From Sphingobacteriales bacterium (GTDB lineage: Bacteria > Bacteroidota > Bacteroidia > Sphingobacteriales > Sphingobacteriaceae), in NCBI GenBank assembly GCA_028288165.1, contig JAQBOG010000024.1, positions 123,321 through 187,320 on the forward strand: a DNA stretch of 64,000 bases, read 5' to 3'. Under the pieces are notes generated by a model. That model was not told the DNA's origin. It worked only from the letters and a program-made list of their open reading frames with translations, and ran no database searches. Positions within the stretch are counted from its first letter, which is position 1. Each line of letters starts with the position of its first letter. Positions 1 through 64,000 of the stretch are shown piece after piece. The position numbers were made by a program, and so were the translations under genes.

Positions 1-224
1 AAAAGAACACTCCATATGCTGCCGGTCAAGCAGCGTCTGATTGCGCTAAGGTTGCACATGATTTAGGTTTGCGTAAAGTGCAGGTGTTCGTAAAAGGCCC
101 TGGATCTGGTCGTGAGTCTGCAATCCGCACATTGCAAACTTCAGGTATTGAAGTTACAACAATACAAGACATTACTCCGCTTCCTCACAATGGATGTCGC
201 CCTCCAAAAAGGAGAAGAGTTTAA
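1..224 (+). CDS. rpsK: 30S ribosomal protein S11, C-terminal part (cut by window edge)
   Basis: This is a component of the small-subunit platform near the decoding centre and the Shine-Dalgarno cleft. Reading codons from position 3 gives about 73 residues, including [33 protein letters not shown] and the C-terminal tail [18 protein letters not shown], which is diagnostic of S11. The stop is TAA at 222-224 and the start lies outside the window. It is followed 69 bp later by rpsD, then rpoA and rplQ, which is the usual bacterial alpha-operon order. Identity is very secure; only the N-terminal part is missing, because of the window edge. Confidence 0.97.
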
Positions 225-254
225 TTATTTATTCATTTTTAAAGCTAAGATTCG

Positions 255-269
255 GCAGCTGTGGGCTGC
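255..269 (+). promoter_or_regulatory. small hairpin in the rpsK-rpsD spacer
   Basis: GCAGC (255-259) and GCTGC (265-269) form a short stem around a 5-nt loop, 24 nt before the rpsD start. In many bacteria S4 represses its own operon by binding mRNA structure, but nothing here resembles a specific known S4 site. No T-run follows, so it is not a terminator. Its role is uncertain; it could modulate rpsD translation. Confidence 0.3.
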
Positions 270-293
270 TTGATACTTTAAAAAACACTACAA

Positions 294-902
294 ATGGCAA
301 GATATACAGGCCCCAAATCAAAGATTGCTCGTAGGTTCAGAGAACCTATTTTCGGTGCTGATAAAGCATTAGAAAGAAAAAATTATCCTCCAGGAATGCA
401 TGGTACCTCTAGAAAAAGAGGTAAGCAATCTGAATATGCTGTTCAGTTAATGGAAAAGCAAAAGGTTAAATATACTTATGGCGTTTTAGAACGTTATTTT
501 GAAAATTTATTCCACAAAGCTTCTTCTAAAGAAGGCATTACAGGAGAGAATCTTTTAAAGTTATTAGAAGCTCGTTTAGATAATACTGTTTATCGTTTAG
601 GAATTGCTCCTACACGTTCAGCTGCACGTCAGTTAGTTGGCCATAAACACATTACAGTTAATGGTGAAGTGGTTAATATCGCTTCTTATTCATTACGTAG
701 TGGAGATGTTGTTGCCGTTCGTGAGCGCTCTCAATCTTTAGAGGCTATCACTAATTCTGTATCTGTAAGAACAATTAATAAATATAGTTGGTTAGAGTGG
801 GATGCTAATAATTTAACTGGCAAATTCCTTAGCTACCCAAGTAGAGAAGATATTCCTGAAAACATCAAGGAGAATTTAATCGTCGAATTGTATTCTAAAT
901 AA
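294..902 (+). CDS. rpsD: 30S ribosomal protein S4
   Basis: This primary 16S rRNA-binding protein nucleates small-subunit assembly. The 202 residues match the usual bacterial length. The N-terminus [18 protein letters not shown] is characteristic. The S4 RNA-binding domain (about residues 93-155) contains [20 protein letters not shown] and [15 protein letters not shown]. The zinc-binding cysteines found in some S4 proteins are absent, so this is the zinc-free form. It sits between rpsK and rpoA, with 70 bp to rpoA, and is probably co-transcribed with both. The start at 294 is fixed by the conserved N-terminus. Confidence 0.98.
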
Positions 903-972
903 TAGTATTTAGCTTTTAAGAAGCAATATCTATTACATTTAACATAAACAATTACATTTAACAATATAGTAA

Positions 973-1965
973 ATGGCAATTTTAGCATTTCAGAAACCTG
1001 ATAAAGTTATCATGCAGAAATCTACGGATTTCGACGGAACATTTGAATTCAGACCGTTGGAGCCTGGTTTCGGTGTTACCATTGGCAATGCTTTAAGACG
1101 TATCCTTTTATCTTCACTAGAAGGTTTCGCGATAACTTCTGTTCGTATTTCTGGCGTATCGCATGAATTTTCAACAATAAAAGGTGTTGTTGAAGACGTT
1201 ACAGAGATCATCTTAAACTTAAAGCAAGTACGGTTTCAAAAAACCGGAGATTCTGGTGACAATGAAAAGATATTTGTGATTATCAATGGCCAGAATGAAT
1301 TTAAAGCTGGTGATATATCTAAGTTCTCTAACAATTTTACTGTATTAAATTCTGATCTTGTAGTATGTAACATGGAAACATCTGTTACACTAGAAGTAGA
1401 ACTTACAGTTAGTAAAGGAAGAGGATATGTGCCTGCTGAAGAAAATAAAAATGCTGATGCTTTAGTTGGTGTCGTTGCTATCGATTCGATCTTTACTCCA
1501 ATTAAAAATGTTAAATATAGCATTGAAAACTATCGTGTAGAACAAAAGACGGACTACGAAAAGTTAGTTTTAGATATAACTACTGATGGTTCAATTCATC
1601 CGGAAGATGCTTTGAAAGAAGCAGCAAAAATCTTAATCCATCATTTTATGTTGTTTTCTGATGAAAACATCATGTTAGAATCTCAGGCAAAAGAAGAAAC
1701 TAAAGAAGTTGATGAGGAAATTTTACATATGCGTAAAATCCTTAAAATGGAATTAGTCGATCTTGACTTATCTGTTCGTGCTTTAAATTGCTTGAAGGCT
1801 GCAGATATTCGTTCTCTAGCTGATCTAGTATCATATGATGTTGCGGATATGTTGAAATTCAGAAACTTCGGTAAGAAATCATTAACAGAAATTCAGGATT
1901 TAGTTAAATCAAAAGGTCTTTCTTTTGGAATGAACCTGTCTAAATATAAATTAGACGAAGAGTAA
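973..1965 (+). CDS. rpoA: DNA-directed RNA polymerase subunit alpha
   Basis: The alpha subunit dimerises to start RNA polymerase assembly and contacts upstream promoter DNA and activators. The protein has 330 residues. The N-terminal dimerisation domain (about 15-230) contains [25 protein letters not shown] in two overlapping conserved blocks. The C-terminal domain (about 255-325) contains [24 protein letters not shown] and [17 protein letters not shown], the helix-hairpin-helix DNA-binding fold. Both domains are complete. It lies between rpsD and rplQ as in most bacteria, with the rplQ start 70 bp downstream. Confidence 0.98.
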
Positions 1966-2035
1966 TAGCGAATGCATAATTCCCGATCCCTTTTATGGTC
2001 GATTGACGGTATGCACGTGCAAACAAATATAAAAA

Positions 2036-2548
2036 ATGAGACACGGTAAAAAAAACAATCATCTTAGTCGTACTGACAGTCATCGTAGAGCGATGTTGGC
2101 AAATATGGCTTCTTCGCTTATACTACACAAGCGCATTACTACAACTTTAGCGAAAGCAAAAGCATTGCGTATTTATGTTGAGCCTCTAATTACAAAATCA
2201 AAAAATGACACAACACATTCTCGTCGTACTGTGTTTAGTTATTTAAAAGATAAGGATTCTGTTTCTATCTTATTCCGTGATGTTGCTGCAAAAGTTGCGA
2301 CTCGTCCTGGTGGATATACTCGTATTTTAAAACTAGGTAATCGTTTAGGTGATAATGCTTCAATGGCAGTTATCGAGTTGGTAGATTACAATGAGATTTA
2401 CAAATCTGGTGATATTGTTGCCGTAGAAAAGAAAACTACTCGTCGCCGTGGATCTAAAAGCAAAAAGGCTGATGATGCTACAACAGTTGACGCTGTAGCA
2501 GAAGAAGTTAAAGCAAGTGATGTACCTACTGAGGATACAGAAAAATAA
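2036..2548 (+). CDS. rplQ: 50S ribosomal protein L17 with an acidic C-terminal extension
   Basis: L17 lies near the exit tunnel of the large subunit. The conserved core covers roughly residues 1-120: [20 protein letters not shown], then [14 protein letters not shown], then [15 protein letters not shown] and [17 protein letters not shown]. At 170 residues it is about 45-50 longer than the short bacterial form. The extra tail is first basic ([15 protein letters not shown]) and then acidic and alanine/valine-rich; extended L17 is usual in Bacteroidota. It is the last gene of the alpha operon and is followed 24 bp later by an intrinsic terminator. Confidence 0.97.
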
Positions 2549-2571
2549 AACATGAATTAAAATATTTTTGG

Positions 2572-2599
2572 AAGCCTCGCATTTATGTGAGGCTTTTTT
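2572..2599 (+). terminator. Rho-independent terminator of the rpsK-rpsD-rpoA-rplQ operon
   Basis: AAGCCTC (2572-2578) pairs with GAGGCTT (2589-2595) around a 10-nt loop, and a T-run continues to 2599. It lies 24 bp after the rplQ stop and separates the ribosomal operon from dnaK. Confidence 0.85.
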
Positions 2600-2637
2600 G
2601 TTTTGGGTTAGCTGGAACGTTATTAAGCGTCAGTTTT

Positions 2638-2652
2638 ATGACATCGTGTCAT
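2638..2652. promoter_or_regulatory. perfect inverted repeat upstream of dnaK
   Basis: ATGACA-TCG-TGTCAT is a perfect 6-bp inverted repeat with a 3-bp centre. A further TGTCAT half-site lies at 2694-2699, and a TGCCA...TGGCA pair spans 2705-2722. No CIRCE element (TTAGCACTC-N9-GAGTGCTAA) is present, so HrcA-type control is not indicated. I infer an activator or repressor site for the dnaK promoter; the binding protein is unknown. Confidence 0.45.
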
Positions 2653-2716
2653 TTTGTGTTGGAAGTTTCGTGACGAATAAACACAGCAAATCATGTCATA
2701 TTACTGCCATATGGTA

Positions 2717-2733
2717 TTGGCACATCCATTGTT
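2717..2733 (+). promoter_or_regulatory. sigma-54-like -24/-12 promoter of dnaK
   Basis: TTGGCAC (2717-2723), five bases, then TTGTT (2729-2733) reproduces the sigma-54 consensus TTGGCAC-N5-TTGCW with one mismatch in the -12 box (T for C). The predicted start near 2743-2745 would give a leader of about 38 nt before the dnaK ATG at 2782. No convincing TAnnTTTG housekeeping promoter is visible in the same spacer. The match is strong in the -24 box and weaker in the -12 box. Confidence 0.5.
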
Positions 2734-2781
2734 ATCTGATGATTGCATTAATTGAATTAGGATTTATTAAAGAATATAAAC

Positions 2782-4698
2782 ATGTCAAAGATTATTGGTA
2801 TCGATTTAGGAACAACAAACTCTTGTGTTGCGGTAATGGAGGGTAATGAACCCGTAGTTATTACTAACAGCGAGGGTAAACGCACAACTCCTTCAATTGT
2901 GGCTTTTATTGATAATGGCGAGCGTAAAGTAGGAGATCCTGCAAAGCGTCAGGCTATTACCAATCCCACTAAGACTATCTCATCAATTAAAAGATTTATG
3001 GGTAACAGTTTTAATGAGGTTACAAAGGAAATGGAAAGAGTTCCTTATAGCGTTGTTAAAGGTGATAATAATACCAGCCGCATAGAAATAGGCGATAGAA
3101 AATATACTCCTCAGGAGATTTCTGCTATGATACTTCAGAAAATGAAGAAAACAGCAGAAGATTTCTTAGGTCATGAAGTTAATGAAGCTGTTATAACGGT
3201 TCCGGCATATTTTAATGATGCCCAACGTCAGGCTACCAAAGAGGCTGGCGAAATTGCAGGTTTAAAGGTTAGTCGTATCATCAATGAGCCAACCGCAGCA
3301 GCATTGGCTTATGGCCTGGATAAGGCTCACAGAGACATGAAAATTGTTGTGTTTGACTGTGGTGGTGGTACTCATGACGTTTCAGTTTTAGAATTAGGTG
3401 ATGGCGTATTTGAAGTAAAATCTACTGATGGTGATACTCACCTAGGTGGTGATGACTTTGATGCGGTAATTATTGATTGGTTAGCAGATGAATTTAAGAG
3501 CGATGAAGGAATGGATCTTAGAAAAGACCCAATGGCTCTTCAACGTTTGAAAGAAGCTGCTGAGAAGGCCAAAATCGAATTATCAAGCACTGCACAAACT
3601 GAAATCAACTTACCATACATCTCTGCTGGTGACGGTGTACCGAAGCATCTTGTTAAAACATTAACTCGTGCAAAATTTGAGCAACTAGCTGATAGCTTGA
3701 TCAAACGTACGATTGATCCTTGCAGAACTGCTTTAAAGAACGCTGGTTTAAGTACTTCAGATATTGATGAGATTATTCTGGTAGGTGGTTCAACACGTAT
3801 TCCAGCTATTCAAGATGCTGTTAAGAGTTTCTTTGGGAAAGACCCATCTAAAGGTGTAAACCCTGATGAAGTTGTTGCAATTGGTGCAGCAATACAAGGT
3901 GGAGTTTTAACAGGTGAGGTTAAAGACGTTTTATTATTAGATGTTACTCCACTTTCTCTTGGAATTGAAACCATGGGAGGTGTGATGACTAAGCTAATTG
4001 AAGCAAATACCACAATTCCATCTAAGAAATCAGAAGTATTTTCGACAGCATCAGATAACCAACCATCTGTTGAAATTCACATCCTGCAAGGTGAGCGCCC
4101 AATGGCTAGTCAAAACCGCACAATTGGTCGTTTCCATTTATCCGATATACCTCCTGCACCACGTGGTATCCCTCAAATTGAAGTAACTTTTGATATTGAT
4201 GCTAATGGTATATTACACGTTGCAGCAAAGGATAAAGCAACAAACAAGGAGCAAAAAATTCGTATTGAAGCTTCTTCCGGTTTAACCGACGCTGAAATCC
4301 AAAAAATGAAGCAAGAAGCTGAGGCAAATGCAGATGAAGATAAAAAAGCAAGAGAGGAAGTAGAAAAGTTAAATGCTGCTGATGCTTTGATTTTTTCTAC
4401 TGAAAAGCAACTGAAGGAATACGGCGATAAAATTTCTGAAAGTAAAAAAGCTCCTATTGAGTCTGGCTTAAAGAAATTAAAAGATGCACATGCTTCTAGG
4501 AATTTCTCTGAGATTGATTCTGCACAGGCTGAACTTCAAACCGCTTGGAATGAAGCATCAGAAGAAATGTATAAAGCTACTGAAGGTTCTGCACAGGGTG
4601 GAGCAGGAGAGCAGGCTCAAGGTGGAGCTCAATCAAACGATGCTGATACAGTGACAGATGTTGATTTCGAAGAAGTGAAAGAAGACGATAAGAAATAA
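2782..4698 (+). CDS. dnaK: molecular chaperone DnaK (Hsp70)
   Basis: This ATP-dependent chaperone works with DnaJ and GrpE on nascent and misfolded cytosolic proteins. The protein has 638 residues and is complete. The nucleotide-binding domain (1 to about 380) begins [17 protein letters not shown] and contains the catalytic-Lys region [17 protein letters not shown] and [11 protein letters not shown]. The linker [18 protein letters not shown] leads to the substrate-binding domain, the helical lid and a Gly/Gln-rich, acidic tail. The second phosphate loop reads DCGGGTHD, with Cys193 and His198 in place of the usual Leu and Phe, while the Gly triplet and Asp are kept. grpE and dnaJ are not adjacent. 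Expression probably comes from the sigma-54-like promoter at 2717. Confidence 0.98.
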
Positions 4699-4720
4699 TA
4701 TTCTTAACAGTATATTTTAT

Positions 4721-4752
4721 AGCCTTGGTTAAATAACCAAGGCTATTTTTTT
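4721..4752 (+). terminator. terminator of dnaK
   Basis: AGCCTTGGTT (4721-4730) pairs perfectly with AACCAAGGCT (4735-4744) around a 4-nt loop and is followed by a T-run to 4752. It lies 22 bp after the dnaK stop. Confidence 0.9.
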
Positions 4753-4796
4753 GCCTTAATTTTTGTCCACAGTTTCATAAAGTGATAACAAAAGAA

Positions 4797-4823
4797 AAGC
4801 CCGGATCTTAATGGACCGGGCTT
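4797..4823 (-). terminator. terminator of the minus-strand nucleotidyltransferase gene
   Basis: AAGCCCGG (4797-4804) pairs with CCGGGCTT (4816-4823). Read on the minus strand, the stem is followed by a T-rich run (complement of 4790-4796), 23 bp after the stop of the gene at 4846. The plus strand also has some T after the stem, so it may work in both directions. Confidence 0.8.
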
Positions 4824-4845
4824 CTGTTTTATAAGTGAGACTATG

Positions 4846-5748
4846 TTATTGCCACAGGTTTGTTGGATAAACACCTGTTTGAACTAATTCATCAATACTG
4901 GCTTGAACAATTGGTTTATCTTCTTTATAAGTTACACCAAACCATTTATTTTGTGTTGGTATTACTTTAAAAGTCGCGACATTATTTTTAATTAGTTGTT
5001 CGGCAACTAAAGGAATAAAAAACTCTGACTTAGGATTTTCTTTATTTGCAAGAGCGAACTTTACAAACATGTCTTTAGAAAGTTCAAATATTTTTGGTGT
5101 GAATCCCCAAAAATTCATAGAAACACGTGATTCTGGATCTAAGTCGAATTCTTGTCCAGCTTCTTCAAATGCTACTTTTGAACCATTTTTGAAATATACG
5201 TTTGTACGCTCTTGAATGTCTGCAAGATTACCATCTTTACTTACAATGCAAACACCTCTAGACACAGAACCGTGCTCAGATAGGGTGTTATTAATCTGGT
5301 ATCCAATCATCGAAAAACGATCATCCTGAACTTCGGTGGTTAAGAAGTCATACATTTTTTGATATGCTTCGTATCCGTAGAAATCATCTGCATTGATCAC
5401 ACAAAAAGGCTCCTTAACGGCATCTTTAGCTGCTAAAACTGCATGAGCAGTTCCCCATGGTTTGGCACGCTCAATTTTTTCTTCAATTCCAAATGGCTTT
5501 AAATCGAATGACTGGAAAACGTAATCTGTTTCAATTTTACCTTGTAATTTCGGTTCAAAAATGGCTTTGAAATTATCTGCAAATTCTTCGCGGATTATGA
5601 AAACAACTTTGCCAAATCCTGCTTTAATGGCATCAAAGATTGAGTAATCAATTATTGTTTCGCCATTGGGGCCAAAGCCGTCAGTTTGCTTCATACTTCC
5701 GTATCTGCTGGCCATCCCTGCGGCTAAAATAAGTAACGTGGGTTTCAT
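4846..5748 (-). CDS. sugar-phosphate nucleotidyltransferase family protein
   Basis: This is a predicted cytosolic NTP:sugar-phosphate nucleotidyltransferase (GT-A-like Rossmann fold). The protein has 300 residues. The N-terminus MKPTLLILAAGMASRYGSMK matches the LAAGxxxRxGxxK nucleotide-binding signature of the family, and KPWGTAHAVLAAKDAV plus CVINADDFYGYEAY give the metal-binding Asp region. The C-terminal part (WFGVTYKEDKPIVQASIDELV) is typical of the group found in Bacteroidota, whose exact sugar is generally not assigned. It is a single gene with its own terminator, convergent with dnaK. Glucose-1-phosphate uridylyl or thymidylyl transfer is possible, but the substrate cannot be told from sequence. 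Confidence 0.85.
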   Translation of the reverse strand: MKPTLLILAAGMASRYGSMKQTDGFGPNGETIIDYSIFDAIKAGFGKVVFIIREEFADNFKAIFEPKLQGKIETDYVFQSFDLKPFGIEEKIERAKPWGTAHAVLAAKDAVKEPFCVINADDFYGYEAYQKMYDFLTTEVQDDRFSMIGYQINNTLSEHGSVSRGVCIVSKDGNLADIQERTNVYFKNGSKVAFEEAGQEFDLDPESRVSMNFWGFTPKIFELSKDMFVKFALANKENPKSEFFIPLVAEQLIKNNVATFKVIPTQNKWFGVTYKEDKPIVQASIDELVQTGVYPTNLWQ

Positions 5749-5835
5749 TTTATTAAAATTTTAAAGGGTCAATTGGAAATGGAAATCAGAGATTAACGTT
5801 CCTTATTTAGTGTATGTGAAATTGATAAAATTATA

Positions 5836-6314
5836 TTAAGCCGCTAAATTACTAATACATATAGAAAACGGAAAACTATAGCTGTTGTTTAGTGAATTAA
5901 ATTCCGAAATACCTTTACTGAGTGTGCTTGTCTTCTTTCCGGTAAGCATGCCGAATAAGCCGTGGACTATTTCTTTTCCAATTTGCCTTGTAACAGGCGC
6001 ATTAATGATTTTTTCAAGGGTACTTTTTCCATTGGAACTGCGTTGAGTTTCATTGTCGCTAATCTCTTGTTTTGTCTGCTCTTTCTTTGTCTTTTAATCG
6101 ATTGTTTATCCGATACGTAAGAATGTCATATGCACTTTCGGGATCAATATATGTGATACATTTTTGATATAACTCACTTGATTGATCAACGCATGAATCT
6201 CCGCGGTGCTTAAGGTTCCATTACAGCTTTTGGAACAATTAAATGAGTTGCTACTACCTCCGTCGGTATGCCATTCTCATTTAAAACAGTTATTAAGGCC
6301 TGTCCAGTTTCCAT
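5836..6314 (-). pseudogene. decayed C-terminal remnant of a HerA-like/DUF853 (YjgR-type) NTPase
   Basis: The minus strand encodes, in successive frames, pieces of the DUF853 C-terminus. From 6314 it reads METGQALITVLNENGIPTEV and then VPKAVMEP, with a stop. A shifted frame gives GTLSTAEIHALINQ. A further shift gives SSELYQKCITYIDPESAYDI and LTYRINNRLKDK, ending at a stop. A last shift gives STLEKIINAPVTRQIGKEIV followed by HGLFGMLTGKK. At least three frameshifts are needed, and the whole N-terminal ATPase part is missing: the upstream side runs straight into the 3' end of the neighbouring S9-family gene. The family is a RecA/FtsK-like P-loop ATPase of poorly known role. The identification rests on my memory of the family's C-terminal motifs. 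Confidence 0.75.
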
Positions 6315-6355
6315 AATTAAGTATTATATTTTGTTGAAACAGATTTATAGAACGC

Positions 6356-8749
6356 TTATTTACCCTTTAAATTCTTTTCAAGCCACCGCTCTTTTTCCCA
6401 TAAAATATGCAAAATTGATTCCCGACTTAACTCATACTTAGAGTTTGTAGGTACTACAGAAAGCCTTGTACTGACCGAGTTACCTTTTAAAGCAGTGTAG
6501 AAACTATAAGCTTGCAATGACATGGTTTCGTTAAGATCATTTATAGCGCTTAAAAGTAATATAGGAGCCTTAATTTTATCTGCCAAACTTAGTGCTGATA
6601 GTTTGCTATAAAGCTCTGGAACTTGCCAAAATGTGCGTTGTTCTGAATTGAAGCCGAAAGGGGAATAGGTGTAATTATAAATACCATTGTAAGCTATACC
6701 TGTGGTAAATAATTTGGTAGTTGCTAACAAAACGGCGGCCATGTCCCCACCATTATCATTTCCAGTGATTGCTATTCTTTTAGGATCAGCAATGCCATTT
6801 TCAATGAGTTTTTTAATTGCAGGCTCGGTGTTAAATCGTAATTGCTCCAAATAGGTGTCATAAGGCTCATCTTGACTTTCTCCAATAATTGGCATCTCCA
6901 TCTTGTCAAAAACGGCATAACCCTTTGTAAGCCAATATAGTGGTGAGTTTTGATCGAGTTTTGGAAATTGGTAAACGGAGCCTTTCACCGTTCCAGCGGC
7001 AGTTTTGGTTTTGTATTCTTTCGGGCAAGCCCAGACAATTAAGGGTAATGTTCCTTTAGCCCTCGTATAAGATGCTGGTAAATACAATATCCCGTTTATC
7101 GGAACTCCATCGGGACGTTGGTAAGATAGTCTCTGGTTCTTTATTCCAATTAAATTGGGATATGGGTCGGAAAAGTCAGTAAGTTGCTTGGAGCCTAACG
7201 TAGGGAGTTTAACGCGATAATAATTTGGTACGCTATCAATAGCTTCACGACTTGTGATCACAAAATGTTTGTTGTTAAAAAAAAGCGGACGTTCGTAGTA
7301 GGGTGCTTTAGAATGAAATAAGGTGTCGGTAATTTTCGTTTCTATATTAAACTTCATCAAATATGGACGCTCACCCTCAACCGATCCTCCGTATCCGATA
7401 TAAAAAACATTTGCATCCTCTGTTAATAAACTGGGCCTATTATATTCATTCTTAGTAATCACCAATTGCCCTGGATCACTGTAGGTGTCATCAAAATATC
7501 TGTCAACCAGATTAATCCGGAAGGTGGGGTCAGCCGGTTTGATGTAAACTCTTCTTTCGGCTCTGGTTTTCCACCAGCGCTCTGTTACTATTGCTAAATT
7601 ATCATTGTTCCAGATAATACTTTTAAAACGCAGATAGCAATCAGCAATCTTTATTTTATTTACTTTAAAAGGTGCATCTAAGGTATATATAGCATCCCGC
7701 AAGGAAACTAATAAGTTAGGATCTCCAAAATCTTGAGCTTCAATCCAGTAAAGCGATGCTGGTTTATCAGTTCTCCATCCAATTTGTCTGGGCCCTTTGG
7801 GTACCGCATCATAATTGTTAACCAGGTTATCGGCTAACGGCGCATCAAAAATCTTTTTAACTACTGAACCTTTAGAGCTAAGTATTTCGGCAGAATACGG
7901 CAATTGATTGATAGGTACCCCTGGTATATATTTTTTAATAGTTTCAATCAATATGTATTTTCCATCTGGAGAAAAATCGAAGGATTTAATAATCCCACTA
8001 TTATAAAAGTTTGAAGTTTTCCCGTCCATATCGACAGTTATTAACTGTGATATCAGGTAATAACTAAATTCAGATTTGCCGTATTGGGCACTATTCAGAT
8101 TATCATTATTGGTTGATGATGTAAGTTTGGCAGAATTGTCAAAAGTAATGGGGCCAGAAATTTTAGCTGTAATGGGGGGAACTTTACCACGATCTGCAGT
8201 TATAAATTTCGCGATAAGCGATTTACTTTCAGGTTCCCAGCAATAGGTATTACCGACCGTTTTATTAAGGTATTGGTCTGTTAACCGTTTTGCAGTAAAA
8301 GTTCTTAAATCAGCAATCCAAAGTTCAATGCCGCTATTTGTAGTGTTGCAGAAAGCAATTTTGCTATCATCAGGGGACCATCTTATCTCACTTGCTAATA
8401 GTGATTCAGGCAAACCCGTTAAAATATATTCCTCTTCTTTATTAACAGATTTTAGTTTAATGTCGGTATAAAATGTATCTACCGAAACACTGTTAATCGA
8501 CGGGTCTATAAATAAGCCAGCAATTTTGATTTCAGGTTTTAAAGCTTCATTTGCGGAAATTAAACCTTGTGGTTGAAGTAATAACATCCATTCTCCGTTG
8601 GAGCTGAATATAGCTTTCGGGAGAATGGGTGCATCAACAAGATCTATGATTGTTTGTGAAGGTTTTTGGTATTTAATTACTTCTTGTGCAAAACCATTAA
8701 ATTTAAAAAATGTAAGTGCAGTAAAAAGTGTTATTCTTAAAAAGCTCAT
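6356..8749 (-). CDS. exported S9-family (prolyl oligopeptidase-like) protein, probably catalytically inactive
   Basis: The protein has 797 residues with a signal peptide (about 1-21, ending GFAQ), so it is probably periplasmic. Residues about 50-540 look like a beta-propeller, with repeats such as SPDDSKIAF and FSPDGKYILIE. The C-terminal 250 residues are an alpha/beta-hydrolase domain resembling the S9 glutamyl-endopeptidase group (YSPFGFNSEQRTFWQVPELY, RESILHILWEKERWLEK). The nucleophile elbow, normally GHSYGG, reads GNDNGG, so Ser is Asp665. The His of the usual ESHGY region is Lys771. The Asp (Asp738) is kept. An active serine peptidase is therefore unlikely; a binding or scaffold role is an inference. 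It is 44 bp downstream of the M42 peptidase gene on the same strand, probably in one operon. Confidence 0.85.
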   Translation of the reverse strand: MSFLRITLFTALTFFKFNGFAQEVIKYQKPSQTIIDLVDAPILPKAIFSSNGEWMLLLQPQGLISANEALKPEIKIAGLFIDPSINSVSVDTFYTDIKLKSVNKEEEYILTGLPESLLASEIRWSPDDSKIAFCNTTNSGIELWIADLRTFTAKRLTDQYLNKTVGNTYCWEPESKSLIAKFITADRGKVPPITAKISGPITFDNSAKLTSSTNNDNLNSAQYGKSEFSYYLISQLITVDMDGKTSNFYNSGIIKSFDFSPDGKYILIETIKKYIPGVPINQLPYSAEILSSKGSVVKKIFDAPLADNLVNNYDAVPKGPRQIGWRTDKPASLYWIEAQDFGDPNLLVSLRDAIYTLDAPFKVNKIKIADCYLRFKSIIWNNDNLAIVTERWWKTRAERRVYIKPADPTFRINLVDRYFDDTYSDPGQLVITKNEYNRPSLLTEDANVFYIGYGGSVEGERPYLMKFNIETKITDTLFHSKAPYYERPLFFNNKHFVITSREAIDSVPNYYRVKLPTLGSKQLTDFSDPYPNLIGIKNQRLSYQRPDGVPINGILYLPASYTRAKGTLPLIVWACPKEYKTKTAAGTVKGSVYQFPKLDQNSPLYWLTKGYAVFDKMEMPIIGESQDEPYDTYLEQLRFNTEPAIKKLIENGIADPKRIAITGNDNGGDMAAVLLATTKLFTTGIAYNGIYNYTYSPFGFNSEQRTFWQVPELYSKLSALSLADKIKAPILLLSAINDLNETMSLQAYSFYTALKGNSVSTRLSVVPTNSKYELSRESILHILWEKERWLEKNLKGK

Positions 8750-8793
8750 TTATGTGTTTAAAGTATTTAGAGCCATTAACTTAATGAAAGGTG

Positions 8794-9900
8794 TTATTTT
8801 ACCGATCTAAAGTCATGGTTTACCTCTATGTTTAATAGTGATTCATAAATCAGACGAATTACATTGTCAACGTCTTCTTTATGGATCATTTCAACAGTAG
8901 TGTGCATATATCTTAATGGTAAAGATATCAGTGCAGAAACTACGCCACTATTAGAATAAGCAAACGCATCTGTGTCTGTACCCGTTGATCGGGAAGATGC
9001 CTGGCGTTGAAATGGAATATTATTATCTTGAGCAGTTTTAATTAATAATTTGTTAAGATTAGTTTGAACGGCTGGTGCATATGAAACAACCGGACCTTTT
9101 CCGCAAGACAAATCTCCTTGAGTGATTTTGCTAATCATAGGAGTTTGAGTGTCATGGGTAACATCCGTTACAATAGCTAAATCTGGCTTAATATGATTAG
9201 CTATCATTTCTGCACCACGTAAACCGATTTCTTCTTGTACAGCATTTACAATGTATAATCCGAAAGGAAGGGTTTTGTTATTTTCTTTTAATAAACGAGC
9301 TACTTCTGCAATCATAAATCCACCAGCACGATTATCAAGTGCACGACCAACATAATATCTATCATTTAAGATCGTAAACTCATCCTCATAAGTAATTACA
9401 CAACCTACGTGTACACCTAAGCTTTCAACTTCTTCTTGTGAAGTGCAGCCACAATCAAGGAATATATTTTTTAATGTAGGAGCTTCTTCCTTTTCGCCGC
9501 TACGCGTATGAATCGCCGGCCATCCAAAAACTGCTTTTACTATGCCTTTGTCGGTGTGGATATTTACTCTTTTTGACGGTGCTATTTGGTGGTCTGAGCC
9601 ACCATTTCTGATCACATAAATAAGTCCTTCTTTGTTAATGTAGTTAACATACCATGAAATTTCATCTGCGTGGGCTTCAATTACAACTTTGTATGGAGCG
9701 TCAGGATTAATAACGGCTACAGCTGTACCATAATTGTCAACATAATGAGTGTCAGTATACGGTTTGATATATTCTAACCATAAGCGCTGACCTTCCCATT
9801 CGTAACCGGTAGGTGAGGCGTTATTGATGTATTTTTCAAAAAACTTTATGGAATTTTCAGTAACTATTGGGATATGTTTTTCTTCTTGGTCTGCTTTCAT
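8794..9900 (-). CDS. M42 family metallopeptidase (glutamyl aminopeptidase / FrvX-like)
   Basis: This is a cytosolic di-metal aminopeptidase, often a large oligomeric complex that trims peptides. The protein has 368 residues. The metal-binding and catalytic motifs are in place: EAHADEISW (first His and Asp), RALDNRAGG (bridging Asp), VQEEIGLRGAEM (catalytic and metal Glu pair), VTDVTHDT (Asp) and LRYMHTTVEMIHKED (last His). No signal peptide is present. It lies directly upstream of the S9-like gene on the same strand. The family was once labelled endoglucanase, which is a historical misnomer. Exact N-terminal residue preference cannot be read from sequence. Confidence 0.92.
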   Translation of the reverse strand: MKADQEEKHIPIVTENSIKFFEKYINNASPTGYEWEGQRLWLEYIKPYTDTHYVDNYGTAVAVINPDAPYKVVIEAHADEISWYVNYINKEGLIYVIRNGGSDHQIAPSKRVNIHTDKGIVKAVFGWPAIHTRSGEKEEAPTLKNIFLDCGCTSQEEVESLGVHVGCVITYEDEFTILNDRYYVGRALDNRAGGFMIAEVARLLKENNKTLPFGLYIVNAVQEEIGLRGAEMIANHIKPDLAIVTDVTHDTQTPMISKITQGDLSCGKGPVVSYAPAVQTNLNKLLIKTAQDNNIPFQRQASSRSTGTDTDAFAYSNSGVVSALISLPLRYMHTTVEMIHKEDVDNVIRLIYESLLNIEVNHDFRSVK

Positions 9901-10010
9901 TATTATTCTTGAATTATCTAAGGTTGTAAATTTAGATCATTAATTGTTTATAATGTAAATCAATGAGCATTATAAAACCATTAACATTACATGGAACATA
10001 TTTACTTTTA

Positions 10011-11552
10011 TTAAAGAGGGATATTGCCGTGTTTTTTTCGTGGATTATGCACTACTTTATTGGTTAGCATACTAAATGCTTTGATTAATTTATTTCGGGT
10101 TTCTGACGGTTCAATAACTTCGTCAACAAATCCACGTTCTGCCGCACGGTAAGGATTGGCAAATATATCTGAGTACTCTTTCTCCTTCTCAAGCCATTTG
10201 TCATTTGGATTTTCGGCTGATGAAATTTCTTTTTTAAAAATTATTTCTGCAGCCCCTTTAGCACCCATAACTGCAATTTCTGCACTTGGCCAAGCATAGT
10301 TCATGTCGGCACCAATGTGCTTCGAATTCATTACATCATATGCCCCACCATAAGCTTTACGAGTAATAACAGTTATTCTAGGCACGGTAGCTTCACAAAA
10401 TGCATATAATAGTTTTGCGCCATTGGTAATAATTGCATTCCATTCCTGATCAGTGCCAGGTAAAAAACCAGGTACATCTTCAAACACTAAAAGAGGTATG
10501 TTAAAGCAATCGCAAAAGCGTACAAAACGAGCACCTTTTGTGGAAGCATGAATATCTAAAACTCCGGCAAGAACCATTGGCTGATTGGCAACAATACCAA
10601 TACTTTTACCGGCAAGACGAGCAAAGCCCACTACTAAATTTTGCGCAAAGTCTTTATGTACTTCAAAAAACGAGTTTTCATCTAAAACTTCAGAGATGAT
10701 ATCCCTTATATCATAAGGTTGAGAATTGTTATCCGGCAGGAAATCATTTAAACGTGACTTGTTTGTAGTAGGGGATTGATAAGCTACGGCTGGCGTTTGT
10801 TCTTCGCAGTTCTGAGGAATATAGCTTAAAAGTTTCTTAACGTCATTTATAGCGGCTAATTCATTAGGACATGCAAAATGCGTAACTCCAGATTTTGTAG
10901 CATGCGCCGTGGCTCCTCCTAATTCTTCTGAAGTTACTTCTTCATGTGTTACTGTTTTAACCACGTTAGGGCCCGTTACAAACATGTAGGATGAGTTTTC
11001 TACCATCAATACAAAATCCGTAATAGCTGGAGAGTAAACCGCTCCGCCAGCACATGGCCCCATAATTACTGATAATTGGGGAATAACACCGGATGCCATC
11101 GTATTCCGATAAAATATATCCGCATATCCGCCCAGAGAAACTACGCCTTCTTGAATTCTTGCACCGCCCGAATCATTTAAACCAATAATTGGCGCACCGT
11201 TTTTTAGTGCTAAATCCATGATCTTGCAAATCTTTTCAGCATGCGTTTCAGAAAGCGAACCTCCAAACACCGTAAAGTCTTGAGCAAAAACATACACTAA
11301 GCGCTTATGAATTGTGCCATAGCCAGTAATTACACCGTCGCCAGGATATTGCTCTTTCTCCATCCCAAAATCTGTAGAACGATGGATAACAAGCATGCCT
11401 ATTTCTTCGAACGACCCTTCATCCAATAGGAAGTTTAAACGTTCGCGAGCAGTTAGTTTCTTCTTCGCATGCTGACTAGCAATTCGTTTCTCTCCGCCAC
11501 CGGCTAAAGCAGAAGCCTTTTTTTCATTTAAAAGATCGATTTTTTTGTTCAC
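10011..11552 (-). CDS. pccB: acyl-CoA carboxylase carboxyltransferase subunit (propionyl-CoA carboxylase beta-like)
   Basis: This subunit transfers CO2 from carboxybiotin to an acyl-CoA, probably propionyl-CoA, giving methylmalonyl-CoA. The protein has 513 residues and two crotonase-fold halves. The N-half has [38 protein letters not shown] and [19 protein letters not shown]. The C-half has [30 protein letters not shown] and [12 protein letters not shown]. The length and motifs fit PccB or the carboxyltransferase subunit of methylmalonyl-CoA decarboxylase. The biotin carboxylase and biotin carrier genes are not beside it here, so the partner and direction are uncertain. The transcription unit seems monocistronic. 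Confidence 0.9.
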
Positions 11553-11688
11553 ACTTAACCAGTTTATAAGATGTATTTATTGCGATATATAGAATGACTC
11601 AACTAAATGTAATATGAATTATAGCTTGCTAAAATTGATTATAAAACTTATAAATGTGAATTCTATTATGATTTTAAAGATTAGTTTT

Positions 11689-11771
11689 GGGCGTTCGGGC
11701 GGGCTTTCCGTTCCAATCTTTTTGCCCGAAGGGAAAAGGGCAAAAAGGATTTTCACTGCAATCCCTAACGC
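11689..11771 (+). repeat. dispersed structured intergenic repeat, copy A
   Basis: This is one of three related copies in the window. It begins GGGCGT and contains GGGCTTTCCG followed shortly by CAATC. A perfect 10-bp stem CTTTTTGCCC / GGGCAAAAAG (11718-11727 and 11738-11747) sits in the middle, and it ends CAATCCCTAACGC. Copies B (49332-49427) and C (60009-60100) lie in the opposite orientation with the same conserved ends and a different variable hairpin. An ATG-started reading frame across this copy is spurious. The rest of the 350-bp gap 11553-11902 shows no gene. Confidence 0.75.
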
Positions 11772-11902
11772 GAAAACCTAGCAAACTTTATAAAAACATT
11801 CATAAAACATCTTTCCCAATCCTAATCATATATTGCCGAATTGTGTTCAGGTACTCTAATTATGTGAAAATGGAAAATTACGTACAATTACAGGTATTCC
11901 CT

Positions 11903-13537
11903 TTAATCATTCTGTAAAAATGGATATGGATAATCGGTTGGCGGATTAAAGGTTTCTTTGATAACTCGCGGAGAAACCCATCTCAAAAGATTAATCATTG
12001 AACCGGCTTTATCATTTGTTCCAGAACCTCTTGCCCCGCCAAAAGGTTGTTGGCCAACAACTGCACCGGTACACTTATCGTTTATATAAAAGTTGCCAGC
12101 AGAATTTCTCAACGCGTACGAAGCTTTTTCAATTGCATACCTGTCTTGAGCTAAAATGGCTCCGGTTAAGGCATAAATGGAAGTTGTATCTATCAACTTT
12201 AAGGTTTCTTCAAAAGCATTATCCTCAAAAACGTACACTGTTAAAACTGGTCCGAATAATTCCTCACACATGGTAACATATAATGGGTCGGTTGTTAAAA
12301 TAATTGTTGGTTCAATAAAATATCCAGAAGACTTATCATAATTGCCACCAGCAATGATTTCTAAGCTGGGATCGTTTTTAGCACCATCAATGTACTTAGC
12401 CAATTTGTCAAATGATTTTTCATCAATAACCGCATTAATGAAGTTGCTAAAATCTTCTACCGGGCCTACTTTGATGCTTTTTAGTGCTTCCTGAATCAGA
12501 TTTTTTATTTGTGGCCAAACGGATTTGGAAATATAAACTCGGGAAGCTGCCGAACACTTTTGACCTTGATATTCAAATGCGCCTCTTACTATTGCTGTGG
12601 CAGATGCTTTTACATCCGCGGAAGCGTGAACCACTATAAAATCTTTACCGCCAGTTTCGCCAACTATACGCGGGTAGCTTTTATATTTATGGATGTTATT
12701 TCCAATTGTTTTCCAAATTTCCTGAAAAACTGAAGTAGAACCTGTGAAATGAATGCCTGCAAAATCCGGATGATTAAATACAACATCGCCAACATCAGGG
12801 CCAAATGCATAAATCAAATTAATTACACCGTCAGGAAGACCAGCTTCTTTGAAAACTTCCATTAGTACATGTGCAGAATATATTTGGGTATTAGCAGGTT
12901 TCCAAACCACTACATTACCCATCAAAGCAACAGATGTGGGTAAATTTCCAGCAATGGCCGTAAAATTAAATGGCGTTAATGCGAAAACAAATCCTTCAAG
13001 CGGTCGGTGTTCAATTCTATTCCAGCTGCCATTTGGTGAAACTGGAGGTTGCTGCTGGTAAATTTCTGACATGTACTTTACGTTAAAACGCAGAAAGTCT
13101 ATCAACTCACAAGCAGCATCAATTTCTGCTTGATAGGCATTTTTTGATTGGCCTAGCATGGTAGCAGCATTCAATTTATAGCGGTAAGGGCCGGCTATTA
13201 AATCTGCAGCCTTCAAAAATATAGCTGCCCGATGTTCCCATGATAGCAATTCCCAACTGCTTTTTGCTTTCAATGCGGCATTTATGGCTTCGGTTACATG
13301 AGTTTTATCTCCATCATGATAATAACCTAATATATGTTTATGATTATGGGGAGGTTTAATAGCTACTTTATTTTCAGTACGGATTTGTTGGCCGTTTATT
13401 ATCATCGGGATATCTGCCTCTTCGCTCAAAGCTTGTTTAAGAGCATCTTTTAAAAGCTTACGTTCAGTAGAGCCAGGAGCATAATTTAAAACAGTTTCAT
13501 TTATTGGAGTGGGAACATTAAAAAAACCTTTTATCAT
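11903..13537 (-). CDS. pruA: L-glutamate gamma-semialdehyde (1-pyrroline-5-carboxylate) dehydrogenase
   Basis: This enzyme oxidises glutamate semialdehyde to glutamate with NAD+, the second step of proline catabolism. The protein has 544 residues from the chosen start. It begins MIKGFFNVPTPINETVLNYA, the N-terminus typical of the Bacteroidota enzyme; a longer frame from 13591 adds 18 atypical residues. The aldehyde dehydrogenase motifs are complete: FNFTAIAGNLPTSVALMGN (cofactor site), VGETGGKDF (catalytic Glu) and YQGQKCSAASR (catalytic Cys). C-terminal GQQPFGGARGSGTNDKAG is also family-typical. No proline dehydrogenase gene is adjacent, so this is not the fused PutA form. Confidence 0.93.
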   Translation of the reverse strand: MIKGFFNVPTPINETVLNYAPGSTERKLLKDALKQALSEEADIPMIINGQQIRTENKVAIKPPHNHKHILGYYHDGDKTHVTEAINAALKAKSSWELLSWEHRAAIFLKAADLIAGPYRYKLNAATMLGQSKNAYQAEIDAACELIDFLRFNVKYMSEIYQQQPPVSPNGSWNRIEHRPLEGFVFALTPFNFTAIAGNLPTSVALMGNVVVWKPANTQIYSAHVLMEVFKEAGLPDGVINLIYAFGPDVGDVVFNHPDFAGIHFTGSTSVFQEIWKTIGNNIHKYKSYPRIVGETGGKDFIVVHASADVKASATAIVRGAFEYQGQKCSAASRVYISKSVWPQIKNLIQEALKSIKVGPVEDFSNFINAVIDEKSFDKLAKYIDGAKNDPSLEIIAGGNYDKSSGYFIEPTIILTTDPLYVTMCEELFGPVLTVYVFEDNAFEETLKLIDTTSIYALTGAILAQDRYAIEKASYALRNSAGNFYINDKCTGAVVGQQPFGGARGSGTNDKAGSMINLLRWVSPRVIKETFNPPTDYPYPFLQND

Positions 13538-13671
13538 GGGTTGGAATTTTGTAATAGTAAATATAAGAATTTGATATTCTTCCTTAATCAAAAGGTTAAG
13601 GTAGGTGGTTATTTTAAATAAGAATGATGAAACGGTAAACTCAAATTATCTGCCAGATAAAATCAAAGTTG

Positions 13672-13679
13672 TATTTTTG
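13672..13679 (+). promoter_or_regulatory. TAnnTTTG-type -7 element before lpxK
   Basis: TATTTTTG matches the Bacteroidota housekeeping -7 consensus TAnnTTTG exactly. The ATG of lpxK is 17 bp downstream, giving a leader of about 13 nt. A clear -33 TTTG at the preferred distance was not found, so the call rests on the -7 box and its position. Confidence 0.5.
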
Positions 13680-13695
13680 GAAATATTTAAACTGA

Positions 13696-14784
13696 ATGTT
13701 TTTAGTCCGATCCTTATTATTCCCATTTTCTTTCATTTACGGCTTGGTAGTAATTTTACGTAACTGCGCTTACGATATCGAATTATTTAGGTCTAGAAAG
13801 TTTAAGATTCCCGTAATATCCATTGGAAATTTAACTGTTGGAGGAGCTGGCAAAACTCCAATGACAGAATATTTGGTAAACTTATTGAAAAACGAATTCG
13901 ATTTGGCAACATTGAGTAGGGGTTATGGACGAAAAACCAAAGGATTTATAGTTGTTACTGCTAATTCTACAAGTATTGAAGTAGGAGATGAGCCCAGACA
14001 GTTTAAACAAAAATTCCCCGATGTTACAGTTTCAGTTTGTGAAGATAGATGCGAGGGAATTAAGCGTTTAAGTTATGAAAACGAATTAATTATACTTGAT
14101 GATGCCTATCAGCATCGAGCCGTTAAACCAGGCTTAAGTTTATTGCTTTATGATTATACGCAAATGTTTAGATGGCAATGGTTTTTGCCTACCGGGAATT
14201 TAAGGGAACCACTTTACGGACGTAAAAGAGCACAGGTGATTGTCGTGTCAAAAACACCTTGTCGTATTGATGAGCTTCAAAAGCAGAAAATTTTAAAGAA
14301 AATCAACCCGTATCCGCATCAAAAAGTTTTTTTTTCATGCTTTAATTATAAATCACTCATCTCAATTAACCATCCTCTTAGAATAAGAAAAATAGATTCG
14401 ATCAGCTCAAACACGAAAGTTTTGTTATTAACCGGGATTGCTAATCCAAAACCTTTGCTGCAGGAACTGAATAAGTATACTCAGCTTATTGAACATCATA
14501 AGTATCCGGATCATCATAATTTCAGTGAAAAAAATATCATTAAACTTGTTAGTGATTTTCGGGGTTATACAAATGAAGATAAATTAGTTATCACCACAGA
14601 AAAAGATTTACAACGGTTAAAAACAAGAGCAATTAAAGACCTTATAGAAGGTATTGATATATATTATTTACCTGTTGAAGTTAAAATTCACGAGCCCGAC
14701 GAAGATCGTTTCATAGAATTGATAAAAGATTATGCTACAAAATATACTACAGACTACCGAATACATAAAAAGAAAAATTGGTGA
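13696..14784 (+). CDS. lpxK: tetraacyldisaccharide 4'-kinase
   Basis: LpxK phosphorylates the 4' position of the lipid A disaccharide at the inner face of the cytoplasmic membrane. The protein has 362 residues. An N-terminal hydrophobic segment (about 3-25) is followed by the P-loop region SIGNLTVGGAGKTPMTEYL. LSRGYGRKTKGF, GDEPRQF, VCEDRCEGI and ILDDAYQHRAVKPGL are the conserved family blocks; the Asp-Asp-x-x-x-Gln-His stretch is catalytic. The 3' end overlaps the next gene by 53 nt in another frame. The conserved core ends well before the overlap, so the last residues (YRIHKKKNW) are probably tolerant to this. It is the first gene of a three-gene overlapping operon. Confidence 0.95.
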   Translation: MFLVRSLLFPFSFIYGLVVILRNCAYDIELFRSRKFKIPVISIGNLTVGGAGKTPMTEYLVNLLKNEFDLATLSRGYGRKTKGFIVVTANSTSIEVGDEPRQFKQKFPDVTVSVCEDRCEGIKRLSYENELIILDDAYQHRAVKPGLSLLLYDYTQMFRWQWFLPTGNLREPLYGRKRAQVIVVSKTPCRIDELQKQKILKKINPYPHQKVFFSCFNYKSLISINHPLRIRKIDSISSNTKVLLLTGIANPKPLLQELNKYTQLIEHHKYPDHHNFSEKNIIKLVSDFRGYTNEDKLVITTEKDLQRLKTRAIKDLIEGIDIYYLPVEVKIHEPDEDRFIELIKDYATKYTTDYRIHKKKNW

Positions 14785-15550
14785 TTTTGAACCAGAAGTA
14801 GGGATAATACTTGGTACTGGCTTAGGTGGCTTGGTTAGTGAAATTGATGTTCATTTTAAATTAATGTATTCCAATATTCCTAATTTCCCGATTTCTACTT
14901 TAGAATTCCATTCCGGGAAACTTATATTCGGTATGTTGAGTGGTAAAAAGGTGGTTGCGATGCAAGGCCGGTTGCATTATTATGAAGGCTATGATATGAA
15001 GCAAATCACATTCCCGGTAAGGGTGATGAAGACACTTGGTATTAAAAATTTGTTTGTCTCCAATGCAAGCGGATCCTTAAATCCGGAATTTAAGAAAGGT
15101 GATCTCTTAATTATTGATGATCATATCAATCTCTTACCAGACAATCCGTTAAGAGGCAGAAATGCAGATTCCCTTGGCCCTCGTTTTCCGGATATGAGTA
15201 ATCCGTATAATAAAGAAATGATTCGTTCTGGCTTAGAAATAGCTGAAAGGAATAACATTACTTGCCATAAGGGCGTTTATGTGTCTGTAAGTGGCCCAAA
15301 TCTTGAAACTAAAGCAGAGTATAAATATTTAAGAATTATTGGTGGTGATGCCGTCGGGATGAGTACTGTTCCAGAAGTTATAGTGGCAAACCATATGGGT
15401 ATTCCGGTATTTGCTATTTCTGTATTAACTGATGAAGGATTTCCTGACGTATTAGAGCCTGTATCTTTAGAAGAGATAATAAAAATTGCCACCGAAGCTG
15501 AACCTAGTCTCACTTTAATTTTGAAAGAATTAATTACACTACTTCCATGA
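14732..15550 (+). CDS. purine nucleoside phosphorylase (trimeric PNP type)
   Basis: This enzyme cleaves purine nucleosides with phosphate to base and ribose-1-phosphate, for purine salvage. The protein has 272 residues. GIILGTGLGGLVSEI carries the phosphate-binding Gly-rich start. AMQGRLHYYEGYDMKQITFP, NASGSLNPEF, SVSGPNLETKAEYK and GGDAVGMSTVPEVIVANHMG are characteristic of the trimeric MTAP/PNP family, and the VLTDEG region lines the base site. The start at 14732 lies inside lpxK, a 53-nt overlap. The first 20 residues look like genuine family sequence and no later in-frame ATG would preserve them. It overlaps the porin gene by 4 nt (ATGA). Confidence 0.93.
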   Translation: MLQNILQTTEYIKRKIGDFEPEVGIILGTGLGGLVSEIDVHFKLMYSNIPNFPISTLEFHSGKLIFGMLSGKKVVAMQGRLHYYEGYDMKQITFPVRVMKTLGIKNLFVSNASGSLNPEFKKGDLLIIDDHINLLPDNPLRGRNADSLGPRFPDMSNPYNKEMIRSGLEIAERNNITCHKGVYVSVSGPNLETKAEYKYLRIIGGDAVGMSTVPEVIVANHMGIPVFAISVLTDEGFPDVLEPVSLEEIIKIATEAEPSLTLILKELITLLP

Positions 15551-17544
15551 TAAAAAGCTTCGTTGTTAGCTTGTGCGTCTTTTTGTTGATTAATCTGAAT
15601 GACGTATCAGGGCAGGTAAAAGGTTCTCAAAAAAAAGAAGGAGCGGAGTTGGATTCTCTTCGAAAAATTGAAGAATCTTTTGAAGATTCAGTGATTTTTG
15701 ATGCTAAATACATAAGATACACCAATCTTGATTTGTTGTCTGATAGCACGCAAACTATCCCATTAGACACCTCTTCATACAATTTTCAGATCTATAGCCC
15801 AATTTATCAACCCCAATCACCAACTATTAATTTGGGTAGTACAGGCTTGGCTTATCGCGATTTGTTATTCAACCCAAGGAAGACAATTGGTTTTGATGCT
15901 GGTTTTCATTCACTGGATGCCTATCTGTTAAAACCAAGTGATGTAAGATATTATCGAGCCCGCACTCCGTTTACCGAATTGTATTACATGAACGGAACGC
16001 TTAAAGAGCAAGTGTTAAAAGTTATCCATTCACAAAACATAATGCCAAATTGGAATTTTGGAGCGAATTATAATCGGATTGTTGGTGATGGGTTTTATAA
16101 AAATCAACATGCAGACCATTTAAATGCGGCCATTTTTACATGGTATGAATCTAAATCGAAACGCTACAATTTGCTTTCAAACGCAGTTTTTAATACCATA
16201 AAAGCGGCGGAAAATGGTTCAGTAGTTAATGATAGTGTATTCACTAAGCCTGGTGATTTTGGTTTAGGTTCTGAACCGGTAAAATTAATAGGAACAGGAT
16301 CCAATAGACCACAACAAACGTGGCGAAGTAACTCTTTTTTCATAAAGCAGTTTTATTATCTAGGGAGGGTTGACACTTTAGCGAAAAGCACTTCGGGAAG
16401 CATTTTACCAACCCAGCGTGTATCTCATTCGTTAACTTACACTTCAAGCAGGTATAAATTTTATAGAAATGAACCAGATCTGAACAATGTTTTTCCGGTT
16501 TTAAAAGATTCTGTACTTACGAATGACTCGACTCAAGTAAAAAATTTGAGAAACGAATTTGGATATAGCTTCTATTTGAGAGGTAAGGCTTTGAGTTTTA
16601 TAAAAAATGAACTTAAACTAGATTTAGCACTGCAGCATGATCTATACATTTACAGGCAAACGAATGATCTTAAGCCTGCCGATGCTTATAAAGCAACTTT
16701 TCAGAATATAACCTTAAAAGCTGGGCTGGGTTATCGGTTCAGCGACCGGATAAATATTGAAGGGGATTTACAACAAATTGCTCAAGGCAGAAATGCTGGA
16801 GATTTTTTATATGATGCCAAAACTTATTTCCTGTTAAGTAAATCTGTTGGACGTATAATATTGGGTGCGTATTTACAAAATAAATCGCCAGAACAGCTGT
16901 ATGAACGGAGTGATTACCAGTTAAATAGATGGAGAAAGGCTTTTGATAGAACTAAGTTAAGTAATTTGTCGTTTTTGTATGAGAATCCTAAGTTTAGACT
17001 TACTGCCAAAGGAGAATATTTCCTAATTAGTAATTACCTATATTTTGCAGAAACTGCAAAACCAATGGAGATCGAACCCATCCAGACAGGTACAAACATT
17101 AATCTAATCAAGATTAGTGTTGGTGAACACTTCAAGTTTAAAAAGTTTAATTGGGAAGCGTACATTGTATACCAAAAAACAGATTTTGCAAATATTCTTA
17201 GAACTCCGGAAGTATACTCATTTAATAGCATTTACCTTAATACAAATATATTCAAGGTATTACATGCAAGTTTAGGGTTTGATGTTAGGTATAATACGCC
17301 GTTTACCTCTCCAGCCTACGCCATAAATGTAAGCCAATTTTATAACGATAATGAAGCTGTTGAATTTCCCACTTATCCAATTGTAGATGTATGGGTAAGA
17401 GCTAATCTAAAAAGATCGAATCTTTTTATTAAATATGATTATGCCAATAAAGGATTGCAGTCTAATGGATTTTATACTGTAAATCGTTATCCGATGTTTA
17501 ACTCCTTATTAAAGTTTGGTGTGAGTTGGAATTTTTACAATTAA
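15547..17544 (+). CDS. putative outer-membrane porin (Porin_10-like)
   Basis: The protein has 665 residues with an N-terminal signal peptide (about 1-22, ending VSGQ). After a polar segment, most of it is made of alternating strands rich in aromatic residues (for example NWNFGANYNRIVGDGFYKNQ, KFNWEAYIVYQKTDF), and it ends in VSWNFYN with an aromatic near the C-terminus, as outer-membrane barrels do. It resembles the large uncharacterised porin family of Bacteroidota. It is translationally coupled to the PNP gene through an ATGA overlap. The pairing with nucleoside phosphorylase may hint at nucleoside passage, but that is only a guess from order. Confidence 0.75.
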   Translation: MIKSFVVSLCVFLLINLNDVSGQVKGSQKKEGAELDSLRKIEESFEDSVIFDAKYIRYTNLDLLSDSTQTIPLDTSSYNFQIYSPIYQPQSPTINLGSTGLAYRDLLFNPRKTIGFDAGFHSLDAYLLKPSDVRYYRARTPFTELYYMNGTLKEQVLKVIHSQNIMPNWNFGANYNRIVGDGFYKNQHADHLNAAIFTWYESKSKRYNLLSNAVFNTIKAAENGSVVNDSVFTKPGDFGLGSEPVKLIGTGSNRPQQTWRSNSFFIKQFYYLGRVDTLAKSTSGSILPTQRVSHSLTYTSSRYKFYRNEPDLNNVFPVLKDSVLTNDSTQVKNLRNEFGYSFYLRGKALSFIKNELKLDLALQHDLYIYRQTNDLKPADAYKATFQNITLKAGLGYRFSDRINIEGDLQQIAQGRNAGDFLYDAKTYFLLSKSVGRIILGAYLQNKSPEQLYERSDYQLNRWRKAFDRTKLSNLSFLYENPKFRLTAKGEYFLISNYLYFAETAKPMEIEPIQTGTNINLIKISVGEHFKFKKFNWEAYIVYQKTDFANILRTPEVYSFNSIYLNTNIFKVLHASLGFDVRYNTPFTSPAYAINVSQFYNDNEAVEFPTYPIVDVWVRANLKRSNLFIKYDYANKGLQSNGFYTVNRYPMFNSLLKFGVSWNFYN

Positions 17545-17649
17545 ATTTAGGCTTTTTAATATATCTGGTTTTAACCTTCTTGTTTGGATATCTTTAAACG
17601 TCATCCAACGGCTGATAAACAAGTTAAAGCAACGAATTTTTGATAGAAA

Positions 17650-18906
17650 TCAGGTTTTTTGCTTCTTCTTTTTTGCGGCTGGAAACAGAACATTGTTTAA
17701 TATCAACCGATATCCAGGTGAATCCGGATGTAGGCTCAAATCAGTAGGAGGGTCACCAACTGCATGTTGATAATCTTCTGGGTCGTGGCCACCATAAAAG
17801 GTCCATTGGCCTTTCCCAAAATCGCCATGGATATAGCGAGCCTCATTGGATGCCTTCGTGTCACCCAAAATCAATACATCCGGCTTAATAAATTCTTTAC
17901 GGAAGGCTGTTGTTTGTCCCATAAAGCCTTTTATAACTTTGTCGTGGTTTTGAGTTAACATCGTCGGAACGATATCCCACTTCGCTGAAAAATCAAATAA
18001 TGTAAAAAAGTCACTTGTTTTCTCAACCATGCGTGTAGGGGTTGCATCTATATTTGAAAATTCGTAATTGCTTGGATTTAAATCAAGTTTGAAGTTTTGA
18101 AAGGCAAACGTTTTTGAATAATCAAGTCGCTGATTTGCTTTGGCGTCTGCACCATCTCCATCAAACATGCTTTCACAAATATCAATTCCGTCTGCCGCGA
18201 GCGCTAAATCAAAAGTTTCAGGTCCGGAGCACATGGCAAACATAAAACCCCCACCAGAGCAAAACTCGCGAATGCTTTTAGCAACGGCTAACTTCATTTG
18301 AGAAACCTTCTTGAAACCATTTCGCTTGGCAGTAGCCTCTTGTAATCGAACATCTTCTATATACCAGCTCGCATTCCTAAAAGCGCTCCAAAACCGTCCG
18401 TATTGGCCTGTAAAATCTTCATGGTGTAAGTGTAACCAATCGTACTTAGGTAAATCACCTTTTAAAACCTCATCGTCGTACAAAATATCGTAAGGTATTT
18501 CTGCATAAGTTAAAACCATTGTTACAGCATCATCCCATGGAAGCTTATTTTTAGGTGAGTATACCGCAATTTTTGGAACTTTTTCAAGTTTAACAAGCTC
18601 CATGTTTACTGATGGATTTGTTATTTCGGTTAGAATAGCATTCACTTTTGCATCTGCAATCACTTCATAGGATACTCCCCTCACTTTACACTCTTTTTCC
18701 AGAGGTGATGAATATTTAATCAAGAAACTACCACCGCGGTAATTTAAAAGCCAATCAGCCTCCTGTCCGCTTTGTAACGTCCAAAAGGTTATGCCATATG
18801 CCTTCAGGTGGTTTTTCTGATCCTCGTCCATTGGGATAAGTATAGAAGCTGATTTGCACAATAACGTGCTCAACATGAACAGAATAAATAGAAGGGGTTT
18901 TAACAT
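17650..18906 (-). CDS. exported GATase-like protein (of the group often labelled asparagine synthetase B in Bacteroidota)
   Basis: The protein has 418 residues with a signal peptide (about 1-20). The sequence has a Rossmann-like segment around KIAVYSPKNKLPWDDAVTMV and DWLHLHHEDFTGQYGRFW. FCSGGGFMFAMCSGPETFDL follows, whose small-residue-flanked Cys recalls a class-I glutamine-amidotransferase-like fold. GKGQWTFYGGHDPEDYQH lies near the C-terminus. Neither the N-terminal Cys nucleophile nor the ATP-pyrophosphatase SGGLDS motif of true asparagine synthetase B is present. The signal peptide also argues against that cytosolic function, so I name it only by family likeness. It is monocistronic and divergent from the cyclophilin gene. 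Confidence 0.65.
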   Translation of the reverse strand: MLKPLLFILFMLSTLLCKSASILIPMDEDQKNHLKAYGITFWTLQSGQEADWLLNYRGGSFLIKYSSPLEKECKVRGVSYEVIADAKVNAILTEITNPSVNMELVKLEKVPKIAVYSPKNKLPWDDAVTMVLTYAEIPYDILYDDEVLKGDLPKYDWLHLHHEDFTGQYGRFWSAFRNASWYIEDVRLQEATAKRNGFKKVSQMKLAVAKSIREFCSGGGFMFAMCSGPETFDLALAADGIDICESMFDGDGADAKANQRLDYSKTFAFQNFKLDLNPSNYEFSNIDATPTRMVEKTSDFFTLFDFSAKWDIVPTMLTQNHDKVIKGFMGQTTAFRKEFIKPDVLILGDTKASNEARYIHGDFGKGQWTFYGGHDPEDYQHAVGDPPTDLSLHPDSPGYRLILNNVLFPAAKKKKQKT

Positions 18907-18988
18907 AACCTTATTAACGGGAAATCTATGTTAAATATATACAAGAAAATCAGTTTGGTCATCATCGTAAGAGTAAACCTAAAAATAT

Positions 18989-18996
18989 TAACTTTG
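18989..18996 (+). promoter_or_regulatory. TAnnTTTG-type -7 element before the cyclophilin gene
   Basis: TAACTTTG is an exact match to TAnnTTTG, 21 bp before the ATG at 19018. This predicts a short leader of about 18 nt. No -33 TTTG lies at the preferred 17-23 bp distance. Confidence 0.55.
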
Positions 18997-19017
18997 CATC
19001 CTTAAAATAACCAAGAA

Positions 19018-19455
19018 ATGAGCAAAGCAATTATAAAAACCGAAAAAGGAGATATGACAGTGCAGTTTTATGATAAAGATGCACCTAAAGCAGTAGCAAA
19101 CTTTTTAAAGCTAGCTAAAAGTGGCTTTTATGATGGAGTTACCTTTCACCGTGTATTACCTGATTTTGTAATTCAAGGAGGTGATCCGACTGGAACAGGA
19201 GCTGGCGGACCAGGTTACACAATTGATTGTGAGTTAACAGGAGATAATCAATATCATGACCGGGGAGTACTTTCTATGGCTCATGCTGGTAGAAACACGG
19301 GAGGGTCACAATTTTTTATCTGTCATAGCCGTAACAATACATCACATTTAGATCGTAATCATACTTGCTTTGGTAAAGTAATTGAAAATGTAGACGTGGT
19401 TGATGCGATCCGTCAGGGTGATAAGATTTTAGGAATTGAAGTTACGGAAGAGTAG
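19018..19455 (+). CDS. peptidyl-prolyl cis-trans isomerase, cyclophilin type
   Basis: The protein has 145 residues and is essentially only the cyclophilin domain. No signal peptide is present, so it should be cytosolic. The active-site blocks are recognisable: [19 protein letters not shown] (with the catalytic Arg), [20 protein letters not shown] and [20 protein letters not shown]. It catalyses proline isomerisation during protein folding. It is a single gene followed by a 230-bp low-complexity repeat tract. Confidence 0.94.
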
Positions 19456-19686
19456 TTTTGAGATGTTAGATTTGAGATATGAGACGCTTTCACAGGCTTA
19501 TCAGGATCCATATCTAAAACATCTCTGATTTTATCAAAAGTAAATTTTGTTATATTAGTTTGTAGAAGTGCTTTATGAAGTGTATCTCATTTCTCAAATC
19601 TAGAATCAAAGAATATATTAGTTTGAAGATGATTTTATGAGATGTGTATCTCAAATCTCATGTCTCAATACTCAAATCTAAAAAGT
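19456..19686. repeat. low-complexity intergenic repeat tract (TTTGAGAT / CTCAAATCT units)
   Basis: The spacer is built from degenerate copies of AGATTTGAGAT and its reverse complement (for example at 19466-19482, 19585-19602, 19650-19680), plus TCTCAATACTCAAATC near the right end. The same units recur at 57297-57541, and the CAATACT unit is the heptamer of the array at 63861-64000. No gene is supported. A 15-residue N-terminal extension that could be read for the next gene falls in this tract and is rejected. Confidence 0.6.
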
Positions 19687-20211
19687 ATGAATTTAAGAGG
19701 AATAGTATCGGTTTCTGGTAAACCAGGATTGTTTAAGTTGATTGGACAAAACAAATCTGGCTTTATATTAGAGAGCCTTGATGAACAGAAAACTAAAATT
19801 GTGGTAAATATCTCTACTGCAAAAATGGCATCATTAGAAGACATAACTGTTTTTGGTGAAAATGAAGATCTAAGGCTTCTTGATATACTTGAAAAGCTTA
19901 AAGATGTTCAATCTTTGCCAGATGTTAAAAAGGCAGATGGCCAAACCTTGCGTAATTTGTTTTTAGAGGTTGCACCTGAACACGACGTTGAAAAGGTCTA
20001 TGCCTCTGATATTAAGAAAATAATCACTTGGTTTAATATCATAAAAGAACTGCCTTTATTTAATGAGGAAGCTCCCGAGCCTCTAGCTGAAGGAGCCGCA
20101 TCAGCAGCACCTTCATTAGTTGAAGCACCTAAACCTGTTGTTATGGAAAAACCAAAGGCAACAAAGGCTGCGGGTAAAAGCACAACCAGACTTTCCCAAA
20201 AATCAAAGTAA
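19687..20211 (+). CDS. DUF5606 domain-containing protein
   Basis: The protein has 174 residues from the ATG at 19687; this start gives MNLRGIVSVSGKPGLFKLIG, the conserved N-terminus of the family. The first 120 residues are the conserved domain, with NKSGFILESLDEQKTKIVVN, DITVFGENEDLRLLDI and VAPEHDVEKVYASDIKKII. The tail is alanine/proline/lysine-rich and looks disordered. It is cytosolic, with no signal peptide or membrane segment. The family is widespread in Bacteroidota and has no established function that I know of. It appears to be a single gene, and the next genes lie on the opposite strand. Confidence 0.85.
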   Translation: MNLRGIVSVSGKPGLFKLIGQNKSGFILESLDEQKTKIVVNISTAKMASLEDITVFGENEDLRLLDILEKLKDVQSLPDVKKADGQTLRNLFLEVAPEHDVEKVYASDIKKIITWFNIIKELPLFNEEAPEPLAEGAASAAPSLVEAPKPVVMEKPKATKAAGKSTTRLSQKSK

Positions 20212-20281
20212 TTAATAGTGTTATTAATCAGAAAATCCTGGATCCACAAAAGATGCCGGGATTTTTGTTAACATTTATAAC

Positions 20282-20404
20282 TTAAAATAAATACGTGATT
20301 GCTGCACATATAGCAATAGTTAGCAATACCAGTATCCAAAACCTGCGTTGTTCTTTGCCAGGATTTATACCTTTAAAGCGATAGTTACGGGTTTTCAGTG
20401 CCAT
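20282..20404 (-). CDS. small membrane protein of 40 residues downstream of rlmH
   Basis: A 41-codon frame reads MALKTRNYRFKGINPGKEQR and then RFWILVLLTIAICAAITYLF, i.e. a basic, polar N-terminal half and a single hydrophobic helix of about 18 residues at the C-terminus (tail-anchored topology). The start is 18 nt after the rlmH stop on the same strand, so the two are probably co-transcribed. The composition (positively charged half, then a clean transmembrane segment ending at the stop) is unlike random AT-rich sequence. Function is unknown. Confidence 0.6.
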   Translation of the reverse strand: MALKTRNYRFKGINPGKEQRRFWILVLLTIAICAAITYLF

Positions 20405-20422
20405 AGATATAAATTTACGAAA

Positions 20423-20896
20423 TTATTCGTGGTGATAAGGCTCTCCTTTTAAAATTGTAAAGGCTCTATAAATTTGCTCAACAAAAAATAGTCTAATCAT
20501 TTGATGCGAAAAAGTCATTTGTGAAAGTGATATCTTATCATTTGCCCGACCATAAATAGACTTATCAAACCCATACGGGCCACCCACTAAAAATACGAGG
20601 TTTTGGACACCTCCCACCATTTTCTTGTTTAAAAATTGCGAAAAGGCTGTAGACGAAAATTCCAGACCTTTTTCATCTAGCAAAATTAAGAGATCTTGGC
20701 TGCTTATAATTTTGAAAATTAATTCGGCTTCTTTGCTTTTCTGTTGTTCCTGCGAAAGGCTTTTTGTGTTTTTTAATTCAGGAATCTCGATGATCTTAAA
20801 AGGTGCGTAATGCTTTAAACGTTTGGTGTATTTCTCTATACCCTCTAATAAATATTTTTCTTCTGTTTTTCCGATAGTTATTAAGGTAATTTTCAT
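20423..20896 (-). CDS. rlmH: 23S rRNA (pseudouridine1915-N3)-methyltransferase RlmH
   Basis: RlmH methylates pseudouridine 1915 in helix 69 of 23S rRNA with S-adenosylmethionine. The protein has 157 residues, the normal length for this SPOUT family. It begins MKITLITIGKTEEKYLLEGI. The C-terminal knot region contains LVFLVGGPYGFDKSIY and ISLSQMTFSHQMIRLFFVEQ, followed by YRAFTILKGEPYHHE; the terminal YHHE is diagnostic. A 40-residue membrane protein follows in the same direction. Confidence 0.97.
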   Translation of the reverse strand: MKITLITIGKTEEKYLLEGIEKYTKRLKHYAPFKIIEIPELKNTKSLSQEQQKSKEAELIFKIISSQDLLILLDEKGLEFSSTAFSQFLNKKMVGGVQNLVFLVGGPYGFDKSIYGRANDKISLSQMTFSHQMIRLFFVEQIYRAFTILKGEPYHHE

Positions 20897-20927
20897 GTTG
20901 ATTTCAATATCATTTGAAGCATTTTAC

Positions 20928-20967
20928 ATAAAAAAAGCCCTGTTACAATATTAATTGAACAGGGCTT
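20928..20967 (-). terminator. terminator of the aconitase gene
   Basis: AAGCCCTGTT (20935-20944) pairs with AACAGGGCTT (20958-20967). On the minus strand the stem is followed by a run of T (complement of 20930-20936). It lies 66 bp after the aconitase stop and before rlmH. Confidence 0.85.
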
Positions 20968-21033
20968 ATGAATTATGATATTATGTGTCGACTTAAAAGT
21001 GTCTTACGTTGATATATCGAGTGTTTAAGCGAA

Positions 21034-23307
21034 TTAAGCGTTTTGTTGTTGACTTTGGCGGATAATATTTAATGCTCCCCCAGCTTTAAACCACTCAATT
21101 TGCTGCTCGTTGTACGTATGGTTCACGTTAAAAGACTCGCTATTACCATCAGCATGGTGCAATACAATAGTTAAAGGTTGAGCTGGTGCAAATTCATTTA
21201 AACCGACAATGTCAATAACGTCATCTTCTAAAATACGATCGTAATCATTTGTATTGCAAAACGTTAAGGCAAGCATTCCTTGTTTCTTTAGGTTGGTTTC
21301 GTGGATACGAGCAAATGATTTTACAAGTATGGCACGAACGCCTAAATGACGAGGTTCCATGGCTGCATGCTCACGAGATGAACCTTCACCATAGTTTTCG
21401 TCTCCAATAACAATAGAACCTATGCCAGCTGCCTTGTAAGCACGTGCAGTAGCAGGAACAGAACCGTATTCACTATTCAATTGATTTTTTACATTGTCTG
21501 CTTTTTCGTTGAAGAAGTTAGTAGCACCGATCAGCATATTGTTTGAAATGTTATCCAGGTGTCCACGGAATTTCAACCACGGGCCAGCCATTGAAATATG
21601 GTCAGTGGTACATTTACCTTTAGCCTTTATTAAAAGTTTTAAGCCAGTAATGTCTGTTCCTTCCCAAGCTTTAAATGGATCAAGTAATTGCAAACGGGCT
21701 GAGTCAGGATTAACCACAACGCTTACTATACTTCCGTCTTCAGCAGGAGCTTGATATCCAGCGTCTTCAACAGCATAACCTTTTTCCGGTCCTTCAAGTC
21801 CTTGTGGTTCATCCAATTTAACTTGTATGCCGTCTTTATTCAATAACGTGTCGGTAAGTGGATTAAAGCCTAAGTCACCTGCAATAGTCAAGGCCGTAAC
21901 AATTTCTGGAGAAGCAACAAATGCGTGAGTATTTGGGTTTCCGTCATTACGAGCTTTAAAATTACGGTTAAAAGAAGTAAGAATAGAATTTTTACGAGTT
22001 GGGTCGGTACTGTGACGAGCCCATTGACCTATACAAGGTCCACAAGCATTCGCTAAAACGACGCCACCCATGCTCTCGAATGTTTTTAAATAACCATCAC
22101 GTTCAACAGTATATCTAACTAATTCAGATCCAGGAGTGATAGTAAATTCTGCTTTAGCTTGCAAGTTCTTATCTACTGCTTGCTTAGCAATAGATGCAGC
22201 ACGGCTGATGTCTTCGTATGATGAGTTAGTACAAGAACCGATCAGTCCAACTTCTAATTCCTGTGGCCATCCATGCTCACGAACAGCTTCCGCAAATTTA
22301 GAAATAGGCCATGCCATATCAGGAGTGAATGGGCCATTTACATGTGGCTCTAAAGTAGATAGATCAATTTCAATTACTTGATCAAAATAAGTTTGAGGGT
22401 TAGTATAAACTTCCTCATCTCCTGTTAAATGTTCTTTAACCGCATCTGCTAAATTGGCAATATCAGTACGATTGGTTCCTTTTAAGTAATCCGCAATTTT
22501 TTCATCATATCCAAAAACCGAAGTCGTTGCACCGATTTCAGCACCCATGTTACAAATGGTACCTTTACCAGTTGCTGATAAAGAGCGAGCGCCTTCACCA
22601 AAGTACTCAACAATATACCCGGTGCCACCTTTTACGGTTAATATACCGGCAACTTTAAGAATCACATCTTTTGCAGAGGCCCATCCGGATAATTTACCGG
22701 TTAATTTTACTCCAATTAGCTTCGGGAATTTTAGCTCCCAAGCTAAACCTGCCATTACATCACAAGCATCAGCACCACCAACGCCAATAGCGATCATTCC
22801 TAAACCGCCAGCGTTTGGAGTATGAGAGTCAGTTCCAATCATCATGCCACCTGGAAATGCATAATTTTCTAAAACAACCTGGTGAATGATACCTGCACCG
22901 GGTTTCCAGAAACCAATGCCATATTTATTAGATACAGAAGCAAGAAAATCATATACTTCCTTGTTTTGCGTATTAGCTGTAGATAAATCTTCATTAGCTC
23001 CAACTTTGGCTTGAATTAGGTGATCACAATGAACCGTTGAAGGAACAGCCACCGTAGGACGACCAGCTTGCATAAATTGCAATAAGGCCATTTGAGCCGT
23101 TGCATCTTGCATGGCAACTCTGTCTGGGGCAAAGTCCACATAAGTAACACCTCGCTCACGAGCTTCAGTTGCATTACCTTCCCATAAATGGGCGTATAAT
23201 ATCTTTTCAGTTAGTGTAAGTGGCTTGCCAACAATTTCGCGGGCGGCCTCAATGCGGCTTCCATAATTGTCGTAAACCCTTTTGATCATGTCTAAATCAA
23301 ATGCCAT
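21034..23307 (-). CDS. acn: aconitate hydratase (mitochondrial-like type)
   Basis: Aconitase interconverts citrate and isocitrate in the TCA cycle using a [4Fe-4S] cluster. The protein has 757 residues. Three cluster cysteines are visible: [10 protein letters not shown] (one) and [11 protein letters not shown] (two). [39 protein letters not shown] and the C-terminal swivel domain with [19 protein letters not shown] (catalytic Ser-Arg) are intact. Length and motif spacing fit the mitochondrial-type enzyme rather than the longer AcnA or AcnB. The gene is monocistronic, with its own terminator at 20928. The sequence upstream of the start has two direct copies of GTGGGTTTT (minus strand) of unknown meaning. 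Confidence 0.96.
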
Positions 23308-23673
23308 CGTATTGTTTTTGGTTGGAATTAAAGAAATTCTTTAGTATAAGTAATGCGAAGTTACTAAAACCCACTTTAAAAACCCACTTCTATGTAAAAT
23401 CTAGACATAAAAATGTCAAATAGTATTAATTAAGTCATTGCCTTATTTGTTTGATGCTAAATCGGTTTATTCATAAGGGAAACTGGTTGTAATTTGGATA
23501 GTATTTTAAAGTAGGTAATGATTTCTTTACTTTCAAAATCAGTTTTAGTCAGACTGTTAAACTTTTTTAACTTGCGTGGGTGATTATAATAGTATCAGAG
23601 CTGTTAGTCATCTATACCAAACGTCAACTTGCAAAACACTACGAATGTTAGATAGCTAACATTATATAAATAA
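23308..23673. other. 366-bp intergenic region without a recognisable gene
   Basis: The gap lies between the aconitase start and the 3' end of the deacetylase gene, both on the minus strand. I see only a direct repeat of AAAACCCACTT (23367-23389) and AT-rich sequence. It should contain the aconitase promoter, but no TAnnTTTG element on the minus strand is convincing. No RNA structure or open frame stands out. Confidence 0.4.
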
Positions 23674-24285
23674 TTATTTTAAGGATTTAAAAGAGTATCC
23701 TTTCTTACTTAATATCTCCAAGGCCCTTGGCAGAGCATATTCTAATCGTGGCTTTGCTTTTAAACTATCATGAAAGACGATGATCGAACCGTTTTGTGCA
23801 TGATTAATCACGTTTAAAAGACATTTTTCAGGACTTAGCTTAACGTCAAAATCGCCGCTCAATATGTCCCACATAATTATTGAATGGTGCGTATTAATTA
23901 AGGAGTACTGTGATTTCTTTCCTCTGCCATAAGGAGGTCGGAAAAGCGATGAAGGAACTACTTCAGAACAAAGATTTACGTTTTCGATATAAACCTTGTC
24001 ATCTGTATGCCATCCATTTAAATGGTTGTAAGTATGATTTCCAACAGCATGCCCTTCTCCTAAAACTTGTTTAAATATCTCTGGATGTTTTTTAACGTTG
24101 TCTCCTATACAAAAAAAAGTTGCCTTAGCATTAAACTCTCTCAAAGTATTTAATACGAACGGTGTAACAACAGGTATAGGGCCATCGTCAAAAGTCAAAT
24201 AAATAAATTTTTCCGTTCGGCTTTTGTGCCACGTTAACGTTGGGTACAACCATTGAAGCCAGAAAGGAGAAGTTACTAGGTACAT
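23674..24285 (-). CDS. polysaccharide deacetylase family protein (NodB domain)
   Basis: This is a carbohydrate esterase family 4-like enzyme that would remove N-acetyl groups from peptidoglycan or another glycan. The protein has 203 residues. The NodB motifs are present: IYLTFDDGPIP (catalytic Asp and metal Asp), VGNHTYNHLNGW (two metal His), SLFRPPYGRGKK (Arg), and a late VFHDSLKA (His). A short hydrophobic N-terminal stretch (about 1-20) may anchor or export it, though it is not a clean signal peptide. It is a monocistronic gene, divergent from the TolC-like gene. Confidence 0.9.
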   Translation of the reverse strand: MYLVTSPFWLQWLYPTLTWHKSRTEKFIYLTFDDGPIPVVTPFVLNTLREFNAKATFFCIGDNVKKHPEIFKQVLGEGHAVGNHTYNHLNGWHTDDKVYIENVNLCSEVVPSSLFRPPYGRGKKSQYSLINTHHSIIMWDILSGDFDVKLSPEKCLLNVINHAQNGSIIVFHDSLKAKPRLEYALPRALEILSKKGYSFKSLK

Positions 24286-24432
24286 GTTTGTTAATTGCGA
24301 AGATGTTGTAGTTATTTAATGTTGGCACTAATATTACAAAGCTCTTAAATATTAAGTAAATGGCGATTAAATATCTGAAATCATAATTAATTACTATAAT
24401 TTGGCTCTTAAGAATTAAAACATATTCTATAA

Positions 24433-25890
24433 ATGATTAATATCAATCATCATCTAATTGTATATACAAAGAAATTAACTCTTGTAGCTGCATTTGCATT
24501 AGTGGGTTTCCCAAAAGGTATTTATGCTCAAGAAATAATCACTTTAAAGCGTGCTACTGAATTAGTTCTCCAAAATAATTTGCAAATTAAACAGGCGCAA
24601 CTTAGTGAGGCTTTGTCTGATGAGACGTTGAAACAATCTAAACTTGCAATTTATCCTTCACTGAATGCCAGCAACAATTTAAACTTCAATTACGGACGTA
24701 GTATTGATCCTCTGACAAATCAATTTGTTAATCAATCTGTAAATTCAACAAACGGAAACTTGTTTTCAAGTGTAATCCTATTTCAGGGATTTCAAAAATT
24801 AAATCTTATTTCTCAAAATAAATATGAGTTGGAAGCTGATAAGAGCTATGTACAAAAAGTTAAAAATGATTTGTTATTAGCCGTTGTAAATAGTTATTTG
24901 TTAGTGCTAAATAATCAGGACCTCTTAGTGGCGGCAAATCAACAATTATATATTATAAAGCAGCAATTAGATAGGGAACAAAAGTTTTTTGACGTTGGTA
25001 ATAAAACATTGGCCGACCTATCTCAGTCAAAGGCCCAAGTTGCTACTGCCGAACTAAATGTTACTAATGCACAAAATCAGGTAGACATATCATTTCTCAA
25101 TCTTGCTCAGCTGTTAGAACTTGATCCTAACTTACCTTTTCAAGTTGAAAAACCAGTTCTTGATGACGTGAAACAGGGTAATTTGAATTATTCTGCTTCA
25201 GAAATTTTCCAAAAGGCAGTTGCTAATTATCCAGATATAAGATTAGCTGGTTTGCGAAAAAATGCGTTTGGAAAGGCAGTTGACGTTGCTAGGGGTAATT
25301 TGTATCCCAGGTTAATTTTACAGGGGAGTTTAGGAACAGGGTATTCTAATGGCCGGCAGCGACTTTTAGAAAGAAAACCGGATGGAACAAATGTTCCGAT
25401 TGGTTTTGTTGAAAATACTAATCAGGTAGTGGTGACGCCCAATTTTCTAACAACTTTTGAAAAGACACCTTTCCGAGATCAAATAAGTGAGAATTTCAAT
25501 CAATCGTTTGGCTTCGGTCTGAACATCCCACTGTTTAACGGATATTCCGCCCGTTCGTCTATCCGGCGTGCAAAAATTAATTATCAAAACGCAGAAATAA
25601 ACGAGCAAATTGCAAAAAACAATCTAAATAAAACGATCAATCAATCGGTGTTGGATTTACGTGCCGCTGAAAAAAGATACAATTCAGCGCTTTATGCTTT
25701 TCAATCATCCAAAGATGCCTTTAATGTAATTGAGCAACGATATAATGTTGGTTTAGTGAATTCTCTTGATTATAATCAAGCGCAAACTAATTTAAACAAA
25801 GCCCAATTCGATCAAATCCAAGCCAAGTATGATCTGATATTTAGGAGTAAAGTAATTGATTACTACTTGGGAAATCCGCTTTCATTTTAA
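24433..25890 (+). CDS. TolC family outer-membrane efflux protein
   Basis: This is a predicted outer-membrane channel of a tripartite efflux or secretion system. The protein has 485 residues with a signal peptide (about 1-32, ending GIYAQ). Two internally similar halves carry OEP repeats: long helical stretches (for example RATELVLQNNLQIKQAQLSE and NVIEQRYNVGLVNSLDYNQA) separated by barrel strands. The following gene, 19 bp downstream, encodes the periplasmic adaptor. No ABC or RND inner-membrane component is found after them. Confidence 0.92.
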   Translation: MININHHLIVYTKKLTLVAAFALVGFPKGIYAQEIITLKRATELVLQNNLQIKQAQLSEALSDETLKQSKLAIYPSLNASNNLNFNYGRSIDPLTNQFVNQSVNSTNGNLFSSVILFQGFQKLNLISQNKYELEADKSYVQKVKNDLLLAVVNSYLLVLNNQDLLVAANQQLYIIKQQLDREQKFFDVGNKTLADLSQSKAQVATAELNVTNAQNQVDISFLNLAQLLELDPNLPFQVEKPVLDDVKQGNLNYSASEIFQKAVANYPDIRLAGLRKNAFGKAVDVARGNLYPRLILQGSLGTGYSNGRQRLLERKPDGTNVPIGFVENTNQVVVTPNFLTTFEKTPFRDQISENFNQSFGFGLNIPLFNGYSARSSIRRAKINYQNAEINEQIAKNNLNKTINQSVLDLRAAEKRYNSALYAFQSSKDAFNVIEQRYNVGLVNSLDYNQAQTNLNKAQFDQIQAKYDLIFRSKVIDYYLGNPLSF

Positions 25891-25909
25891 TAGCCTTAAT
25901 ATATATAGC

Positions 25910-27262
25910 ATGGCAAAAAAAAATAATACAATAAAATACGTTCTTATAGGAGCAGGAATACTCGTAGCAGTTGCAATTGTTGGTAATAAACTTGGGTGGT
26001 TTGGCAAAGGCGATGTGATACAAGTTGCTACAGAGAAAGCTATTAAAAGAACGATTATAGAAACAGTATCTGCGAGCGGAAAAGTTCAGCCTGAAGTGGA
26101 AGTGAAACTTAGCTCTGAAGTTTCTGGTGAGGTAGTTGTGCTTTCCGTAAAAGAAGGAGATGTAGTTAAGCAGGGGCAGCTGTTATGTAAAGTAAGACCA
26201 GACGTTTTGAAGTCTGGATATGATAGGGCTGTAGCCTCTCTTAATAGCCAACGTGCTAGTTTAGCAAGTTCACAACAACAATTAAAGCAGGCGGAAGCAA
26301 ACTTTGCCAACACCGTAGCCAAATATAAAAGGAATAAGGAGTTATTTGATAAAAAGGTAATTTCAATTTCTGAATTTGATGCTGCTAAAGCCGAATACGA
26401 AAGCGCAAAAGCCAATTTAGAGTCAGTAAAGCAAAACGTTATTGGATCACATTTTGGTGTTGAGCAATCGAATGCGGTTGTTAAAGAAGCCGGTGATAAC
26501 CTTGCTAAAACAACAATTTATGCTCCCGTTGATGGTGTGATCTCTAAATTGTCGGTCGAGTTGGGAGAACGTGTTGTGGGAACCGCTCAAATGGCTGGTA
26601 CGGAAATTATGAGAATTTCCAATTTAAATTCCATGGAAGTGAACGTTGATGTGAACGAAAGCGATATAAATCGGGTTTCATTAAATGACACTTCTATTAT
26701 CGAAGTAGATGCTTTTCAAGGTCAAAAATTTAAAGGAGTTGTAACTGAAATTGCTAGTTCTGCTAGTGTTGTTGGGGCAAGTGCAGATCAGGTTACTAAC
26801 TTTACTGTAAAGGTTAGAATTCTGCCTGAGTCATATCAAAAGTTGTTGCATCGCAATGCTAAAAATTCATCCCCATTTCGTCCGGGACTTTCTGCTACAG
26901 TAGATATTCAGACAGAACGGATTAACGGGTTAACAGTTCCTATACAATCGGTAACCACGCGAGATGAAAAGAACGAAAAGAAGGATTTGTCTAAAGGTAA
27001 GCCAGAAAGTGACGAAGAGGAAAAGCCGAAATCTGATGAACCCATAAAGGAATTTGTATTTGTTTATCAAAATGGAAAAGTAAAGCAAACTTTAGTTACT
27101 ACCGGTATTCAGGATGACAATTATATACAAGTTTTAACAGGCTTAAAGAATAACGACGAAGTTGTATCACAACCCTTTACCGCTATATCTAAAACATTAA
27201 AGGATAGCATGGTAGTAGAAAAAGTTGAAAAAGAGAAACTTTTTTCAAAGGATAAGAAATAA
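25910..27262 (+). CDS. HlyD/MacA-type periplasmic adaptor of an efflux system
   Basis: The adaptor would bridge an inner-membrane transporter and the TolC-like channel. The protein has 450 residues from the ATG at 25910, which gives MAKKNNTIKYVLIGAGILVA; an upstream frame would overlap the TolC gene and lacks family likeness. A membrane anchor (about 9-28) is followed by a lipoyl-like half (VSASGKVQPEVEVKLSSEVS), a coiled-coil hairpin (about 100-175) and the second lipoyl/barrel part (IYAPVDGVISKLSVELGE). A charged, Lys/Glu-rich insertion (about 370-390) interrupts the C-terminal domain. In related genomes a MacB-type ABC transporter usually follows; here the next gene is gpsA, behind a hairpin. 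Confidence 0.92.
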   Translation: MAKKNNTIKYVLIGAGILVAVAIVGNKLGWFGKGDVIQVATEKAIKRTIIETVSASGKVQPEVEVKLSSEVSGEVVVLSVKEGDVVKQGQLLCKVRPDVLKSGYDRAVASLNSQRASLASSQQQLKQAEANFANTVAKYKRNKELFDKKVISISEFDAAKAEYESAKANLESVKQNVIGSHFGVEQSNAVVKEAGDNLAKTTIYAPVDGVISKLSVELGERVVGTAQMAGTEIMRISNLNSMEVNVDVNESDINRVSLNDTSIIEVDAFQGQKFKGVVTEIASSASVVGASADQVTNFTVKVRILPESYQKLLHRNAKNSSPFRPGLSATVDIQTERINGLTVPIQSVTTRDEKNEKKDLSKGKPESDEEEKPKSDEPIKEFVFVYQNGKVKQTLVTTGIQDDNYIQVLTGLKNNDEVVSQPFTAISKTLKDSMVVEKVEKEKLFSKDKK

Positions 27263-27283
27263 AAATTTAAAGAAATCTTAACT

Positions 27284-27330
27284 TGTCCCGGACTTTGAGA
27301 ACTAATTTTCAAAGACGGGACATTTTATTT
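27284..27330 (+). terminator. hairpin with T-rich tail between the adaptor gene and gpsA
   Basis: TGTCCCG (27284-27290) pairs with CGGGACA (27316-27322). Inside, CTTTGA pairs with TCAAAG, and TTTTATTT follows directly, ending at the base before the gpsA ATG (27331). As a terminator it would end the TolC/adaptor operon, leaving gpsA without space for its own leader. Alternatively the hairpin controls gpsA translation. Confidence 0.6.
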
Positions 27331-28338
27331 ATGCCTCAACTTGTAAAAAAGATTGCTGTAATAGGTGGTGGTAGCTGGGCCACGGCTATTGTTAAAATAC
27401 TAAGTGATAATTTAGTTGAAAAAGAAATTTTTTGGTGGATGCGTAGCTTGCCAGCTATTCAACACATTAAAAAGTATAAACATAATCCTTCATATTTAAG
27501 CTCTGTTGAAATTAATCTCCCCGATGATCATTTAAGCGGTGATCTTAAATTTATCATATCGAAGGCAGAATTTATTCTTTTAAATGTTCCAGCTGCTTTT
27601 TTAAAGTTTGCGCTAGAAGGAATTTCATCAGAGGATCTAAAAGGCAAAAAAATTATATCTGCTATTAAAGGAATAGTTCCAGATGATAATTTGATAATAG
27701 GAGAATTTTTAAATAAAACATACAGTATACCACTAAGTGACATTTTAGTAATAAGTGGCCCATGCCATGCCGAAGAGGTAGCTCTTGAAAAGTTGTCTTA
27801 TTTAACCATTGCGTCTGCTGATGCAGCTCTTGCAACTTGTTTTGCAGAAATGCTCAACACCAGATACATTAAAACTAATGTTTCTGACGATATCTACGGT
27901 ACTGAATATGCTGCGGTTCTCAAAAATATCTACGCAATTGCTAGTGGTATTTGCCATGGGGTAGGTTACGGAGATAATTTTCAAGCAGTTCTTATATCCA
28001 ATGCGCTCCGTGAAATAAAGAGGTTTGTGGATGTCGTTCATCCAATAAATAGAGATATCAAAGAATCTGCTTATTTAGGCGATTTGTTAGTGACCGCATA
28101 CTCACAATTCAGCAGAAACAGAACCTTCGGAAATATGGTTGGTAAGGGGTACACTGTAAAATCTGCGCAATTGGAAATGAATATGATTGCAGAGGGATAT
28201 TATGCGGTAAACTGTCTTCATCAAATAAATAAGGTCTACAAAGTTAATATGCCTATTTGTAGGGCTGTTTATGCTATATTGTATGAAAAACATTCCCCTC
28301 ATGTAGAAATGAAGTTACTGTCCGAACAACTTTCATAA
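27331..28338 (+). CDS. gpsA: NAD(P)H-dependent glycerol-3-phosphate dehydrogenase
   Basis: GpsA reduces dihydroxyacetone phosphate to sn-glycerol-3-phosphate for phospholipid synthesis. The protein has 335 residues from the ATG at 27331, giving MPQLVKKIAVIGGGSWATAI with the dinucleotide-binding GGGSWATA at once. A longer frame from 27283 would read through the hairpin and is rejected. Further family blocks are SAIKGIVPDDNLIIGEFL, ISGPCHAEEVALEK (catalytic region), EYAAVLKNIYAIASGICHG (catalytic Lys) and RNRTFGNMVGKGYTVKSAQL. It is cytosolic and separated by a 764-bp regulatory gap from the SusC locus. Confidence 0.94.
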   Translation: MPQLVKKIAVIGGGSWATAIVKILSDNLVEKEIFWWMRSLPAIQHIKKYKHNPSYLSSVEINLPDDHLSGDLKFIISKAEFILLNVPAAFLKFALEGISSEDLKGKKIISAIKGIVPDDNLIIGEFLNKTYSIPLSDILVISGPCHAEEVALEKLSYLTIASADAALATCFAEMLNTRYIKTNVSDDIYGTEYAAVLKNIYAIASGICHGVGYGDNFQAVLISNALREIKRFVDVVHPINRDIKESAYLGDLLVTAYSQFSRNRTFGNMVGKGYTVKSAQLEMNMIAEGYYAVNCLHQINKVYKVNMPICRAVYAILYEKHSPHVEMKLLSEQLS

Positions 28339-29102
28339 ACAAAACTTTGTGTTTTTTTTCTCAAGTTGGGAAATCTTATTAAAATATTTAAAAATAAATC
28401 TTTATTTTTAGATAATTACATTATTATTGCCTAGCTTTAGTTTAACAATACTTAACGACAATGTTATTTTTTTGTAAAGTCAGTACTAAAGTTTTTTAAT
28501 ATTTTGTTGTGTAATAAATACACTATGTATATATTTGATAAACCATTATAAATTTTCTTTTCACTTTTTACACAAGCGCCATCTTATTAAATGAAATAGT
28601 CGAGTATAAAATATAAAATAAGCTAATACTAACCCCCAAACCCTCTGTTATGCTTTCCACACAATTATATTGCAGGTCAAATAGACGCATTGCTGTTTTA
28701 CCGAGCGTTACCATTCTATATTGCCTTTGCCTCAAGCAGGCGACTTAATATCACAATCTTCTTTTCGATACACAGTTTCAATATTTTATATTAGATACTG
28801 TGTGTATGCTGTATGGCTTTTTTCTTTTGATCTCAACTTTTAGATAGAATATAACATAAGTATTATAAGTTCTTTAATACGCTGTTAATAGTAATTCACT
28901 TGATGAGTTTTGCTAACTGTTAATTAATTAAGAATTATAAACCCAAAAACCTCCCGCTTATATATGATATAGAGTTTGTTTACTTTAAAAACAATAAAAT
29001 TAATTTCTCTGCCTTGTGATGGCAAAGAAGCAAGATAGTCTCCCTAACCGGAAACTCACTGTCCATAATAAAACTAATTTAAACCCCTAAACCCGCATTA
29101 TT
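28339..29102 (+). other. 764-bp AT-rich upstream region of the SusC/SusD locus
   Basis: The gap holds a long AT-rich stretch (28360-28620), then a segment around 28615-28660 that resembles the sequence just before and at the SusC start (29070-29115). Both contain CTAAT, then AACCCC(C/T)(A/T)AACCC and TTATGCT(T/C)T with similar spacing. No FecI-type sigma factor or FecR anti-sigma gene is present in or next to the gap, although such regulators often accompany SusC genes. No TAnnTTTG promoter is convincing. Confidence 0.45.
28650..28748 (+). pseudogene. possible truncated SusC-like leader ORF
   Basis: A 32-codon frame begins MLSTQLYCRSNRR and continues IAVLPSVTILYCLCLKQAT, i.e. a basic start followed by a hydrophobic run like a signal peptide. 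It then stops. The SusC protein downstream begins MLYTLLIRQRKVCLLLFC, and the DNA before both start codons is similar. I read this as a decayed duplicate of a SusC 5' end, or a small leader peptide; the evidence is thin. Confidence 0.3.
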
Positions 29103-32100
29103 ATGCTCTACACTTTACTCATTCGACAAAGGAAAGTATGCCTATTACTGTTTTGCATGCTATCTTCTTTAATTATTAACGCCCAAACCCGAATAACAGG
29201 TAAGGTTACGGCAAGTGATGACAAACAACCTGTTATTGGTGCTTCTGTAACAGTAAAAGGTTCTACAACCGGCTCAGTAACCGGGCCAGATGGTACCTTT
29301 GTAATCAATGCCAAGGCAGGTGATGTTCTTGTTGTTACCTATATTGGTTACCAAGTGCAAAACATTACAGTTGGCTCAGCTACTAATTATAATGTTACTA
29401 TCACTCCCTCGGTAAGCACATTAAACGAAGTGGTTGTTACAGGTTATTCCTCACAACGTAAGAAGGATATTACAGGATCAGTTGCAGTTGTTGATGTTGC
29501 ACAGATGGCATCAGTACCGTCAGGCACAACAAGTCAGCTTTTACAAGGTCAAGCTTCTGGTGTTACAGTGGTAGGGCAAGGAACTCCAGGTGCTTCTGCA
29601 AGTGTTCAAATTCGTGGAGTAAGTTCTTTTGGAAATACTCAACCACTTGTTATTGTAGATGGTGTTCAGGGTAATTTGAATGACATTAATCCTAATGACG
29701 TTGCTTCAATGCAGATTTTGAAAGATGCTGGTTCTGCTTCTATATATGGTGTACGGGGTGCGAATGGTGTGATTGTAATTACCACAAAAAAAGGTAAAAA
29801 TGGTCCTCCAAAAGTTACTTACGACGCTTATTATGGTACGCAGGAGCCGATTTCAGGAAATGTTTGGAATTTAATGTCTCCAACTGAGTTGCAAACCGTA
29901 GTTGCAGGTGTAAGTGCAGCTGACCCAATTTATGGCAAGGGAGTGCCTCAGTATCTTTATATGAATAATGCTACTGGTGCAGGCGGTTATGGAAGGCCAG
30001 GTGTGCCAGGGGATGACCCGACCAAGTATGCAGCTTCAAACTATAAGTTCGACGCTTCTGATGTCCACAATAACTATCAGATTGCACAAACCAATCCTGC
30101 TGGTACAGATTGGTATCACGAAGTATTTCAATCTGCTCCTCAGCAAAACCATACACTAACTGCAAGTGGCGGAACTGAAAATTCTACTTATTTATTTTCA
30201 GCAAATTATTTAAATCAACAAGGTACCTTAATTGAAACTTATATAAAAAGGTACGGAGCCCGAATAAATACATCATTTAATATAGGGAAGAGAATCCGTG
30301 TTGGTGAGTATGCTTATATGTTCAATAGAAGTAATCCTGCATTGCCTGGAGGTAATCAAAATGAGGGAAATGCTATTTCCTATACTTACCGTACTTCAAA
30401 TTTGATACCTGTTTATGATATACAAGGTAACTATGCAGGAACACGGTTAGGTACTGCAGAAATTGGTCAAGGGGTGAACCCTGTTGCCCAACAAAGAAAT
30501 ACCAGCTTCAACAGACAAAATAACTGGGATACCCAAGGAAATGTTTTCGGAGAAGTGGATATTATCACTGGTTTAACGGCTCGTACAACATTTGGTGGAA
30601 CTATTAATAACAATTATTTTAGCAATTTCGGTGTTACTCCTTACTATAATAGGGAAGGTTTTGATAGCCCTAATAGTTATCAAGAAAATGCATTATATAA
30701 TAGTAACTGGACGTGGACTAATACATTAACTTACAATAAGACAATCGGTAACCATAGTGTTAAATTATTGGCCGGAACCGAGGCGCTTAATGCCTTCGGC
30801 AGACAGGTGGGTGGTAATTCAAATGGCTTATTTTCAAGCAGCTTTGATTATTTAACTTTAGGAAACGGCACAAGAGATATAACTAATTATAGCCAAGTCA
30901 ATCAAGCATCCACTGTATTTTCTGTATTTGGTCGGGTCGACTATGCTTTTAATGATAGGTACCTTTTAGGAGCTACAATCCGTCGCGATGGAGCTTCAGT
31001 ATTCGGTACGAACAGCCGCTATGGAGTATTTCCTGCTGTGTCTTTAGGATGGAGAGTTAGCCAAGAAAGTTTTTTAAAGAATGTAAGTTGGTTAAACGAT
31101 TTAAAACTTAGAGGTAGCTGGGGTAAAATGGGTAATTACACTAATGTAACTTATACTAATGCATTTACATTATACGGTACTGGTCAAGGTCAAGCAGGTT
31201 ATGCAATAGGTGGTGGAAATAACTCCATTTCTCAAGGCTTTTATCAAACTAATATCGGTAATATCAATACTGGATGGGAAGAAGATGTGACTTCGAATGT
31301 GGGTTTTGATGCAACCATTTTAAATAACAAAATTACCTTATCAGCAGAGTGGTATCAGAAAAAGATCAACGGATTATTGTTCCCGCAAGCTTTGCCTGCA
31401 ACCGCCGGCGGTGCATTATCACCAATAGTGAATTTAGGGGATATTAATAATAATGGTTTTGATATTTCTGCAGGTTACAACGGATCAAGTAATGATTTTA
31501 AATATAACATCACAGCAAACGTAACTACTTATAAAAATAAGGTTATTTCTGTACCAGGTGGCTTTTTTGACACATCCAATTCCAGGTTAGGGAATTTAGT
31601 TAGAAATCAAGAAGGATTTCCTGTCAGTTCTTTCTTCGGATATCAAGTTGAACGTTTATGGCAGAGCCAAGCAGAGATTGATGCTTTAAATCAAGCTTAT
31701 AGTACTAAAATTGGTGTGCCTAATTCAACTTATCAAACGGCTGCTGCCCCAGGACGTTTTAAATATCAGGATGTAAACAATGATGGTGTTATATCTCCAG
31801 ACGATAGAACTCACTTTGGAGATCCAAATCCTGATTTCACATATGGCATCAATTTAAATGCCAATTATAAACAATTTGACATTGGCGCTATTTTTTACGG
31901 GTCACAAGGTAACGAGGCTATAAACTATGTTAAATACTGGACAGATTTCTTAGGAACCTTTCCTGGTAGTAAGAGCAGAGTGTTGCTCGATGCTTGGACT
32001 CCAACCAATACCAATACCTCAATTCCTGTAGTTGAAGGTTCAGGTAATTTCAGTACAACAACAGTATTTAACTCTTATTACCTAGAAAATGCTTCTTTCT

Positions 32101-32360
32101 TAAAAATGCGCTCTTTGCAAATAGGGTACACTATTAATCCAAGCCAATTAAGGAAGATTGGTATTGATCGTTTTAGAATATATCTGCAAGGTGCTAACTT
32201 GTTTACTATTACGAAATACTCTGGCGTAGATCCTGAACTATCTTCTTCAACAGGTAACGTTAATCAGAATGGACAACAATCTGCAGCTTTTGGTATTGAT
32301 TATGGTAATTATCCTAATAATCAAAAAAGCTATTTACTGGGAGTAAACTTAACATTCTAA
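29103..32360 (+). CDS. SusC/RagA family TonB-dependent outer-membrane transporter
   Basis: This is the barrel half of a SusCD pair, importing a ligand across the outer membrane with TonB/ExbBD energy. The protein has 1085 residues with a signal peptide (about 1-28, ending INAQ). A carboxypeptidase-regulatory-like domain (about 29-115, RITGKVTASDDKQPVIGASV) is followed by the plug (about 120-235) with QGQASGVTVVGQGTPGASAS, SVQIRGVSSFG and SIYGVRGANGVIVITTKKG. The 22-strand barrel ends in YLLGVNLTF with the C-terminal Phe needed for outer-membrane insertion. susD follows 28 bp downstream. The size and plug motifs are standard, and the substrate cannot be inferred. Confidence 0.95.
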   Translation: MLYTLLIRQRKVCLLLFCMLSSLIINAQTRITGKVTASDDKQPVIGASVTVKGSTTGSVTGPDGTFVINAKAGDVLVVTYIGYQVQNITVGSATNYNVTITPSVSTLNEVVVTGYSSQRKKDITGSVAVVDVAQMASVPSGTTSQLLQGQASGVTVVGQGTPGASASVQIRGVSSFGNTQPLVIVDGVQGNLNDINPNDVASMQILKDAGSASIYGVRGANGVIVITTKKGKNGPPKVTYDAYYGTQEPISGNVWNLMSPTELQTVVAGVSAADPIYGKGVPQYLYMNNATGAGGYGRPGVPGDDPTKYAASNYKFDASDVHNNYQIAQTNPAGTDWYHEVFQSAPQQNHTLTASGGTENSTYLFSANYLNQQGTLIETYIKRYGARINTSFNIGKRIRVGEYAYMFNRSNPALPGGNQNEGNAISYTYRTSNLIPVYDIQGNYAGTRLGTAEIGQGVNPVAQQRNTSFNRQNNWDTQGNVFGEVDIITGLTARTTFGGTINNNYFSNFGVTPYYNREGFDSPNSYQENALYNSNWTWTNTLTYNKTIGNHSVKLLAGTEALNAFGRQVGGNSNGLFSSSFDYLTLGNGTRDITNYSQVNQASTVFSVFGRVDYAFNDRYLLGATIRRDGASVFGTNSRYGVFPAVSLGWRVSQESFLKNVSWLNDLKLRGSWGKMGNYTNVTYTNAFTLYGTGQGQAGYAIGGGNNSISQGFYQTNIGNINTGWEEDVTSNVGFDATILNNKITLSAEWYQKKINGLLFPQALPATAGGALSPIVNLGDINNNGFDISAGYNGSSNDFKYNITANVTTYKNKVISVPGGFFDTSNSRLGNLVRNQEGFPVSSFFGYQVERLWQSQAEIDALNQAYSTKIGVPNSTYQTAAAPGRFKYQDVNNDGVISPDDRTHFGDPNPDFTYGINLNANYKQFDIGAIFYGSQGNEAINYVKYWTDFLGTFPGSKSRVLLDAWTPTNTNTSIPVVEGSGNFSTTTVFNSYYLENASFLKMRSLQIGYTINPSQLRKIGIDRFRIYLQGANLFTITKYSGVDPELSSSTGNVNQNGQQSAAFGIDYGNYPNNQKSYLLGVNLTF

Positions 32361-32388
32361 TCTTTAAAGTGATTAAAAAGGAAATTTT

Positions 32389-34227
32389 ATGAAATTCTAT
32401 AATTATAAAGTATTAATTCCATGTTTTGCAGTGTTACTTATAACAGTTGCGGCATGTAAAAAGAGCTTTTTGGAGATTAATCCAAAAGGGCCTTTAAGTG
32501 AGTCTGTATTGGCAACCAAAGCAGGTGTGGATGGATTATTAATTGGAACCTATTCGCTGCTAGATGGAGTTTATAATGGGAATGGTAACCCGTTAGGTCC
32601 ATGGGAATCAGCGGGTTCAAACTGGATTTATGGAAGTGTTGCGTCAGATGATGCACACAAGGGTTCAACCTATGATGATCAGCCCGAAATTTACGCTATA
32701 GAAGGTTATGCCTCGACATCTGTTTTAAACCACTTTAATTCTAAATGGAGAGCAGTTTACAACGGTGTTCAACGAGCTAATGATGTTCTGAGAATTATGA
32801 GGAAAGCTTCTGGTATCGCTCCTGCCGATACTTTGCAAATTGCCGCAGAAGCACGCTTTTTAAGAGGTTTTTATCATTTGGAAGCTGTTAAAATGTGGGG
32901 AGCTAAAGTTCCTTACGTTGGTGAAAACATTACTTATGAAAATGGTAATTTCAATGTACCTAATGATGCGTCTATACTCCCTCAAATTGAAGCCGACTTT
33001 AAATTTGCTGCAGATAATTTAACAGCAAGCAAAGCGCAGATTGGACGTGTTAATAAATGGGCAGCTACAGCATTCTGGGGCAAAGCTTTGATGATTGATC
33101 AGAAATATGCTGAAGCTATTCCGGTTTTAACATCCGTAATTACTACCGGCACTACACCTGCTGGAGTTAAATATGATCTTGCTGCCAATTACGAAGATAA
33201 TTTTGATCCTACTGCTCAAATAAATTCTCCAGAAGTAGTACTTGCTTATCAATCGTCAACTCAAGATCAAGCAGGCGGATGGAATGGTAATGCTGGAGAT
33301 GCTTTGAACTTCCCTGGCGGTGGGCCTGCGAGTTGCTGCGGCTTTAATCAGCCATCATTTGACCTAGTTGATGCATATAAAGTTGATGCAGCCGGGTTAC
33401 CGATGTTTGGCACTTACAATGCTGTTGATCTCAAAAATGATATGGGTATAAAGGGTACCGACGCTTTCACACCAACCACTGAGGCGATTGACTCAAGATT
33501 GGATTGGACCGTTGGACGTAGAGGTATACCTTACTTAGATTGGGGAGTACACCCAGGTGAAAGTTGGGTTCGTGGTCAGTATTCTGGTGGTCCCTATACT
33601 CCTAAGAAAAGTATTTATATGAAAGCTGCCCAAGCGTCCACAAGTGATTTCTATGCAGGATGGGCTGCTAACCAAACCACAGCAAATAACATAAATTTAA
33701 TGCGTTTTGCTGATGTATTGCTATTGGCTGCCGAAGCAAATGTAGAAGCTGGAAGTCAGGCTACTGCTGAAATCTATATTAACCGAGTTAGAACGAGGGC
33801 TGCCAGTCCGCAAAGTATGGTTCATACTTATGTTGACGCCAGTGATCCATCCAAAGGATTTACTAATATTCCTGCTGCCAATTACAAAGTAGGACTATAC
33901 ACTGGTCAGGTTGCAGGCGGTACTAAGGCTTTTGCACGTGAAGCAGTACGTTTCGAAAGAAGATTGGAACTTGGAATGGAGGGTCATCGTTTCTTTGATC
34001 TGCAACGCTATGACATGGTTCAGCCAGGTTATATGGCATCTACCTTAAATGCGTATATAGCACACGAAACAACTGTGCCTATATTTGGGCCAAAAACAGG
34101 TACTCAAGTAGGATATTCAATTCTTCTAGGAGCAAAGTTTACCCAAGGACAAGATGAGGTTTTTCCTATTCCACAGCGCCAAATTGATATTAGTGGAGGT
34201 ATGTTGAAGCCTAATCAAAATAAATAA
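32389..34227 (+). CDS. RagB/SusD family outer-membrane lipoprotein
   Basis: This is the surface lid and ligand-binding partner of the SusC transporter. The protein has 612 residues with a lipoprotein signal ending VAAC (Cys23), followed by KKSFLEINP, the usual SusD N-terminal block. SKWRAVYNGVQRANDVLRIM, AEARFLRGFYHLEAVKMWG and NKWAATAFWGKALM form the TPR-like scaffold; MRFADVLLLAAEANVEAG and AVRFERRLELGMEGHRFFDL are the conserved C-terminal blocks. It also has GPASCCGFNQPSFDLVDAY, a central loop that may line the binding site. A perfect terminator follows 23 bp after the stop, which separates the SusCD pair from the lipoprotein operon. Confidence 0.95.
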   Translation: MKFYNYKVLIPCFAVLLITVAACKKSFLEINPKGPLSESVLATKAGVDGLLIGTYSLLDGVYNGNGNPLGPWESAGSNWIYGSVASDDAHKGSTYDDQPEIYAIEGYASTSVLNHFNSKWRAVYNGVQRANDVLRIMRKASGIAPADTLQIAAEARFLRGFYHLEAVKMWGAKVPYVGENITYENGNFNVPNDASILPQIEADFKFAADNLTASKAQIGRVNKWAATAFWGKALMIDQKYAEAIPVLTSVITTGTTPAGVKYDLAANYEDNFDPTAQINSPEVVLAYQSSTQDQAGGWNGNAGDALNFPGGGPASCCGFNQPSFDLVDAYKVDAAGLPMFGTYNAVDLKNDMGIKGTDAFTPTTEAIDSRLDWTVGRRGIPYLDWGVHPGESWVRGQYSGGPYTPKKSIYMKAAQASTSDFYAGWAANQTTANNINLMRFADVLLLAAEANVEAGSQATAEIYINRVRTRAASPQSMVHTYVDASDPSKGFTNIPAANYKVGLYTGQVAGGTKAFAREAVRFERRLELGMEGHRFFDLQRYDMVQPGYMASTLNAYIAHETTVPIFGPKTGTQVGYSILLGAKFTQGQDEVFPIPQRQIDISGGMLKPNQNK

Positions 34228-34250
34228 TCGTTTTAATTTTTATACTTGTG

Positions 34251-34280
34251 AGGTAGAGACAACATGTCTCTACCTTTTTT
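34251..34280 (+). terminator. terminator after susD
   Basis: A perfect 11-bp stem (34251-34261 with 34265-34275, core GGTAGAGAC/GTCTCTACC) with a 3-nt loop is followed by TTTTTT to 34280. An ATG inside the stem at 34264 is in frame with the next gene but is not its start. Confidence 0.9.
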
Positions 34281-34299
34281 GATTTATTCCCCCCTTATA

Positions 34300-37200
34300 A
34301 TGAAATTTAATCCCCTAAGATTTTATAGTTTTCTAATTATAATTGCTTTTATTTCCTGCAAGAAAGAAACCACTTTTGAAGCTATTAACTCTTCACATTC
34401 TGGCATTCATTTTAAAAATGAAATCATAGAAAACGATTCGATTAATCCAATTGAATTAGTCAATATTTACAATGGTGGTGGTGTTGGAATCGGGGATTTT
34501 AATAACGATAATTTACAGGATATTTATTTCACAGGTAATCAGGTTTCAAACAAACTATACATAAATAAGGGAGATTTGAGATTTGAGGATGTTACAAGCG
34601 AAGCAAATGTTGATGGATTGGGTAGGTGGGGTCGCGGTGTGGCCGTTGTTGATATTAATAATGATGGCTTGCTTGATTTATATATTTGCAACACGCTTGA
34701 CAAGGATTCCACAAAGAGGGAAAATATACTTTATGTAAACCAAGGTATTAAAAATGGTGTGCCAATATTTAAAGATATGGCAAAAGAATACGGCTTGAAT
34801 GCAAACCGGCATTCAACGATGGCCTCGTTCTTTGATTACGATAATGATGGTGATTTGGATATGTATTTAGTGGTGAATGAAAGTGTGAAAGCTGAAAATC
34901 CAAGTAAGTTTAGACCAATAATTACCGATGGATCGTTTGTAAGTACAGGGAAACTATACAGAAATGATTTTAGTAGTGCCTTAAAGCATCCAGTTTACCA
35001 AGATGTATCTAGAGAAGCAGGTATTACAATTGAAGGCTACGGGCATGGTGTTACAATAGCAGATATCAATGTAGATGGATGGAAGGACATATATGTTTCA
35101 AATGATTTTTTATCAAATAACATTCTTTATATAAATAATCATAACGGAACTTTTACTGATAAAACAAGAGAGTATTTTAAACACACTTCAGCAAATTCAA
35201 TGGGGCAGGATATTGTTGATGTAAATAATGATGGTCTTGCTGATGTTATCGAACTTGATATGGATCCAGAAGATAATTTCAGGAAGAAAATGATGCAGAA
35301 TGCTATTAGCTATCAAACATATCAGAATTTCGATCGGTTTGGCTACCAATACCAATATACGCGTAATACACTTCAGCTAAACCAAGGTCCTCGAGTACTT
35401 TCTAATGATTCAATTGGTGCTCCAGTTTTTAGCGAAATAGGTTTTCTTAGTGGCATTGAGGCAACTGATTGGAGCTGGACTCCTTTAATAAATGATTTTG
35501 ACAACGATGGTAATAAGGATATGATCGTCACGAACGGATATCCAAGAGATGTTACAGATCATGATTTCATAGCTTTTAGACAGCAGTCTTATTCTATTGC
35601 GACAACCAAACAAATTCTTGAACAAGTTCCTCAAGTCAAATTACATAATTATGCGTTCAAAAATAATGGGGACTTGACTTTTACAAACGTTTCAAAAGAA
35701 TGGGGTATGGAAATCCCGACTTTCTCGAATGGAGCAGCCTATGCTGATTTGGACAATGATGGTGATTTAGATGTGATTATTAATAATATCAACGATGAAG
35801 CTTCAGTTTTTAAAAACACTTCGAGCGATACAAAATCGGCTAAAACCAATTACCTAGAATTGAAATTTATAGGAGGCAATAACAACAAAAATGGTTTAGG
35901 TGCATTAGCTGAGATTTATTATGATAATAAGAAACAAGTTATAGAGAATACACCTTATAGGGGTTACCTTTCTTCGGTACAAAATTCGGCTCATTTTGGT
36001 CTGGGCAGTGTAACCGAAGTTGATTCTTTAATTGTTAACTGGCCAAATGGATTTAAGCAAGTACTAAACAAGGTTAAAGTGAATCAAATAATACCAGTAA
36101 ACATAAAAAATGCTGATAAATCGCGGCCATCAATCACACCAAAATTCGCATATAATGCGCTATTTAAAGATGTAACCAACAAGGTTGACATACATTTTAA
36201 GCACAAGGAATCTGATTTTGTAGATTTCAACATACAAAAACTTTTACCTCATAAATTATCGGAGTACTCTCCCGCATTAGCAGTTGGGGATATCGACAAT
36301 AATTCTTTCGATGATTTTATTTGTGCCGGTTCTGACTCTACATCAGCCCAACTGTTTTTGCAACAAAAAGATGGAAAATTTTTGCAGAAATCCTTATTCC
36401 AAATTGATTTATCCAATAAGCGAAAAGATAGTGGTTTGTTATTATTTGATGTTGATATGGATGGAGATTTGGACTTATATATTTCAAGTGGAGGTTATGA
36501 GTACAGTCCTAATTCAGCAGCATACCAAGATCATATTTATTTAAATGATGGTAAAGCAAATTTTGTTGAAAATCAATCAGCTTTGCCTAAAAATTTTACC
36601 AGTAAATTTTGCGTAAGAGCCATTGACTATGATAAAGACGGCGACCTAGACATGTTCATCGCAGGTCGTGTTGAGCCCTGGAGTTATCCAAAGCCCGTAT
36701 CAAGTTTTATTTATAGAAATGATACCCAAAGTGGCAAAGTTAAATTCACCGATGTAACGGCATCAGTAGCCAAAGAACTCCTTAATATTGGTTTGGTTTG
36801 TGACGCCGTATTTACGGATTTCGATAATGACGGTTGGCCGGATTTAGTTTTGGCGGGAGAATGGATGCCAATAACTTTTTTTAAAAATACAAAAGGCGTA
36901 TTTAAAAATATTACAACTGGTTCAGGGTTGGAAAATCATATTGGTTGGTGGAACACAATCGCTCCTGGAGACTTTGATAACGATGGAGATATAGATTATA
37001 TAGTAGGAAATCTTGGAAGAAATTCCTTTTTTAAAGCAACAGAAAAATATCCTGTACATATTATTGCTAAAGATTTTGATAAAAATGAAAGCTATGATGC
37101 TTTTCCATCTTTATATCTTCCGGATGTAAATGGAGAGCTGAAAGAATTTCCAGCACACACGAGGGACGATATGGTGAAGCAGATGATAAGTACTCGACTG

Positions 37201-37866
37201 AAGTTCCAGAATTACAAGTCATACGCTGTGGCAACAATGGATGATATATTATCACCAGAACAGAAAGAGGGAGCGTTACGATTGAAGGCAAATTATTTTC
37301 AATCGAGTTTTATTCGTAATGAAGGTAAGGGTAACTTCACTATTTCACCTTTGCCCCTGCAGGCTCAATTATCTGTTCTAAACGGAATAACGGTAAATGA
37401 CTTTGATTTAGATGGTAATTTAGACGTTATTATAAATGGGAATGACTTTGGTACAGATGTATCTGTTGGAAGATATGATGCTTTAAACGGCTTATATTTA
37501 AAAGGTAATGGCAATGGCAGCTTTAGTCCACTTTCAATTCTTCAATGCGGCATATTTATTCCAGGTAACGGGAAGGCTTTAGTTAAACTCAAAGGGGTAA
37601 AGGATAATTGCTTAATAGTTGCAAGTCAAAATAAAGGTTCAATCAAAGTTTTTCAGCAGAAAAAACCTGTAAAAATGTATACTTTTCAACCTTTGGATGT
37701 AAGTGCTACAATTAAATACAAAAATGGGAAGAGAACCAAGGAAGAATTTTATTATGGTTCATCTTTTTTGTCTCAATCTGGACGCTTCATAAACCTGAAT
37801 TCAAACATAAAATCAATTACAGTAACTAATAATAAAGGCATCAGTAAGAATATTGATGTAAATTAA
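34300..37866 (+). CDS. large FG-GAP/VCBS and ASPIC/UnbV repeat lipoprotein (A1)
   Basis: The protein has 1188 residues from the ATG at 34300, starting MKFNPLRFYSFLIIIAFISC with the lipobox Cys20, so it should be lipid-anchored, probably at the cell surface. Fourteen DxDxDGxxD-like Ca-binding motifs are visible. Seven lie before (for example DFNNDNLQD, DINNDGLLD, DYDNDGDLD) and seven after (for example DVDMDGDLD, DYDKDGDLD, DFDNDGDID) an ASPIC/UnbV domain at about 516-603 (NTPYRGYLSSVQNSAHFGLG). The arrangement suggests two seven-bladed beta-propellers. It is closely related along its whole length to A2 at 41184. Function is unknown; database names such as RNA-binding protein for this family are not supported by anything in the sequence. 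Confidence 0.88.
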   Translation: MKFNPLRFYSFLIIIAFISCKKETTFEAINSSHSGIHFKNEIIENDSINPIELVNIYNGGGVGIGDFNNDNLQDIYFTGNQVSNKLYINKGDLRFEDVTSEANVDGLGRWGRGVAVVDINNDGLLDLYICNTLDKDSTKRENILYVNQGIKNGVPIFKDMAKEYGLNANRHSTMASFFDYDNDGDLDMYLVVNESVKAENPSKFRPIITDGSFVSTGKLYRNDFSSALKHPVYQDVSREAGITIEGYGHGVTIADINVDGWKDIYVSNDFLSNNILYINNHNGTFTDKTREYFKHTSANSMGQDIVDVNNDGLADVIELDMDPEDNFRKKMMQNAISYQTYQNFDRFGYQYQYTRNTLQLNQGPRVLSNDSIGAPVFSEIGFLSGIEATDWSWTPLINDFDNDGNKDMIVTNGYPRDVTDHDFIAFRQQSYSIATTKQILEQVPQVKLHNYAFKNNGDLTFTNVSKEWGMEIPTFSNGAAYADLDNDGDLDVIINNINDEASVFKNTSSDTKSAKTNYLELKFIGGNNNKNGLGALAEIYYDNKKQVIENTPYRGYLSSVQNSAHFGLGSVTEVDSLIVNWPNGFKQVLNKVKVNQIIPVNIKNADKSRPSITPKFAYNALFKDVTNKVDIHFKHKESDFVDFNIQKLLPHKLSEYSPALAVGDIDNNSFDDFICAGSDSTSAQLFLQQKDGKFLQKSLFQIDLSNKRKDSGLLLFDVDMDGDLDLYISSGGYEYSPNSAAYQDHIYLNDGKANFVENQSALPKNFTSKFCVRAIDYDKDGDLDMFIAGRVEPWSYPKPVSSFIYRNDTQSGKVKFTDVTASVAKELLNIGLVCDAVFTDFDNDGWPDLVLAGEWMPITFFKNTKGVFKNITTGSGLENHIGWWNTIAPGDFDNDGDIDYIVGNLGRNSFFKATEKYPVHIIAKDFDKNESYDAFPSLYLPDVNGELKEFPAHTRDDMVKQMISTRLKFQNYKSYAVATMDDILSPEQKEGALRLKANYFQSSFIRNEGKGNFTISPLPLQAQLSVLNGITVNDFDLDGNLDVIINGNDFGTDVSVGRYDALNGLYLKGNGNGSFSPLSILQCGIFIPGNGKALVKLKGVKDNCLIVASQNKGSIKVFQQKKPVKMYTFQPLDVSATIKYKNGKRTKEEFYYGSSFLSQSGRFINLNSNIKSITVTNNKGISKNIDVN

Positions 37867-37934
37867 GTGAAAGCAAAATTATAAGCTAAGGCCTACCTTA
37901 CAACTGAAGTTTCTTAATTCATATCTCAATTATT

Positions 37935-39491
37935 TTGCGTCGATTAGTAATAAAGCTCGGTATTAGCTCTTCTATCATATTCACTCTTGTTAATTTATTT
38001 TATCTGAACGGTTGTAAAAACGACGGTAAAAAATTAAAAGATGCTGAGACGATAGAAGGGGAATTTCTTGTAAAGAAGTATTGTACGAGTTGCCATTCTT
38101 CCGTGTCTCCTCAATTGCTTGATAACGATACTTGGCAAAACAGTGTTTTGCCTCAGATGGGGATGAAACTTGGGATTTCTAAGTGGTCAGGTCAGTATTT
38201 TCCTGAGGATCTTCAATCTAAAATTTCAATAGTAGATTGGCAGAAAATAGTTGACTATTACTCCAGAGAAGCGCCAAAGGTATTAACAGAACGAAGTCAT
38301 ACTACCCCTTTGATTGATAGCAATGATTTCATGATTTCAAAACCTATTTTCCTTGATAGTACAGCTGTCGCGTCAACAACTATGGTCAAGTTCGATAGCC
38401 CGAAAAATGAATTGTATACGGCTGATGTGAAATCCAACAGTCTGTACGTTTGGAACAATTATTTAATCAACAAATCGAAATTTAAATTTGAATCTCCTGT
38501 AATTGATGTTTCATTTGTGCGAGATACAGGTGATAAATCTACTACATGTATCGTTACAACTATTGGTATCATGAATCCGGTGGATAATCCTCAAGGAAAA
38601 GTCTTCCAGATTGAAAAAAATAATCTTAGCACACCGAAAGTATTGGCAGATAAGCTTCCACGACCGGTTAACAGCATATCCACAGACATAAATAGGGATG
38701 GGTCTAAGGATATTATTGTTTGCGGTTTTGGCCACGACCAAGGAGGGCTATATTTACTAAAACAACAAGCAGATAAAAGCTATTCAAAAGTTATCATATC
38801 CGCACGTGCAGGTGCTACTCAAACCGCTATAGGTGATTATAATAAAGATGGGTGGCCTGATATAATATGTTTATTTGCGCAACAAGATGAAGGTATCTGG
38901 ATGTACCTGAATGATCAGCATGGCGGGTTTAAATCAATCAACCTATTGAAATTTCCGCCAGTTTATGGTTCAAGTAGTTTTCAGGCAGTGGATTTTAATA
39001 ATGATGGGCTGGTAGACATTCTTTATACGGCGGGCGACAATAGTGATTACTCCAAAATATTGAAACCATATCATGGAGTTTACATATTTATAAATAAGGG
39101 AAACTTCAAGTTTAAACAAACATTTTTCTACCCAATAAATGGCTGCACAAAAGCGGTGGCCGCTGATTTAAACAAAGATGGTAGACTAGATTTAGCCTCA
39201 ATAGCATTCTTTGCTGATTATAAAAATAATCCAAGAGAGTCTTTTATCTATTTTATGCAAAATAATAAAAATCAACTTATAGCTTATACACTTCCAATTG
39301 AGAAGCTTGGCAAGTGGATATGCATGGACGTAAATGATTTTGATAACGATGGAATGCCCGACATAGCACTTGGTAATTTTTCAATGGGTGGATTCATAAA
39401 TCAAGCTAGTGTAGCACCTAGCTGGGATACCCATTTACCTTTTATTATACTTAGAAACCGAATTAAAAAAGATGTACAAGCACATAAATAA
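37935..39491 (+). CDS. lipoprotein with CxxCH haem motif and FG-GAP repeats (B1)
   Basis: The protein has 518 residues from a TTG start at 37935; no in-frame ATG precedes the signal peptide. The lipobox is YLNGC (Cys27). A short cytochrome-c-like segment follows, with CTSCH at 50-54 and the conserved LLDNDTWQNSVLPQMGMKLG. Downstream are five Ca-binding motifs (DINRDGSKD, DYNKDGWPD, DFNNDGLVD, DLNKDGRLD, DFDNDGMPD), fitting one beta-propeller. It is paralogous to B2, which starts 1 bp after its stop, so the two are translationally coupled. Covalent haem attachment and electron transfer are inferred from the motif only; a distal axial ligand cannot be assigned. Confidence 0.8.
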   Translation: MRRLVIKLGISSSIIFTLVNLFYLNGCKNDGKKLKDAETIEGEFLVKKYCTSCHSSVSPQLLDNDTWQNSVLPQMGMKLGISKWSGQYFPEDLQSKISIVDWQKIVDYYSREAPKVLTERSHTTPLIDSNDFMISKPIFLDSTAVASTTMVKFDSPKNELYTADVKSNSLYVWNNYLINKSKFKFESPVIDVSFVRDTGDKSTTCIVTTIGIMNPVDNPQGKVFQIEKNNLSTPKVLADKLPRPVNSISTDINRDGSKDIIVCGFGHDQGGLYLLKQQADKSYSKVIISARAGATQTAIGDYNKDGWPDIICLFAQQDEGIWMYLNDQHGGFKSINLLKFPPVYGSSSFQAVDFNNDGLVDILYTAGDNSDYSKILKPYHGVYIFINKGNFKFKQTFFYPINGCTKAVAADLNKDGRLDLASIAFFADYKNNPRESFIYFMQNNKNQLIAYTLPIEKLGKWICMDVNDFDNDGMPDIALGNFSMGGFINQASVAPSWDTHLPFIILRNRIKKDVQAHK

Positions 39492-39492
39492 A

Positions 39493-41019
39493 ATGAGGAT
39501 AATTTCTATTGCAATTTCGGTGATTGTATGTTTTATGTTTGTGAACTCTTGCAAACAGAAAGCAAGTGAATTTACTTTTACCCCAACAGGGAATGATTTA
39601 AAAGACGGAGCAATATTGTCTAAACACTATTGCGGCGGATGCCATAAATATCCGTCTCCAGATATTTTAGATAAAGCCACTTGGACAAATCATGCTCTTC
39701 CATCAATGGCTCCCAAATTGCAAATATCAGTTTGGGGAGAAGCGTATTTTCAAAAAGATTTAACCACTGAGTTATCTTTAGAAAACTGGAATAAAATTGT
39801 ATCGTACTATCAAACGTTAGCTCCTGATTCACTTACTACGAAACGAGCTCATTTAAAGCTTAATGAGGATTGGGCAATCTTCAAATTCAAGCAGCCTAAG
39901 CGTGATACAACAGTGAAGTTTACCACAATGGTTTCAATTGATCCGAGTTCTTCGTTAATATATACAAGCGATCTCATGACAAACAAGTTGTATGAATGGG
40001 ACAAAAATTTAGATTCAAAAGTTATCGCAGACTTGGAAAGCCCCGCTGTAAGTTTTTTTTATACCAAAATACCAAACGGTTCTTCAAGAGCATTAGTGTC
40101 CTGTATTGGAACTATTGAAAACAGCGATGATTCAATCGGAAGTATAGAGGAAATAGTATTAAATAATGCTACGCAAAAGACAACTATTGCTTCGGCACTA
40201 CCAAAGCCTGTATATACCATTTCTGCCGATTTTAACAAAGACAAGATTAATGATTATTTAGTTTGCGGATTGGGTGGTAAAACTAAAGGCGGCTTATATC
40301 TCGTAAAAAATAACCAGGATAACAAGACTGAAATAATAAATTTAAAACCAGGTCCTGGGCCTACACAGTTAGCATCTGGCGATTTTAATCAGGACGGTTG
40401 GACCGATTTTATGGCTTTATTTAGTGTTGGTGATGAACGTTTAACTATGTATTTGAATGATCAAAATGGGCGCTTTACATCTCAAACCATTTTACGTTTC
40501 AATCCAGCAAATGGGTCAACTAGCTTTCAAATTATTGACTTTAATAAAGATGGAAAATTAGATATTATTTACACAAATGGATTCAACTTTGCTGATTCGA
40601 GAATATTAAAACCCTATCACGGCCTGTCGATCTTTATCAACCAAGGCGATTTCAAGTTTAAAAGGAAATATTTTTATCCAATAAACGGCTGTAGCAAAGC
40701 AGTAGTAAGCGACTTCGATAATGATGGCGATTACGATATTGCGACAATAGCGTTTTTTGCCGATTTTGTGAATAAGCCTTCCGAATCGTTTATATACTTT
40801 GAACAGAATAATCCATTGAGTTTTAAACCACATGCTATACCTGTATACAAGAAGGGCAGATGGATGTGTATGGATGCCGGGGATATTGACAAGGATGGCG
40901 ACATGGATATTGTTTTAGGTAATTATTCTAAAGGTTTTATTAATCAAAAGGAGCTTAAACCTTTTTGGGATAAGCAGGGTTCAATATTAGTTTTAGAAAA
41001 TAATTCAAAACACAAGTAA
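39493..41019 (+). CDS. lipoprotein with CxxCH haem motif and FG-GAP repeats (B2)
   Basis: The protein has 508 residues from the ATG at 39493, one base after the B1 stop. The alternative upstream start inside B1 is rejected because MRIISIAISVIVCFMFVNSC is a clean lipoprotein signal (Cys20). CGGCH is at 47-51, followed by KYPSPDILDKATWTNHALPS. Five Ca-binding motifs follow (DFNKDKIND, DFNQDGWTD, DFNKDGKLD, DFDNDGDYD, DIDKDGDMD). The long shared blocks with B1 (for example LKPYHG, FYPINGCxKAV, IAFFADxxNxPxESFIYF) show duplication. The role is inferred to be the same as B1: a surface or periplasmic-facing haem lipoprotein. Confidence 0.8.
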   Translation: MRIISIAISVIVCFMFVNSCKQKASEFTFTPTGNDLKDGAILSKHYCGGCHKYPSPDILDKATWTNHALPSMAPKLQISVWGEAYFQKDLTTELSLENWNKIVSYYQTLAPDSLTTKRAHLKLNEDWAIFKFKQPKRDTTVKFTTMVSIDPSSSLIYTSDLMTNKLYEWDKNLDSKVIADLESPAVSFFYTKIPNGSSRALVSCIGTIENSDDSIGSIEEIVLNNATQKTTIASALPKPVYTISADFNKDKINDYLVCGLGGKTKGGLYLVKNNQDNKTEIINLKPGPGPTQLASGDFNQDGWTDFMALFSVGDERLTMYLNDQNGRFTSQTILRFNPANGSTSFQIIDFNKDGKLDIIYTNGFNFADSRILKPYHGLSIFINQGDFKFKRKYFYPINGCSKAVVSDFDNDGDYDIATIAFFADFVNKPSESFIYFEQNNPLSFKPHAIPVYKKGRWMCMDAGDIDKDGDMDIVLGNYSKGFINQKELKPFWDKQGSILVLENNSKHK

Positions 41020-41183
41020 CCAAGTTAGGTATTCTATGATTTAAATTGCCAGTTTGTAGTAGTGATTAGTGAATAGATAATTTATCTTTTGATCTAAGAA
41101 TACTAATACCTTGTAAGTCTTCAATAATGGCTAATTTGTAAGCCGAAGTTAGCTAGCGATTCTCCGTCTTTTTCCTTATTTTT

Positions 41184-44100
41184 ATGTTGATGAAATGTTG
41201 TTTTTTTAGTTTCAATATCATTTTTTGTTTGCTTATTTCATTATGTATATCATGCAAAAATACAGATGGAAAGTTCGTTAAACTAAGTCCTGATATAACG
41301 GGTATAAATTTTACAAATGATATCCTGGAAAATGATACATTAAACGTTTTCGATTTTGAAAATATTTATAATGGTGGCGGTGTAGGTGTTGGAGATTTTA
41401 ATAATGATGGCCTTCAAGATTTATATTTTACTGGTAATATGGTATCAAACAAATTATATCTAAACAAAGGTAAAATGCAATTTGAAGATATTACAGATAA
41501 ATCGAAAACTTATGGTAAAGGCGTCTGGAGTAGAGGTGTTGCTGTGGTGGATATAAATAACGATGGTAAATTAGATATGTACGTGTGTGCAACCGCGAAG
41601 AGTAATCCAAAAGAGCGTGTGAATATATTGTATGTAAACCAAGGGGTAGACAAAAATAATATTCCAATTTTTAAAGATATGGCTTCAGAGTATGGATTGG
41701 CTGATACTACTCAAAGCACAATGGCCTACTTTTTTGATTATGATAATGATCAGGATCTCGACCTTTATATAGGTGTTAATCACATGGTAAAAGCCGACTA
41801 TTCAAATACATTCAGGAAAAGAAATTTAAACGGAGAGCATCCGAGTACGGGGAAATTATATAAAAATGATTGGGATGAAAAGCTGAAGCACGCCGTGTAT
41901 TCCGACGTTTCAAGAAAAGCCGGGATATTGGTAGAAGGTTATACTCACGCTGTTAATATATTTGATGTTAATAATGATGGATGGCAAGATATTTTTGTGG
42001 CTAATGATTATGTATCAAGTAACGTACTTTATATCAATAATCATGATGGTACATTCACAGATAAAATCCTAGATTATTTCAAGCATGCAGCGACAAATTC
42101 TATGGGCACTGACGCGATTGATCTAAATAATGATGGTCTAGAAGATGTGGTTGAGGTTGATATGGCACCTCAAGATAACTTTAGAAAGAAGATGTTTCAA
42201 AATCCATTATCTTATCAAACCTACCAAAATATTGATAGATTCGGATACCAATACCAATATATGCGAAATATGGTACAAGCAAACCAAGGCGTAACTATTG
42301 GACAGATGGACAGCATCAAAAACCCTATTTTTTCAGAGATAGGATTCTTCGCTGGCGTTGCTGAAACTGATTGGAGTTGGACACCCTTAGTTGCGGATTA
42401 TGATGATGACGGCTACAGAGATATTCTTTATACAAATGGCTTCCCTAAAGACATTACCGATCATGACTTTATAACCTTTAGACAGGAAGCATTTCAACTT
42501 ACATCTAAAGCAGAAATGCTTTCGAAGATTCCAGAAGTAAAAATTCACAACTACATATATAAAAATACTGGCCACTTTCGTTTTTCTGATAAGACAGTGG
42601 ATTGGGGTTTAGAAGAGCCATCATTTTCGAATGGTGCGGTTTATTCAGATTTAGATAATGACGGTGATTTAGATATTATTATTAATAATATAAAAGATCC
42701 CGCGTCCCTTTATGAAAATAAAATCAATACTCCAGAAAATTTAAATTTTCTAAACATAAATTTTAAAGGTGCTGATGTGAATATTCAAGGCATTGGAACG
42801 AAGGTGATATTACATCAAAAAAGTAATACCCAAACGTTTGTGAATAATCCGTATCGAGGTTATATCTCCTCTGTTTCGCCAGTTATGCATTTTGGATTAG
42901 TAAAAAATGAAACCATAGATTCTATTGAGATTTTATGGCCTGGCAACCTTAAACAAGTCTTAAAAAATGTGTCTAAAAATAAGTTATTACTTGTAGATAT
43001 TAAAAATGCTACAGGATATGATAGAAAGACAAACGATTTGTTTGCTTCAGACAACCTTTTTACCAATGTCACTTCGAAAGTGGGTGTTAATTATACACAT
43101 CAACAAACAGATTACATTGATTTCAATATCCAAAAACTGTTGCCGCATAAGTTTACTGAATATTCACCAGGTATTGCAGCTGGTGACATAAATGGTGATC
43201 AGTTAGATGATTTTATTACTGGAGGGGCCCCTGGCTTTAGTCCAATGGTATTTACTCAGAATAGTAATTCGAAGTTTACAAAAACTTCCTTGTTAACTAT
43301 TGAGCAAGCTGCTCAGAAGACGTCGGATGATCGGGGTGTTTTATTATTTGATGCAGATAGTGACGGGGATTTAGATTTATATACCTCCTCAGGTGGTTAT
43401 ATGGAAGAACAAGGGAATGCTTCGTATGCTGATGTAATTTATATAAACAACGGGAAAGGGAAGTTTTCACCCTTTCCAACTGCTTTGCCGACCAATAATG
43501 TAAGTAAATTTTGCGTGCGAGCGTCAGATTATGACCGTGATGGGGATCTTGATTTGTTCATCGCCGGAAGAGTAGAACCGCATGCATATCCAAAGCCTGC
43601 AAGCAGTTTTATTTATAGAAATGACTCTAACAATGGTAAGATATTATTTACTGATGTTACAAAATCAATAGCACCAGCATTGATAAATATTGGTTTAACC
43701 TGCGATGCCGTTTTTACAGACTTTAATAATGATGGTTGGCAGGATATGGTTTTAGCAGGGGAGTGGATGAGTATTAAATTTTTTGTAAATAAAAATGGCA
43801 GATTCACCGATATAACTAAAAATAGTGGCATAGATAACAATATAGGATGGTGGAATAGCATTACACCCGGAGATTTCGACAATGATGGCGACATAGATTA
43901 TATAGCAGGAAATGTCGGTCTTAACTCTTTTTATAGAGCAAGTAAAGATAGACCTGTGTCAATTAGAGCAAATGACTTTGATAGTAATGGTAGTTATGAT
44001 GCTGTACCTTCTCTATTCTTGCTAGCTACTTTGAATAAAGATGCACCTTGGCTAGAGTACCCGGCTCATGGTAGAGATGACCTGATAAAACAAATTATTA

Positions 44101-44777
44101 GCACCCGGATAAAATATCAAAATTATAATTTGTTTGCAAACACTACCATTGACAGCCTGATTCCAGAAAATAAAATGAAAGGAGCTCTTAAACTGTCTGC
44201 TAATTACATGGCTTCTGCATACTTGCAGAATGATGGCAAAGGACATTTCCGTATGAAAGAATTGCCTTCGGCTGCTCAAGTGTCTGTACTTAATGGGATG
44301 GTTGCTGATGATTTTGACAATGACGGCAATCTTGATGTTTGCCTGAATACCAATGATTATGGAACTGACCCCACTATGGGAAGATACGATGCCCTAAATG
44401 GCTTAGTTCTGAAAGGTGATGGAAAGGGCGGTTTTAAGCCGCTATCTATATTACAAAGCGGTATTTTTATAAGCGGAAATGGTAAGGGTTTAAGCAGATT
44501 AAGAGGTGCTGACAATTCATACCTTGTTGCGGCAACTCAAAATAGGGGCCCAATTCAAATATATAAATCTAAAAAAGATATACATATTTTAACCGCAAAC
44601 CCAGATGACCAATATGCTGAGTTAACGCTCATAAATGGGAAGAAAAGAAAAGTTGAGTGTTACTACGGTGCGTCCTTTTTATCCCAAAGCAGTAGATTCT
44701 TTGCCGTGAATAATAAAGTTAAATCTTGTATTATTACAAATTCGAAAGGTAAGGCCAGAAGTGTTACTTTAAACTAG
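41184..44777 (+). CDS. large FG-GAP/VCBS and ASPIC/UnbV repeat lipoprotein (A2)
   Basis: The protein has 1197 residues; the start may be 41184 or the ATG at 41190. The signal ends LCISC (Cys24, lipoprotein). It is a full-length paralogue of A1: both have YNGGGVGxGDFNND, the block FRKKM-Q-L/I-SYQTYQN-DRFGYQYQY, and DFNIQKLLPHK. Fourteen DxDxDG motifs are again split seven and seven around an ASPIC/UnbV domain (about 518-605, NNPYRGYISSVSPVMHFGL). A 164-bp gap upstream may hold its own promoter. The haloperoxidase-like gene starts 21 bp after the stop. As for A1, the biochemical role is unknown. Confidence 0.88.
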   Translation: MLMKCCFFSFNIIFCLLISLCISCKNTDGKFVKLSPDITGINFTNDILENDTLNVFDFENIYNGGGVGVGDFNNDGLQDLYFTGNMVSNKLYLNKGKMQFEDITDKSKTYGKGVWSRGVAVVDINNDGKLDMYVCATAKSNPKERVNILYVNQGVDKNNIPIFKDMASEYGLADTTQSTMAYFFDYDNDQDLDLYIGVNHMVKADYSNTFRKRNLNGEHPSTGKLYKNDWDEKLKHAVYSDVSRKAGILVEGYTHAVNIFDVNNDGWQDIFVANDYVSSNVLYINNHDGTFTDKILDYFKHAATNSMGTDAIDLNNDGLEDVVEVDMAPQDNFRKKMFQNPLSYQTYQNIDRFGYQYQYMRNMVQANQGVTIGQMDSIKNPIFSEIGFFAGVAETDWSWTPLVADYDDDGYRDILYTNGFPKDITDHDFITFRQEAFQLTSKAEMLSKIPEVKIHNYIYKNTGHFRFSDKTVDWGLEEPSFSNGAVYSDLDNDGDLDIIINNIKDPASLYENKINTPENLNFLNINFKGADVNIQGIGTKVILHQKSNTQTFVNNPYRGYISSVSPVMHFGLVKNETIDSIEILWPGNLKQVLKNVSKNKLLLVDIKNATGYDRKTNDLFASDNLFTNVTSKVGVNYTHQQTDYIDFNIQKLLPHKFTEYSPGIAAGDINGDQLDDFITGGAPGFSPMVFTQNSNSKFTKTSLLTIEQAAQKTSDDRGVLLFDADSDGDLDLYTSSGGYMEEQGNASYADVIYINNGKGKFSPFPTALPTNNVSKFCVRASDYDRDGDLDLFIAGRVEPHAYPKPASSFIYRNDSNNGKILFTDVTKSIAPALINIGLTCDAVFTDFNNDGWQDMVLAGEWMSIKFFVNKNGRFTDITKNSGIDNNIGWWNSITPGDFDNDGDIDYIAGNVGLNSFYRASKDRPVSIRANDFDSNGSYDAVPSLFLLATLNKDAPWLEYPAHGRDDLIKQIISTRIKYQNYNLFANTTIDSLIPENKMKGALKLSANYMASAYLQNDGKGHFRMKELPSAAQVSVLNGMVADDFDNDGNLDVCLNTNDYGTDPTMGRYDALNGLVLKGDGKGGFKPLSILQSGIFISGNGKGLSRLRGADNSYLVAATQNRGPIQIYKSKKDIHILTANPDDQYAELTLINGKKRKVECYYGASFLSQSSRFFAVNNKVKSCIITNSKGKARSVTLN

Positions 44778-44798
44778 TGGTCTGTAATTTTAAAATAA

Positions 44799-46118
44799 AT
44801 GAATAGAATATTCAAAATAGCTTTTGTTATAGTAACAATCATTGCACTATTTCAAGGATGTAACAAAAAACCAAGTTCAAAAATTAGTGATGCGGATATA
44901 TTGCACAATAACGAGGATCAACTTACTCAAGTAATAATCTACGACGTTTTTACTCCGCCAGTAGCAAGCAGAATTTATTCTTACTCATCCTTGGCATCCT
45001 ATGAAGCCTTAAGATACGCAGATCCAAAATATCAGTCGATTGTCTCTAAATTAAAAGGTTTTAATGAATTGCCTAAGCCCGAAGCTGGTAAAGAGTATAA
45101 TTATACTTTGGCGGCTACAAAGGCATTTTTTACAGTTGTTCGTAAAGTTGTTTTTTCGGTAGATTCTTTAGATCAATATGAAAACAAAACATATGATGAT
45201 TTTAAACAACAAATGGATGATTCCACGTATGCCAGATCAGTACGTTTCGGCGAGTCAATCGGAAAAGCTGTATTAGATCGTTCTGCAACAGATAACTATA
45301 AATTAACAAGAGGGAAACCCAAGTTTTTGGGAAGTAATATACCCGGTGAGTGGCGCCCAACAGCTCCAGATTATATGGACGGTGTAGAATATTGTTGGGG
45401 TACAATGAAAACATTCGCTCTTGATTCTTCTTCCCAGTTTCCTTGTCCGAAACCTATAAAGTTTAGTACTGACACGAGCAGTGCTTTCTATAAGCAAACG
45501 CTGGAAGTATATAACATAAGCAAAAATTTAACGCCCGAGCAACGGACAATCGCTAAGTATTGGGATGATAACCCTTTTGTGATCGAGCATTCGGGCCATA
45601 TGATGTTCGCTAATAAAAAAATTACCCCTGGCGGGCATTGGATTGGTATTACAGCAATTGCCTGTAAAAAATCAAAAGCTGATGCGTTAAAAACGGCCAA
45701 AGCATATGCATTAACCTCCGTGGCTATGTATGATGCATTTATTTCTTGCTGGCAAGATAAATATATAACGAAAGTTATTAGACCTATCACTGTTATTAAT
45801 GATCATATAGACCAACAATGGCAACCTATGTTGCAAACACCACCATTTCCTGAATATCCGAGCGGACACAGTACTATAACACGGGCGGCTGCAACTGTGC
45901 TTACTCATTTGTTTGGTGATGGCTTTAAATTTAACGACACAAGTGATTTGAAATACATTGGCATGCAGAGAGAGTTTAAATCTTTCGTACAGGCAGCGGA
46001 TGAGGCATCAATTAGCAGAGTATATGGAGGTATCCATTATATTGGTAGCGTGAATGCTGGTGCTGCTCAAGGAAAAAAAGTTGGTGATTATATTATTGAA
46101 AAATTAGAAAATCAGTAA
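44799..46118 (+). CDS. vanadium-dependent haloperoxidase / PAP2-type lipoprotein
   Basis: The protein has 439 residues with a lipobox (LFQGC, Cys21). The C-terminal half has the vanadate/phosphate-binding signature shared by vanadium haloperoxidases and type-2 acid phosphatases: KYITKVIRP (K-x6-RP), PEYPSGHST (PSGH) and SRVYGGIHY (SR-x5-H). The Asp often found four residues after that last His is Ser (HYIGS). An earlier PGGHW and the helical N-terminal half resemble the Bacteroidota haloperoxidase group. The activity may be halide oxidation or phosphate-ester hydrolysis; sequence does not decide. It stands at the end of the A1-B1-B2-A2 run, 1 bp before the thioredoxin gene. Confidence 0.85.
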   Translation: MNRIFKIAFVIVTIIALFQGCNKKPSSKISDADILHNNEDQLTQVIIYDVFTPPVASRIYSYSSLASYEALRYADPKYQSIVSKLKGFNELPKPEAGKEYNYTLAATKAFFTVVRKVVFSVDSLDQYENKTYDDFKQQMDDSTYARSVRFGESIGKAVLDRSATDNYKLTRGKPKFLGSNIPGEWRPTAPDYMDGVEYCWGTMKTFALDSSSQFPCPKPIKFSTDTSSAFYKQTLEVYNISKNLTPEQRTIAKYWDDNPFVIEHSGHMMFANKKITPGGHWIGITAIACKKSKADALKTAKAYALTSVAMYDAFISCWQDKYITKVIRPITVINDHIDQQWQPMLQTPPFPEYPSGHSTITRAAATVLTHLFGDGFKFNDTSDLKYIGMQREFKSFVQAADEASISRVYGGIHYIGSVNAGAAQGKKVGDYIIEKLENQ

Positions 46119-46119
46119 A

Positions 46120-46611
46120 GTGAATATCAAAAGTTTTGTAATATTATTTATTAGCCTCGTTTCATTAAATGGAAATTTAAGGGCTCAGTCAACTCCGGTT
46201 CAAAACATTCCGGACTTTACCTTCTATAAAATGAATGGACAGCCGTTTTCTAGAAAGGATTTAACGAAGGATAAAAAAATCATAATAGCATTTTTTGATA
46301 TTACCTGTGAACATTGTCAGCATGAGCTTAAGGCAATGTCTGATCATTATGCTGAATTCAAAAAGGCTGAGTTCTATCTTGTTTCATTAGATGAAGTTTC
46401 TGGAATACAGAGCTTTATGGCTAAGTATGCTCCTAAAATGAATGCTAAGCCCAATGTTACCCTGCTTCGGGATTTCAGAAGGGAATTTATTGTTAAATTC
46501 TTGCCTCTTCAATATCCAGCAATTTATGTGTATGGCCCAGATTGGCACATTGTCAAATATTTTGGCCAGAACAGCAAAATATCAGACATAATAAGTACTG
46601 TTAATAATTAA
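46120..46611 (+). CDS. TlpA/AhpC-like exported thioredoxin-fold protein
   Basis: The protein has 163 residues from a GTG start at 46120, one base after the haloperoxidase stop. A signal peptide (about 1-22, ending LRAQ) leads to the periplasm. The thioredoxin-like domain has IIIAFFDITCEHCQHELKAM with the redox motif CEHC, and a cis-Pro region near LPLQYPAIYVYG. It may reduce disulfides or prepare CxxCH cysteines for haem ligation; that link to the B lipoproteins is an inference from position. A bidirectional terminator follows 17 bp later. Confidence 0.88.
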   Translation: MNIKSFVILFISLVSLNGNLRAQSTPVQNIPDFTFYKMNGQPFSRKDLTKDKKIIIAFFDITCEHCQHELKAMSDHYAEFKKAEFYLVSLDEVSGIQSFMAKYAPKMNAKPNVTLLRDFRREFIVKFLPLQYPAIYVYGPDWHIVKYFGQNSKISDIISTVNN

Positions 46612-46628
46612 TTGGTAAAACTCCGTAA

Positions 46629-46663
46629 ACTAAAAAAGCTCCTTATTCAGGAGCTTTTTTAGT
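46629..46663. terminator. bidirectional terminator between the lipoprotein operon and the helicase gene
   Basis: A perfect 14-bp stem (46629-46642 with 46650-46663, core AAAAAAGCTCC/GGAGCTTTTTT) closes a 7-nt loop. The A6/T6 in the stem gives a T-run on either strand. It serves the convergent genes ending at 46611 (+) and 46685 (-). Confidence 0.9.
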
Positions 46664-46684
46664 TTGGTATTTTTAACGGAACGA

Positions 46685-48538
46685 TTAGTTGCGTTTGCGT
46701 CTTTCACCACCTTCACGACGAGCGCCACCACTATCAGCACCTTTGTCATCACGACGTTTACCGGAAAAATCACGGAAACCACCTTCGCGACGAGCGCCAC
46801 CACCACTGCTACTTCTTTCGCCACCGCCAGAACTGCGTTCACGAGTTCCAAAGCGTCCACGGTTACCACCTTCGCGATTACCACTTCTTTCGCCACCGCC
46901 ACCTTCGCGTTCACCTGCCAATTCAATTCTTACTGAACGACCTTGGAAATCAACAGATTTAAAAGCTTGTTGAACTTGTTCTACGTGTGCATTCTCAACT
47001 TCGAAGAATGTGAAAACGCCTTTTAAGTCAATTTTGCCTATGCTTTTCCCGCTAATTTTTGAATTATTGCAGATAAATCCTAACATGTCTCCACGTGTAA
47101 AATCATCAACAGAACCTAAATTCATAAATAGGCGAGTGTAACCTGCACTAACGCTTGATTTAAATGAACGATCTGTTCCACGATCACGATCATTCGAACG
47201 TTCTTCGTGAGCAGGGGCATTTAAATCAGGAGCATTTTTATAATACTCTAGAAAGCGGTTAAATTCTAATGAAGCGAAACGTTTAATAATTTCTTCTTTT
47301 TCAAGATCCTTAAACTCATCCATAATCCTAGGGATGTATTGTTCAATCTGCTCTTCGTTAACTTCAACGTTGTGTACTTTATGTACTAGTGCGAAAAGTT
47401 GTTTTTCACAAACGTCAAATCCATTTGGAATTTCAGCTTTTGTAAACTGTTTCCCGATAGTACGCTCAATTTGGCGAATTTTACCAAACTCTTTAGAGTT
47501 AATTATCGCAATAGAAATTCCGGTTTTGCCAGCACGAGCTGTACGTCCGCTACGGTGAGTATAATTTTCTATTTCATCTGGTAATGAATAATTGATTACG
47601 TGAGTTACATCATTCACATCAATACCACGTGCTGCAACATCAGTAGCAATTAATAATTGCAAACTGCGATCGCGATAGCGTTTCATTACTTTATCACGTT
47701 GTTGTTGTGATAAATCTCCATGAAGTGCATCTGCATTATAACCGTCTTTGATTAAAGACTCCGCTATTTCTTGTGTTTCAATTTTTGTACGGCAGAAAAC
47801 GATACCGAAAATTTCTGGGTTGAAATCAACAATGCGTTTAAATGCTGCGTATTTATCGCGGGCACGCACTACATAATATTCATGTTCGATATTAACGTTA
47901 CCGGTATTTTTGGTACCCATTGTTAATTCAAACGGATCGGTCATATACTTCTTAGCAATTCTGCGAACTTCAGTTGGCATGGTTGCTGAAAATAACCAGG
48001 TTTTTTTGTCTTCAGGGGTTGTAGAAAGAATCTGATCGATATCTTCCTGGAAACCCATGTTAAGCATTTCGTCCGCCTCGTCTAAAACAACGTATTGAAC
48101 TTGTGTAAAATTAATCGCTTTGCGATTAATGATATCAAGCATACGGCCTGGAGTGGCTACGACTATTTGTACTCCTTTTTTAATTTGGCGTAGTTGATCT
48201 GAGATATTAGCCCCACCATAAACCGCTACTACGTTTACGTTTTTTACGTTTTTTGAGTAGTTGTTAAGGTCATTGGTGATCTGTAAACACAGTTCGCGTG
48301 TTGGGCACAGAATAAGTGCCTGTGGGTAATTCTCTTCAAAATCGAGTAATTCTAGTAAAGGCAAACCAAAGGCTGCCGTCTTACCAGTTCCTGTTTGAGC
48401 TAATCCGACAAAATCGTTGCTGCCTGAAAGTAATACCGGGATGGCTTGTTCCTGGATCGGTGTAGGATTGGTAAATCCTAGTTCAGTAATGGCATTAACA
48501 ATATCATGACGGATACCCAAGTCAATAAATGGGTTCAT
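46685..48538 (-). CDS. DEAD-box ATP-dependent RNA helicase with an Arg/Gly-rich tail
   Basis: The protein has 617 residues. The helicase core (about 1-370) has the Q motif (FTNPTPIQEQAIP), motif I AQTGTGKTAAF, Ia PTRELCLQI, DEAD as VLDEADEMLNMGF, SAT as LFSATMP, and motif VI HRSGRTARAGKTG. A DbpA-type RNA-binding domain (about 465-540, YTRLFMNLGSVDDFTRGDML) follows. The last 80 residues are Gly, Arg and Ser-rich and probably disordered, binding RNA non-specifically. Such proteins act in ribosome assembly or mRNA decay, often in the cold. Long antisense frames over the tail are by-products of its biased codons. Confidence 0.95.
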   Translation of the reverse strand: MNPFIDLGIRHDIVNAITELGFTNPTPIQEQAIPVLLSGSNDFVGLAQTGTGKTAAFGLPLLELLDFEENYPQALILCPTRELCLQITNDLNNYSKNVKNVNVVAVYGGANISDQLRQIKKGVQIVVATPGRMLDIINRKAINFTQVQYVVLDEADEMLNMGFQEDIDQILSTTPEDKKTWLFSATMPTEVRRIAKKYMTDPFELTMGTKNTGNVNIEHEYYVVRARDKYAAFKRIVDFNPEIFGIVFCRTKIETQEIAESLIKDGYNADALHGDLSQQQRDKVMKRYRDRSLQLLIATDVAARGIDVNDVTHVINYSLPDEIENYTHRSGRTARAGKTGISIAIINSKEFGKIRQIERTIGKQFTKAEIPNGFDVCEKQLFALVHKVHNVEVNEEQIEQYIPRIMDEFKDLEKEEIIKRFASLEFNRFLEYYKNAPDLNAPAHEERSNDRDRGTDRSFKSSVSAGYTRLFMNLGSVDDFTRGDMLGFICNNSKISGKSIGKIDLKGVFTFFEVENAHVEQVQQAFKSVDFQGRSVRIELAGEREGGGGERSGNREGGNRGRFGTRERSSGGGERSSSGGGARREGGFRDFSGKRRDDKGADSGGARREGGERRKRN

Positions 48539-48626
48539 GATAACTTTTAAAGCTTTACAGCGTTATTGCTGTAGAGCGCCGCAAAGGTAAGAAAATAATT
48601 GAATTGCTTTAACGGAATTTGTAATC

Positions 48627-49094
48627 TTAACGTAACCTATCAACCGATCTAACCAGTTTCTCGTCACGTCTAATTCCTTTAATGGCTAAAATCACAAAGA
48701 GGATTGCAATTGACGGAAGGATCACTCCGATCCCGTAATTATTGGTTTGTAGGGTTACTCCGCCAATAACGTGTTTAGTTATTTGCACTAACCAAAATGT
48801 ATATCCCAGTGTTATAACTATGAACAAGTAAGAAATAACTATTTGCCTCTTACGATCTTTATAGAAAAATATGATTACGAAGGGAATCAGTCCTAATATT
48901 ACAGTCGCGATAGTTAAGGGAATAAATGGTTCTGTTTGAACTACTTGTTGATTCAAACTTTGGTAAACGCCAGTTACTTTAATTGCAGTTGCTACCCCAT
49001 CACTATTAATTAACTGGATGTAAGGGAATAAAAATAAACTGAATATAGCAGCCGTTGCAAAGAATAACCAAACAGTTTGTATGCGTTGTAACAT
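48627..49094 (-). CDS. DUF4293 family membrane protein
   Basis: The protein has 155 residues from the ATG at 49094, giving MLQRIQTVWLFFATAAIFSL, the usual start of the family. An upstream frame from 49325 would add 77 residues encoded by low-complexity repeat DNA and is rejected. Four transmembrane helices are apparent (about 7-27, 60-80, 87-107, 125-143), with a loop containing the polar QSLNQQVVQTEPF. It is an integral membrane protein of unknown function, widespread in Bacteroidota. It is adjacent to the helicase gene on the same strand. Confidence 0.85.
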   Translation of the reverse strand: MLQRIQTVWLFFATAAIFSLFLFPYIQLINSDGVATAIKVTGVYQSLNQQVVQTEPFIPLTIATVILGLIPFVIIFFYKDRKRQIVISYLFIVITLGYTFWLVQITKHVIGGVTLQTNNYGIGVILPSIAILFVILAIKGIRRDEKLVRSVDRLR

Positions 49095-49325
49095 AGTAGA
49101 TTTTTTGGTAAAGATATGAAAAGTCGGGAAGACCGGAAGTTGAAAGTTTAAGGTTGAAAGTCGGAAAGTCTGAAACGTCAGGAAGACGGGAAGTTTGGTG
49201 TCAGAAGTTGAAAAAGTTTGAAAAATTGGGAAGATGGTAAGTCTGGAAGTAGGTAAGTTTCGAGTTTTGATTTTAAGTGGGAGGTTTGGAATTTGACTTT
49301 GAACTTTAAACTTTGAATTTTTCAC
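49095..49325. repeat. low-complexity purine-rich repeat tract
   Basis: This region is made of degenerate GGAAGT / GAAAGT / AAGTCTGGAAG-type units (for example around 49120-49200). It has no stop on the minus strand for 77 codons, which creates a spurious extension of the DUF4293 gene. A related tract in another orientation lies at 60380-60480. It is intergenic filler of unknown origin. Confidence 0.55.
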
Positions 49326-49331
49326 CTGAAT

Positions 49332-49427
49332 GCGTGAAGGATTGTAGAGGAAAGCCCGGAGTACTGATTCTCCATCAGTATGAGGACTTGAAACGGAAAG
49401 CCTGACCCCATCTTCGGGGACACGCCC
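49332..49427 (-). repeat. dispersed structured intergenic repeat, copy B
   Basis: On the minus strand it begins GGGCGT, has a hairpin (CCCC...GGGG), then CAGGCTTTCCG, AAGTCCTC, a second variable hairpin, GGGCTTTCC and the end CAATCCTTCACGC. The order and conserved blocks match copies A and C. Right after it (49428-49455) AGATTA...TAATCT encloses a TTAG/CTAA pair, another small hairpin. Confidence 0.75.
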
Positions 49428-49498
49428 AGATTAAATTAGAAAGCTAAAATAATCTGAGCAATCCTGTAATCTGTAAAATCGTCTTAATACATATTTAT

Positions 49499-49506
49499 TA
49501 CCTTTG
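49499..49506 (+). promoter_or_regulatory. TAnnTTTG-type -7 element immediately before truA
   Basis: TACCTTTG is an exact match to the Bacteroidota -7 consensus. The expected transcription start is around 49510, essentially at the TTG start codon at 49511, which would make truA mRNA leaderless or nearly so. Confidence 0.45.
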
Positions 49507-49510
49507 AAGC

Positions 49511-50290
49511 TTGAATTTACTACAAAGATATTTCATTGAGCTTGCCTACAACGGAACTGCATATCATGGGTGGCAAATCCAGAAGAATGCAATTTCTGTT
49601 CAAGAAGTTTTAAATAAAGCTTTATCAACGGTGCTTCGACACGATGTGGAAACACTTGGGTGTGGTCGTACGGATACCGGAGTACATGCAACTCAACTGT
49701 ATGCACATTTTGATTCAAGCAATTTAGAGTTATGTATAGCAGGGTCAAGGTTTTTGACCAGCGTTAATGCATTATTGCCTTATGATATTTCGGTTAAAAG
49801 AGTTGTCGCGGTAGCTGAAAATGCACACGCCCGATTTGATGCCACGCTAAGATCTTATGAATATCATATTCATTTTTATAAGGACCCGTTTAAATACAAC
49901 TTTTCTTGGTTAGTGTTGGATACGCCAGATGTTTATTTGATGAACGAAGCCGCTAAAGTTTTGTTCGATTATGAAGATTTTAGTTGCTTTAGCAAATCAA
50001 ATACCCAAACATTTACTAACAATTGCAAAATTTCAATAGCAGAGTGGCGGTTTGAGCACAATAAGTTAGTATTTCATATATCAGCAGATCGATTTTTAAG
50101 AAATATGGTCAGAGCAATTGTTGGCACCTTAATAATGGTAGGCAAAAAACAAATCACATCTGAAGATGTACGTTCAATTATTGAGAGTAAAAGCAGAAGT
50201 AATGCTGGAACATCGGTGCCAGCTTGTGGGTTATACCTTACAGAAGTTAAGTACCCTTACATAGATAAATTCGGTAATTACAATGGCTAA
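49511..50290 (+). CDS. truA: tRNA pseudouridine(38-40) synthase
   Basis: TruA converts uridines 38-40 in the tRNA anticodon stem to pseudouridine. The protein has 259 residues. The catalytic Asp lies in LGCGRTDTGVHATQ, preceded by YNGTAYHGWQIQKNAISVQE. RSYEYHIHF, FSCFSKSN and FLRNMVRAIVGTLIMVGK are conserved C-terminal motifs. The start is a TTG at 49511; no in-frame ATG would keep the conserved QRYFIELAYNG near the N-terminus. The end overlaps the ABC transporter gene by 8 nt, indicating translational coupling. Confidence 0.94.
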   Translation: MNLLQRYFIELAYNGTAYHGWQIQKNAISVQEVLNKALSTVLRHDVETLGCGRTDTGVHATQLYAHFDSSNLELCIAGSRFLTSVNALLPYDISVKRVVAVAENAHARFDATLRSYEYHIHFYKDPFKYNFSWLVLDTPDVYLMNEAAKVLFDYEDFSCFSKSNTQTFTNNCKISIAEWRFEHNKLVFHISADRFLRNMVRAIVGTLIMVGKKQITSEDVRSIIESKSRSNAGTSVPACGLYLTEVKYPYIDKFGNYNG

Positions 50291-52139
50291 AGTAAGTGGT
50301 AAAGCAGTTGATATTAATCTATTAAAGCCTCTTTTCTTTTATGCAAGACCATACCGTAAAGTTTTATTTTTATCTATCGCTTTAACAATAGCGCTTGCAT
50401 TGGTAGCTCCTTTACGACCAATTTTAATTGAGTACACTGTTGATAAGTACGTTTTAAGTGGTGATCAAAACGGTTTGACAAATATGACCATCATTATGAT
50501 TGCCCTTTTAGTTTTGCAATCTATTATACAATATTTCCATACTTTTTTAACCAACGCTTTAGGGCAGTCTGTCATTTTGGATTTACGCATTGATATTTAT
50601 CGCCATATCAGTAAGTTGCGATTAAAATACTTCGATAACACTCCTATTGGGCAGTTAATTACACGAACGGTTTCGGATTTGGAAACAATTGCAGATGTTT
50701 TTTCGGAAGGCCTAATTGTTATTATTGGGGATGTTTTGCAGATAATTACCATCATGGCGGTTATGCTGCTTTATAGTTGGAAGTTGACCCTGATAGTTTT
50801 AATGCCAATGCCATTACTAATGCTGACAAGTTATTGGTTTAAAGAAGCAATAAAAGGTGCTTTTCAGGAAGTCAGAACTCAAGTCGGACAACTAAATACG
50901 TTTCTGCAAGAGCATATTACGGGGATTAGCATTATCCAATATTTTGCCCGTGAAGAACAAGAAATGCAAAAGTTTAGGGGTATAAATTCTAAACATCGAG
51001 ATGCGCATATTCGCTCCAATTGGTATTACTCGATATTCTTTCCGGTTGTAGAAATTATATCGGCCTTGTCACTTGGTTTATTGATATGGTACGGTTCGAA
51101 AATGATTTTGGATGAAGACACAGTAACTACTTTATTTAAAAGAGAAAAGATAGGCAATACCTATATAACTCACCTGTTCAAGGATGAAATAGCAGGCCCA
51201 GGATTAATCATGGCTTTTATCTTATATGTGAATATGTTGTTTAGGCCCATCAGAGAACTAGCAGATAAATTCAATACGTTGCAAATGGGTATGGTTGGTG
51301 CAGAGCGAATATTTACGGTATTGGATACTAATGAAGCTACCGAGAATGTGGGAACGCGAGCTCCAGAGAACTTGGTGGGTGATATTGAATTCGATAAAGT
51401 TTGGTTTGCTTATAATGCCAATAATTGGGTGTTAAAGAATATATCGTTTACCGTTAAATCTGGTGAAACTGTGGCTTTGGTAGGAGCAACCGGGGCAGGT
51501 AAGTCATCAGTTATTAATATTTTAAATCGGTTTTACGAAATAAGTAAGGGCTCAATCAAGTTGGATGAACATCCTATTCATCACTATGAACTAACCTTTC
51601 TTCGATCAAAAATTGCTACCGTTTTGCAAGATGTATTTTTGTTTTCGGATACTATTGCAAACAATATAAGCCTAAATAACCCTAAGATATCCCGTGAGGA
51701 AATCATTGCAGCGGCTAAAGAAGTTGGGGCACATGAATTTATAGAACGGTTGCCAGGAGGTTATGATTATAATGTAATGGAACGTGGGGCAACATTATCT
51801 GTCGGGCAGTCACAGCTTATTTCTTTTATAAGAGCGTTAGTTTATAATCCTAAAATTTTAGTTTTAGATGAGGCTACATCTTCCGTAGATACAGAAACTG
51901 AAGAGTTAATACAGCTTGCAATCAGCAAGTTAATGAAGGGTCGAACATCCATCGTTATTGCCCATCGGTTATCCACTATTCAAAATGCGGATAAGATTAT
52001 CGTTTTAGATCATGGAGAAATAAAAGAGATGGGCTCCCATCAGGAACTCCTAAAAATTGATGGCTATTATAAAAAACTTTATGATCTTCAATTCAAATCG
52101 GAAGGGATCTCCAAAAAAGGTTTGACTGAAAGCTTTTAA
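50283..52139 (+). CDS. ABC exporter, fused permease and ATPase (MsbA-like)
   Basis: The protein has 618 residues. The N-terminal part (about 1-345) is a six-helix type-I exporter domain. A hydrophilic insertion between helices 5 and 6 (about 277-305, EDTVTTLFKREKIGNTYITH) is unusual in simple MsbA proteins but seen in this subgroup. The ATPase domain has Walker A (VGATGAGKSS), a modified signature LSVGQSQ in place of LSGGQ, Walker B (KILVLDEATSSVD) and the H-loop (IVIAHRLSTI). It probably homodimerises to flip a lipid or amphiphile across the inner membrane; the substrate is unknown. It overlaps truA by 8 nt. Confidence 0.92.
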   Translation: MAKVSGKAVDINLLKPLFFYARPYRKVLFLSIALTIALALVAPLRPILIEYTVDKYVLSGDQNGLTNMTIIMIALLVLQSIIQYFHTFLTNALGQSVILDLRIDIYRHISKLRLKYFDNTPIGQLITRTVSDLETIADVFSEGLIVIIGDVLQIITIMAVMLLYSWKLTLIVLMPMPLLMLTSYWFKEAIKGAFQEVRTQVGQLNTFLQEHITGISIIQYFAREEQEMQKFRGINSKHRDAHIRSNWYYSIFFPVVEIISALSLGLLIWYGSKMILDEDTVTTLFKREKIGNTYITHLFKDEIAGPGLIMAFILYVNMLFRPIRELADKFNTLQMGMVGAERIFTVLDTNEATENVGTRAPENLVGDIEFDKVWFAYNANNWVLKNISFTVKSGETVALVGATGAGKSSVINILNRFYEISKGSIKLDEHPIHHYELTFLRSKIATVLQDVFLFSDTIANNISLNNPKISREEIIAAAKEVGAHEFIERLPGGYDYNVMERGATLSVGQSQLISFIRALVYNPKILVLDEATSSVDTETEELIQLAISKLMKGRTSIVIAHRLSTIQNADKIIVLDHGEIKEMGSHQELLKIDGYYKKLYDLQFKSEGISKKGLTESF

Positions 52140-52232
52140 TTAAACAACAACCAGGTCATTAATAGTTAAATTTAAAAATCGCGTTAAAGCATTAGTTAAT
52201 TGATATGTTAACTTCGCTTACTATAATTGTAT

Positions 52233-53486
52233 ATGAAGCGAATTTTTACTCATTTAACTTTCCAGGTACTTATTGCAATCTTGTTAGGAGTGATTACAGG
52301 AATGTTCTTTCCTGAATTCAGTCCAACAGCTAAGCTAATTAGCCAAACTTTCATCAACATGATTTCGATGCTTATTGCACCAATCATATTCTTTACCATC
52401 GTATTGGGAATTGCCCAGATGGGTGATATGAAAAAGGTTGGTAGAGTAGGAGGGAAAGCATTGCTCTACTTTGAAATAGTAACAACACTTGCCATTATTA
52501 TTGGATTGTTTGTAGCTAATATTTTGAAGCCAGGTGTAGGCTTTAATGCATCTGCTCAACATGTCGATCCTTCCAAAGTTAAAGTTTATGAAGAAAGTGC
52601 TTCTCAAATAAATTGGACTGAATTTTTTGCTCATATTCCAACTAAAAATATTTTTGATTCATTTGCCAAAGGCGATGTATTACAAATCTTATTTTTTGCG
52701 ATCCTTTTTGGGATTGGTTTAAGTAGGATGGGCTCAGGCGGCCAATCTTTGATTTCCACATTCGAAAAGTTAAGTAAAGTTCTATTTAACGTGATGAAGA
52801 TTGTGATGAAGCTGGCACCTCTTGGAGCTTTTGGTGGGATGGCGTTCACAATTGGTACCTACGGACTAGGAACATTACTTCCATTAGGTAAATTAATGTT
52901 AGCTGTATATCTAACGATGGGCTTTTTTATTTTTGGGATCTTGAATTTGATTTGCTACCTATTTAAATTCAGTTTGTGGAAATATCTAAAATTTATCAGA
53001 CAAGAAATTGTAATCGTTTTAGGAACCTCGTCATCTGAATCAGTTCTTCCAAGCATGATGCAAAAAATGCAGCAAATTGGTTGTTCGAAATCGGTTGTTG
53101 GTTTGGTTATTCCGACAGGTTATTCGTTCAATTTGGATGGCACATCTATTTACCTATCCATGTCTGTCATTTTTTTGTCGCAGGTTTACAATGTAAATCT
53201 TTCACTCATGCAACAAATAACCATAATTGGGATTTTGATGGTTACTTCTAAAGGAGCAGCTGGTGTAACCGGTAGTGGATTCATCGTTTTGGCATCTACA
53301 CTTACCGCGTTAAAACTTATCCCAATAGAAAGTATAGCCATTTTATTGGGTGTAGATCGATTTATGTCTGAAGCCCGGGCCATTACCAACATGATTGGAA
53401 ATGGAATTGCAACCATCGTAATAGCAAAAAGTGAAAAAGAATTCGATAACGAAGCTTATTTAAGTGCAATTGGACAAGATTCTTGA
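52233..53486 (+). CDS. dicarboxylate/amino acid:cation symporter (DAACS/GltP type)
   Basis: The protein has 417 residues from the ATG at 52233 (a TTG at 52227 adds two residues and is less likely). It imports C4-dicarboxylates or glutamate/aspartate with protons or sodium. It has eight transmembrane segments and two re-entrant loops. LGTSSSESVLPSMMQKM (the serine-rich hairpin) and VIPTGYSFNLDGTSIYLSMS (transmembrane segment 7) form the substrate site, as does GAAGVTGSGFIVLASTL (second hairpin). MSEARAITNMIGNGIATIVI is the last helix. TATAATTG at 52222-52229 is a near match to a -7 element that would leave almost no leader. It is a monocistronic gene. Confidence 0.93.
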   Translation: MKRIFTHLTFQVLIAILLGVITGMFFPEFSPTAKLISQTFINMISMLIAPIIFFTIVLGIAQMGDMKKVGRVGGKALLYFEIVTTLAIIIGLFVANILKPGVGFNASAQHVDPSKVKVYEESASQINWTEFFAHIPTKNIFDSFAKGDVLQILFFAILFGIGLSRMGSGGQSLISTFEKLSKVLFNVMKIVMKLAPLGAFGGMAFTIGTYGLGTLLPLGKLMLAVYLTMGFFIFGILNLICYLFKFSLWKYLKFIRQEIVIVLGTSSSESVLPSMMQKMQQIGCSKSVVGLVIPTGYSFNLDGTSIYLSMSVIFLSQVYNVNLSLMQQITIIGILMVTSKGAAGVTGSGFIVLASTLTALKLIPIESIAILLGVDRFMSEARAITNMIGNGIATIVIAKSEKEFDNEAYLSAIGQDS

Positions 53487-53544
53487 TTAAAACTTGAAAA
53501 TCTTACACTTTTATGTCACATCTTAATTCTTTTCCGCAATCCTT

Positions 53545-53575
53545 TTTGAGTATTTGGTGTATTCTCTTAGCTTTG
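53545..53575 (+). promoter_or_regulatory. housekeeping promoter of sucD (TTTG - 19 bp - TAnnTTTG)
   Basis: TTTG at 53545-53548 and TAGCTTTG at 53568-53575 are separated by 19 bp, the preferred spacing for Bacteroidota primary-sigma promoters. The sucD ATG is 20 bp beyond the -7 box. Confidence 0.7.
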
Positions 53576-53595
53576 CCATACAAAAAAAATGATTA

Positions 53596-54477
53596 ATGAG
53601 CGTTCTAGTCAATAAAGATTCAAAAGTTATAGTTCAGGGTTTTACAGGTAATGAAGGTACTTACCATGCATCTCAAATGATTGAGTATGGTACCCAGCTT
53701 GTAGGTGGTGTAACTCCTGGAAAAGGTGGTCAGGAACATTTGGGCCGGCCCGTTTTTAATACAGTTAGAGAAGCGGTTGATAAAGCTGGCGCTAACGTTT
53801 CTATTATTTTTGTACCACCAGCTTTTGCTGCTGATGCCATAATGGAAGCTGCAGAAGCAGGTATTAAAGTAATTGTTTGTATCACTGAAGGTATCCCAAC
53901 TAAGGATATGATTCAGGTTAAAGAATATCTTAAAGACAAAGATAGCCGTTTAATAGGCCCTAACTGTCCGGGTATCATTACCGCTGATGAATCGAAAATT
54001 GGTATCATGCCAGGCTTTATCTTCAAAAAAGGTACGGTGGGTGTTGTTTCTAAATCCGGAACATTAACTTATGAAGCTGTTGATCAGGTTGTAAAGGCTG
54101 GTTTAGGTATCACTACCGCAATTGGTATTGGTGGTGACCCAATTATCGGAACGCCAACTAAAGAAGCTGTTGAATTATTAATGAACGATCCAGAAACTGA
54201 AGGTATCATCATGATAGGTGAAATTGGAGGTGGCATGGAAGCTGAAGCCGCTTTGTGGATTAAAGAAAATGGAACTAAGCCTGTTGTAGGTTTTATTGCT
54301 GGTCAAACAGCTCCTCCAGGACGCCGTATGGGTCATGCGGGTGCAATTGTAGGCGGAGCCGATGATACTGCAGCAGCAAAAATGAAAATTATGCGTGAGT
54401 GTGGTATTCGTGTGGTAGAATCACCTGCTGAAATTGGCGCAGCAATGGCAGAAGAACTTTTAAAAGTTGCTAAATAG
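53596..54477 (+). CDS. sucD: succinate-CoA ligase, ADP-forming, subunit alpha
   Basis: The alpha subunit binds CoA and carries the active-site phosphohistidine in the TCA-cycle conversion of succinyl-CoA to succinate. The protein has 293 residues. The CoA-binding domain has [20 protein letters not shown] and [18 protein letters not shown]. The ligase domain has [31 protein letters not shown] and [19 protein letters not shown], with the phosphohistidine within GHAGA. sucC is not adjacent, which is common in Bacteroidota. The start is fixed by the promoter and by the conserved beginning [18 protein letters not shown]. Confidence 0.96.
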
Positions 54478-54502
54478 ATTTTCATCATAACGTAAAAAGT
54501 AC

Positions 54503-54547
54503 AAACTCCTGGCTACTGGCCGGGAGTTTTCGTTTTTATGGGGTTTT
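54503..54547 (+). terminator. terminator of sucD
   Basis: AAACTCC pairs with GGAGTTT (with inner TGGC/GCC pairing) between 54503 and 54540, followed by a T-rich tail (TTCGTTTTT). It lies 25 bp after the sucD stop. Confidence 0.8.
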
Positions 54548-54637
54548 AAATCCTTAACTTTAATAAAGCCGTATATCTTAGAGTGCGAGATTAGAAAAGA
54601 AATCAAATCTCGGTTTTTGCACTAAATATTGATACAG

Positions 54638-55090
54638 ATGAAAAACTTAATTTTAATCGTTGTTTGCTTTTTAGCTATAAATACCAGTTTTGCTCAGACA
54701 CCAGGTAAAGTAGCTGTCAATAAATCTCAGTATAACAAACTTACTGCTGCTGAAAGAGAGGTTATTGAAAATAAGGGAACGGAAGCCCCTAATAAAGGAA
54801 CGTACACCCATAACAAAGCTGCAGGCACTTATTATTGCAAACGCTGCAATGCCCCTTTATTCCGATCAGAAAGTAAATTTGAATCGGGTACAGGTTGGCC
54901 AAGTTTTGATGATGCGATTAAAGGGTCTGTAAAACGTGTTTCCGACGCTGATGGAATGCGGACCGAAATTGAATGTGCTAACTGCAAAGCTCATTTAGGC
55001 CATGTCTTTTTTGGAGAAGCGTTCACACCAAAAAGCATACGTAATTGTGTTAATTCAATTTCTTTGACTTTTGTTCCAGATAAAAAGTAA
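54638..55090 (+). CDS. msrB: exported peptide-methionine (R)-S-oxide reductase
   Basis: MsrB reduces the R isomer of methionine sulfoxide in oxidised proteins. The protein has 150 residues from the ATG at 54638, with a signal peptide (MKNLILIVVCFLAINTSFAQ), so this copy acts in the periplasm. Zinc ligands are CKRC and CANC. SKFESGTGWPSFDDAI and KAHLGHVFFGEAFTPKSIR precede the catalytic Cys in RNCVNSISLTF. The start at 54629 (TTG) adds three residues and is not preferred. A second MsrB without a signal peptide follows 57 bp downstream. Confidence 0.93.
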   Translation: MKNLILIVVCFLAINTSFAQTPGKVAVNKSQYNKLTAAEREVIENKGTEAPNKGTYTHNKAAGTYYCKRCNAPLFRSESKFESGTGWPSFDDAIKGSVKRVSDADGMRTEIECANCKAHLGHVFFGEAFTPKSIRNCVNSISLTFVPDKK

Positions 55091-55099
55091 AAAACAGAA

Positions 55100-55119
55100 C
55101 CTTCTTCTTCTGGAGAAGG
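55100..55119. repeat. small inverted repeat between the two msrB genes
   Basis: CCTTCT (55100-55105) and AGAAGG (55114-55119) form a short stem, followed by GTAGGGATCAG. It resembles a remnant of a common intergenic palindrome in Bacteroidota. It has no T-run, so it is not a terminator. Confidence 0.3.
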
Positions 55120-55147
55120 GTAGGGATCAGAATCTAAAATCTAAACT

Positions 55148-55519
55148 ATGTCTTATAATAAATTAACTGCCGAAGAAGAGTATGTAATTCTTCAAAAGGG
55201 TACAGAAAGGCCATTTACTGGTGAATATACTTCGTTAAAAGAACCGGGCACCTATGTTTGCCGCCAATGTGATGCTGAGTTATATAAATCAGAAGATAAA
55301 TTCGAATCGCATTGTGGTTGGCCGAGTTTTGATGATGAAATACCCGGAGCTGTAACTAAAGTGCCAGATCGTGATGGCCATAGGGTTGAAATTGTTTGTT
55401 CAAATTGCGGAGGACACTTAGGTCATGTATTTGAAGGCGAGCAATTTACGCCAAAGAACACCAGGCATTGTGTAAATTCTATTTCAATGAAATTTATACC
55501 AGCATCAACTTTGAAATAA
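55148..55519 (+). CDS. msrB: cytosolic peptide-methionine (R)-S-oxide reductase
   Basis: The protein has 123 residues with no signal peptide, so it acts in the cytosol. Zinc ligands are CRQC and [22 protein letters not shown] and [19 protein letters not shown] surround the catalytic site, and the nucleophilic Cys is in [11 protein letters not shown]. In place of the Gly-Thr of the upstream copy it has HCGWPSF, which adds a Cys that could take part in regeneration. The two copies share many residues (for example GWPSFDD, HLGHVF, CVNSIS) but are diverged, so they are not a recent duplication. Confidence 0.93.
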
Positions 55520-55549
55520 ATAAAATTCACATCTACTAAAAAACAAACA

Positions 55550-55843
55550 ATGATTAAATTTGGATTACTTGCTACTCTTGTAGCTAAACCAGGCAAAGAA
55601 CAAGCAGTAGAAGATTTTTTAAAATCCGCACAGCCCTTGGCTGAAAATGAACAGAGCACCATTACTTGGTATGCTTTCAAAATCAACGCAAATACGTTTG
55701 GGATATTTGATTCTTTTGAAGATGAGGAAGGTAGGCAAGCTCATTTATCAGGGCCAATTGCTAAGGCTTTAATGGAAAATGCCAAAGAACTTTTAGCTTC
55801 TGATCCAGTGATAGAACAAGTGGAGGTTTTAGCTTCTAAATAA
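55550..55843 (+). CDS. antibiotic biosynthesis monooxygenase (ABM) domain protein
   Basis: The protein has 97 residues, the size of a single dimeric alpha/beta-barrel ABM domain. KFGLLATLVAKPGKEQAVED, STITWYAFKINANTFGIFDS and the C-terminal EQVEVLASK are typical. Members oxidise quinols or act as haem-degrading or unknown oxidoreductases; the specific substrate cannot be told. It is 30 bp after the second msrB and probably co-transcribed, suggesting a small oxidative-stress group (inference). A terminator follows. Confidence 0.8.
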   Translation: MIKFGLLATLVAKPGKEQAVEDFLKSAQPLAENEQSTITWYAFKINANTFGIFDSFEDEEGRQAHLSGPIAKALMENAKELLASDPVIEQVEVLASK

Positions 55844-55845
55844 TA

Positions 55846-55873
55846 AAAGGTCAGTATCGTTACTGGCTTTTTT
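55846..55873 (+). terminator. terminator after the ABM-domain gene
   Basis: AAGGTCAGTA pairs with TACTGGCTTT (two G-T pairs) around a 4-nt loop and runs into TTTTTT. It lies 3 bp after the ABM gene stop. Confidence 0.7.
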
Positions 55874-55879
55874 GTGTAA

Positions 55880-55919
55880 ACTTATTCCACAATAGGTTTA
55901 AACTTATTGTAGAATAAGT
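55880..55919. promoter_or_regulatory. 15-bp inverted repeat upstream of nrdBA
   Basis: ACTTATTCCACAATA (55880-55894) is the reverse complement of TATTGTAGAATAAGT (55905-55919) with one mismatch, separated by 10 bp. No T-run follows. It lies about 130 bp before the predicted nrd promoter, so an operator is possible; it does not match the NrdR box. Confidence 0.5.
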
Positions 55920-55948
55920 ATAATATGTCTAATGGTTTTGTTGTTAAA

Positions 55949-55998
55949 AGCAAGAACGTTTTACATATTTCTTCTCACATCAAATGTGTGTAAAACTT
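55949..55998. promoter_or_regulatory. nested inverted repeats upstream of nrdBA
   Basis: GTTTTACA (55958-55965) pairs with TGTAAAAC (55988-55995), flanked by GCAA/TTGC, and encloses CACAT-CAA-ATGTG. This is an operator-like or cruciform structure about 50 bp before the TATCTTTG promoter. No known factor binding site is recognised. Confidence 0.45.
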
Positions 55999-56043
55999 GC
56001 GGTTTGTTTAAAACTTGAAAATACACGCTACCTCTTCAAGCCC

Positions 56044-56051
56044 TATCTTTG
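56044..56051 (+). promoter_or_regulatory. TAnnTTTG-type -7 element of the nrdBA transcript
   Basis: TATCTTTG matches TAnnTTTG. The predicted start near 56055 gives an unusually long leader of about 265 nt before nrdB. The -33 box is weak (CTTG at 56014-56017 is too far away), so this is a moderate call. Confidence 0.5.
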
Positions 56052-56054
56052 TAT

Positions 56055-56319
56055 TGCAAAATTTAAAAATTATCAGGTTTGCAGCGCTGTGTTAAAACAA
56101 CGATTAATTTGAGCCATGTGTAGTAAATCATGGATTGATTTGCAACCTTAAATAGCAGGAAATCAAGGTATTCTGTTGCAAGTCCGGAAACGGCCTATAT
56201 TATTTATTAAAGCTTTCACATATTAGGATTTGATAAAGATTCTCAAATTTCATCCTTTTTAAGGCTTGAACATTTCGTCGTCTTTTGTCAAATTCCAATT
56301 AAAATATAAACTCCGGCAT
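56055..56319 (+). promoter_or_regulatory. structured leader of nrdBA, candidate cis-regulatory RNA
   Basis: The leader contains, in order, the hairpin AAATCA/TGATTT (56125-56141), and a stem TTGCAA-CCTT / AAGG-TTGCAA (56140-56149 with 56165-56168 and 56176-56181). A GAAA tetraloop hairpin CCG-GAAA-CGG follows (56184-56193). Near the end, AGGAT-TTGA / TCAA-ATCCT (56225-56256) is followed by TTTT and resembles an attenuator terminator. An alternative fold TTCTG-TTGCAAGTC-CGGAA (56171-56189) resembles the P5 loop of cobalamin riboswitches, but the downstream conserved CCGC/CTGT segments are missing. I therefore do not name a class. Confidence 0.5.
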
Positions 56320-57294
56320 ATGAATCAAGAAAATGAAATTCTTCTGAGAGAAAACAAAGATCGCTTTGTGATTCTCCCCATTAATTACCCGGCCATTTGG
56401 GAAATGTATAAAAAAAGTCAGGCGAGTTTCTGGACTGCAGAGGAGATCGATTTATCAAGTGATAATAAGGATTGGGAGAATTTAAATGTTGGCGAAAAGC
56501 ATTTCATATCTCATATTTTAGCATTTTTTGCAGCAAGCGACGGGATTGTAAACGAAAATCTTGCTGTTAATTTTATGAGTGAAGTTCAGGTACCAGAAGC
56601 AAGATGTTTTTATGGTTTCCAGATCATGATGGAAAATATCCACTCAGAAACTTATGCACTACTTATAGACACCTATATTAAAGATCCGGCAGAGAAAAAT
56701 AGATTGTTTCATGCCATTGATACCGTTCCTTGCGTTCAGAAAAAAGCACAGTGGGCTTTGAAGTGGATTAATAACGGGAACTTTGCACAACGTTTGGTCG
56801 CTTTTGCTGCGGTTGAAGGTATTTTCTTTTCAGGAAGTTTTTGCTCCATTTTCTGGTTAAAGAAGCGAGGATTAATGCCCGGCTTAACTTTTAGTAATGA
56901 ACTTATTTCTCGTGATGAAGGTATGCATTGCGAATTTGCTTGCTTGTTATACAGTATGTTAAACGAAAAATTAAGCAAAGAAGAGGTTACAGAAATTATT
57001 GCTGATGCTGTTGAGATTGAAAAAGAATTTGTTACTGATGCATTACCGGTAAAATTAATCGGCATGAATGCTGTGCTAATGAGTCAGTATATCGAGTTTG
57101 TTGCCGACAGATGGTTACAAGAACTAGGTTACGATAAACTTTATAACGCTACTAACCCGTTTGATTTCATGGAGATGATTTCACTTCAGGGAAAAACGAA
57201 CTTCTTCGAAAAACGTGTAGGCGATTACCAGAAAAGCGGCGTATTAAGTTCTGATACGAAAGGGCAGTCGTTTTCAATGGATGAAGATTTTTAA
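56320..57294 (+). CDS. nrdB: ribonucleotide-diphosphate reductase subunit beta (class I)
   Basis: The beta subunit houses the di-iron centre and tyrosyl radical for deoxyribonucleotide synthesis. The protein has 324 residues from the ATG at 56320, giving [20 protein letters not shown]; a longer frame from a TTG at 56266 is not family-like. The first metal site is visible in [15 protein letters not shown], where Glu, His (+3) and Tyr (+7) match the E-x2-H-x3-Y of the radical-bearing class Ia enzyme. [19 protein letters not shown] and [16 protein letters not shown] carry the remaining ligands. The C-terminus ends SFSMDEDF, the tail that docks on alpha. nrdA follows after 247 bp of repeat DNA. 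Confidence 0.95.
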
Positions 57295-57541
57295 GGGAGA
57301 TGTGAGATGCTAGAATTTAGATGTGAGAGATAGCATACTCAAATAAAATTAAGAATAAAGTGTAAAAAGAGTAATAGTGATTTGTAAGTACTCAAATCTA
57401 TGTAAACATAAATAATAAGAATGGGGGTAGAAAATTTGCTAATTCTCAAATCTAATATCTCACTTCTTAAATCTAATATGAAGGAGATAGATGATTTGCT
57501 AGTTCTCAAATCTAATATCTCATTTCTCAAATCTCAATCAG
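57295..57541. repeat. low-complexity repeat tract between nrdB and nrdA
   Basis: The spacer is largely built from CTCAAATCTAATATCTCA-type units repeated with variation (57430-57462, 57500-57538) and their inverse GAGATNTNAGA (57297-57330). GATGATTTGCTAGTTCTC recurs in modified form. No gene or promoter is apparent, so nrdB and nrdA are probably still co-transcribed through it. Confidence 0.6.
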
Positions 57542-59917
57542 ATGTTTGTAATAAAAAGAGACGGAAAAAAAGAGTCGGTTAAGTTCGACAAGATAACAGC
57601 ACGTATAGAGAAACTGTGCTATGGTTTTAATCAATTGGTAGATCCGATTGATGTGGCTAAAAAGGTAATTGAGGGATTATATGATGGCGTTACAACATCA
57701 GAGCTAGATAACCTTGCAGCAGAAACTGCAGCTTCTTTAACTACAAAACATCCAGATTATGCGTTATTGGCTTCTAGGATAGCAGTATCAAATTTGCATA
57801 AAAATACTATCAAGTCGTTTTCTGAAACGATGAGATTGCTGCATAAGTACATTGATCCAAAAACACAAAAGAATGCCGCTTTATTAGCTGATGACATTTG
57901 GGAAATCATCGAAGCAAACGCTGAAGCACTTGATAGTACTATCATTTACGATCGTGATTTTGGCTTTGATTACTTCGGTTTCAAAACTCTTGAGAAATCT
58001 TACTTATTGAAGCTAGACGGTAAGATTGCTGAAAGACCGCAACATTTGTTTATGCGAGTTTCTGTTGGGATTCATAAAGAGGATATCGACAGTGTGATCA
58101 AAACATACAACTTGATGAGCGAGCGTTGGTTTACTCATGCTACGCCAACTTTATTTAATGCGGGTACTCCAAAACCACAAATGTCATCATGCTTTTTGTT
58201 AACCATGAAAGATGATAGCATTGACGGAATTTACGATACCTTAAAGCAAACAGCCAAAATTTCTCAAAGTGCTGGCGGTATCGGCTTAAGCATTCATAAT
58301 GTACGTGCAACTGGTTCTTACATCAGTGGTACAAACGGTACAAGTAACGGAATTATCCCGATGCTTCAAGTGTTTAATGACACGGCGAGATATGTAGATC
58401 AAGGTGGAGGTAAACGTAAGGGAGCTTTTGCAATTTATTTAGAGCCTTGGCATGCGGATGTTTTCGAGTTTTTAGACCTTCGTAAAAATCATGGTAAAGA
58501 AGAAATGCGTGCCCGTGATTTATTTTATGCTTTATGGATTTCTGATTTGTTCATGAAACGTGTAGAAGCAGATGGCGATTGGAGCTTATTCTGCCCGCAT
58601 GAAGCACCTGGTTTAGCAGATTGTTTTGGAGAAGAATTCGAAGCTTTATATACCAGTTACGAATTGGAAGGCCGTGCTAGAAAAGTAGTGAAAGCACAAG
58701 AATTATGGTTTGCAATTTTAGATGCCCAGGTTGAAACTGGAACTCCTTATATGCTTTATAAGGATGCGGCAAACAGTAAATCGAACCAGCAGAATTTAGG
58801 TACTATCAAGAGCTCGAACTTATGTACTGAAATTATTGAATATACTTCTGCAGACGAAATTGCAGTTTGTAATTTAGCTTCGTTAGCGTTACCGCGATAT
58901 GTAATTAATGGCAAGTTTGATCATGATAAACTATATGAAGTAACCTACCAAGCGACAGTAAATCTGAACAAGATTATCGATCATAATTACTACCCGGTAA
59001 TTGAAGCTCAAAATTCCAATTTACGCCACAGACCAATTGGTTTAGGTGTACAAGGATTAGCAGATGCATTTATCTTGTTGCGTTTACCGTTCGAAAGTGC
59101 GGAAGCAAAACAATTAAACATCGAAATTTTTGAAACGATCTATTTTGCAGCGATGACTGCATCTAAGGATTTAGCAATAAAAGAAGGAGCTTACGAAACT
59201 TTCAACGGTTCACCACTTTCTAAAGGTAAATTCCAGTTTGATTTGTGGAATGTAACCCCCGATACAAAACGTTGGGATTGGGAATCTCTTCGTACGGAAG
59301 TTGTAAAACATGGTGTACGTAACTCCTTATTAGTTGCACCAATGCCAACAGCTTCTACCTCTCAAATTTTAGGGAATAACGAATGCTTTGAGCCATATAC
59401 TTCAAATATTTACACTCGTCGTGTATTGAGTGGTGAGTTTATTGTGGTGAACAAATACTTGCTTCGTGATCTTGTAAATCTTGGCTTATGGGATAATAAC
59501 ATGAAAAACCGAATTATTTCAGCAAATGGTTCAGTTCAGGATATTCCAGAAATACCACAGGATATTAAAGAGCTTTACAAATCTGTATGGGAAATTAAGA
59601 TGAGAACAATCATCGATATGGCTGCTGATCGTGGAGCTTATATCTGCCAATCTCAATCTTTAAACCTTTTTGTGAGTTCGCCAAATGCTTCAAAACTAAC
59701 CTCTATGCATTTTTACGCATGGAAAAAAGGATTGAAAACTGGTATGTACTATTTACGTACTCAAGCTGCAAGTCAAGCGATTAAGTTTACTGTTGAGAAC
59801 CAAGGTGGTAAAACGATGGAACCAATGATTCCAGAACATGTAACCGAGATTGTTGACGAAATTCCTGATGGACCAGTTTGCTCAATGGAAGAAGGTTGTA
59901 TTAGCTGTTCAGGTTGA
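57542..59917 (+). CDS. nrdA: ribonucleoside-diphosphate reductase subunit alpha (class I)
   Basis: The catalytic subunit reduces ribonucleotides at the 2' position. The protein has 791 residues. An ATP-cone (about 1-90, [20 protein letters not shown]) gives allosteric activity control. The ten-stranded barrel contains [20 protein letters not shown] (first redox Cys), [20 protein letters not shown] (thiyl-radical region with the Cys and Glu), [14 protein letters not shown] and [16 protein letters not shown]. The C-terminal tail [12 protein letters not shown] holds the shuttle cysteines. The gene is intact and pairs with nrdB upstream. This is the eukaryote-like class Ia type. Confidence 0.96.
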
Positions 59918-59924
59918 TCGTTTT

Positions 59925-59990
59925 TTGTCCATGGTCGATAGTCTATAGTCGATAGTTCATGGGAATGGGTGATAGTCGATAGTTAAATAA
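59925..59990. repeat. short direct repeats after nrdA (ATAGTCGATAGTT units)
   Basis: Between nrdA and the dispersed repeat copy C lie about four imperfect copies of GTCGATAGT / ATAGTCGATAGTT (59935-59985). Similar low-complexity tracts fill other spacers of this window. No gene is present here. Confidence 0.5.
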
Positions 59991-60008
59991 AATAGCTGAC
60001 GGCTGATT

Positions 60009-60100
60009 GCGTGAGTGATTGAAGGGGAAAGCCCGGAAAGCCGGATTTCCTCCGGCTTGAGGACTTGTACCGGAAAGCACGACCCTCTTGGGGCACGCCC
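60009..60100 (-). repeat. dispersed structured intergenic repeat, copy C
   Basis: On the minus strand it reads GGGCGTGCCCC, a short hairpin, GTGCTTTCCG, AAGTCCTC, then the hairpin AGCCGGAGGAAATCCGGCT, GGGCTTTCC and the end TCAATCACTCACGC. It shares the block order and ends of copies A and B. No T-run or open frame is associated. Confidence 0.75.
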
Positions 60101-60175
60101 AAATCTATTTCTTAAACATATTCATATTAGAGGTTGATTTCTTACAAGATTCAACCTCTTTTTGTATCTTAATAA

Positions 60176-60379
60176 ATGACAAAACACGAAATTATTTCAT
60201 GTGAGCGTTGTAATACCCGGATAGAATGCAAAGCGAACGCTTATACAAAATGCCAATGCAGTGCTGTACAATTGAGTATAAATGAGGTACAGTACATTAG
60301 TGAATTATTTGACGGCTGCATGTGTGCGAAGTGTTTGTTAGAGATTCAGCAGGAATATAGGACGAGCTTGGAGTCGTGA
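60176..60379 (+). CDS. cysteine-rich CWC family protein
   Basis: This is a small protein of 67 residues. Eight cysteines are arranged as C-x2-C (SCERCN), CKA, C-x-C (TKCQCS) and C-x-C-x2-C (GCMCAKC), which suggests one or two zinc sites. The length and the first half (HEIISCERCNTRIECKANAY) match the CWC family, whose function is unknown. It is cytosolic, with no signal peptide. It stands alone between repeat tracts. Confidence 0.8.
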   Translation: MTKHEIISCERCNTRIECKANAYTKCQCSAVQLSINEVQYISELFDGCMCAKCLLEIQQEYRTSLES

Positions 60380-60485
60380 GTAGGAAAGACGGAAAGTCAG
60401 GAATACAGCAAATCAACTTACAACCTAGAACTTATAACTTTCAACTTGACTTTCAACTTATAACCTACAACTAAGTGTAAAAACG
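60380..60485. repeat. low-complexity tract (CTTATAACTTTCAACTT units)
   Basis: The sequence is built from CAACTTACAACCT / CTTTCAACTT / CTTATAACCTACAAC repeats, a pyrimidine-rich counterpart of the tract at 49095. It precedes fabG and includes no gene. The fabG promoter is not evident in it. Confidence 0.5.
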
Positions 60486-60512
60486 TTATTTTCACATTTT
60501 TAAAATTTGAAT

Positions 60513-61256
60513 ATGAAATTACTTGAAGGAAAAACAGCATTAATAACTGGGGCATCAAAAGGAATTGGTCGAAAAATAGCTGAAAAATTCGCTGAACATG
60601 GCGCTAATGTGGCATTTACATATTTGTCGTCTGTCGAAAAAGGTGAGGCTTTAGAACAAGAATTGAAACAAGCAGGTACCCGTGTAAAAGGTTATCGTTC
60701 GGATGCGTCGAAATTTGATGAAGCCGAGAAATTAATAAATGACGTGGTTGCTGAATTTGGTGCTTTGGATATCGTAGTAAATAATGCCGGTATCACAAAA
60801 GATGGCTTATTGATGCGAATGAGCGAAGAAAACTGGGATGATGTGATTAATGTGAATTTGAAATCGATTTTTAACATTACTAAAGCAGCATCAAAAGTAA
60901 TGATGAAGAATCGTAAAGGTGTTTTTGTAAACTTAAGTTCAGTTGTTGGTGTTCAGGGTAATGCTGGTCAAGCAAATTATGCTGCTTCAAAATCAGGTAT
61001 TATCGGTTTCTCTAAATCTGTAGCTAAAGAGCTGGGTTCACGTAATATTCGTACCAATGTAGTTGCTCCGGGCTTCATTCGCACAGAAATGACAGATGTG
61101 CTTGATCCAAAAGTTGTACAGGGTTGGGAAGCTGGAATTCCATTAAAACGTGCTGGCGAACCGGAAGATGTGGCGAATGTTTGTGTGTTTTTAGCTTCTG
61201 ATATGAGTGCTTATATTACTGGCCAAGTGATACCTGTTTGTGGGGGAATGTTGTAG
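60513..61256 (+). CDS. fabG: 3-oxoacyl-[acyl-carrier-protein] reductase
   Basis: FabG is the NADPH-dependent reductase of the second step of fatty acid elongation. The protein has 247 residues from the ATG at 60513, giving MKLLEGKTALITGASKGIGR; a TTG two codons upstream is less likely. The short-chain dehydrogenase motifs are intact: the Gly-rich TGASKGIG, NNAG, and the catalytic Ser-Tyr-Lys in NLSSVVGVQGNAGQANYAAS with the following K. RTEMTDVL and the C-terminal YITGQVIPVCGGML are FabG-like. No other fab gene is adjacent, so a different ketoreductase role is possible, but the motifs strongly resemble FabG. Confidence 0.9.
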   Translation: MKLLEGKTALITGASKGIGRKIAEKFAEHGANVAFTYLSSVEKGEALEQELKQAGTRVKGYRSDASKFDEAEKLINDVVAEFGALDIVVNNAGITKDGLLMRMSEENWDDVINVNLKSIFNITKAASKVMMKNRKGVFVNLSSVVGVQGNAGQANYAASKSGIIGFSKSVAKELGSRNIRTNVVAPGFIRTEMTDVLDPKVVQGWEAGIPLKRAGEPEDVANVCVFLASDMSAYITGQVIPVCGGML

Positions 61257-61298
61257 GTTGTGAGTTGTGAGTTGTGTGGGTTGTGGGTTGTGAGGTGC
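61257..61298. repeat. short tandem repeats after fabG (GTTGTGA units)
   Basis: GGTTGTGAGTTGTGAGTTGT continues with TGGGTTGTGGGTTGTGAGG. Heptamer-like GTTGTGA/GTTGTGG copies follow the fabG stop directly. This belongs with the other low-complexity tracts of the window. Confidence 0.5.
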
Positions 61299-61386
61299 TT
61301 GTCATTTCGACCTAAGGAGAAAATTTGGTTGTGAGATTGGACTGACTGCTTGCTAGAGATCTCACAGCTACGCTCTGAGATGACAA
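61299..61386. repeat. palindromic TTGTCAT...ATGACAA intergenic element
   Basis: The element begins TTGTCATTTCGACCTAAGG and ends CGCTCTGAGATGACAA. Its termini are imperfect inverted repeats (TTGTCATTTCGA against TCTGAGATGACAA), and an AGATCTCA...TGAGAT stem lies inside. It resembles a MITE/REP-like palindrome familiar from Bacteroidota genomes; there is no transposase here. Confidence 0.6.
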
Positions 61387-61442
61387 ACGCAAATGACAGA
61401 ATTAAAGAGAATAAATTGTAATGTTCTAAATAATTAAAATCC

Positions 61443-63527
61443 TTGTTATTACAAATTCAATTTACTCCGACTTTAATTTTATGGTTATTAGGATGCCTGA
61501 TATTGGGTGTCGCTTATGCCTTTATTCTATATGGTTCAAGCCATAAATTAGGAAAAAATTTTCAAAATATCTTGTTTGTGATAAGGGCTATATCGGTTTC
61601 GATAATAGCCTTTTTACTTTTTGCACCCTTAGTAAAGTCGACAAATAAGACGCTTGAAAAGCCTTTAATTATATTAGCACAAGACAATTCCGCCTCTATC
61701 GGGCTTGCCAGGTCGAGTAAATTTAAGCCAGGAATTTATTCAAAAGAGTTACTTGAATTAGAGAAATCATTAGCGAAAGAGTATGAGGTAAGATCATATA
61801 ACTTTGGTAATTCAGTAAAAAGAAATCTCAATTTCAGCTTTACAGAAAAACAAAGCGATTTGGCATCGGTGTTTAAACTAATAAATGATCAGTTTGCTAA
61901 CCGGAATGTGGGGGCAGTAGTTTTAGCTACTGATGGTATCTATAATCGTGGCGGAAATCCGCAATATGGCAGTGAGAATCTGAAAGCGCCAATTTACACC
62001 ATCGCTTTAGGCGATACTGTTCCGAAAAGAGACTTGCTTATTTCCAACATCAATTATAACAACATAGCGTATTTAGATAATCAGTTTCAACTGGAAGTAA
62101 GTATTGAAGCTTTCCAAAGTAAGGGGACTTTTAGTAAACTGACGGTAAGCGACAATCAAGGTGTCGTTTTTTCAAAACCCGTGACGATTAACTCTAATGA
62201 ATACAGGCAAACTATTCCTGTTACGTTATTGGCTAAGCGGAAAGGGATACAAAGATTTAACATTGCTTTACAATCAATTACTAATGAACTTTCAATCCTA
62301 AATAATTGGCAAACATTGTTTGTAGATGTGATTGATGGCAAACAAAATGTGTTGATTATCGCAAACGCTCCTCATCCTGATTTGAGTGCGTTAAAACAAG
62401 CGATTGAAATAAATAAAAATTATGCTGTTAAAATCGCTTTTCCCGATGCGATTAATAACGAAGATATTGAGAAAGCAGGATTGATCATTCTGCACCAGCT
62501 TCCATCCCTAACTAATTCGGCGCAGTTTATTTTATCAAGAATTAAGTCAAAGCCCACTTTATTTATTCTTGGCTTACAATCTGCAACAGCCGCATTTTCA
62601 TCAGCACAATCATTAGTAAATGTAGCTTCATCTGGGAATGCAAGTCAGGAGGCAATAGCCAGTATTTCGAAAGATTTTTATGCATTTACTTTAAGTGATA
62701 GTACCAAAACTAAGCTGCAAAACTTTAGGCCCTTATTAAGCCCCTTTGGTAGTTATACCTTAAAAGGAGCAAGTACAACCTTATTGAATCAACAAATTGG
62801 TAAGGTTGTAACGGGGATGCCTTTACTGGTTTTTGGTGATGAAGGCGGCCATAAAATTGGTGTGCTGAGCGGTGAAGGTTTGTGGAAATGGCGATTAGAG
62901 GAGTTTCAGGAAAGTGGAAATCACAATGCCGTAAACGAATTAGTGAATAAAACTGTTCAATACCTATCAAGTCGGGATGATAAACGGAAATTTAGAGTTT
63001 ACACCTCAAAAAATACGTTTGACGAACAGGAACACATTATTTTAAATGCAGAATTGTATAACGATGCTTATGAACTGATAAATACTCCAGAAGTAAGCAT
63101 TTCATTGAAAAATAAGGCCGGGAAAAATTATAACTATATATTCTCAAAAGAAGGAAACGCCTATAAGCTGGATGCGGGGATTTTGCCAACTGGTGAATAT
63201 AGTTATGAAGGGAAAACTCAATTAGGCTCCAAAAGATATATTGCTTCGGGGCAGTTTGTTATAACCGAGCAACAAGCAGAATTACAGCAAACAGTTGCAA
63301 ATCATCAAATGCTTTATGCACTTTCTGAACAAAGCGGCGGTAAAATGATATTTCCAGATCAGGTTTCCGGGCTAAAGACGATGATTGCAGCAAACGAAAA
63401 TGTGAAGACCTTATCTTATCAAGACAGTAAGTATGAAGAAGTAATTGATTTGAAAACGATCTTCTTTTTGATAATAGGGCTCTTGACTATCGAGTGGTTC
63501 TCAAGAAAACGAAACGGGGAAATTTAG
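61443..63527 (+). CDS. VWA-type membrane protein of Bacteroidota, BatA-like
   Basis: The protein has 694 residues from a TTG start at 61443, since no in-frame ATG precedes the first helix. Two N-terminal transmembrane helices (about 9-32, 40-62) are followed by a von Willebrand A-like domain starting IILAQDNSASIGL, with a DxSxS metal-ion-dependent adhesion motif, and LATDGIYNRGGNP. A second part (about 200-590) has immunoglobulin-like and GATase-like stretches. One helix lies at the C-terminus (IFFLIIGLLTIEWF). The soluble part is probably periplasmic. Its function is unknown. The stop overlaps by 4 bp with the convergent FtsB-like gene. Confidence 0.75.
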   Translation: MLLQIQFTPTLILWLLGCLILGVAYAFILYGSSHKLGKNFQNILFVIRAISVSIIAFLLFAPLVKSTNKTLEKPLIILAQDNSASIGLARSSKFKPGIYSKELLELEKSLAKEYEVRSYNFGNSVKRNLNFSFTEKQSDLASVFKLINDQFANRNVGAVVLATDGIYNRGGNPQYGSENLKAPIYTIALGDTVPKRDLLISNINYNNIAYLDNQFQLEVSIEAFQSKGTFSKLTVSDNQGVVFSKPVTINSNEYRQTIPVTLLAKRKGIQRFNIALQSITNELSILNNWQTLFVDVIDGKQNVLIIANAPHPDLSALKQAIEINKNYAVKIAFPDAINNEDIEKAGLIILHQLPSLTNSAQFILSRIKSKPTLFILGLQSATAAFSSAQSLVNVASSGNASQEAIASISKDFYAFTLSDSTKTKLQNFRPLLSPFGSYTLKGASTTLLNQQIGKVVTGMPLLVFGDEGGHKIGVLSGEGLWKWRLEEFQESGNHNAVNELVNKTVQYLSSRDDKRKFRVYTSKNTFDEQEHIILNAELYNDAYELINTPEVSISLKNKAGKNYNYIFSKEGNAYKLDAGILPTGEYSYEGKTQLGSKRYIASGQFVITEQQAELQQTVANHQMLYALSEQSGGKMIFPDQVSGLKTMIAANENVKTLSYQDSKYEEVIDLKTIFFLIIGLLTIEWFSRKRNGEI

Positions 63528-63838
63528 AATAAGGATTTATCTTCTTCTGGTTGCTCTTTTACAATTACAAAAATATCTTCGTTATCTTTTTTCATCAGAT
63601 ATTTTTCACGTGCAAATTTTTCAAGCATTTCGCGGTTGGTAGTTAGCTCATCCAAATCCTTAATCGCTTTTTCACTTTCTTTAGTGTAAAACTCTTTTTC
63701 TTCCTCAAGCTTAGTAACCTGAGTATGGTATTCGTATTGTGACATTAAATCATTTCGGTCAAAAAACAACATCCAAACTGCGAAAGCAAATGCTGCCAGA
63801 AAGTATTTATTGCCAAATAGGCTTAAAAATCGGTTCAT
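63524..63838 (-). CDS. FtsB/DivIC-like septum formation initiator family protein
   Basis: This is a cell-division protein of the FtsB/FtsL/FtsQ-like subcomplex at the septum. The protein has 104 residues with a single transmembrane helix (about 12-26, LAAFAFAVWMLFF), followed by a coiled coil (about 36-75, TKLEEEKEFYTKESEKAI and similar) and the typical EKFAREKYLMKKDNEDIFVI. It is convergent with the VWA gene, overlapping by 4 bp. The region upstream of its start (63861 onward) is a heptamer tandem array, so its promoter must lie in or beyond the repeats. Confidence 0.87.
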   Translation of the reverse strand: MNRFLSLFGNKYFLAAFAFAVWMLFFDRNDLMSQYEYHTQVTKLEEEKEFYTKESEKAIKDLDELTTNREMLEKFAREKYLMKKDNEDIFVIVKEQPEEDKSLF

Positions 63839-63860
63839 TGTTGTTAAGATATGAAATATT

Positions 63861-64000
63861 AGTATTGAGTATTGAGTATTGAGTATTGAGTATTGAGTAT
63901 TGAGTATTGAGTATTGAGTATTGAGTATTGAGTATTGAGTATTGAGTATTGAGTATTGAGTATTGAGTATTGAGTAATGAGTATTGAGTATTTAGTATTG
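63861..64000. repeat. heptamer tandem array (AGTATTG)n running off the window edge
   Basis: Twenty consecutive copies of AGTATTG fill 63861-64000; only two late copies vary (AGTAATG, AGTATTT). The array is cut by the window end, so its true length is unknown. It begins 23 bp from the FtsB-like start codon. The reverse complement CAATACT also occurs once in the tract at 19660-19680. Confidence 0.9.

Follow-up and report, generated by a model that had tools for sequence, protein, structure and literature searches.

A conserved pairing of large FG-GAP/UnbV_ASPIC lipoproteins with vanadium-haloperoxidase-type proteins at a SusCD locus of a Sphingobacteriales bacterium

Results

Gene run and signals

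The window, a stretch of 64,000 nucleotides, contains a run of eight genes, all on the + strand at 29103-46611. This arrangement is far above chance and bears out the original prediction of a single same-strand neighbourhood. The run is headed by a SusC/RagA TonB-linked outer-membrane protein of 1085 aa (29103..32360; TIGR04056 at 811.7 bits, cut-off 368, with Plug and CarbopepD_reg_2 domains) and an adjoining SusD-family lipoprotein of 612 aa (32389..34227; PF07980, E 1e-36; Cys-KKSFLE near its N-terminus), which together constitute a SusC/SusD transport pair. There follow a large FG-GAP/UnbV-ASPIC lipoprotein, FGbig1 (34264..37866; ORF of 1200 aa), two smaller FG-GAP propeller lipoproteins carrying a CxxCH domain, FGcyt1 (37935..39491; 518 aa, TTG start) and its paralogue FGcyt2 (39472..41019; 515 aa, a 44% identical match with CGGCH), and a second large protein, FGbig2 (41184..44777; 1197 aa, 55% identity to FGbig1). 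The last two genes encode a PAP2-fold lipoprotein of the vanadium-haloperoxidase type, hereafter VHPO (44799..46118; 439 aa), and an AhpC/TSA protein of the thioredoxin-fold family (46120..46611; 163 aa, GTG start; PF00578, E 4e-14) with an N-terminal signal-like stretch and a CEHC motif at 46306-46317. Successive intergenic gaps measure 28, 36, 68, -20, 164, 21 and 1 nt, and a terminator-like hairpin of 18 pairs with a T tail (46626..46666, + strand) closes the run.

Pfam and NCBIfam searches of the eight proteins returned SusC, SusD, two FG-GAP_3 plus UnbV_ASPIC, two FG-GAP, PAP2 and AhpC-TSA. No carbohydrate-active enzyme family was found among them by Pfam, so that the run does not qualify as a polysaccharide utilisation locus. 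The predicted absence of glycoside hydrolases thus holds for the run itself but not for its relatives, some of which lie near GH65 and GH37 genes. Nor was any peroxide-producing enzyme recognised among the eight (Pfam/NCBIfam), which counts against the explanation we favour below.

A second terminator-like hairpin, of 12 pairs with a T tail, lies between susD and FGbig1 (34250..34276, + strand). As the ATG at 34264 sits within it, translation of FGbig1 more likely begins at Met 34300, and we revise the predicted start accordingly. Comparable hairpins were found in the susD-to-propeller gap of 17 of 18 relatives against 22 of 1080 random windows, in a survey whose control windows include coding DNA, whose gaps were set by hand and in which 12 of the 18 relatives are Mucilaginibacter. 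The element is likely an attenuator.

Propeller lipoproteins

The FGbig proteins, about 1,100-1,200 aa in length, combine FG-GAP repeats with a UnbV_ASPIC domain (Pfam) and so belong to the FG-GAP/UnbV_ASPIC family. The original prediction credited each with 14 motifs. Many are indeed present, although the strict D-x-[DN]-x-[DN]-G pattern occurs 11 and 12 times (means of 0.28 and 0.33 in shuffled sequences), and a looser rule gives 13 and 14. Modelling predicts that FGbig folds as a CRTAC1-like propeller bearing calcium-type motifs. Seven FGbig copies are encoded in this genome; three SusCD loci contain FGbig but no VHPO, and one copy stands apart from SusCD.

The CxxCH motifs of the FGcyt proteins lie at 38082-38096 and 39631-39645 (+ strand). 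Their cysteines and histidine are invariant across 30 aligned sequences, as are the L, P and M of an LPxM motif, and a conserved CxxCH in an exported-type protein is the sequence signature of a c-type cytochrome. From the alignment, the invariant methionine is a candidate axial ligand of a putative haem. The AF2 model of FGcyt1 (pLDDT 87.1) predicts a small CxxCH domain set on a propeller.

Identity of the haloperoxidase-type protein

The full-length alignment of VHPO with the iodoperoxidase of Zobellia galactanivorans (PDB 4cit) has an E value of 2.7e-118 (residues 33-436) and 45% identity. The three predicted active-site motifs are present: K-x6-RP at 45759..45785, PSGH at 45858..45869 and SR-x5-H at 46014..46037, all on the + strand. 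All of the residues that we take to form the vanadate site, K324, R331, S358, G359, H360, R410 and H416 in Zobellia numbering, are kept, and the alignment with 4cit reproduces these positions. Differences occur at position 263, Phe in place of the Zobellia Tyr, and at position 357, Pro in place of Thr; the former suggests that halide choice may differ from that of the Zobellia enzyme.

A tree of 85 sequences, built by a quick search without bootstrap and containing some long branches, has one branch of SH-aLRT 100 that splits 70 rows, 4cit among them, from the other 15. VHPO belongs to the clade of the Zobellia vanadium iodoperoxidase, in which 56 of 69 genes are linked to FGbig, compared with 0 of 15 outside it.

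The third motif of acid phosphatases is SR-x5-H-x3-D. In VHPO the residue four positions after the last histidine is Ser, and among 73 aligned rows it is A, S or G in 67 and Asp in five. VHPO therefore departs from the PAP2/class A acid phosphatase pattern, and since the usual final Asp is Ser, acid phosphatase activity is less likely; on sequence grounds, haloperoxidase is favoured. The original prediction had proposed that the locus oxidises, halogenates or dephosphorylates a substrate at the cell surface. The 4cit match and the serine narrow these options in favour of a haloperoxidase, but the surface reaction and its substrate remain inferred.

The FGbig-VHPO pairing across Bacteroidota

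Among 247 genomes of the class Bacteroidia, FGbig was present in all 33 with a strong VHPO (match at E<=1e-75) and in 15 of the 214 others (Fisher 1e-29), a co-occurrence which spans 16 families, although the genomes are not phylogenetically independent. Within this class sample, 40 of 48 strong VHPOs had FGbig in the surrounding ~9 kb, and in 28 cases FGbig was the immediate same-strand neighbour. The corresponding figures for weak VHPOs were 2 and 1 of 16. Three tandem FGbig genes likewise directly precede a gene 99% identical to 4cit. Outside Bacteroidia, 11 of 20 neighbourhoods showed the two genes linked on the same strand, eight of them adjacent. Five of the adjacent pairs (L126, L130, L131, L136 and L137) have no other SusC-sized ORF nearby, which argues that the pair is independent of SusCD. 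FGbig is mostly upstream of VHPO, being downstream in L121 and L122.

Some observations count against our best explanation. Eight of the 48 strong VHPOs lack FGbig in their neighbourhood. These include two of the three full-length copies of this genome, C10 and C27, the contig of the latter ending 0.9 kb downstream. Outside the class the pair was linked at none of four f79 places, nor at the single f90 place. FGbig is also not exclusive to VHPO: among the best two FGbig of each genome, with at most two candidates scored, 35 of 75 had a strong VHPO no more than 10 kb away. A binomial value of 2e-49 for proximity presumes independence and seven FGbig per genome, and our conclusions do not rest on it.

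The joint conservation of the eight families, by which the original prediction was to be judged, holds for the core but not for the full set. The order SusC-SusD-FGbig-VHPO recurs in named relatives and FGbig-VHPO recurs phylum-wide, but CxxCH propellers occur in 15 and a thioredoxin-like gene in one of 24 named loci, some clipped by contig ends, and CxxCH propellers lie near five of the 48 strong VHPOs. The conserved core of the locus is the FGbig-VHPO pair rather than eight equal partners: SusCD is frequent but not obligatory (SusC and SusD counts being lower bounds from narrow local profiles), the CxxCH propellers are an add-on and the thioredoxin is rare. Of 84 strong-VHPO regions, GH65 genes were near eight (adjacent in six), GH37 trehalase near five and MFS genes near six. 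Neighbours vary among relatives, so that no single substrate is indicated, a further point against our best explanation. At one locus (L066), a copper monooxygenase label scored 22.6 bits, slightly below the Pfam cut-off of 23.

In the literature searched we found no report of the FGbig-haloperoxidase pairing; Fournier 2014 may discuss gene context. A Rhizobium genome paper, in the portion considered here, mentions haloperoxidase together with VCBS, but none of the papers found in that search combines haloperoxidase with FG-GAP, UnbV or CRTAC1.

Discussion

We give an even chance to the reading that the FGbig-VHPO pair carried by this SusCD run works as one outer-membrane device, in which a halide would be oxidised by H2O2 and the product would attack a substrate then imported by SusCD. 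VHPO would bind vanadate and use hydrogen peroxide to oxidise iodide or bromide, the probable halides; the hypohalous product would attack the substrate, and SusCD would then import what results. The propellers may hold the substrate or the enzyme, while the FGcyt proteins and the CEHC protein may carry electrons or reduce thiols nearby. The device would sit on the outer face of the outer membrane, and placement of the module at that membrane is likely. Acidic residues after the lipidated cysteine are a cue for surface export. They average 0.82 in VHPO (lipobox in 66 of 90) against 1.93 in SusD (15 of 39); this leaves the outer face unproven and counts against our explanation.

Published work is in keeping with this reading. 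In the portions of the reports considered here, Arenibacter C-21 depends on glucose, oxygen and calcium to take up iodine, a system generating H2O2 or oxidising iodide can replace the glucose, and the genome encodes five or more homologues of the iodoperoxidase from Zobellia (PMC5064120); one Zobellia iodoperoxidase, vIPO3, is more highly expressed on the alga A. nodosum than on alginate (PMC9296495). A bolder version, which we regard as doubtful, would make CRTAC1-like double-propeller lipoproteins the required docking and substrate-holding partner of vanadium haloperoxidases in a dedicated Bacteroidota envelope halogenation machine. SusCD would import matter released by hypohalous acid; such a machine would parallel polysaccharide utilisation loci but work by halide-driven oxidation, and would extend well beyond algal bacteria.

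SusCD is usually a glycan importer, and the locus could serve carbohydrate uptake, with SusCD and the propellers binding a glycan or glycoconjugate and an accessory VHPO merely guarding against, or exploiting, outside peroxide. The GH65, trehalase and MFS neighbours are consistent with this, as are the SusCD loci of this genome that have FGbig without VHPO. We nevertheless judge it unlikely, given a run free of glycoside hydrolases, pairs that exist without a SusC-sized gene nearby, and the presence of FGbig in all 33 genomes with a strong VHPO, whereas the glycosidases vary. Phosphorus scavenging, in which VHPO would act as a surface phosphatase that supplies SusCD, would accord with the PAP2 family match and with the PusCD clusters of Flavobacterium, where SusCD-like complexes induced when Pi is depleted share loci with phosphatases (PMC8115612). 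It is distinctly unlikely: Ser replaces the phosphatase Asp, the best PDB relative is a haloperoxidase, and haloperoxidase, PAP2, FG-GAP, UnbV and VCBS are all absent from that paper's main text.

The presence of the Zobellia iodoperoxidase within the VHPO clade and the H2O2- and calcium-dependence of iodine uptake in Arenibacter (PMC5064120, portion considered) would both fit iodine capture, with VHPO making HOI or I2 at the cell and SusCD and the propellers importing or storing iodine or iodinated organic matter; the varied contexts of the pair do not suggest one ligand, and we hold this to be highly improbable. Least probable is a by-stander linkage, whereby SusCD loci attract FGbig and VHPO separately without joint action. 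Both genes are often near SusC/SusD and FGbig is common, as its seven copies here attest, yet the complete co-occurrence in 33 genomes, the immediate adjacency in 28 of 48 cases, the five adjacent pairs lacking SusC-sized genes nearby and the position of FGbig, upstream of VHPO in most loci and downstream in two, all argue otherwise.

The pairing gives the family of the crystallised Zobellia iodoperoxidase a conserved genetic partner, and provides a testable role for the FG-GAP/UnbV lipoproteins that abound in Bacteroidota. Should the halide-oxidising device prove real, halide oxidation would be widespread in the phylum as a means of gathering nutrients or of defence, which would matter for natural organohalogens and the cycling of iodine.

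Several known systems invite comparison. As in SusCD polysaccharide utilisation loci, SusC-SusD heads a run of lipoprotein genes, here without a recognised carbohydrate-active enzyme family. The Flavobacterium phosphate utilisation clusters (PMC8115612, portion considered) share the combination of SusCD with a non-glycosidase enzyme, but the Asp usual in phosphatases is missing from the PAP2 protein of this run. Relative to CRTAC1 and the FG-GAP/UnbV_ASPIC family, FGbig is about twice as long, has its UnbV domain flanked on either side by FG-GAP repeats, and is of lipoprotein type and linked to VHPO. Arenibacter C-21, as described in the portion of PMC5064120 considered, is a flavobacterial strain that has five or more homologues of the Zobellia iodoperoxidase and in which calcium and H2O2 matter. 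VHPO is itself a full-length homologue of the Zobellia vanadium iodoperoxidase (PDB 4cit/4usz), sharing the vanadate-site residues. Unlike the present run, the Zobellia-type locus continues downstream with a GyrI-like gene in place of FGcyt or a CEHC protein, but its gene 99% identical to 4cit also stands after FGbig genes, as VHPO does here.

Identity of the haloperoxidase-type protein

Residues 33–436 of the vanadium-haloperoxidase-type lipoprotein (VHPO) align to the vanadium-dependent haloperoxidase of Zobellia, PDB entry 4cit (E 2.7e-118, identity 45%), and the vanadate-site residues checked in the alignment are the same in both, at positions of the Zobellia numbering that the alignment reproduces. 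In the acid phosphatase motif an Asp lies four residues past the last His; VHPO carries Ser there. From its sequence, we infer that the window's VHPO would oxidise halide. Homologues in three other neighbourhoods (L097, L099 and L100) are apparently not vanadate enzymes, because the active-site Lys, second Arg and final His are all substituted.

Conservation of the gene neighbourhood

A scan of named genomes' contigs with VHPO gave 24 loci, close relatives by construction, from Mucilaginibacter (the majority of the nearest named loci recovered), Daejeonella, Flavihumibacter, Flavisolibacter, other Chitinophagaceae and one Sphingobacteriales MAG. The large FG-GAP/UnbV lipoprotein gene (FGbig) lies upstream of VHPO on the same strand in 23 of the 24, the exception (L017) beginning at a contig end. 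With several loci cut by contig ends, SusC is present in 19/24, the CxxCH-bearing propeller (FGcyt) in 15/24 and the thioredoxin-like gene in one (L015). The check originally suggested, that all eight families co-occur in other genomes, is borne out for FGbig with VHPO and not for the thioredoxin-like and FGcyt genes. In two relatives a divergent exported-type CxxCH protein adjoins the FGcyt gene (L044:6206-7417 and L046:5354-6577).

In an even sample of 247 genomes of the class, VHPO was found at E≤1e-30 in 46 (78 matches, three from the window's own genome), and neighbourhoods were examined for 62 of the 75 non-own matches plus two own paralogues, or 64 VHPO genes. FGbig occurs in the region of 40 of the 48 strong VHPOs (≥395 bits) and as immediate same-strand neighbour of 28; for the 16 weaker VHPOs these counts are two and one. 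FGbig (E≤1e-80) is carried by 33/33 strong-VHPO genomes (E≤1e-75) versus 15/214 others (Fisher 1e-29), and by 3/13 weak-VHPO genomes versus 12/201 without VHPO (p 0.05). The Fisher value overstates independence since the genomes are kin, though they span 16 families.

A search with 4cit over 120 genomes of a family taken to be Flavobacteriaceae (that of G165) gave a 99% match in G247, preceded immediately 5' by three tandem FGbig genes and followed 3' by a GyrI-like gene; FGbig is linked on the same strand in 16 of 19 neighbourhoods hand-chosen from the 49 matches. A GyrI-like small-molecule-binding protein lies directly 3' of VHPO in 10 of 19 flavobacterial-type neighbourhoods (L103, L105, L106, L109–L114, L117). 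In an 85-row tree (a quick search without bootstrap, rooted for drawing only), a branch with SH-aLRT 100 splits 70 rows, including the window's VHPO and 4cit, from 15; FGbig is linked in 56/69 of the former group versus none of the latter 15.

Outside the class, 19 of 296 sampled phylum genomes held VHPO at E≤1e-70. At the 20 of 22 places examined, 11 showed same-strand linkage, eight adjacent; in five of these (L126, L130, L131, L136, L137) no further ORF reaches the size of SusC, and no linkage was seen at the four f79 places or the single f90 place examined.

Other partners were counted over 84 strong-VHPO regions, with Pfam labels from one representative per kind: GyrI-like proteins in 14 (11 adjacent), GH65 in eight (six adjacent), MFS in six, GH37 in five and Cu monooxygenase-like proteins in three. 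Partners that vary by lineage point to no single substrate. At L057 an AhpC-TSA-type protein lies 5' of the Cu monooxygenase-like protein, a faint parallel to the window's CEHC and CxxCH genes.

In the window's own genome (completeness 68.6%), three further SusCD loci, on contigs C11, C12 and C36, lack VHPO in the stretch examined and include FGbig-type lipoproteins (one or two per locus); FGbig therefore also serves SusCD systems other than VHPO-bearing ones. Two further full-length VHPO paralogues, on C27 (L033) and C10 (L034, L035), lack FGbig nearby; that on C27 adjoins a divergent protein of ~313 aa, an SRPBCC/GyrI-like type that also neighbours other VHPOs. On C19, a 126 aa open frame (L036:10012-10389) matches the C-terminal part of VHPO only.

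Organization of the run

Pfam and NCBIfam scans agree with the eight same-strand genes as originally described, separated by 28, 36, 68, -20, 164, 21 and 1 nt. An 18-pair terminator-like hairpin (46626-46666) lies 3' of the last gene. A 12-pair one (34250-34276), between susD and the first FGbig, overlaps the nominal ATG at 34264, so the next Met, at 34300, is the likelier start. Such a hairpin recurs in this gap in 17/18 named relatives versus 22/1080 random windows, and expression therefore probably steps down after susCD.

One local alignment, made without a control, pairs 28613-28699 with 29065-29154, a degenerate direct repeat of ~90 nt whose second copy spans the susC leader and first codons, about 450 nt downstream of the first, an arrangement that would fit a duplicated susC start since decayed. 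A Flavo-1 RNA (Rfam RF01705, 62.4 bits) lies at 11693-11776 on the minus strand.

Proposed function

The module is real and widely conserved, and its unit is the FGbig–VHPO pair rather than all eight genes. Judged by sequence, its chemistry is likely halide-oxidising. Most economically, VHPO would carry out peroxide-driven halide oxidation at the cell envelope, the propellers would provide a platform and SusCD would act as importer in the window's lineage. Family scans recognised no peroxide source among the eight genes. Among the open-access papers listed by our searches, none reports a haloperoxidase with FG-GAP/UnbV proteins; the key enzymology paper is not one of them, and an earlier mention may exist.

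Iodine uptake by Arenibacter C-21 requires glucose, oxygen and calcium, and an H2O2-generating or iodide-oxidising system can stand in for glucose (PMC5064120). This physiology would fit a haloperoxidase that is supplied through the oxidation of sugar and acts together with calcium-dependent components.
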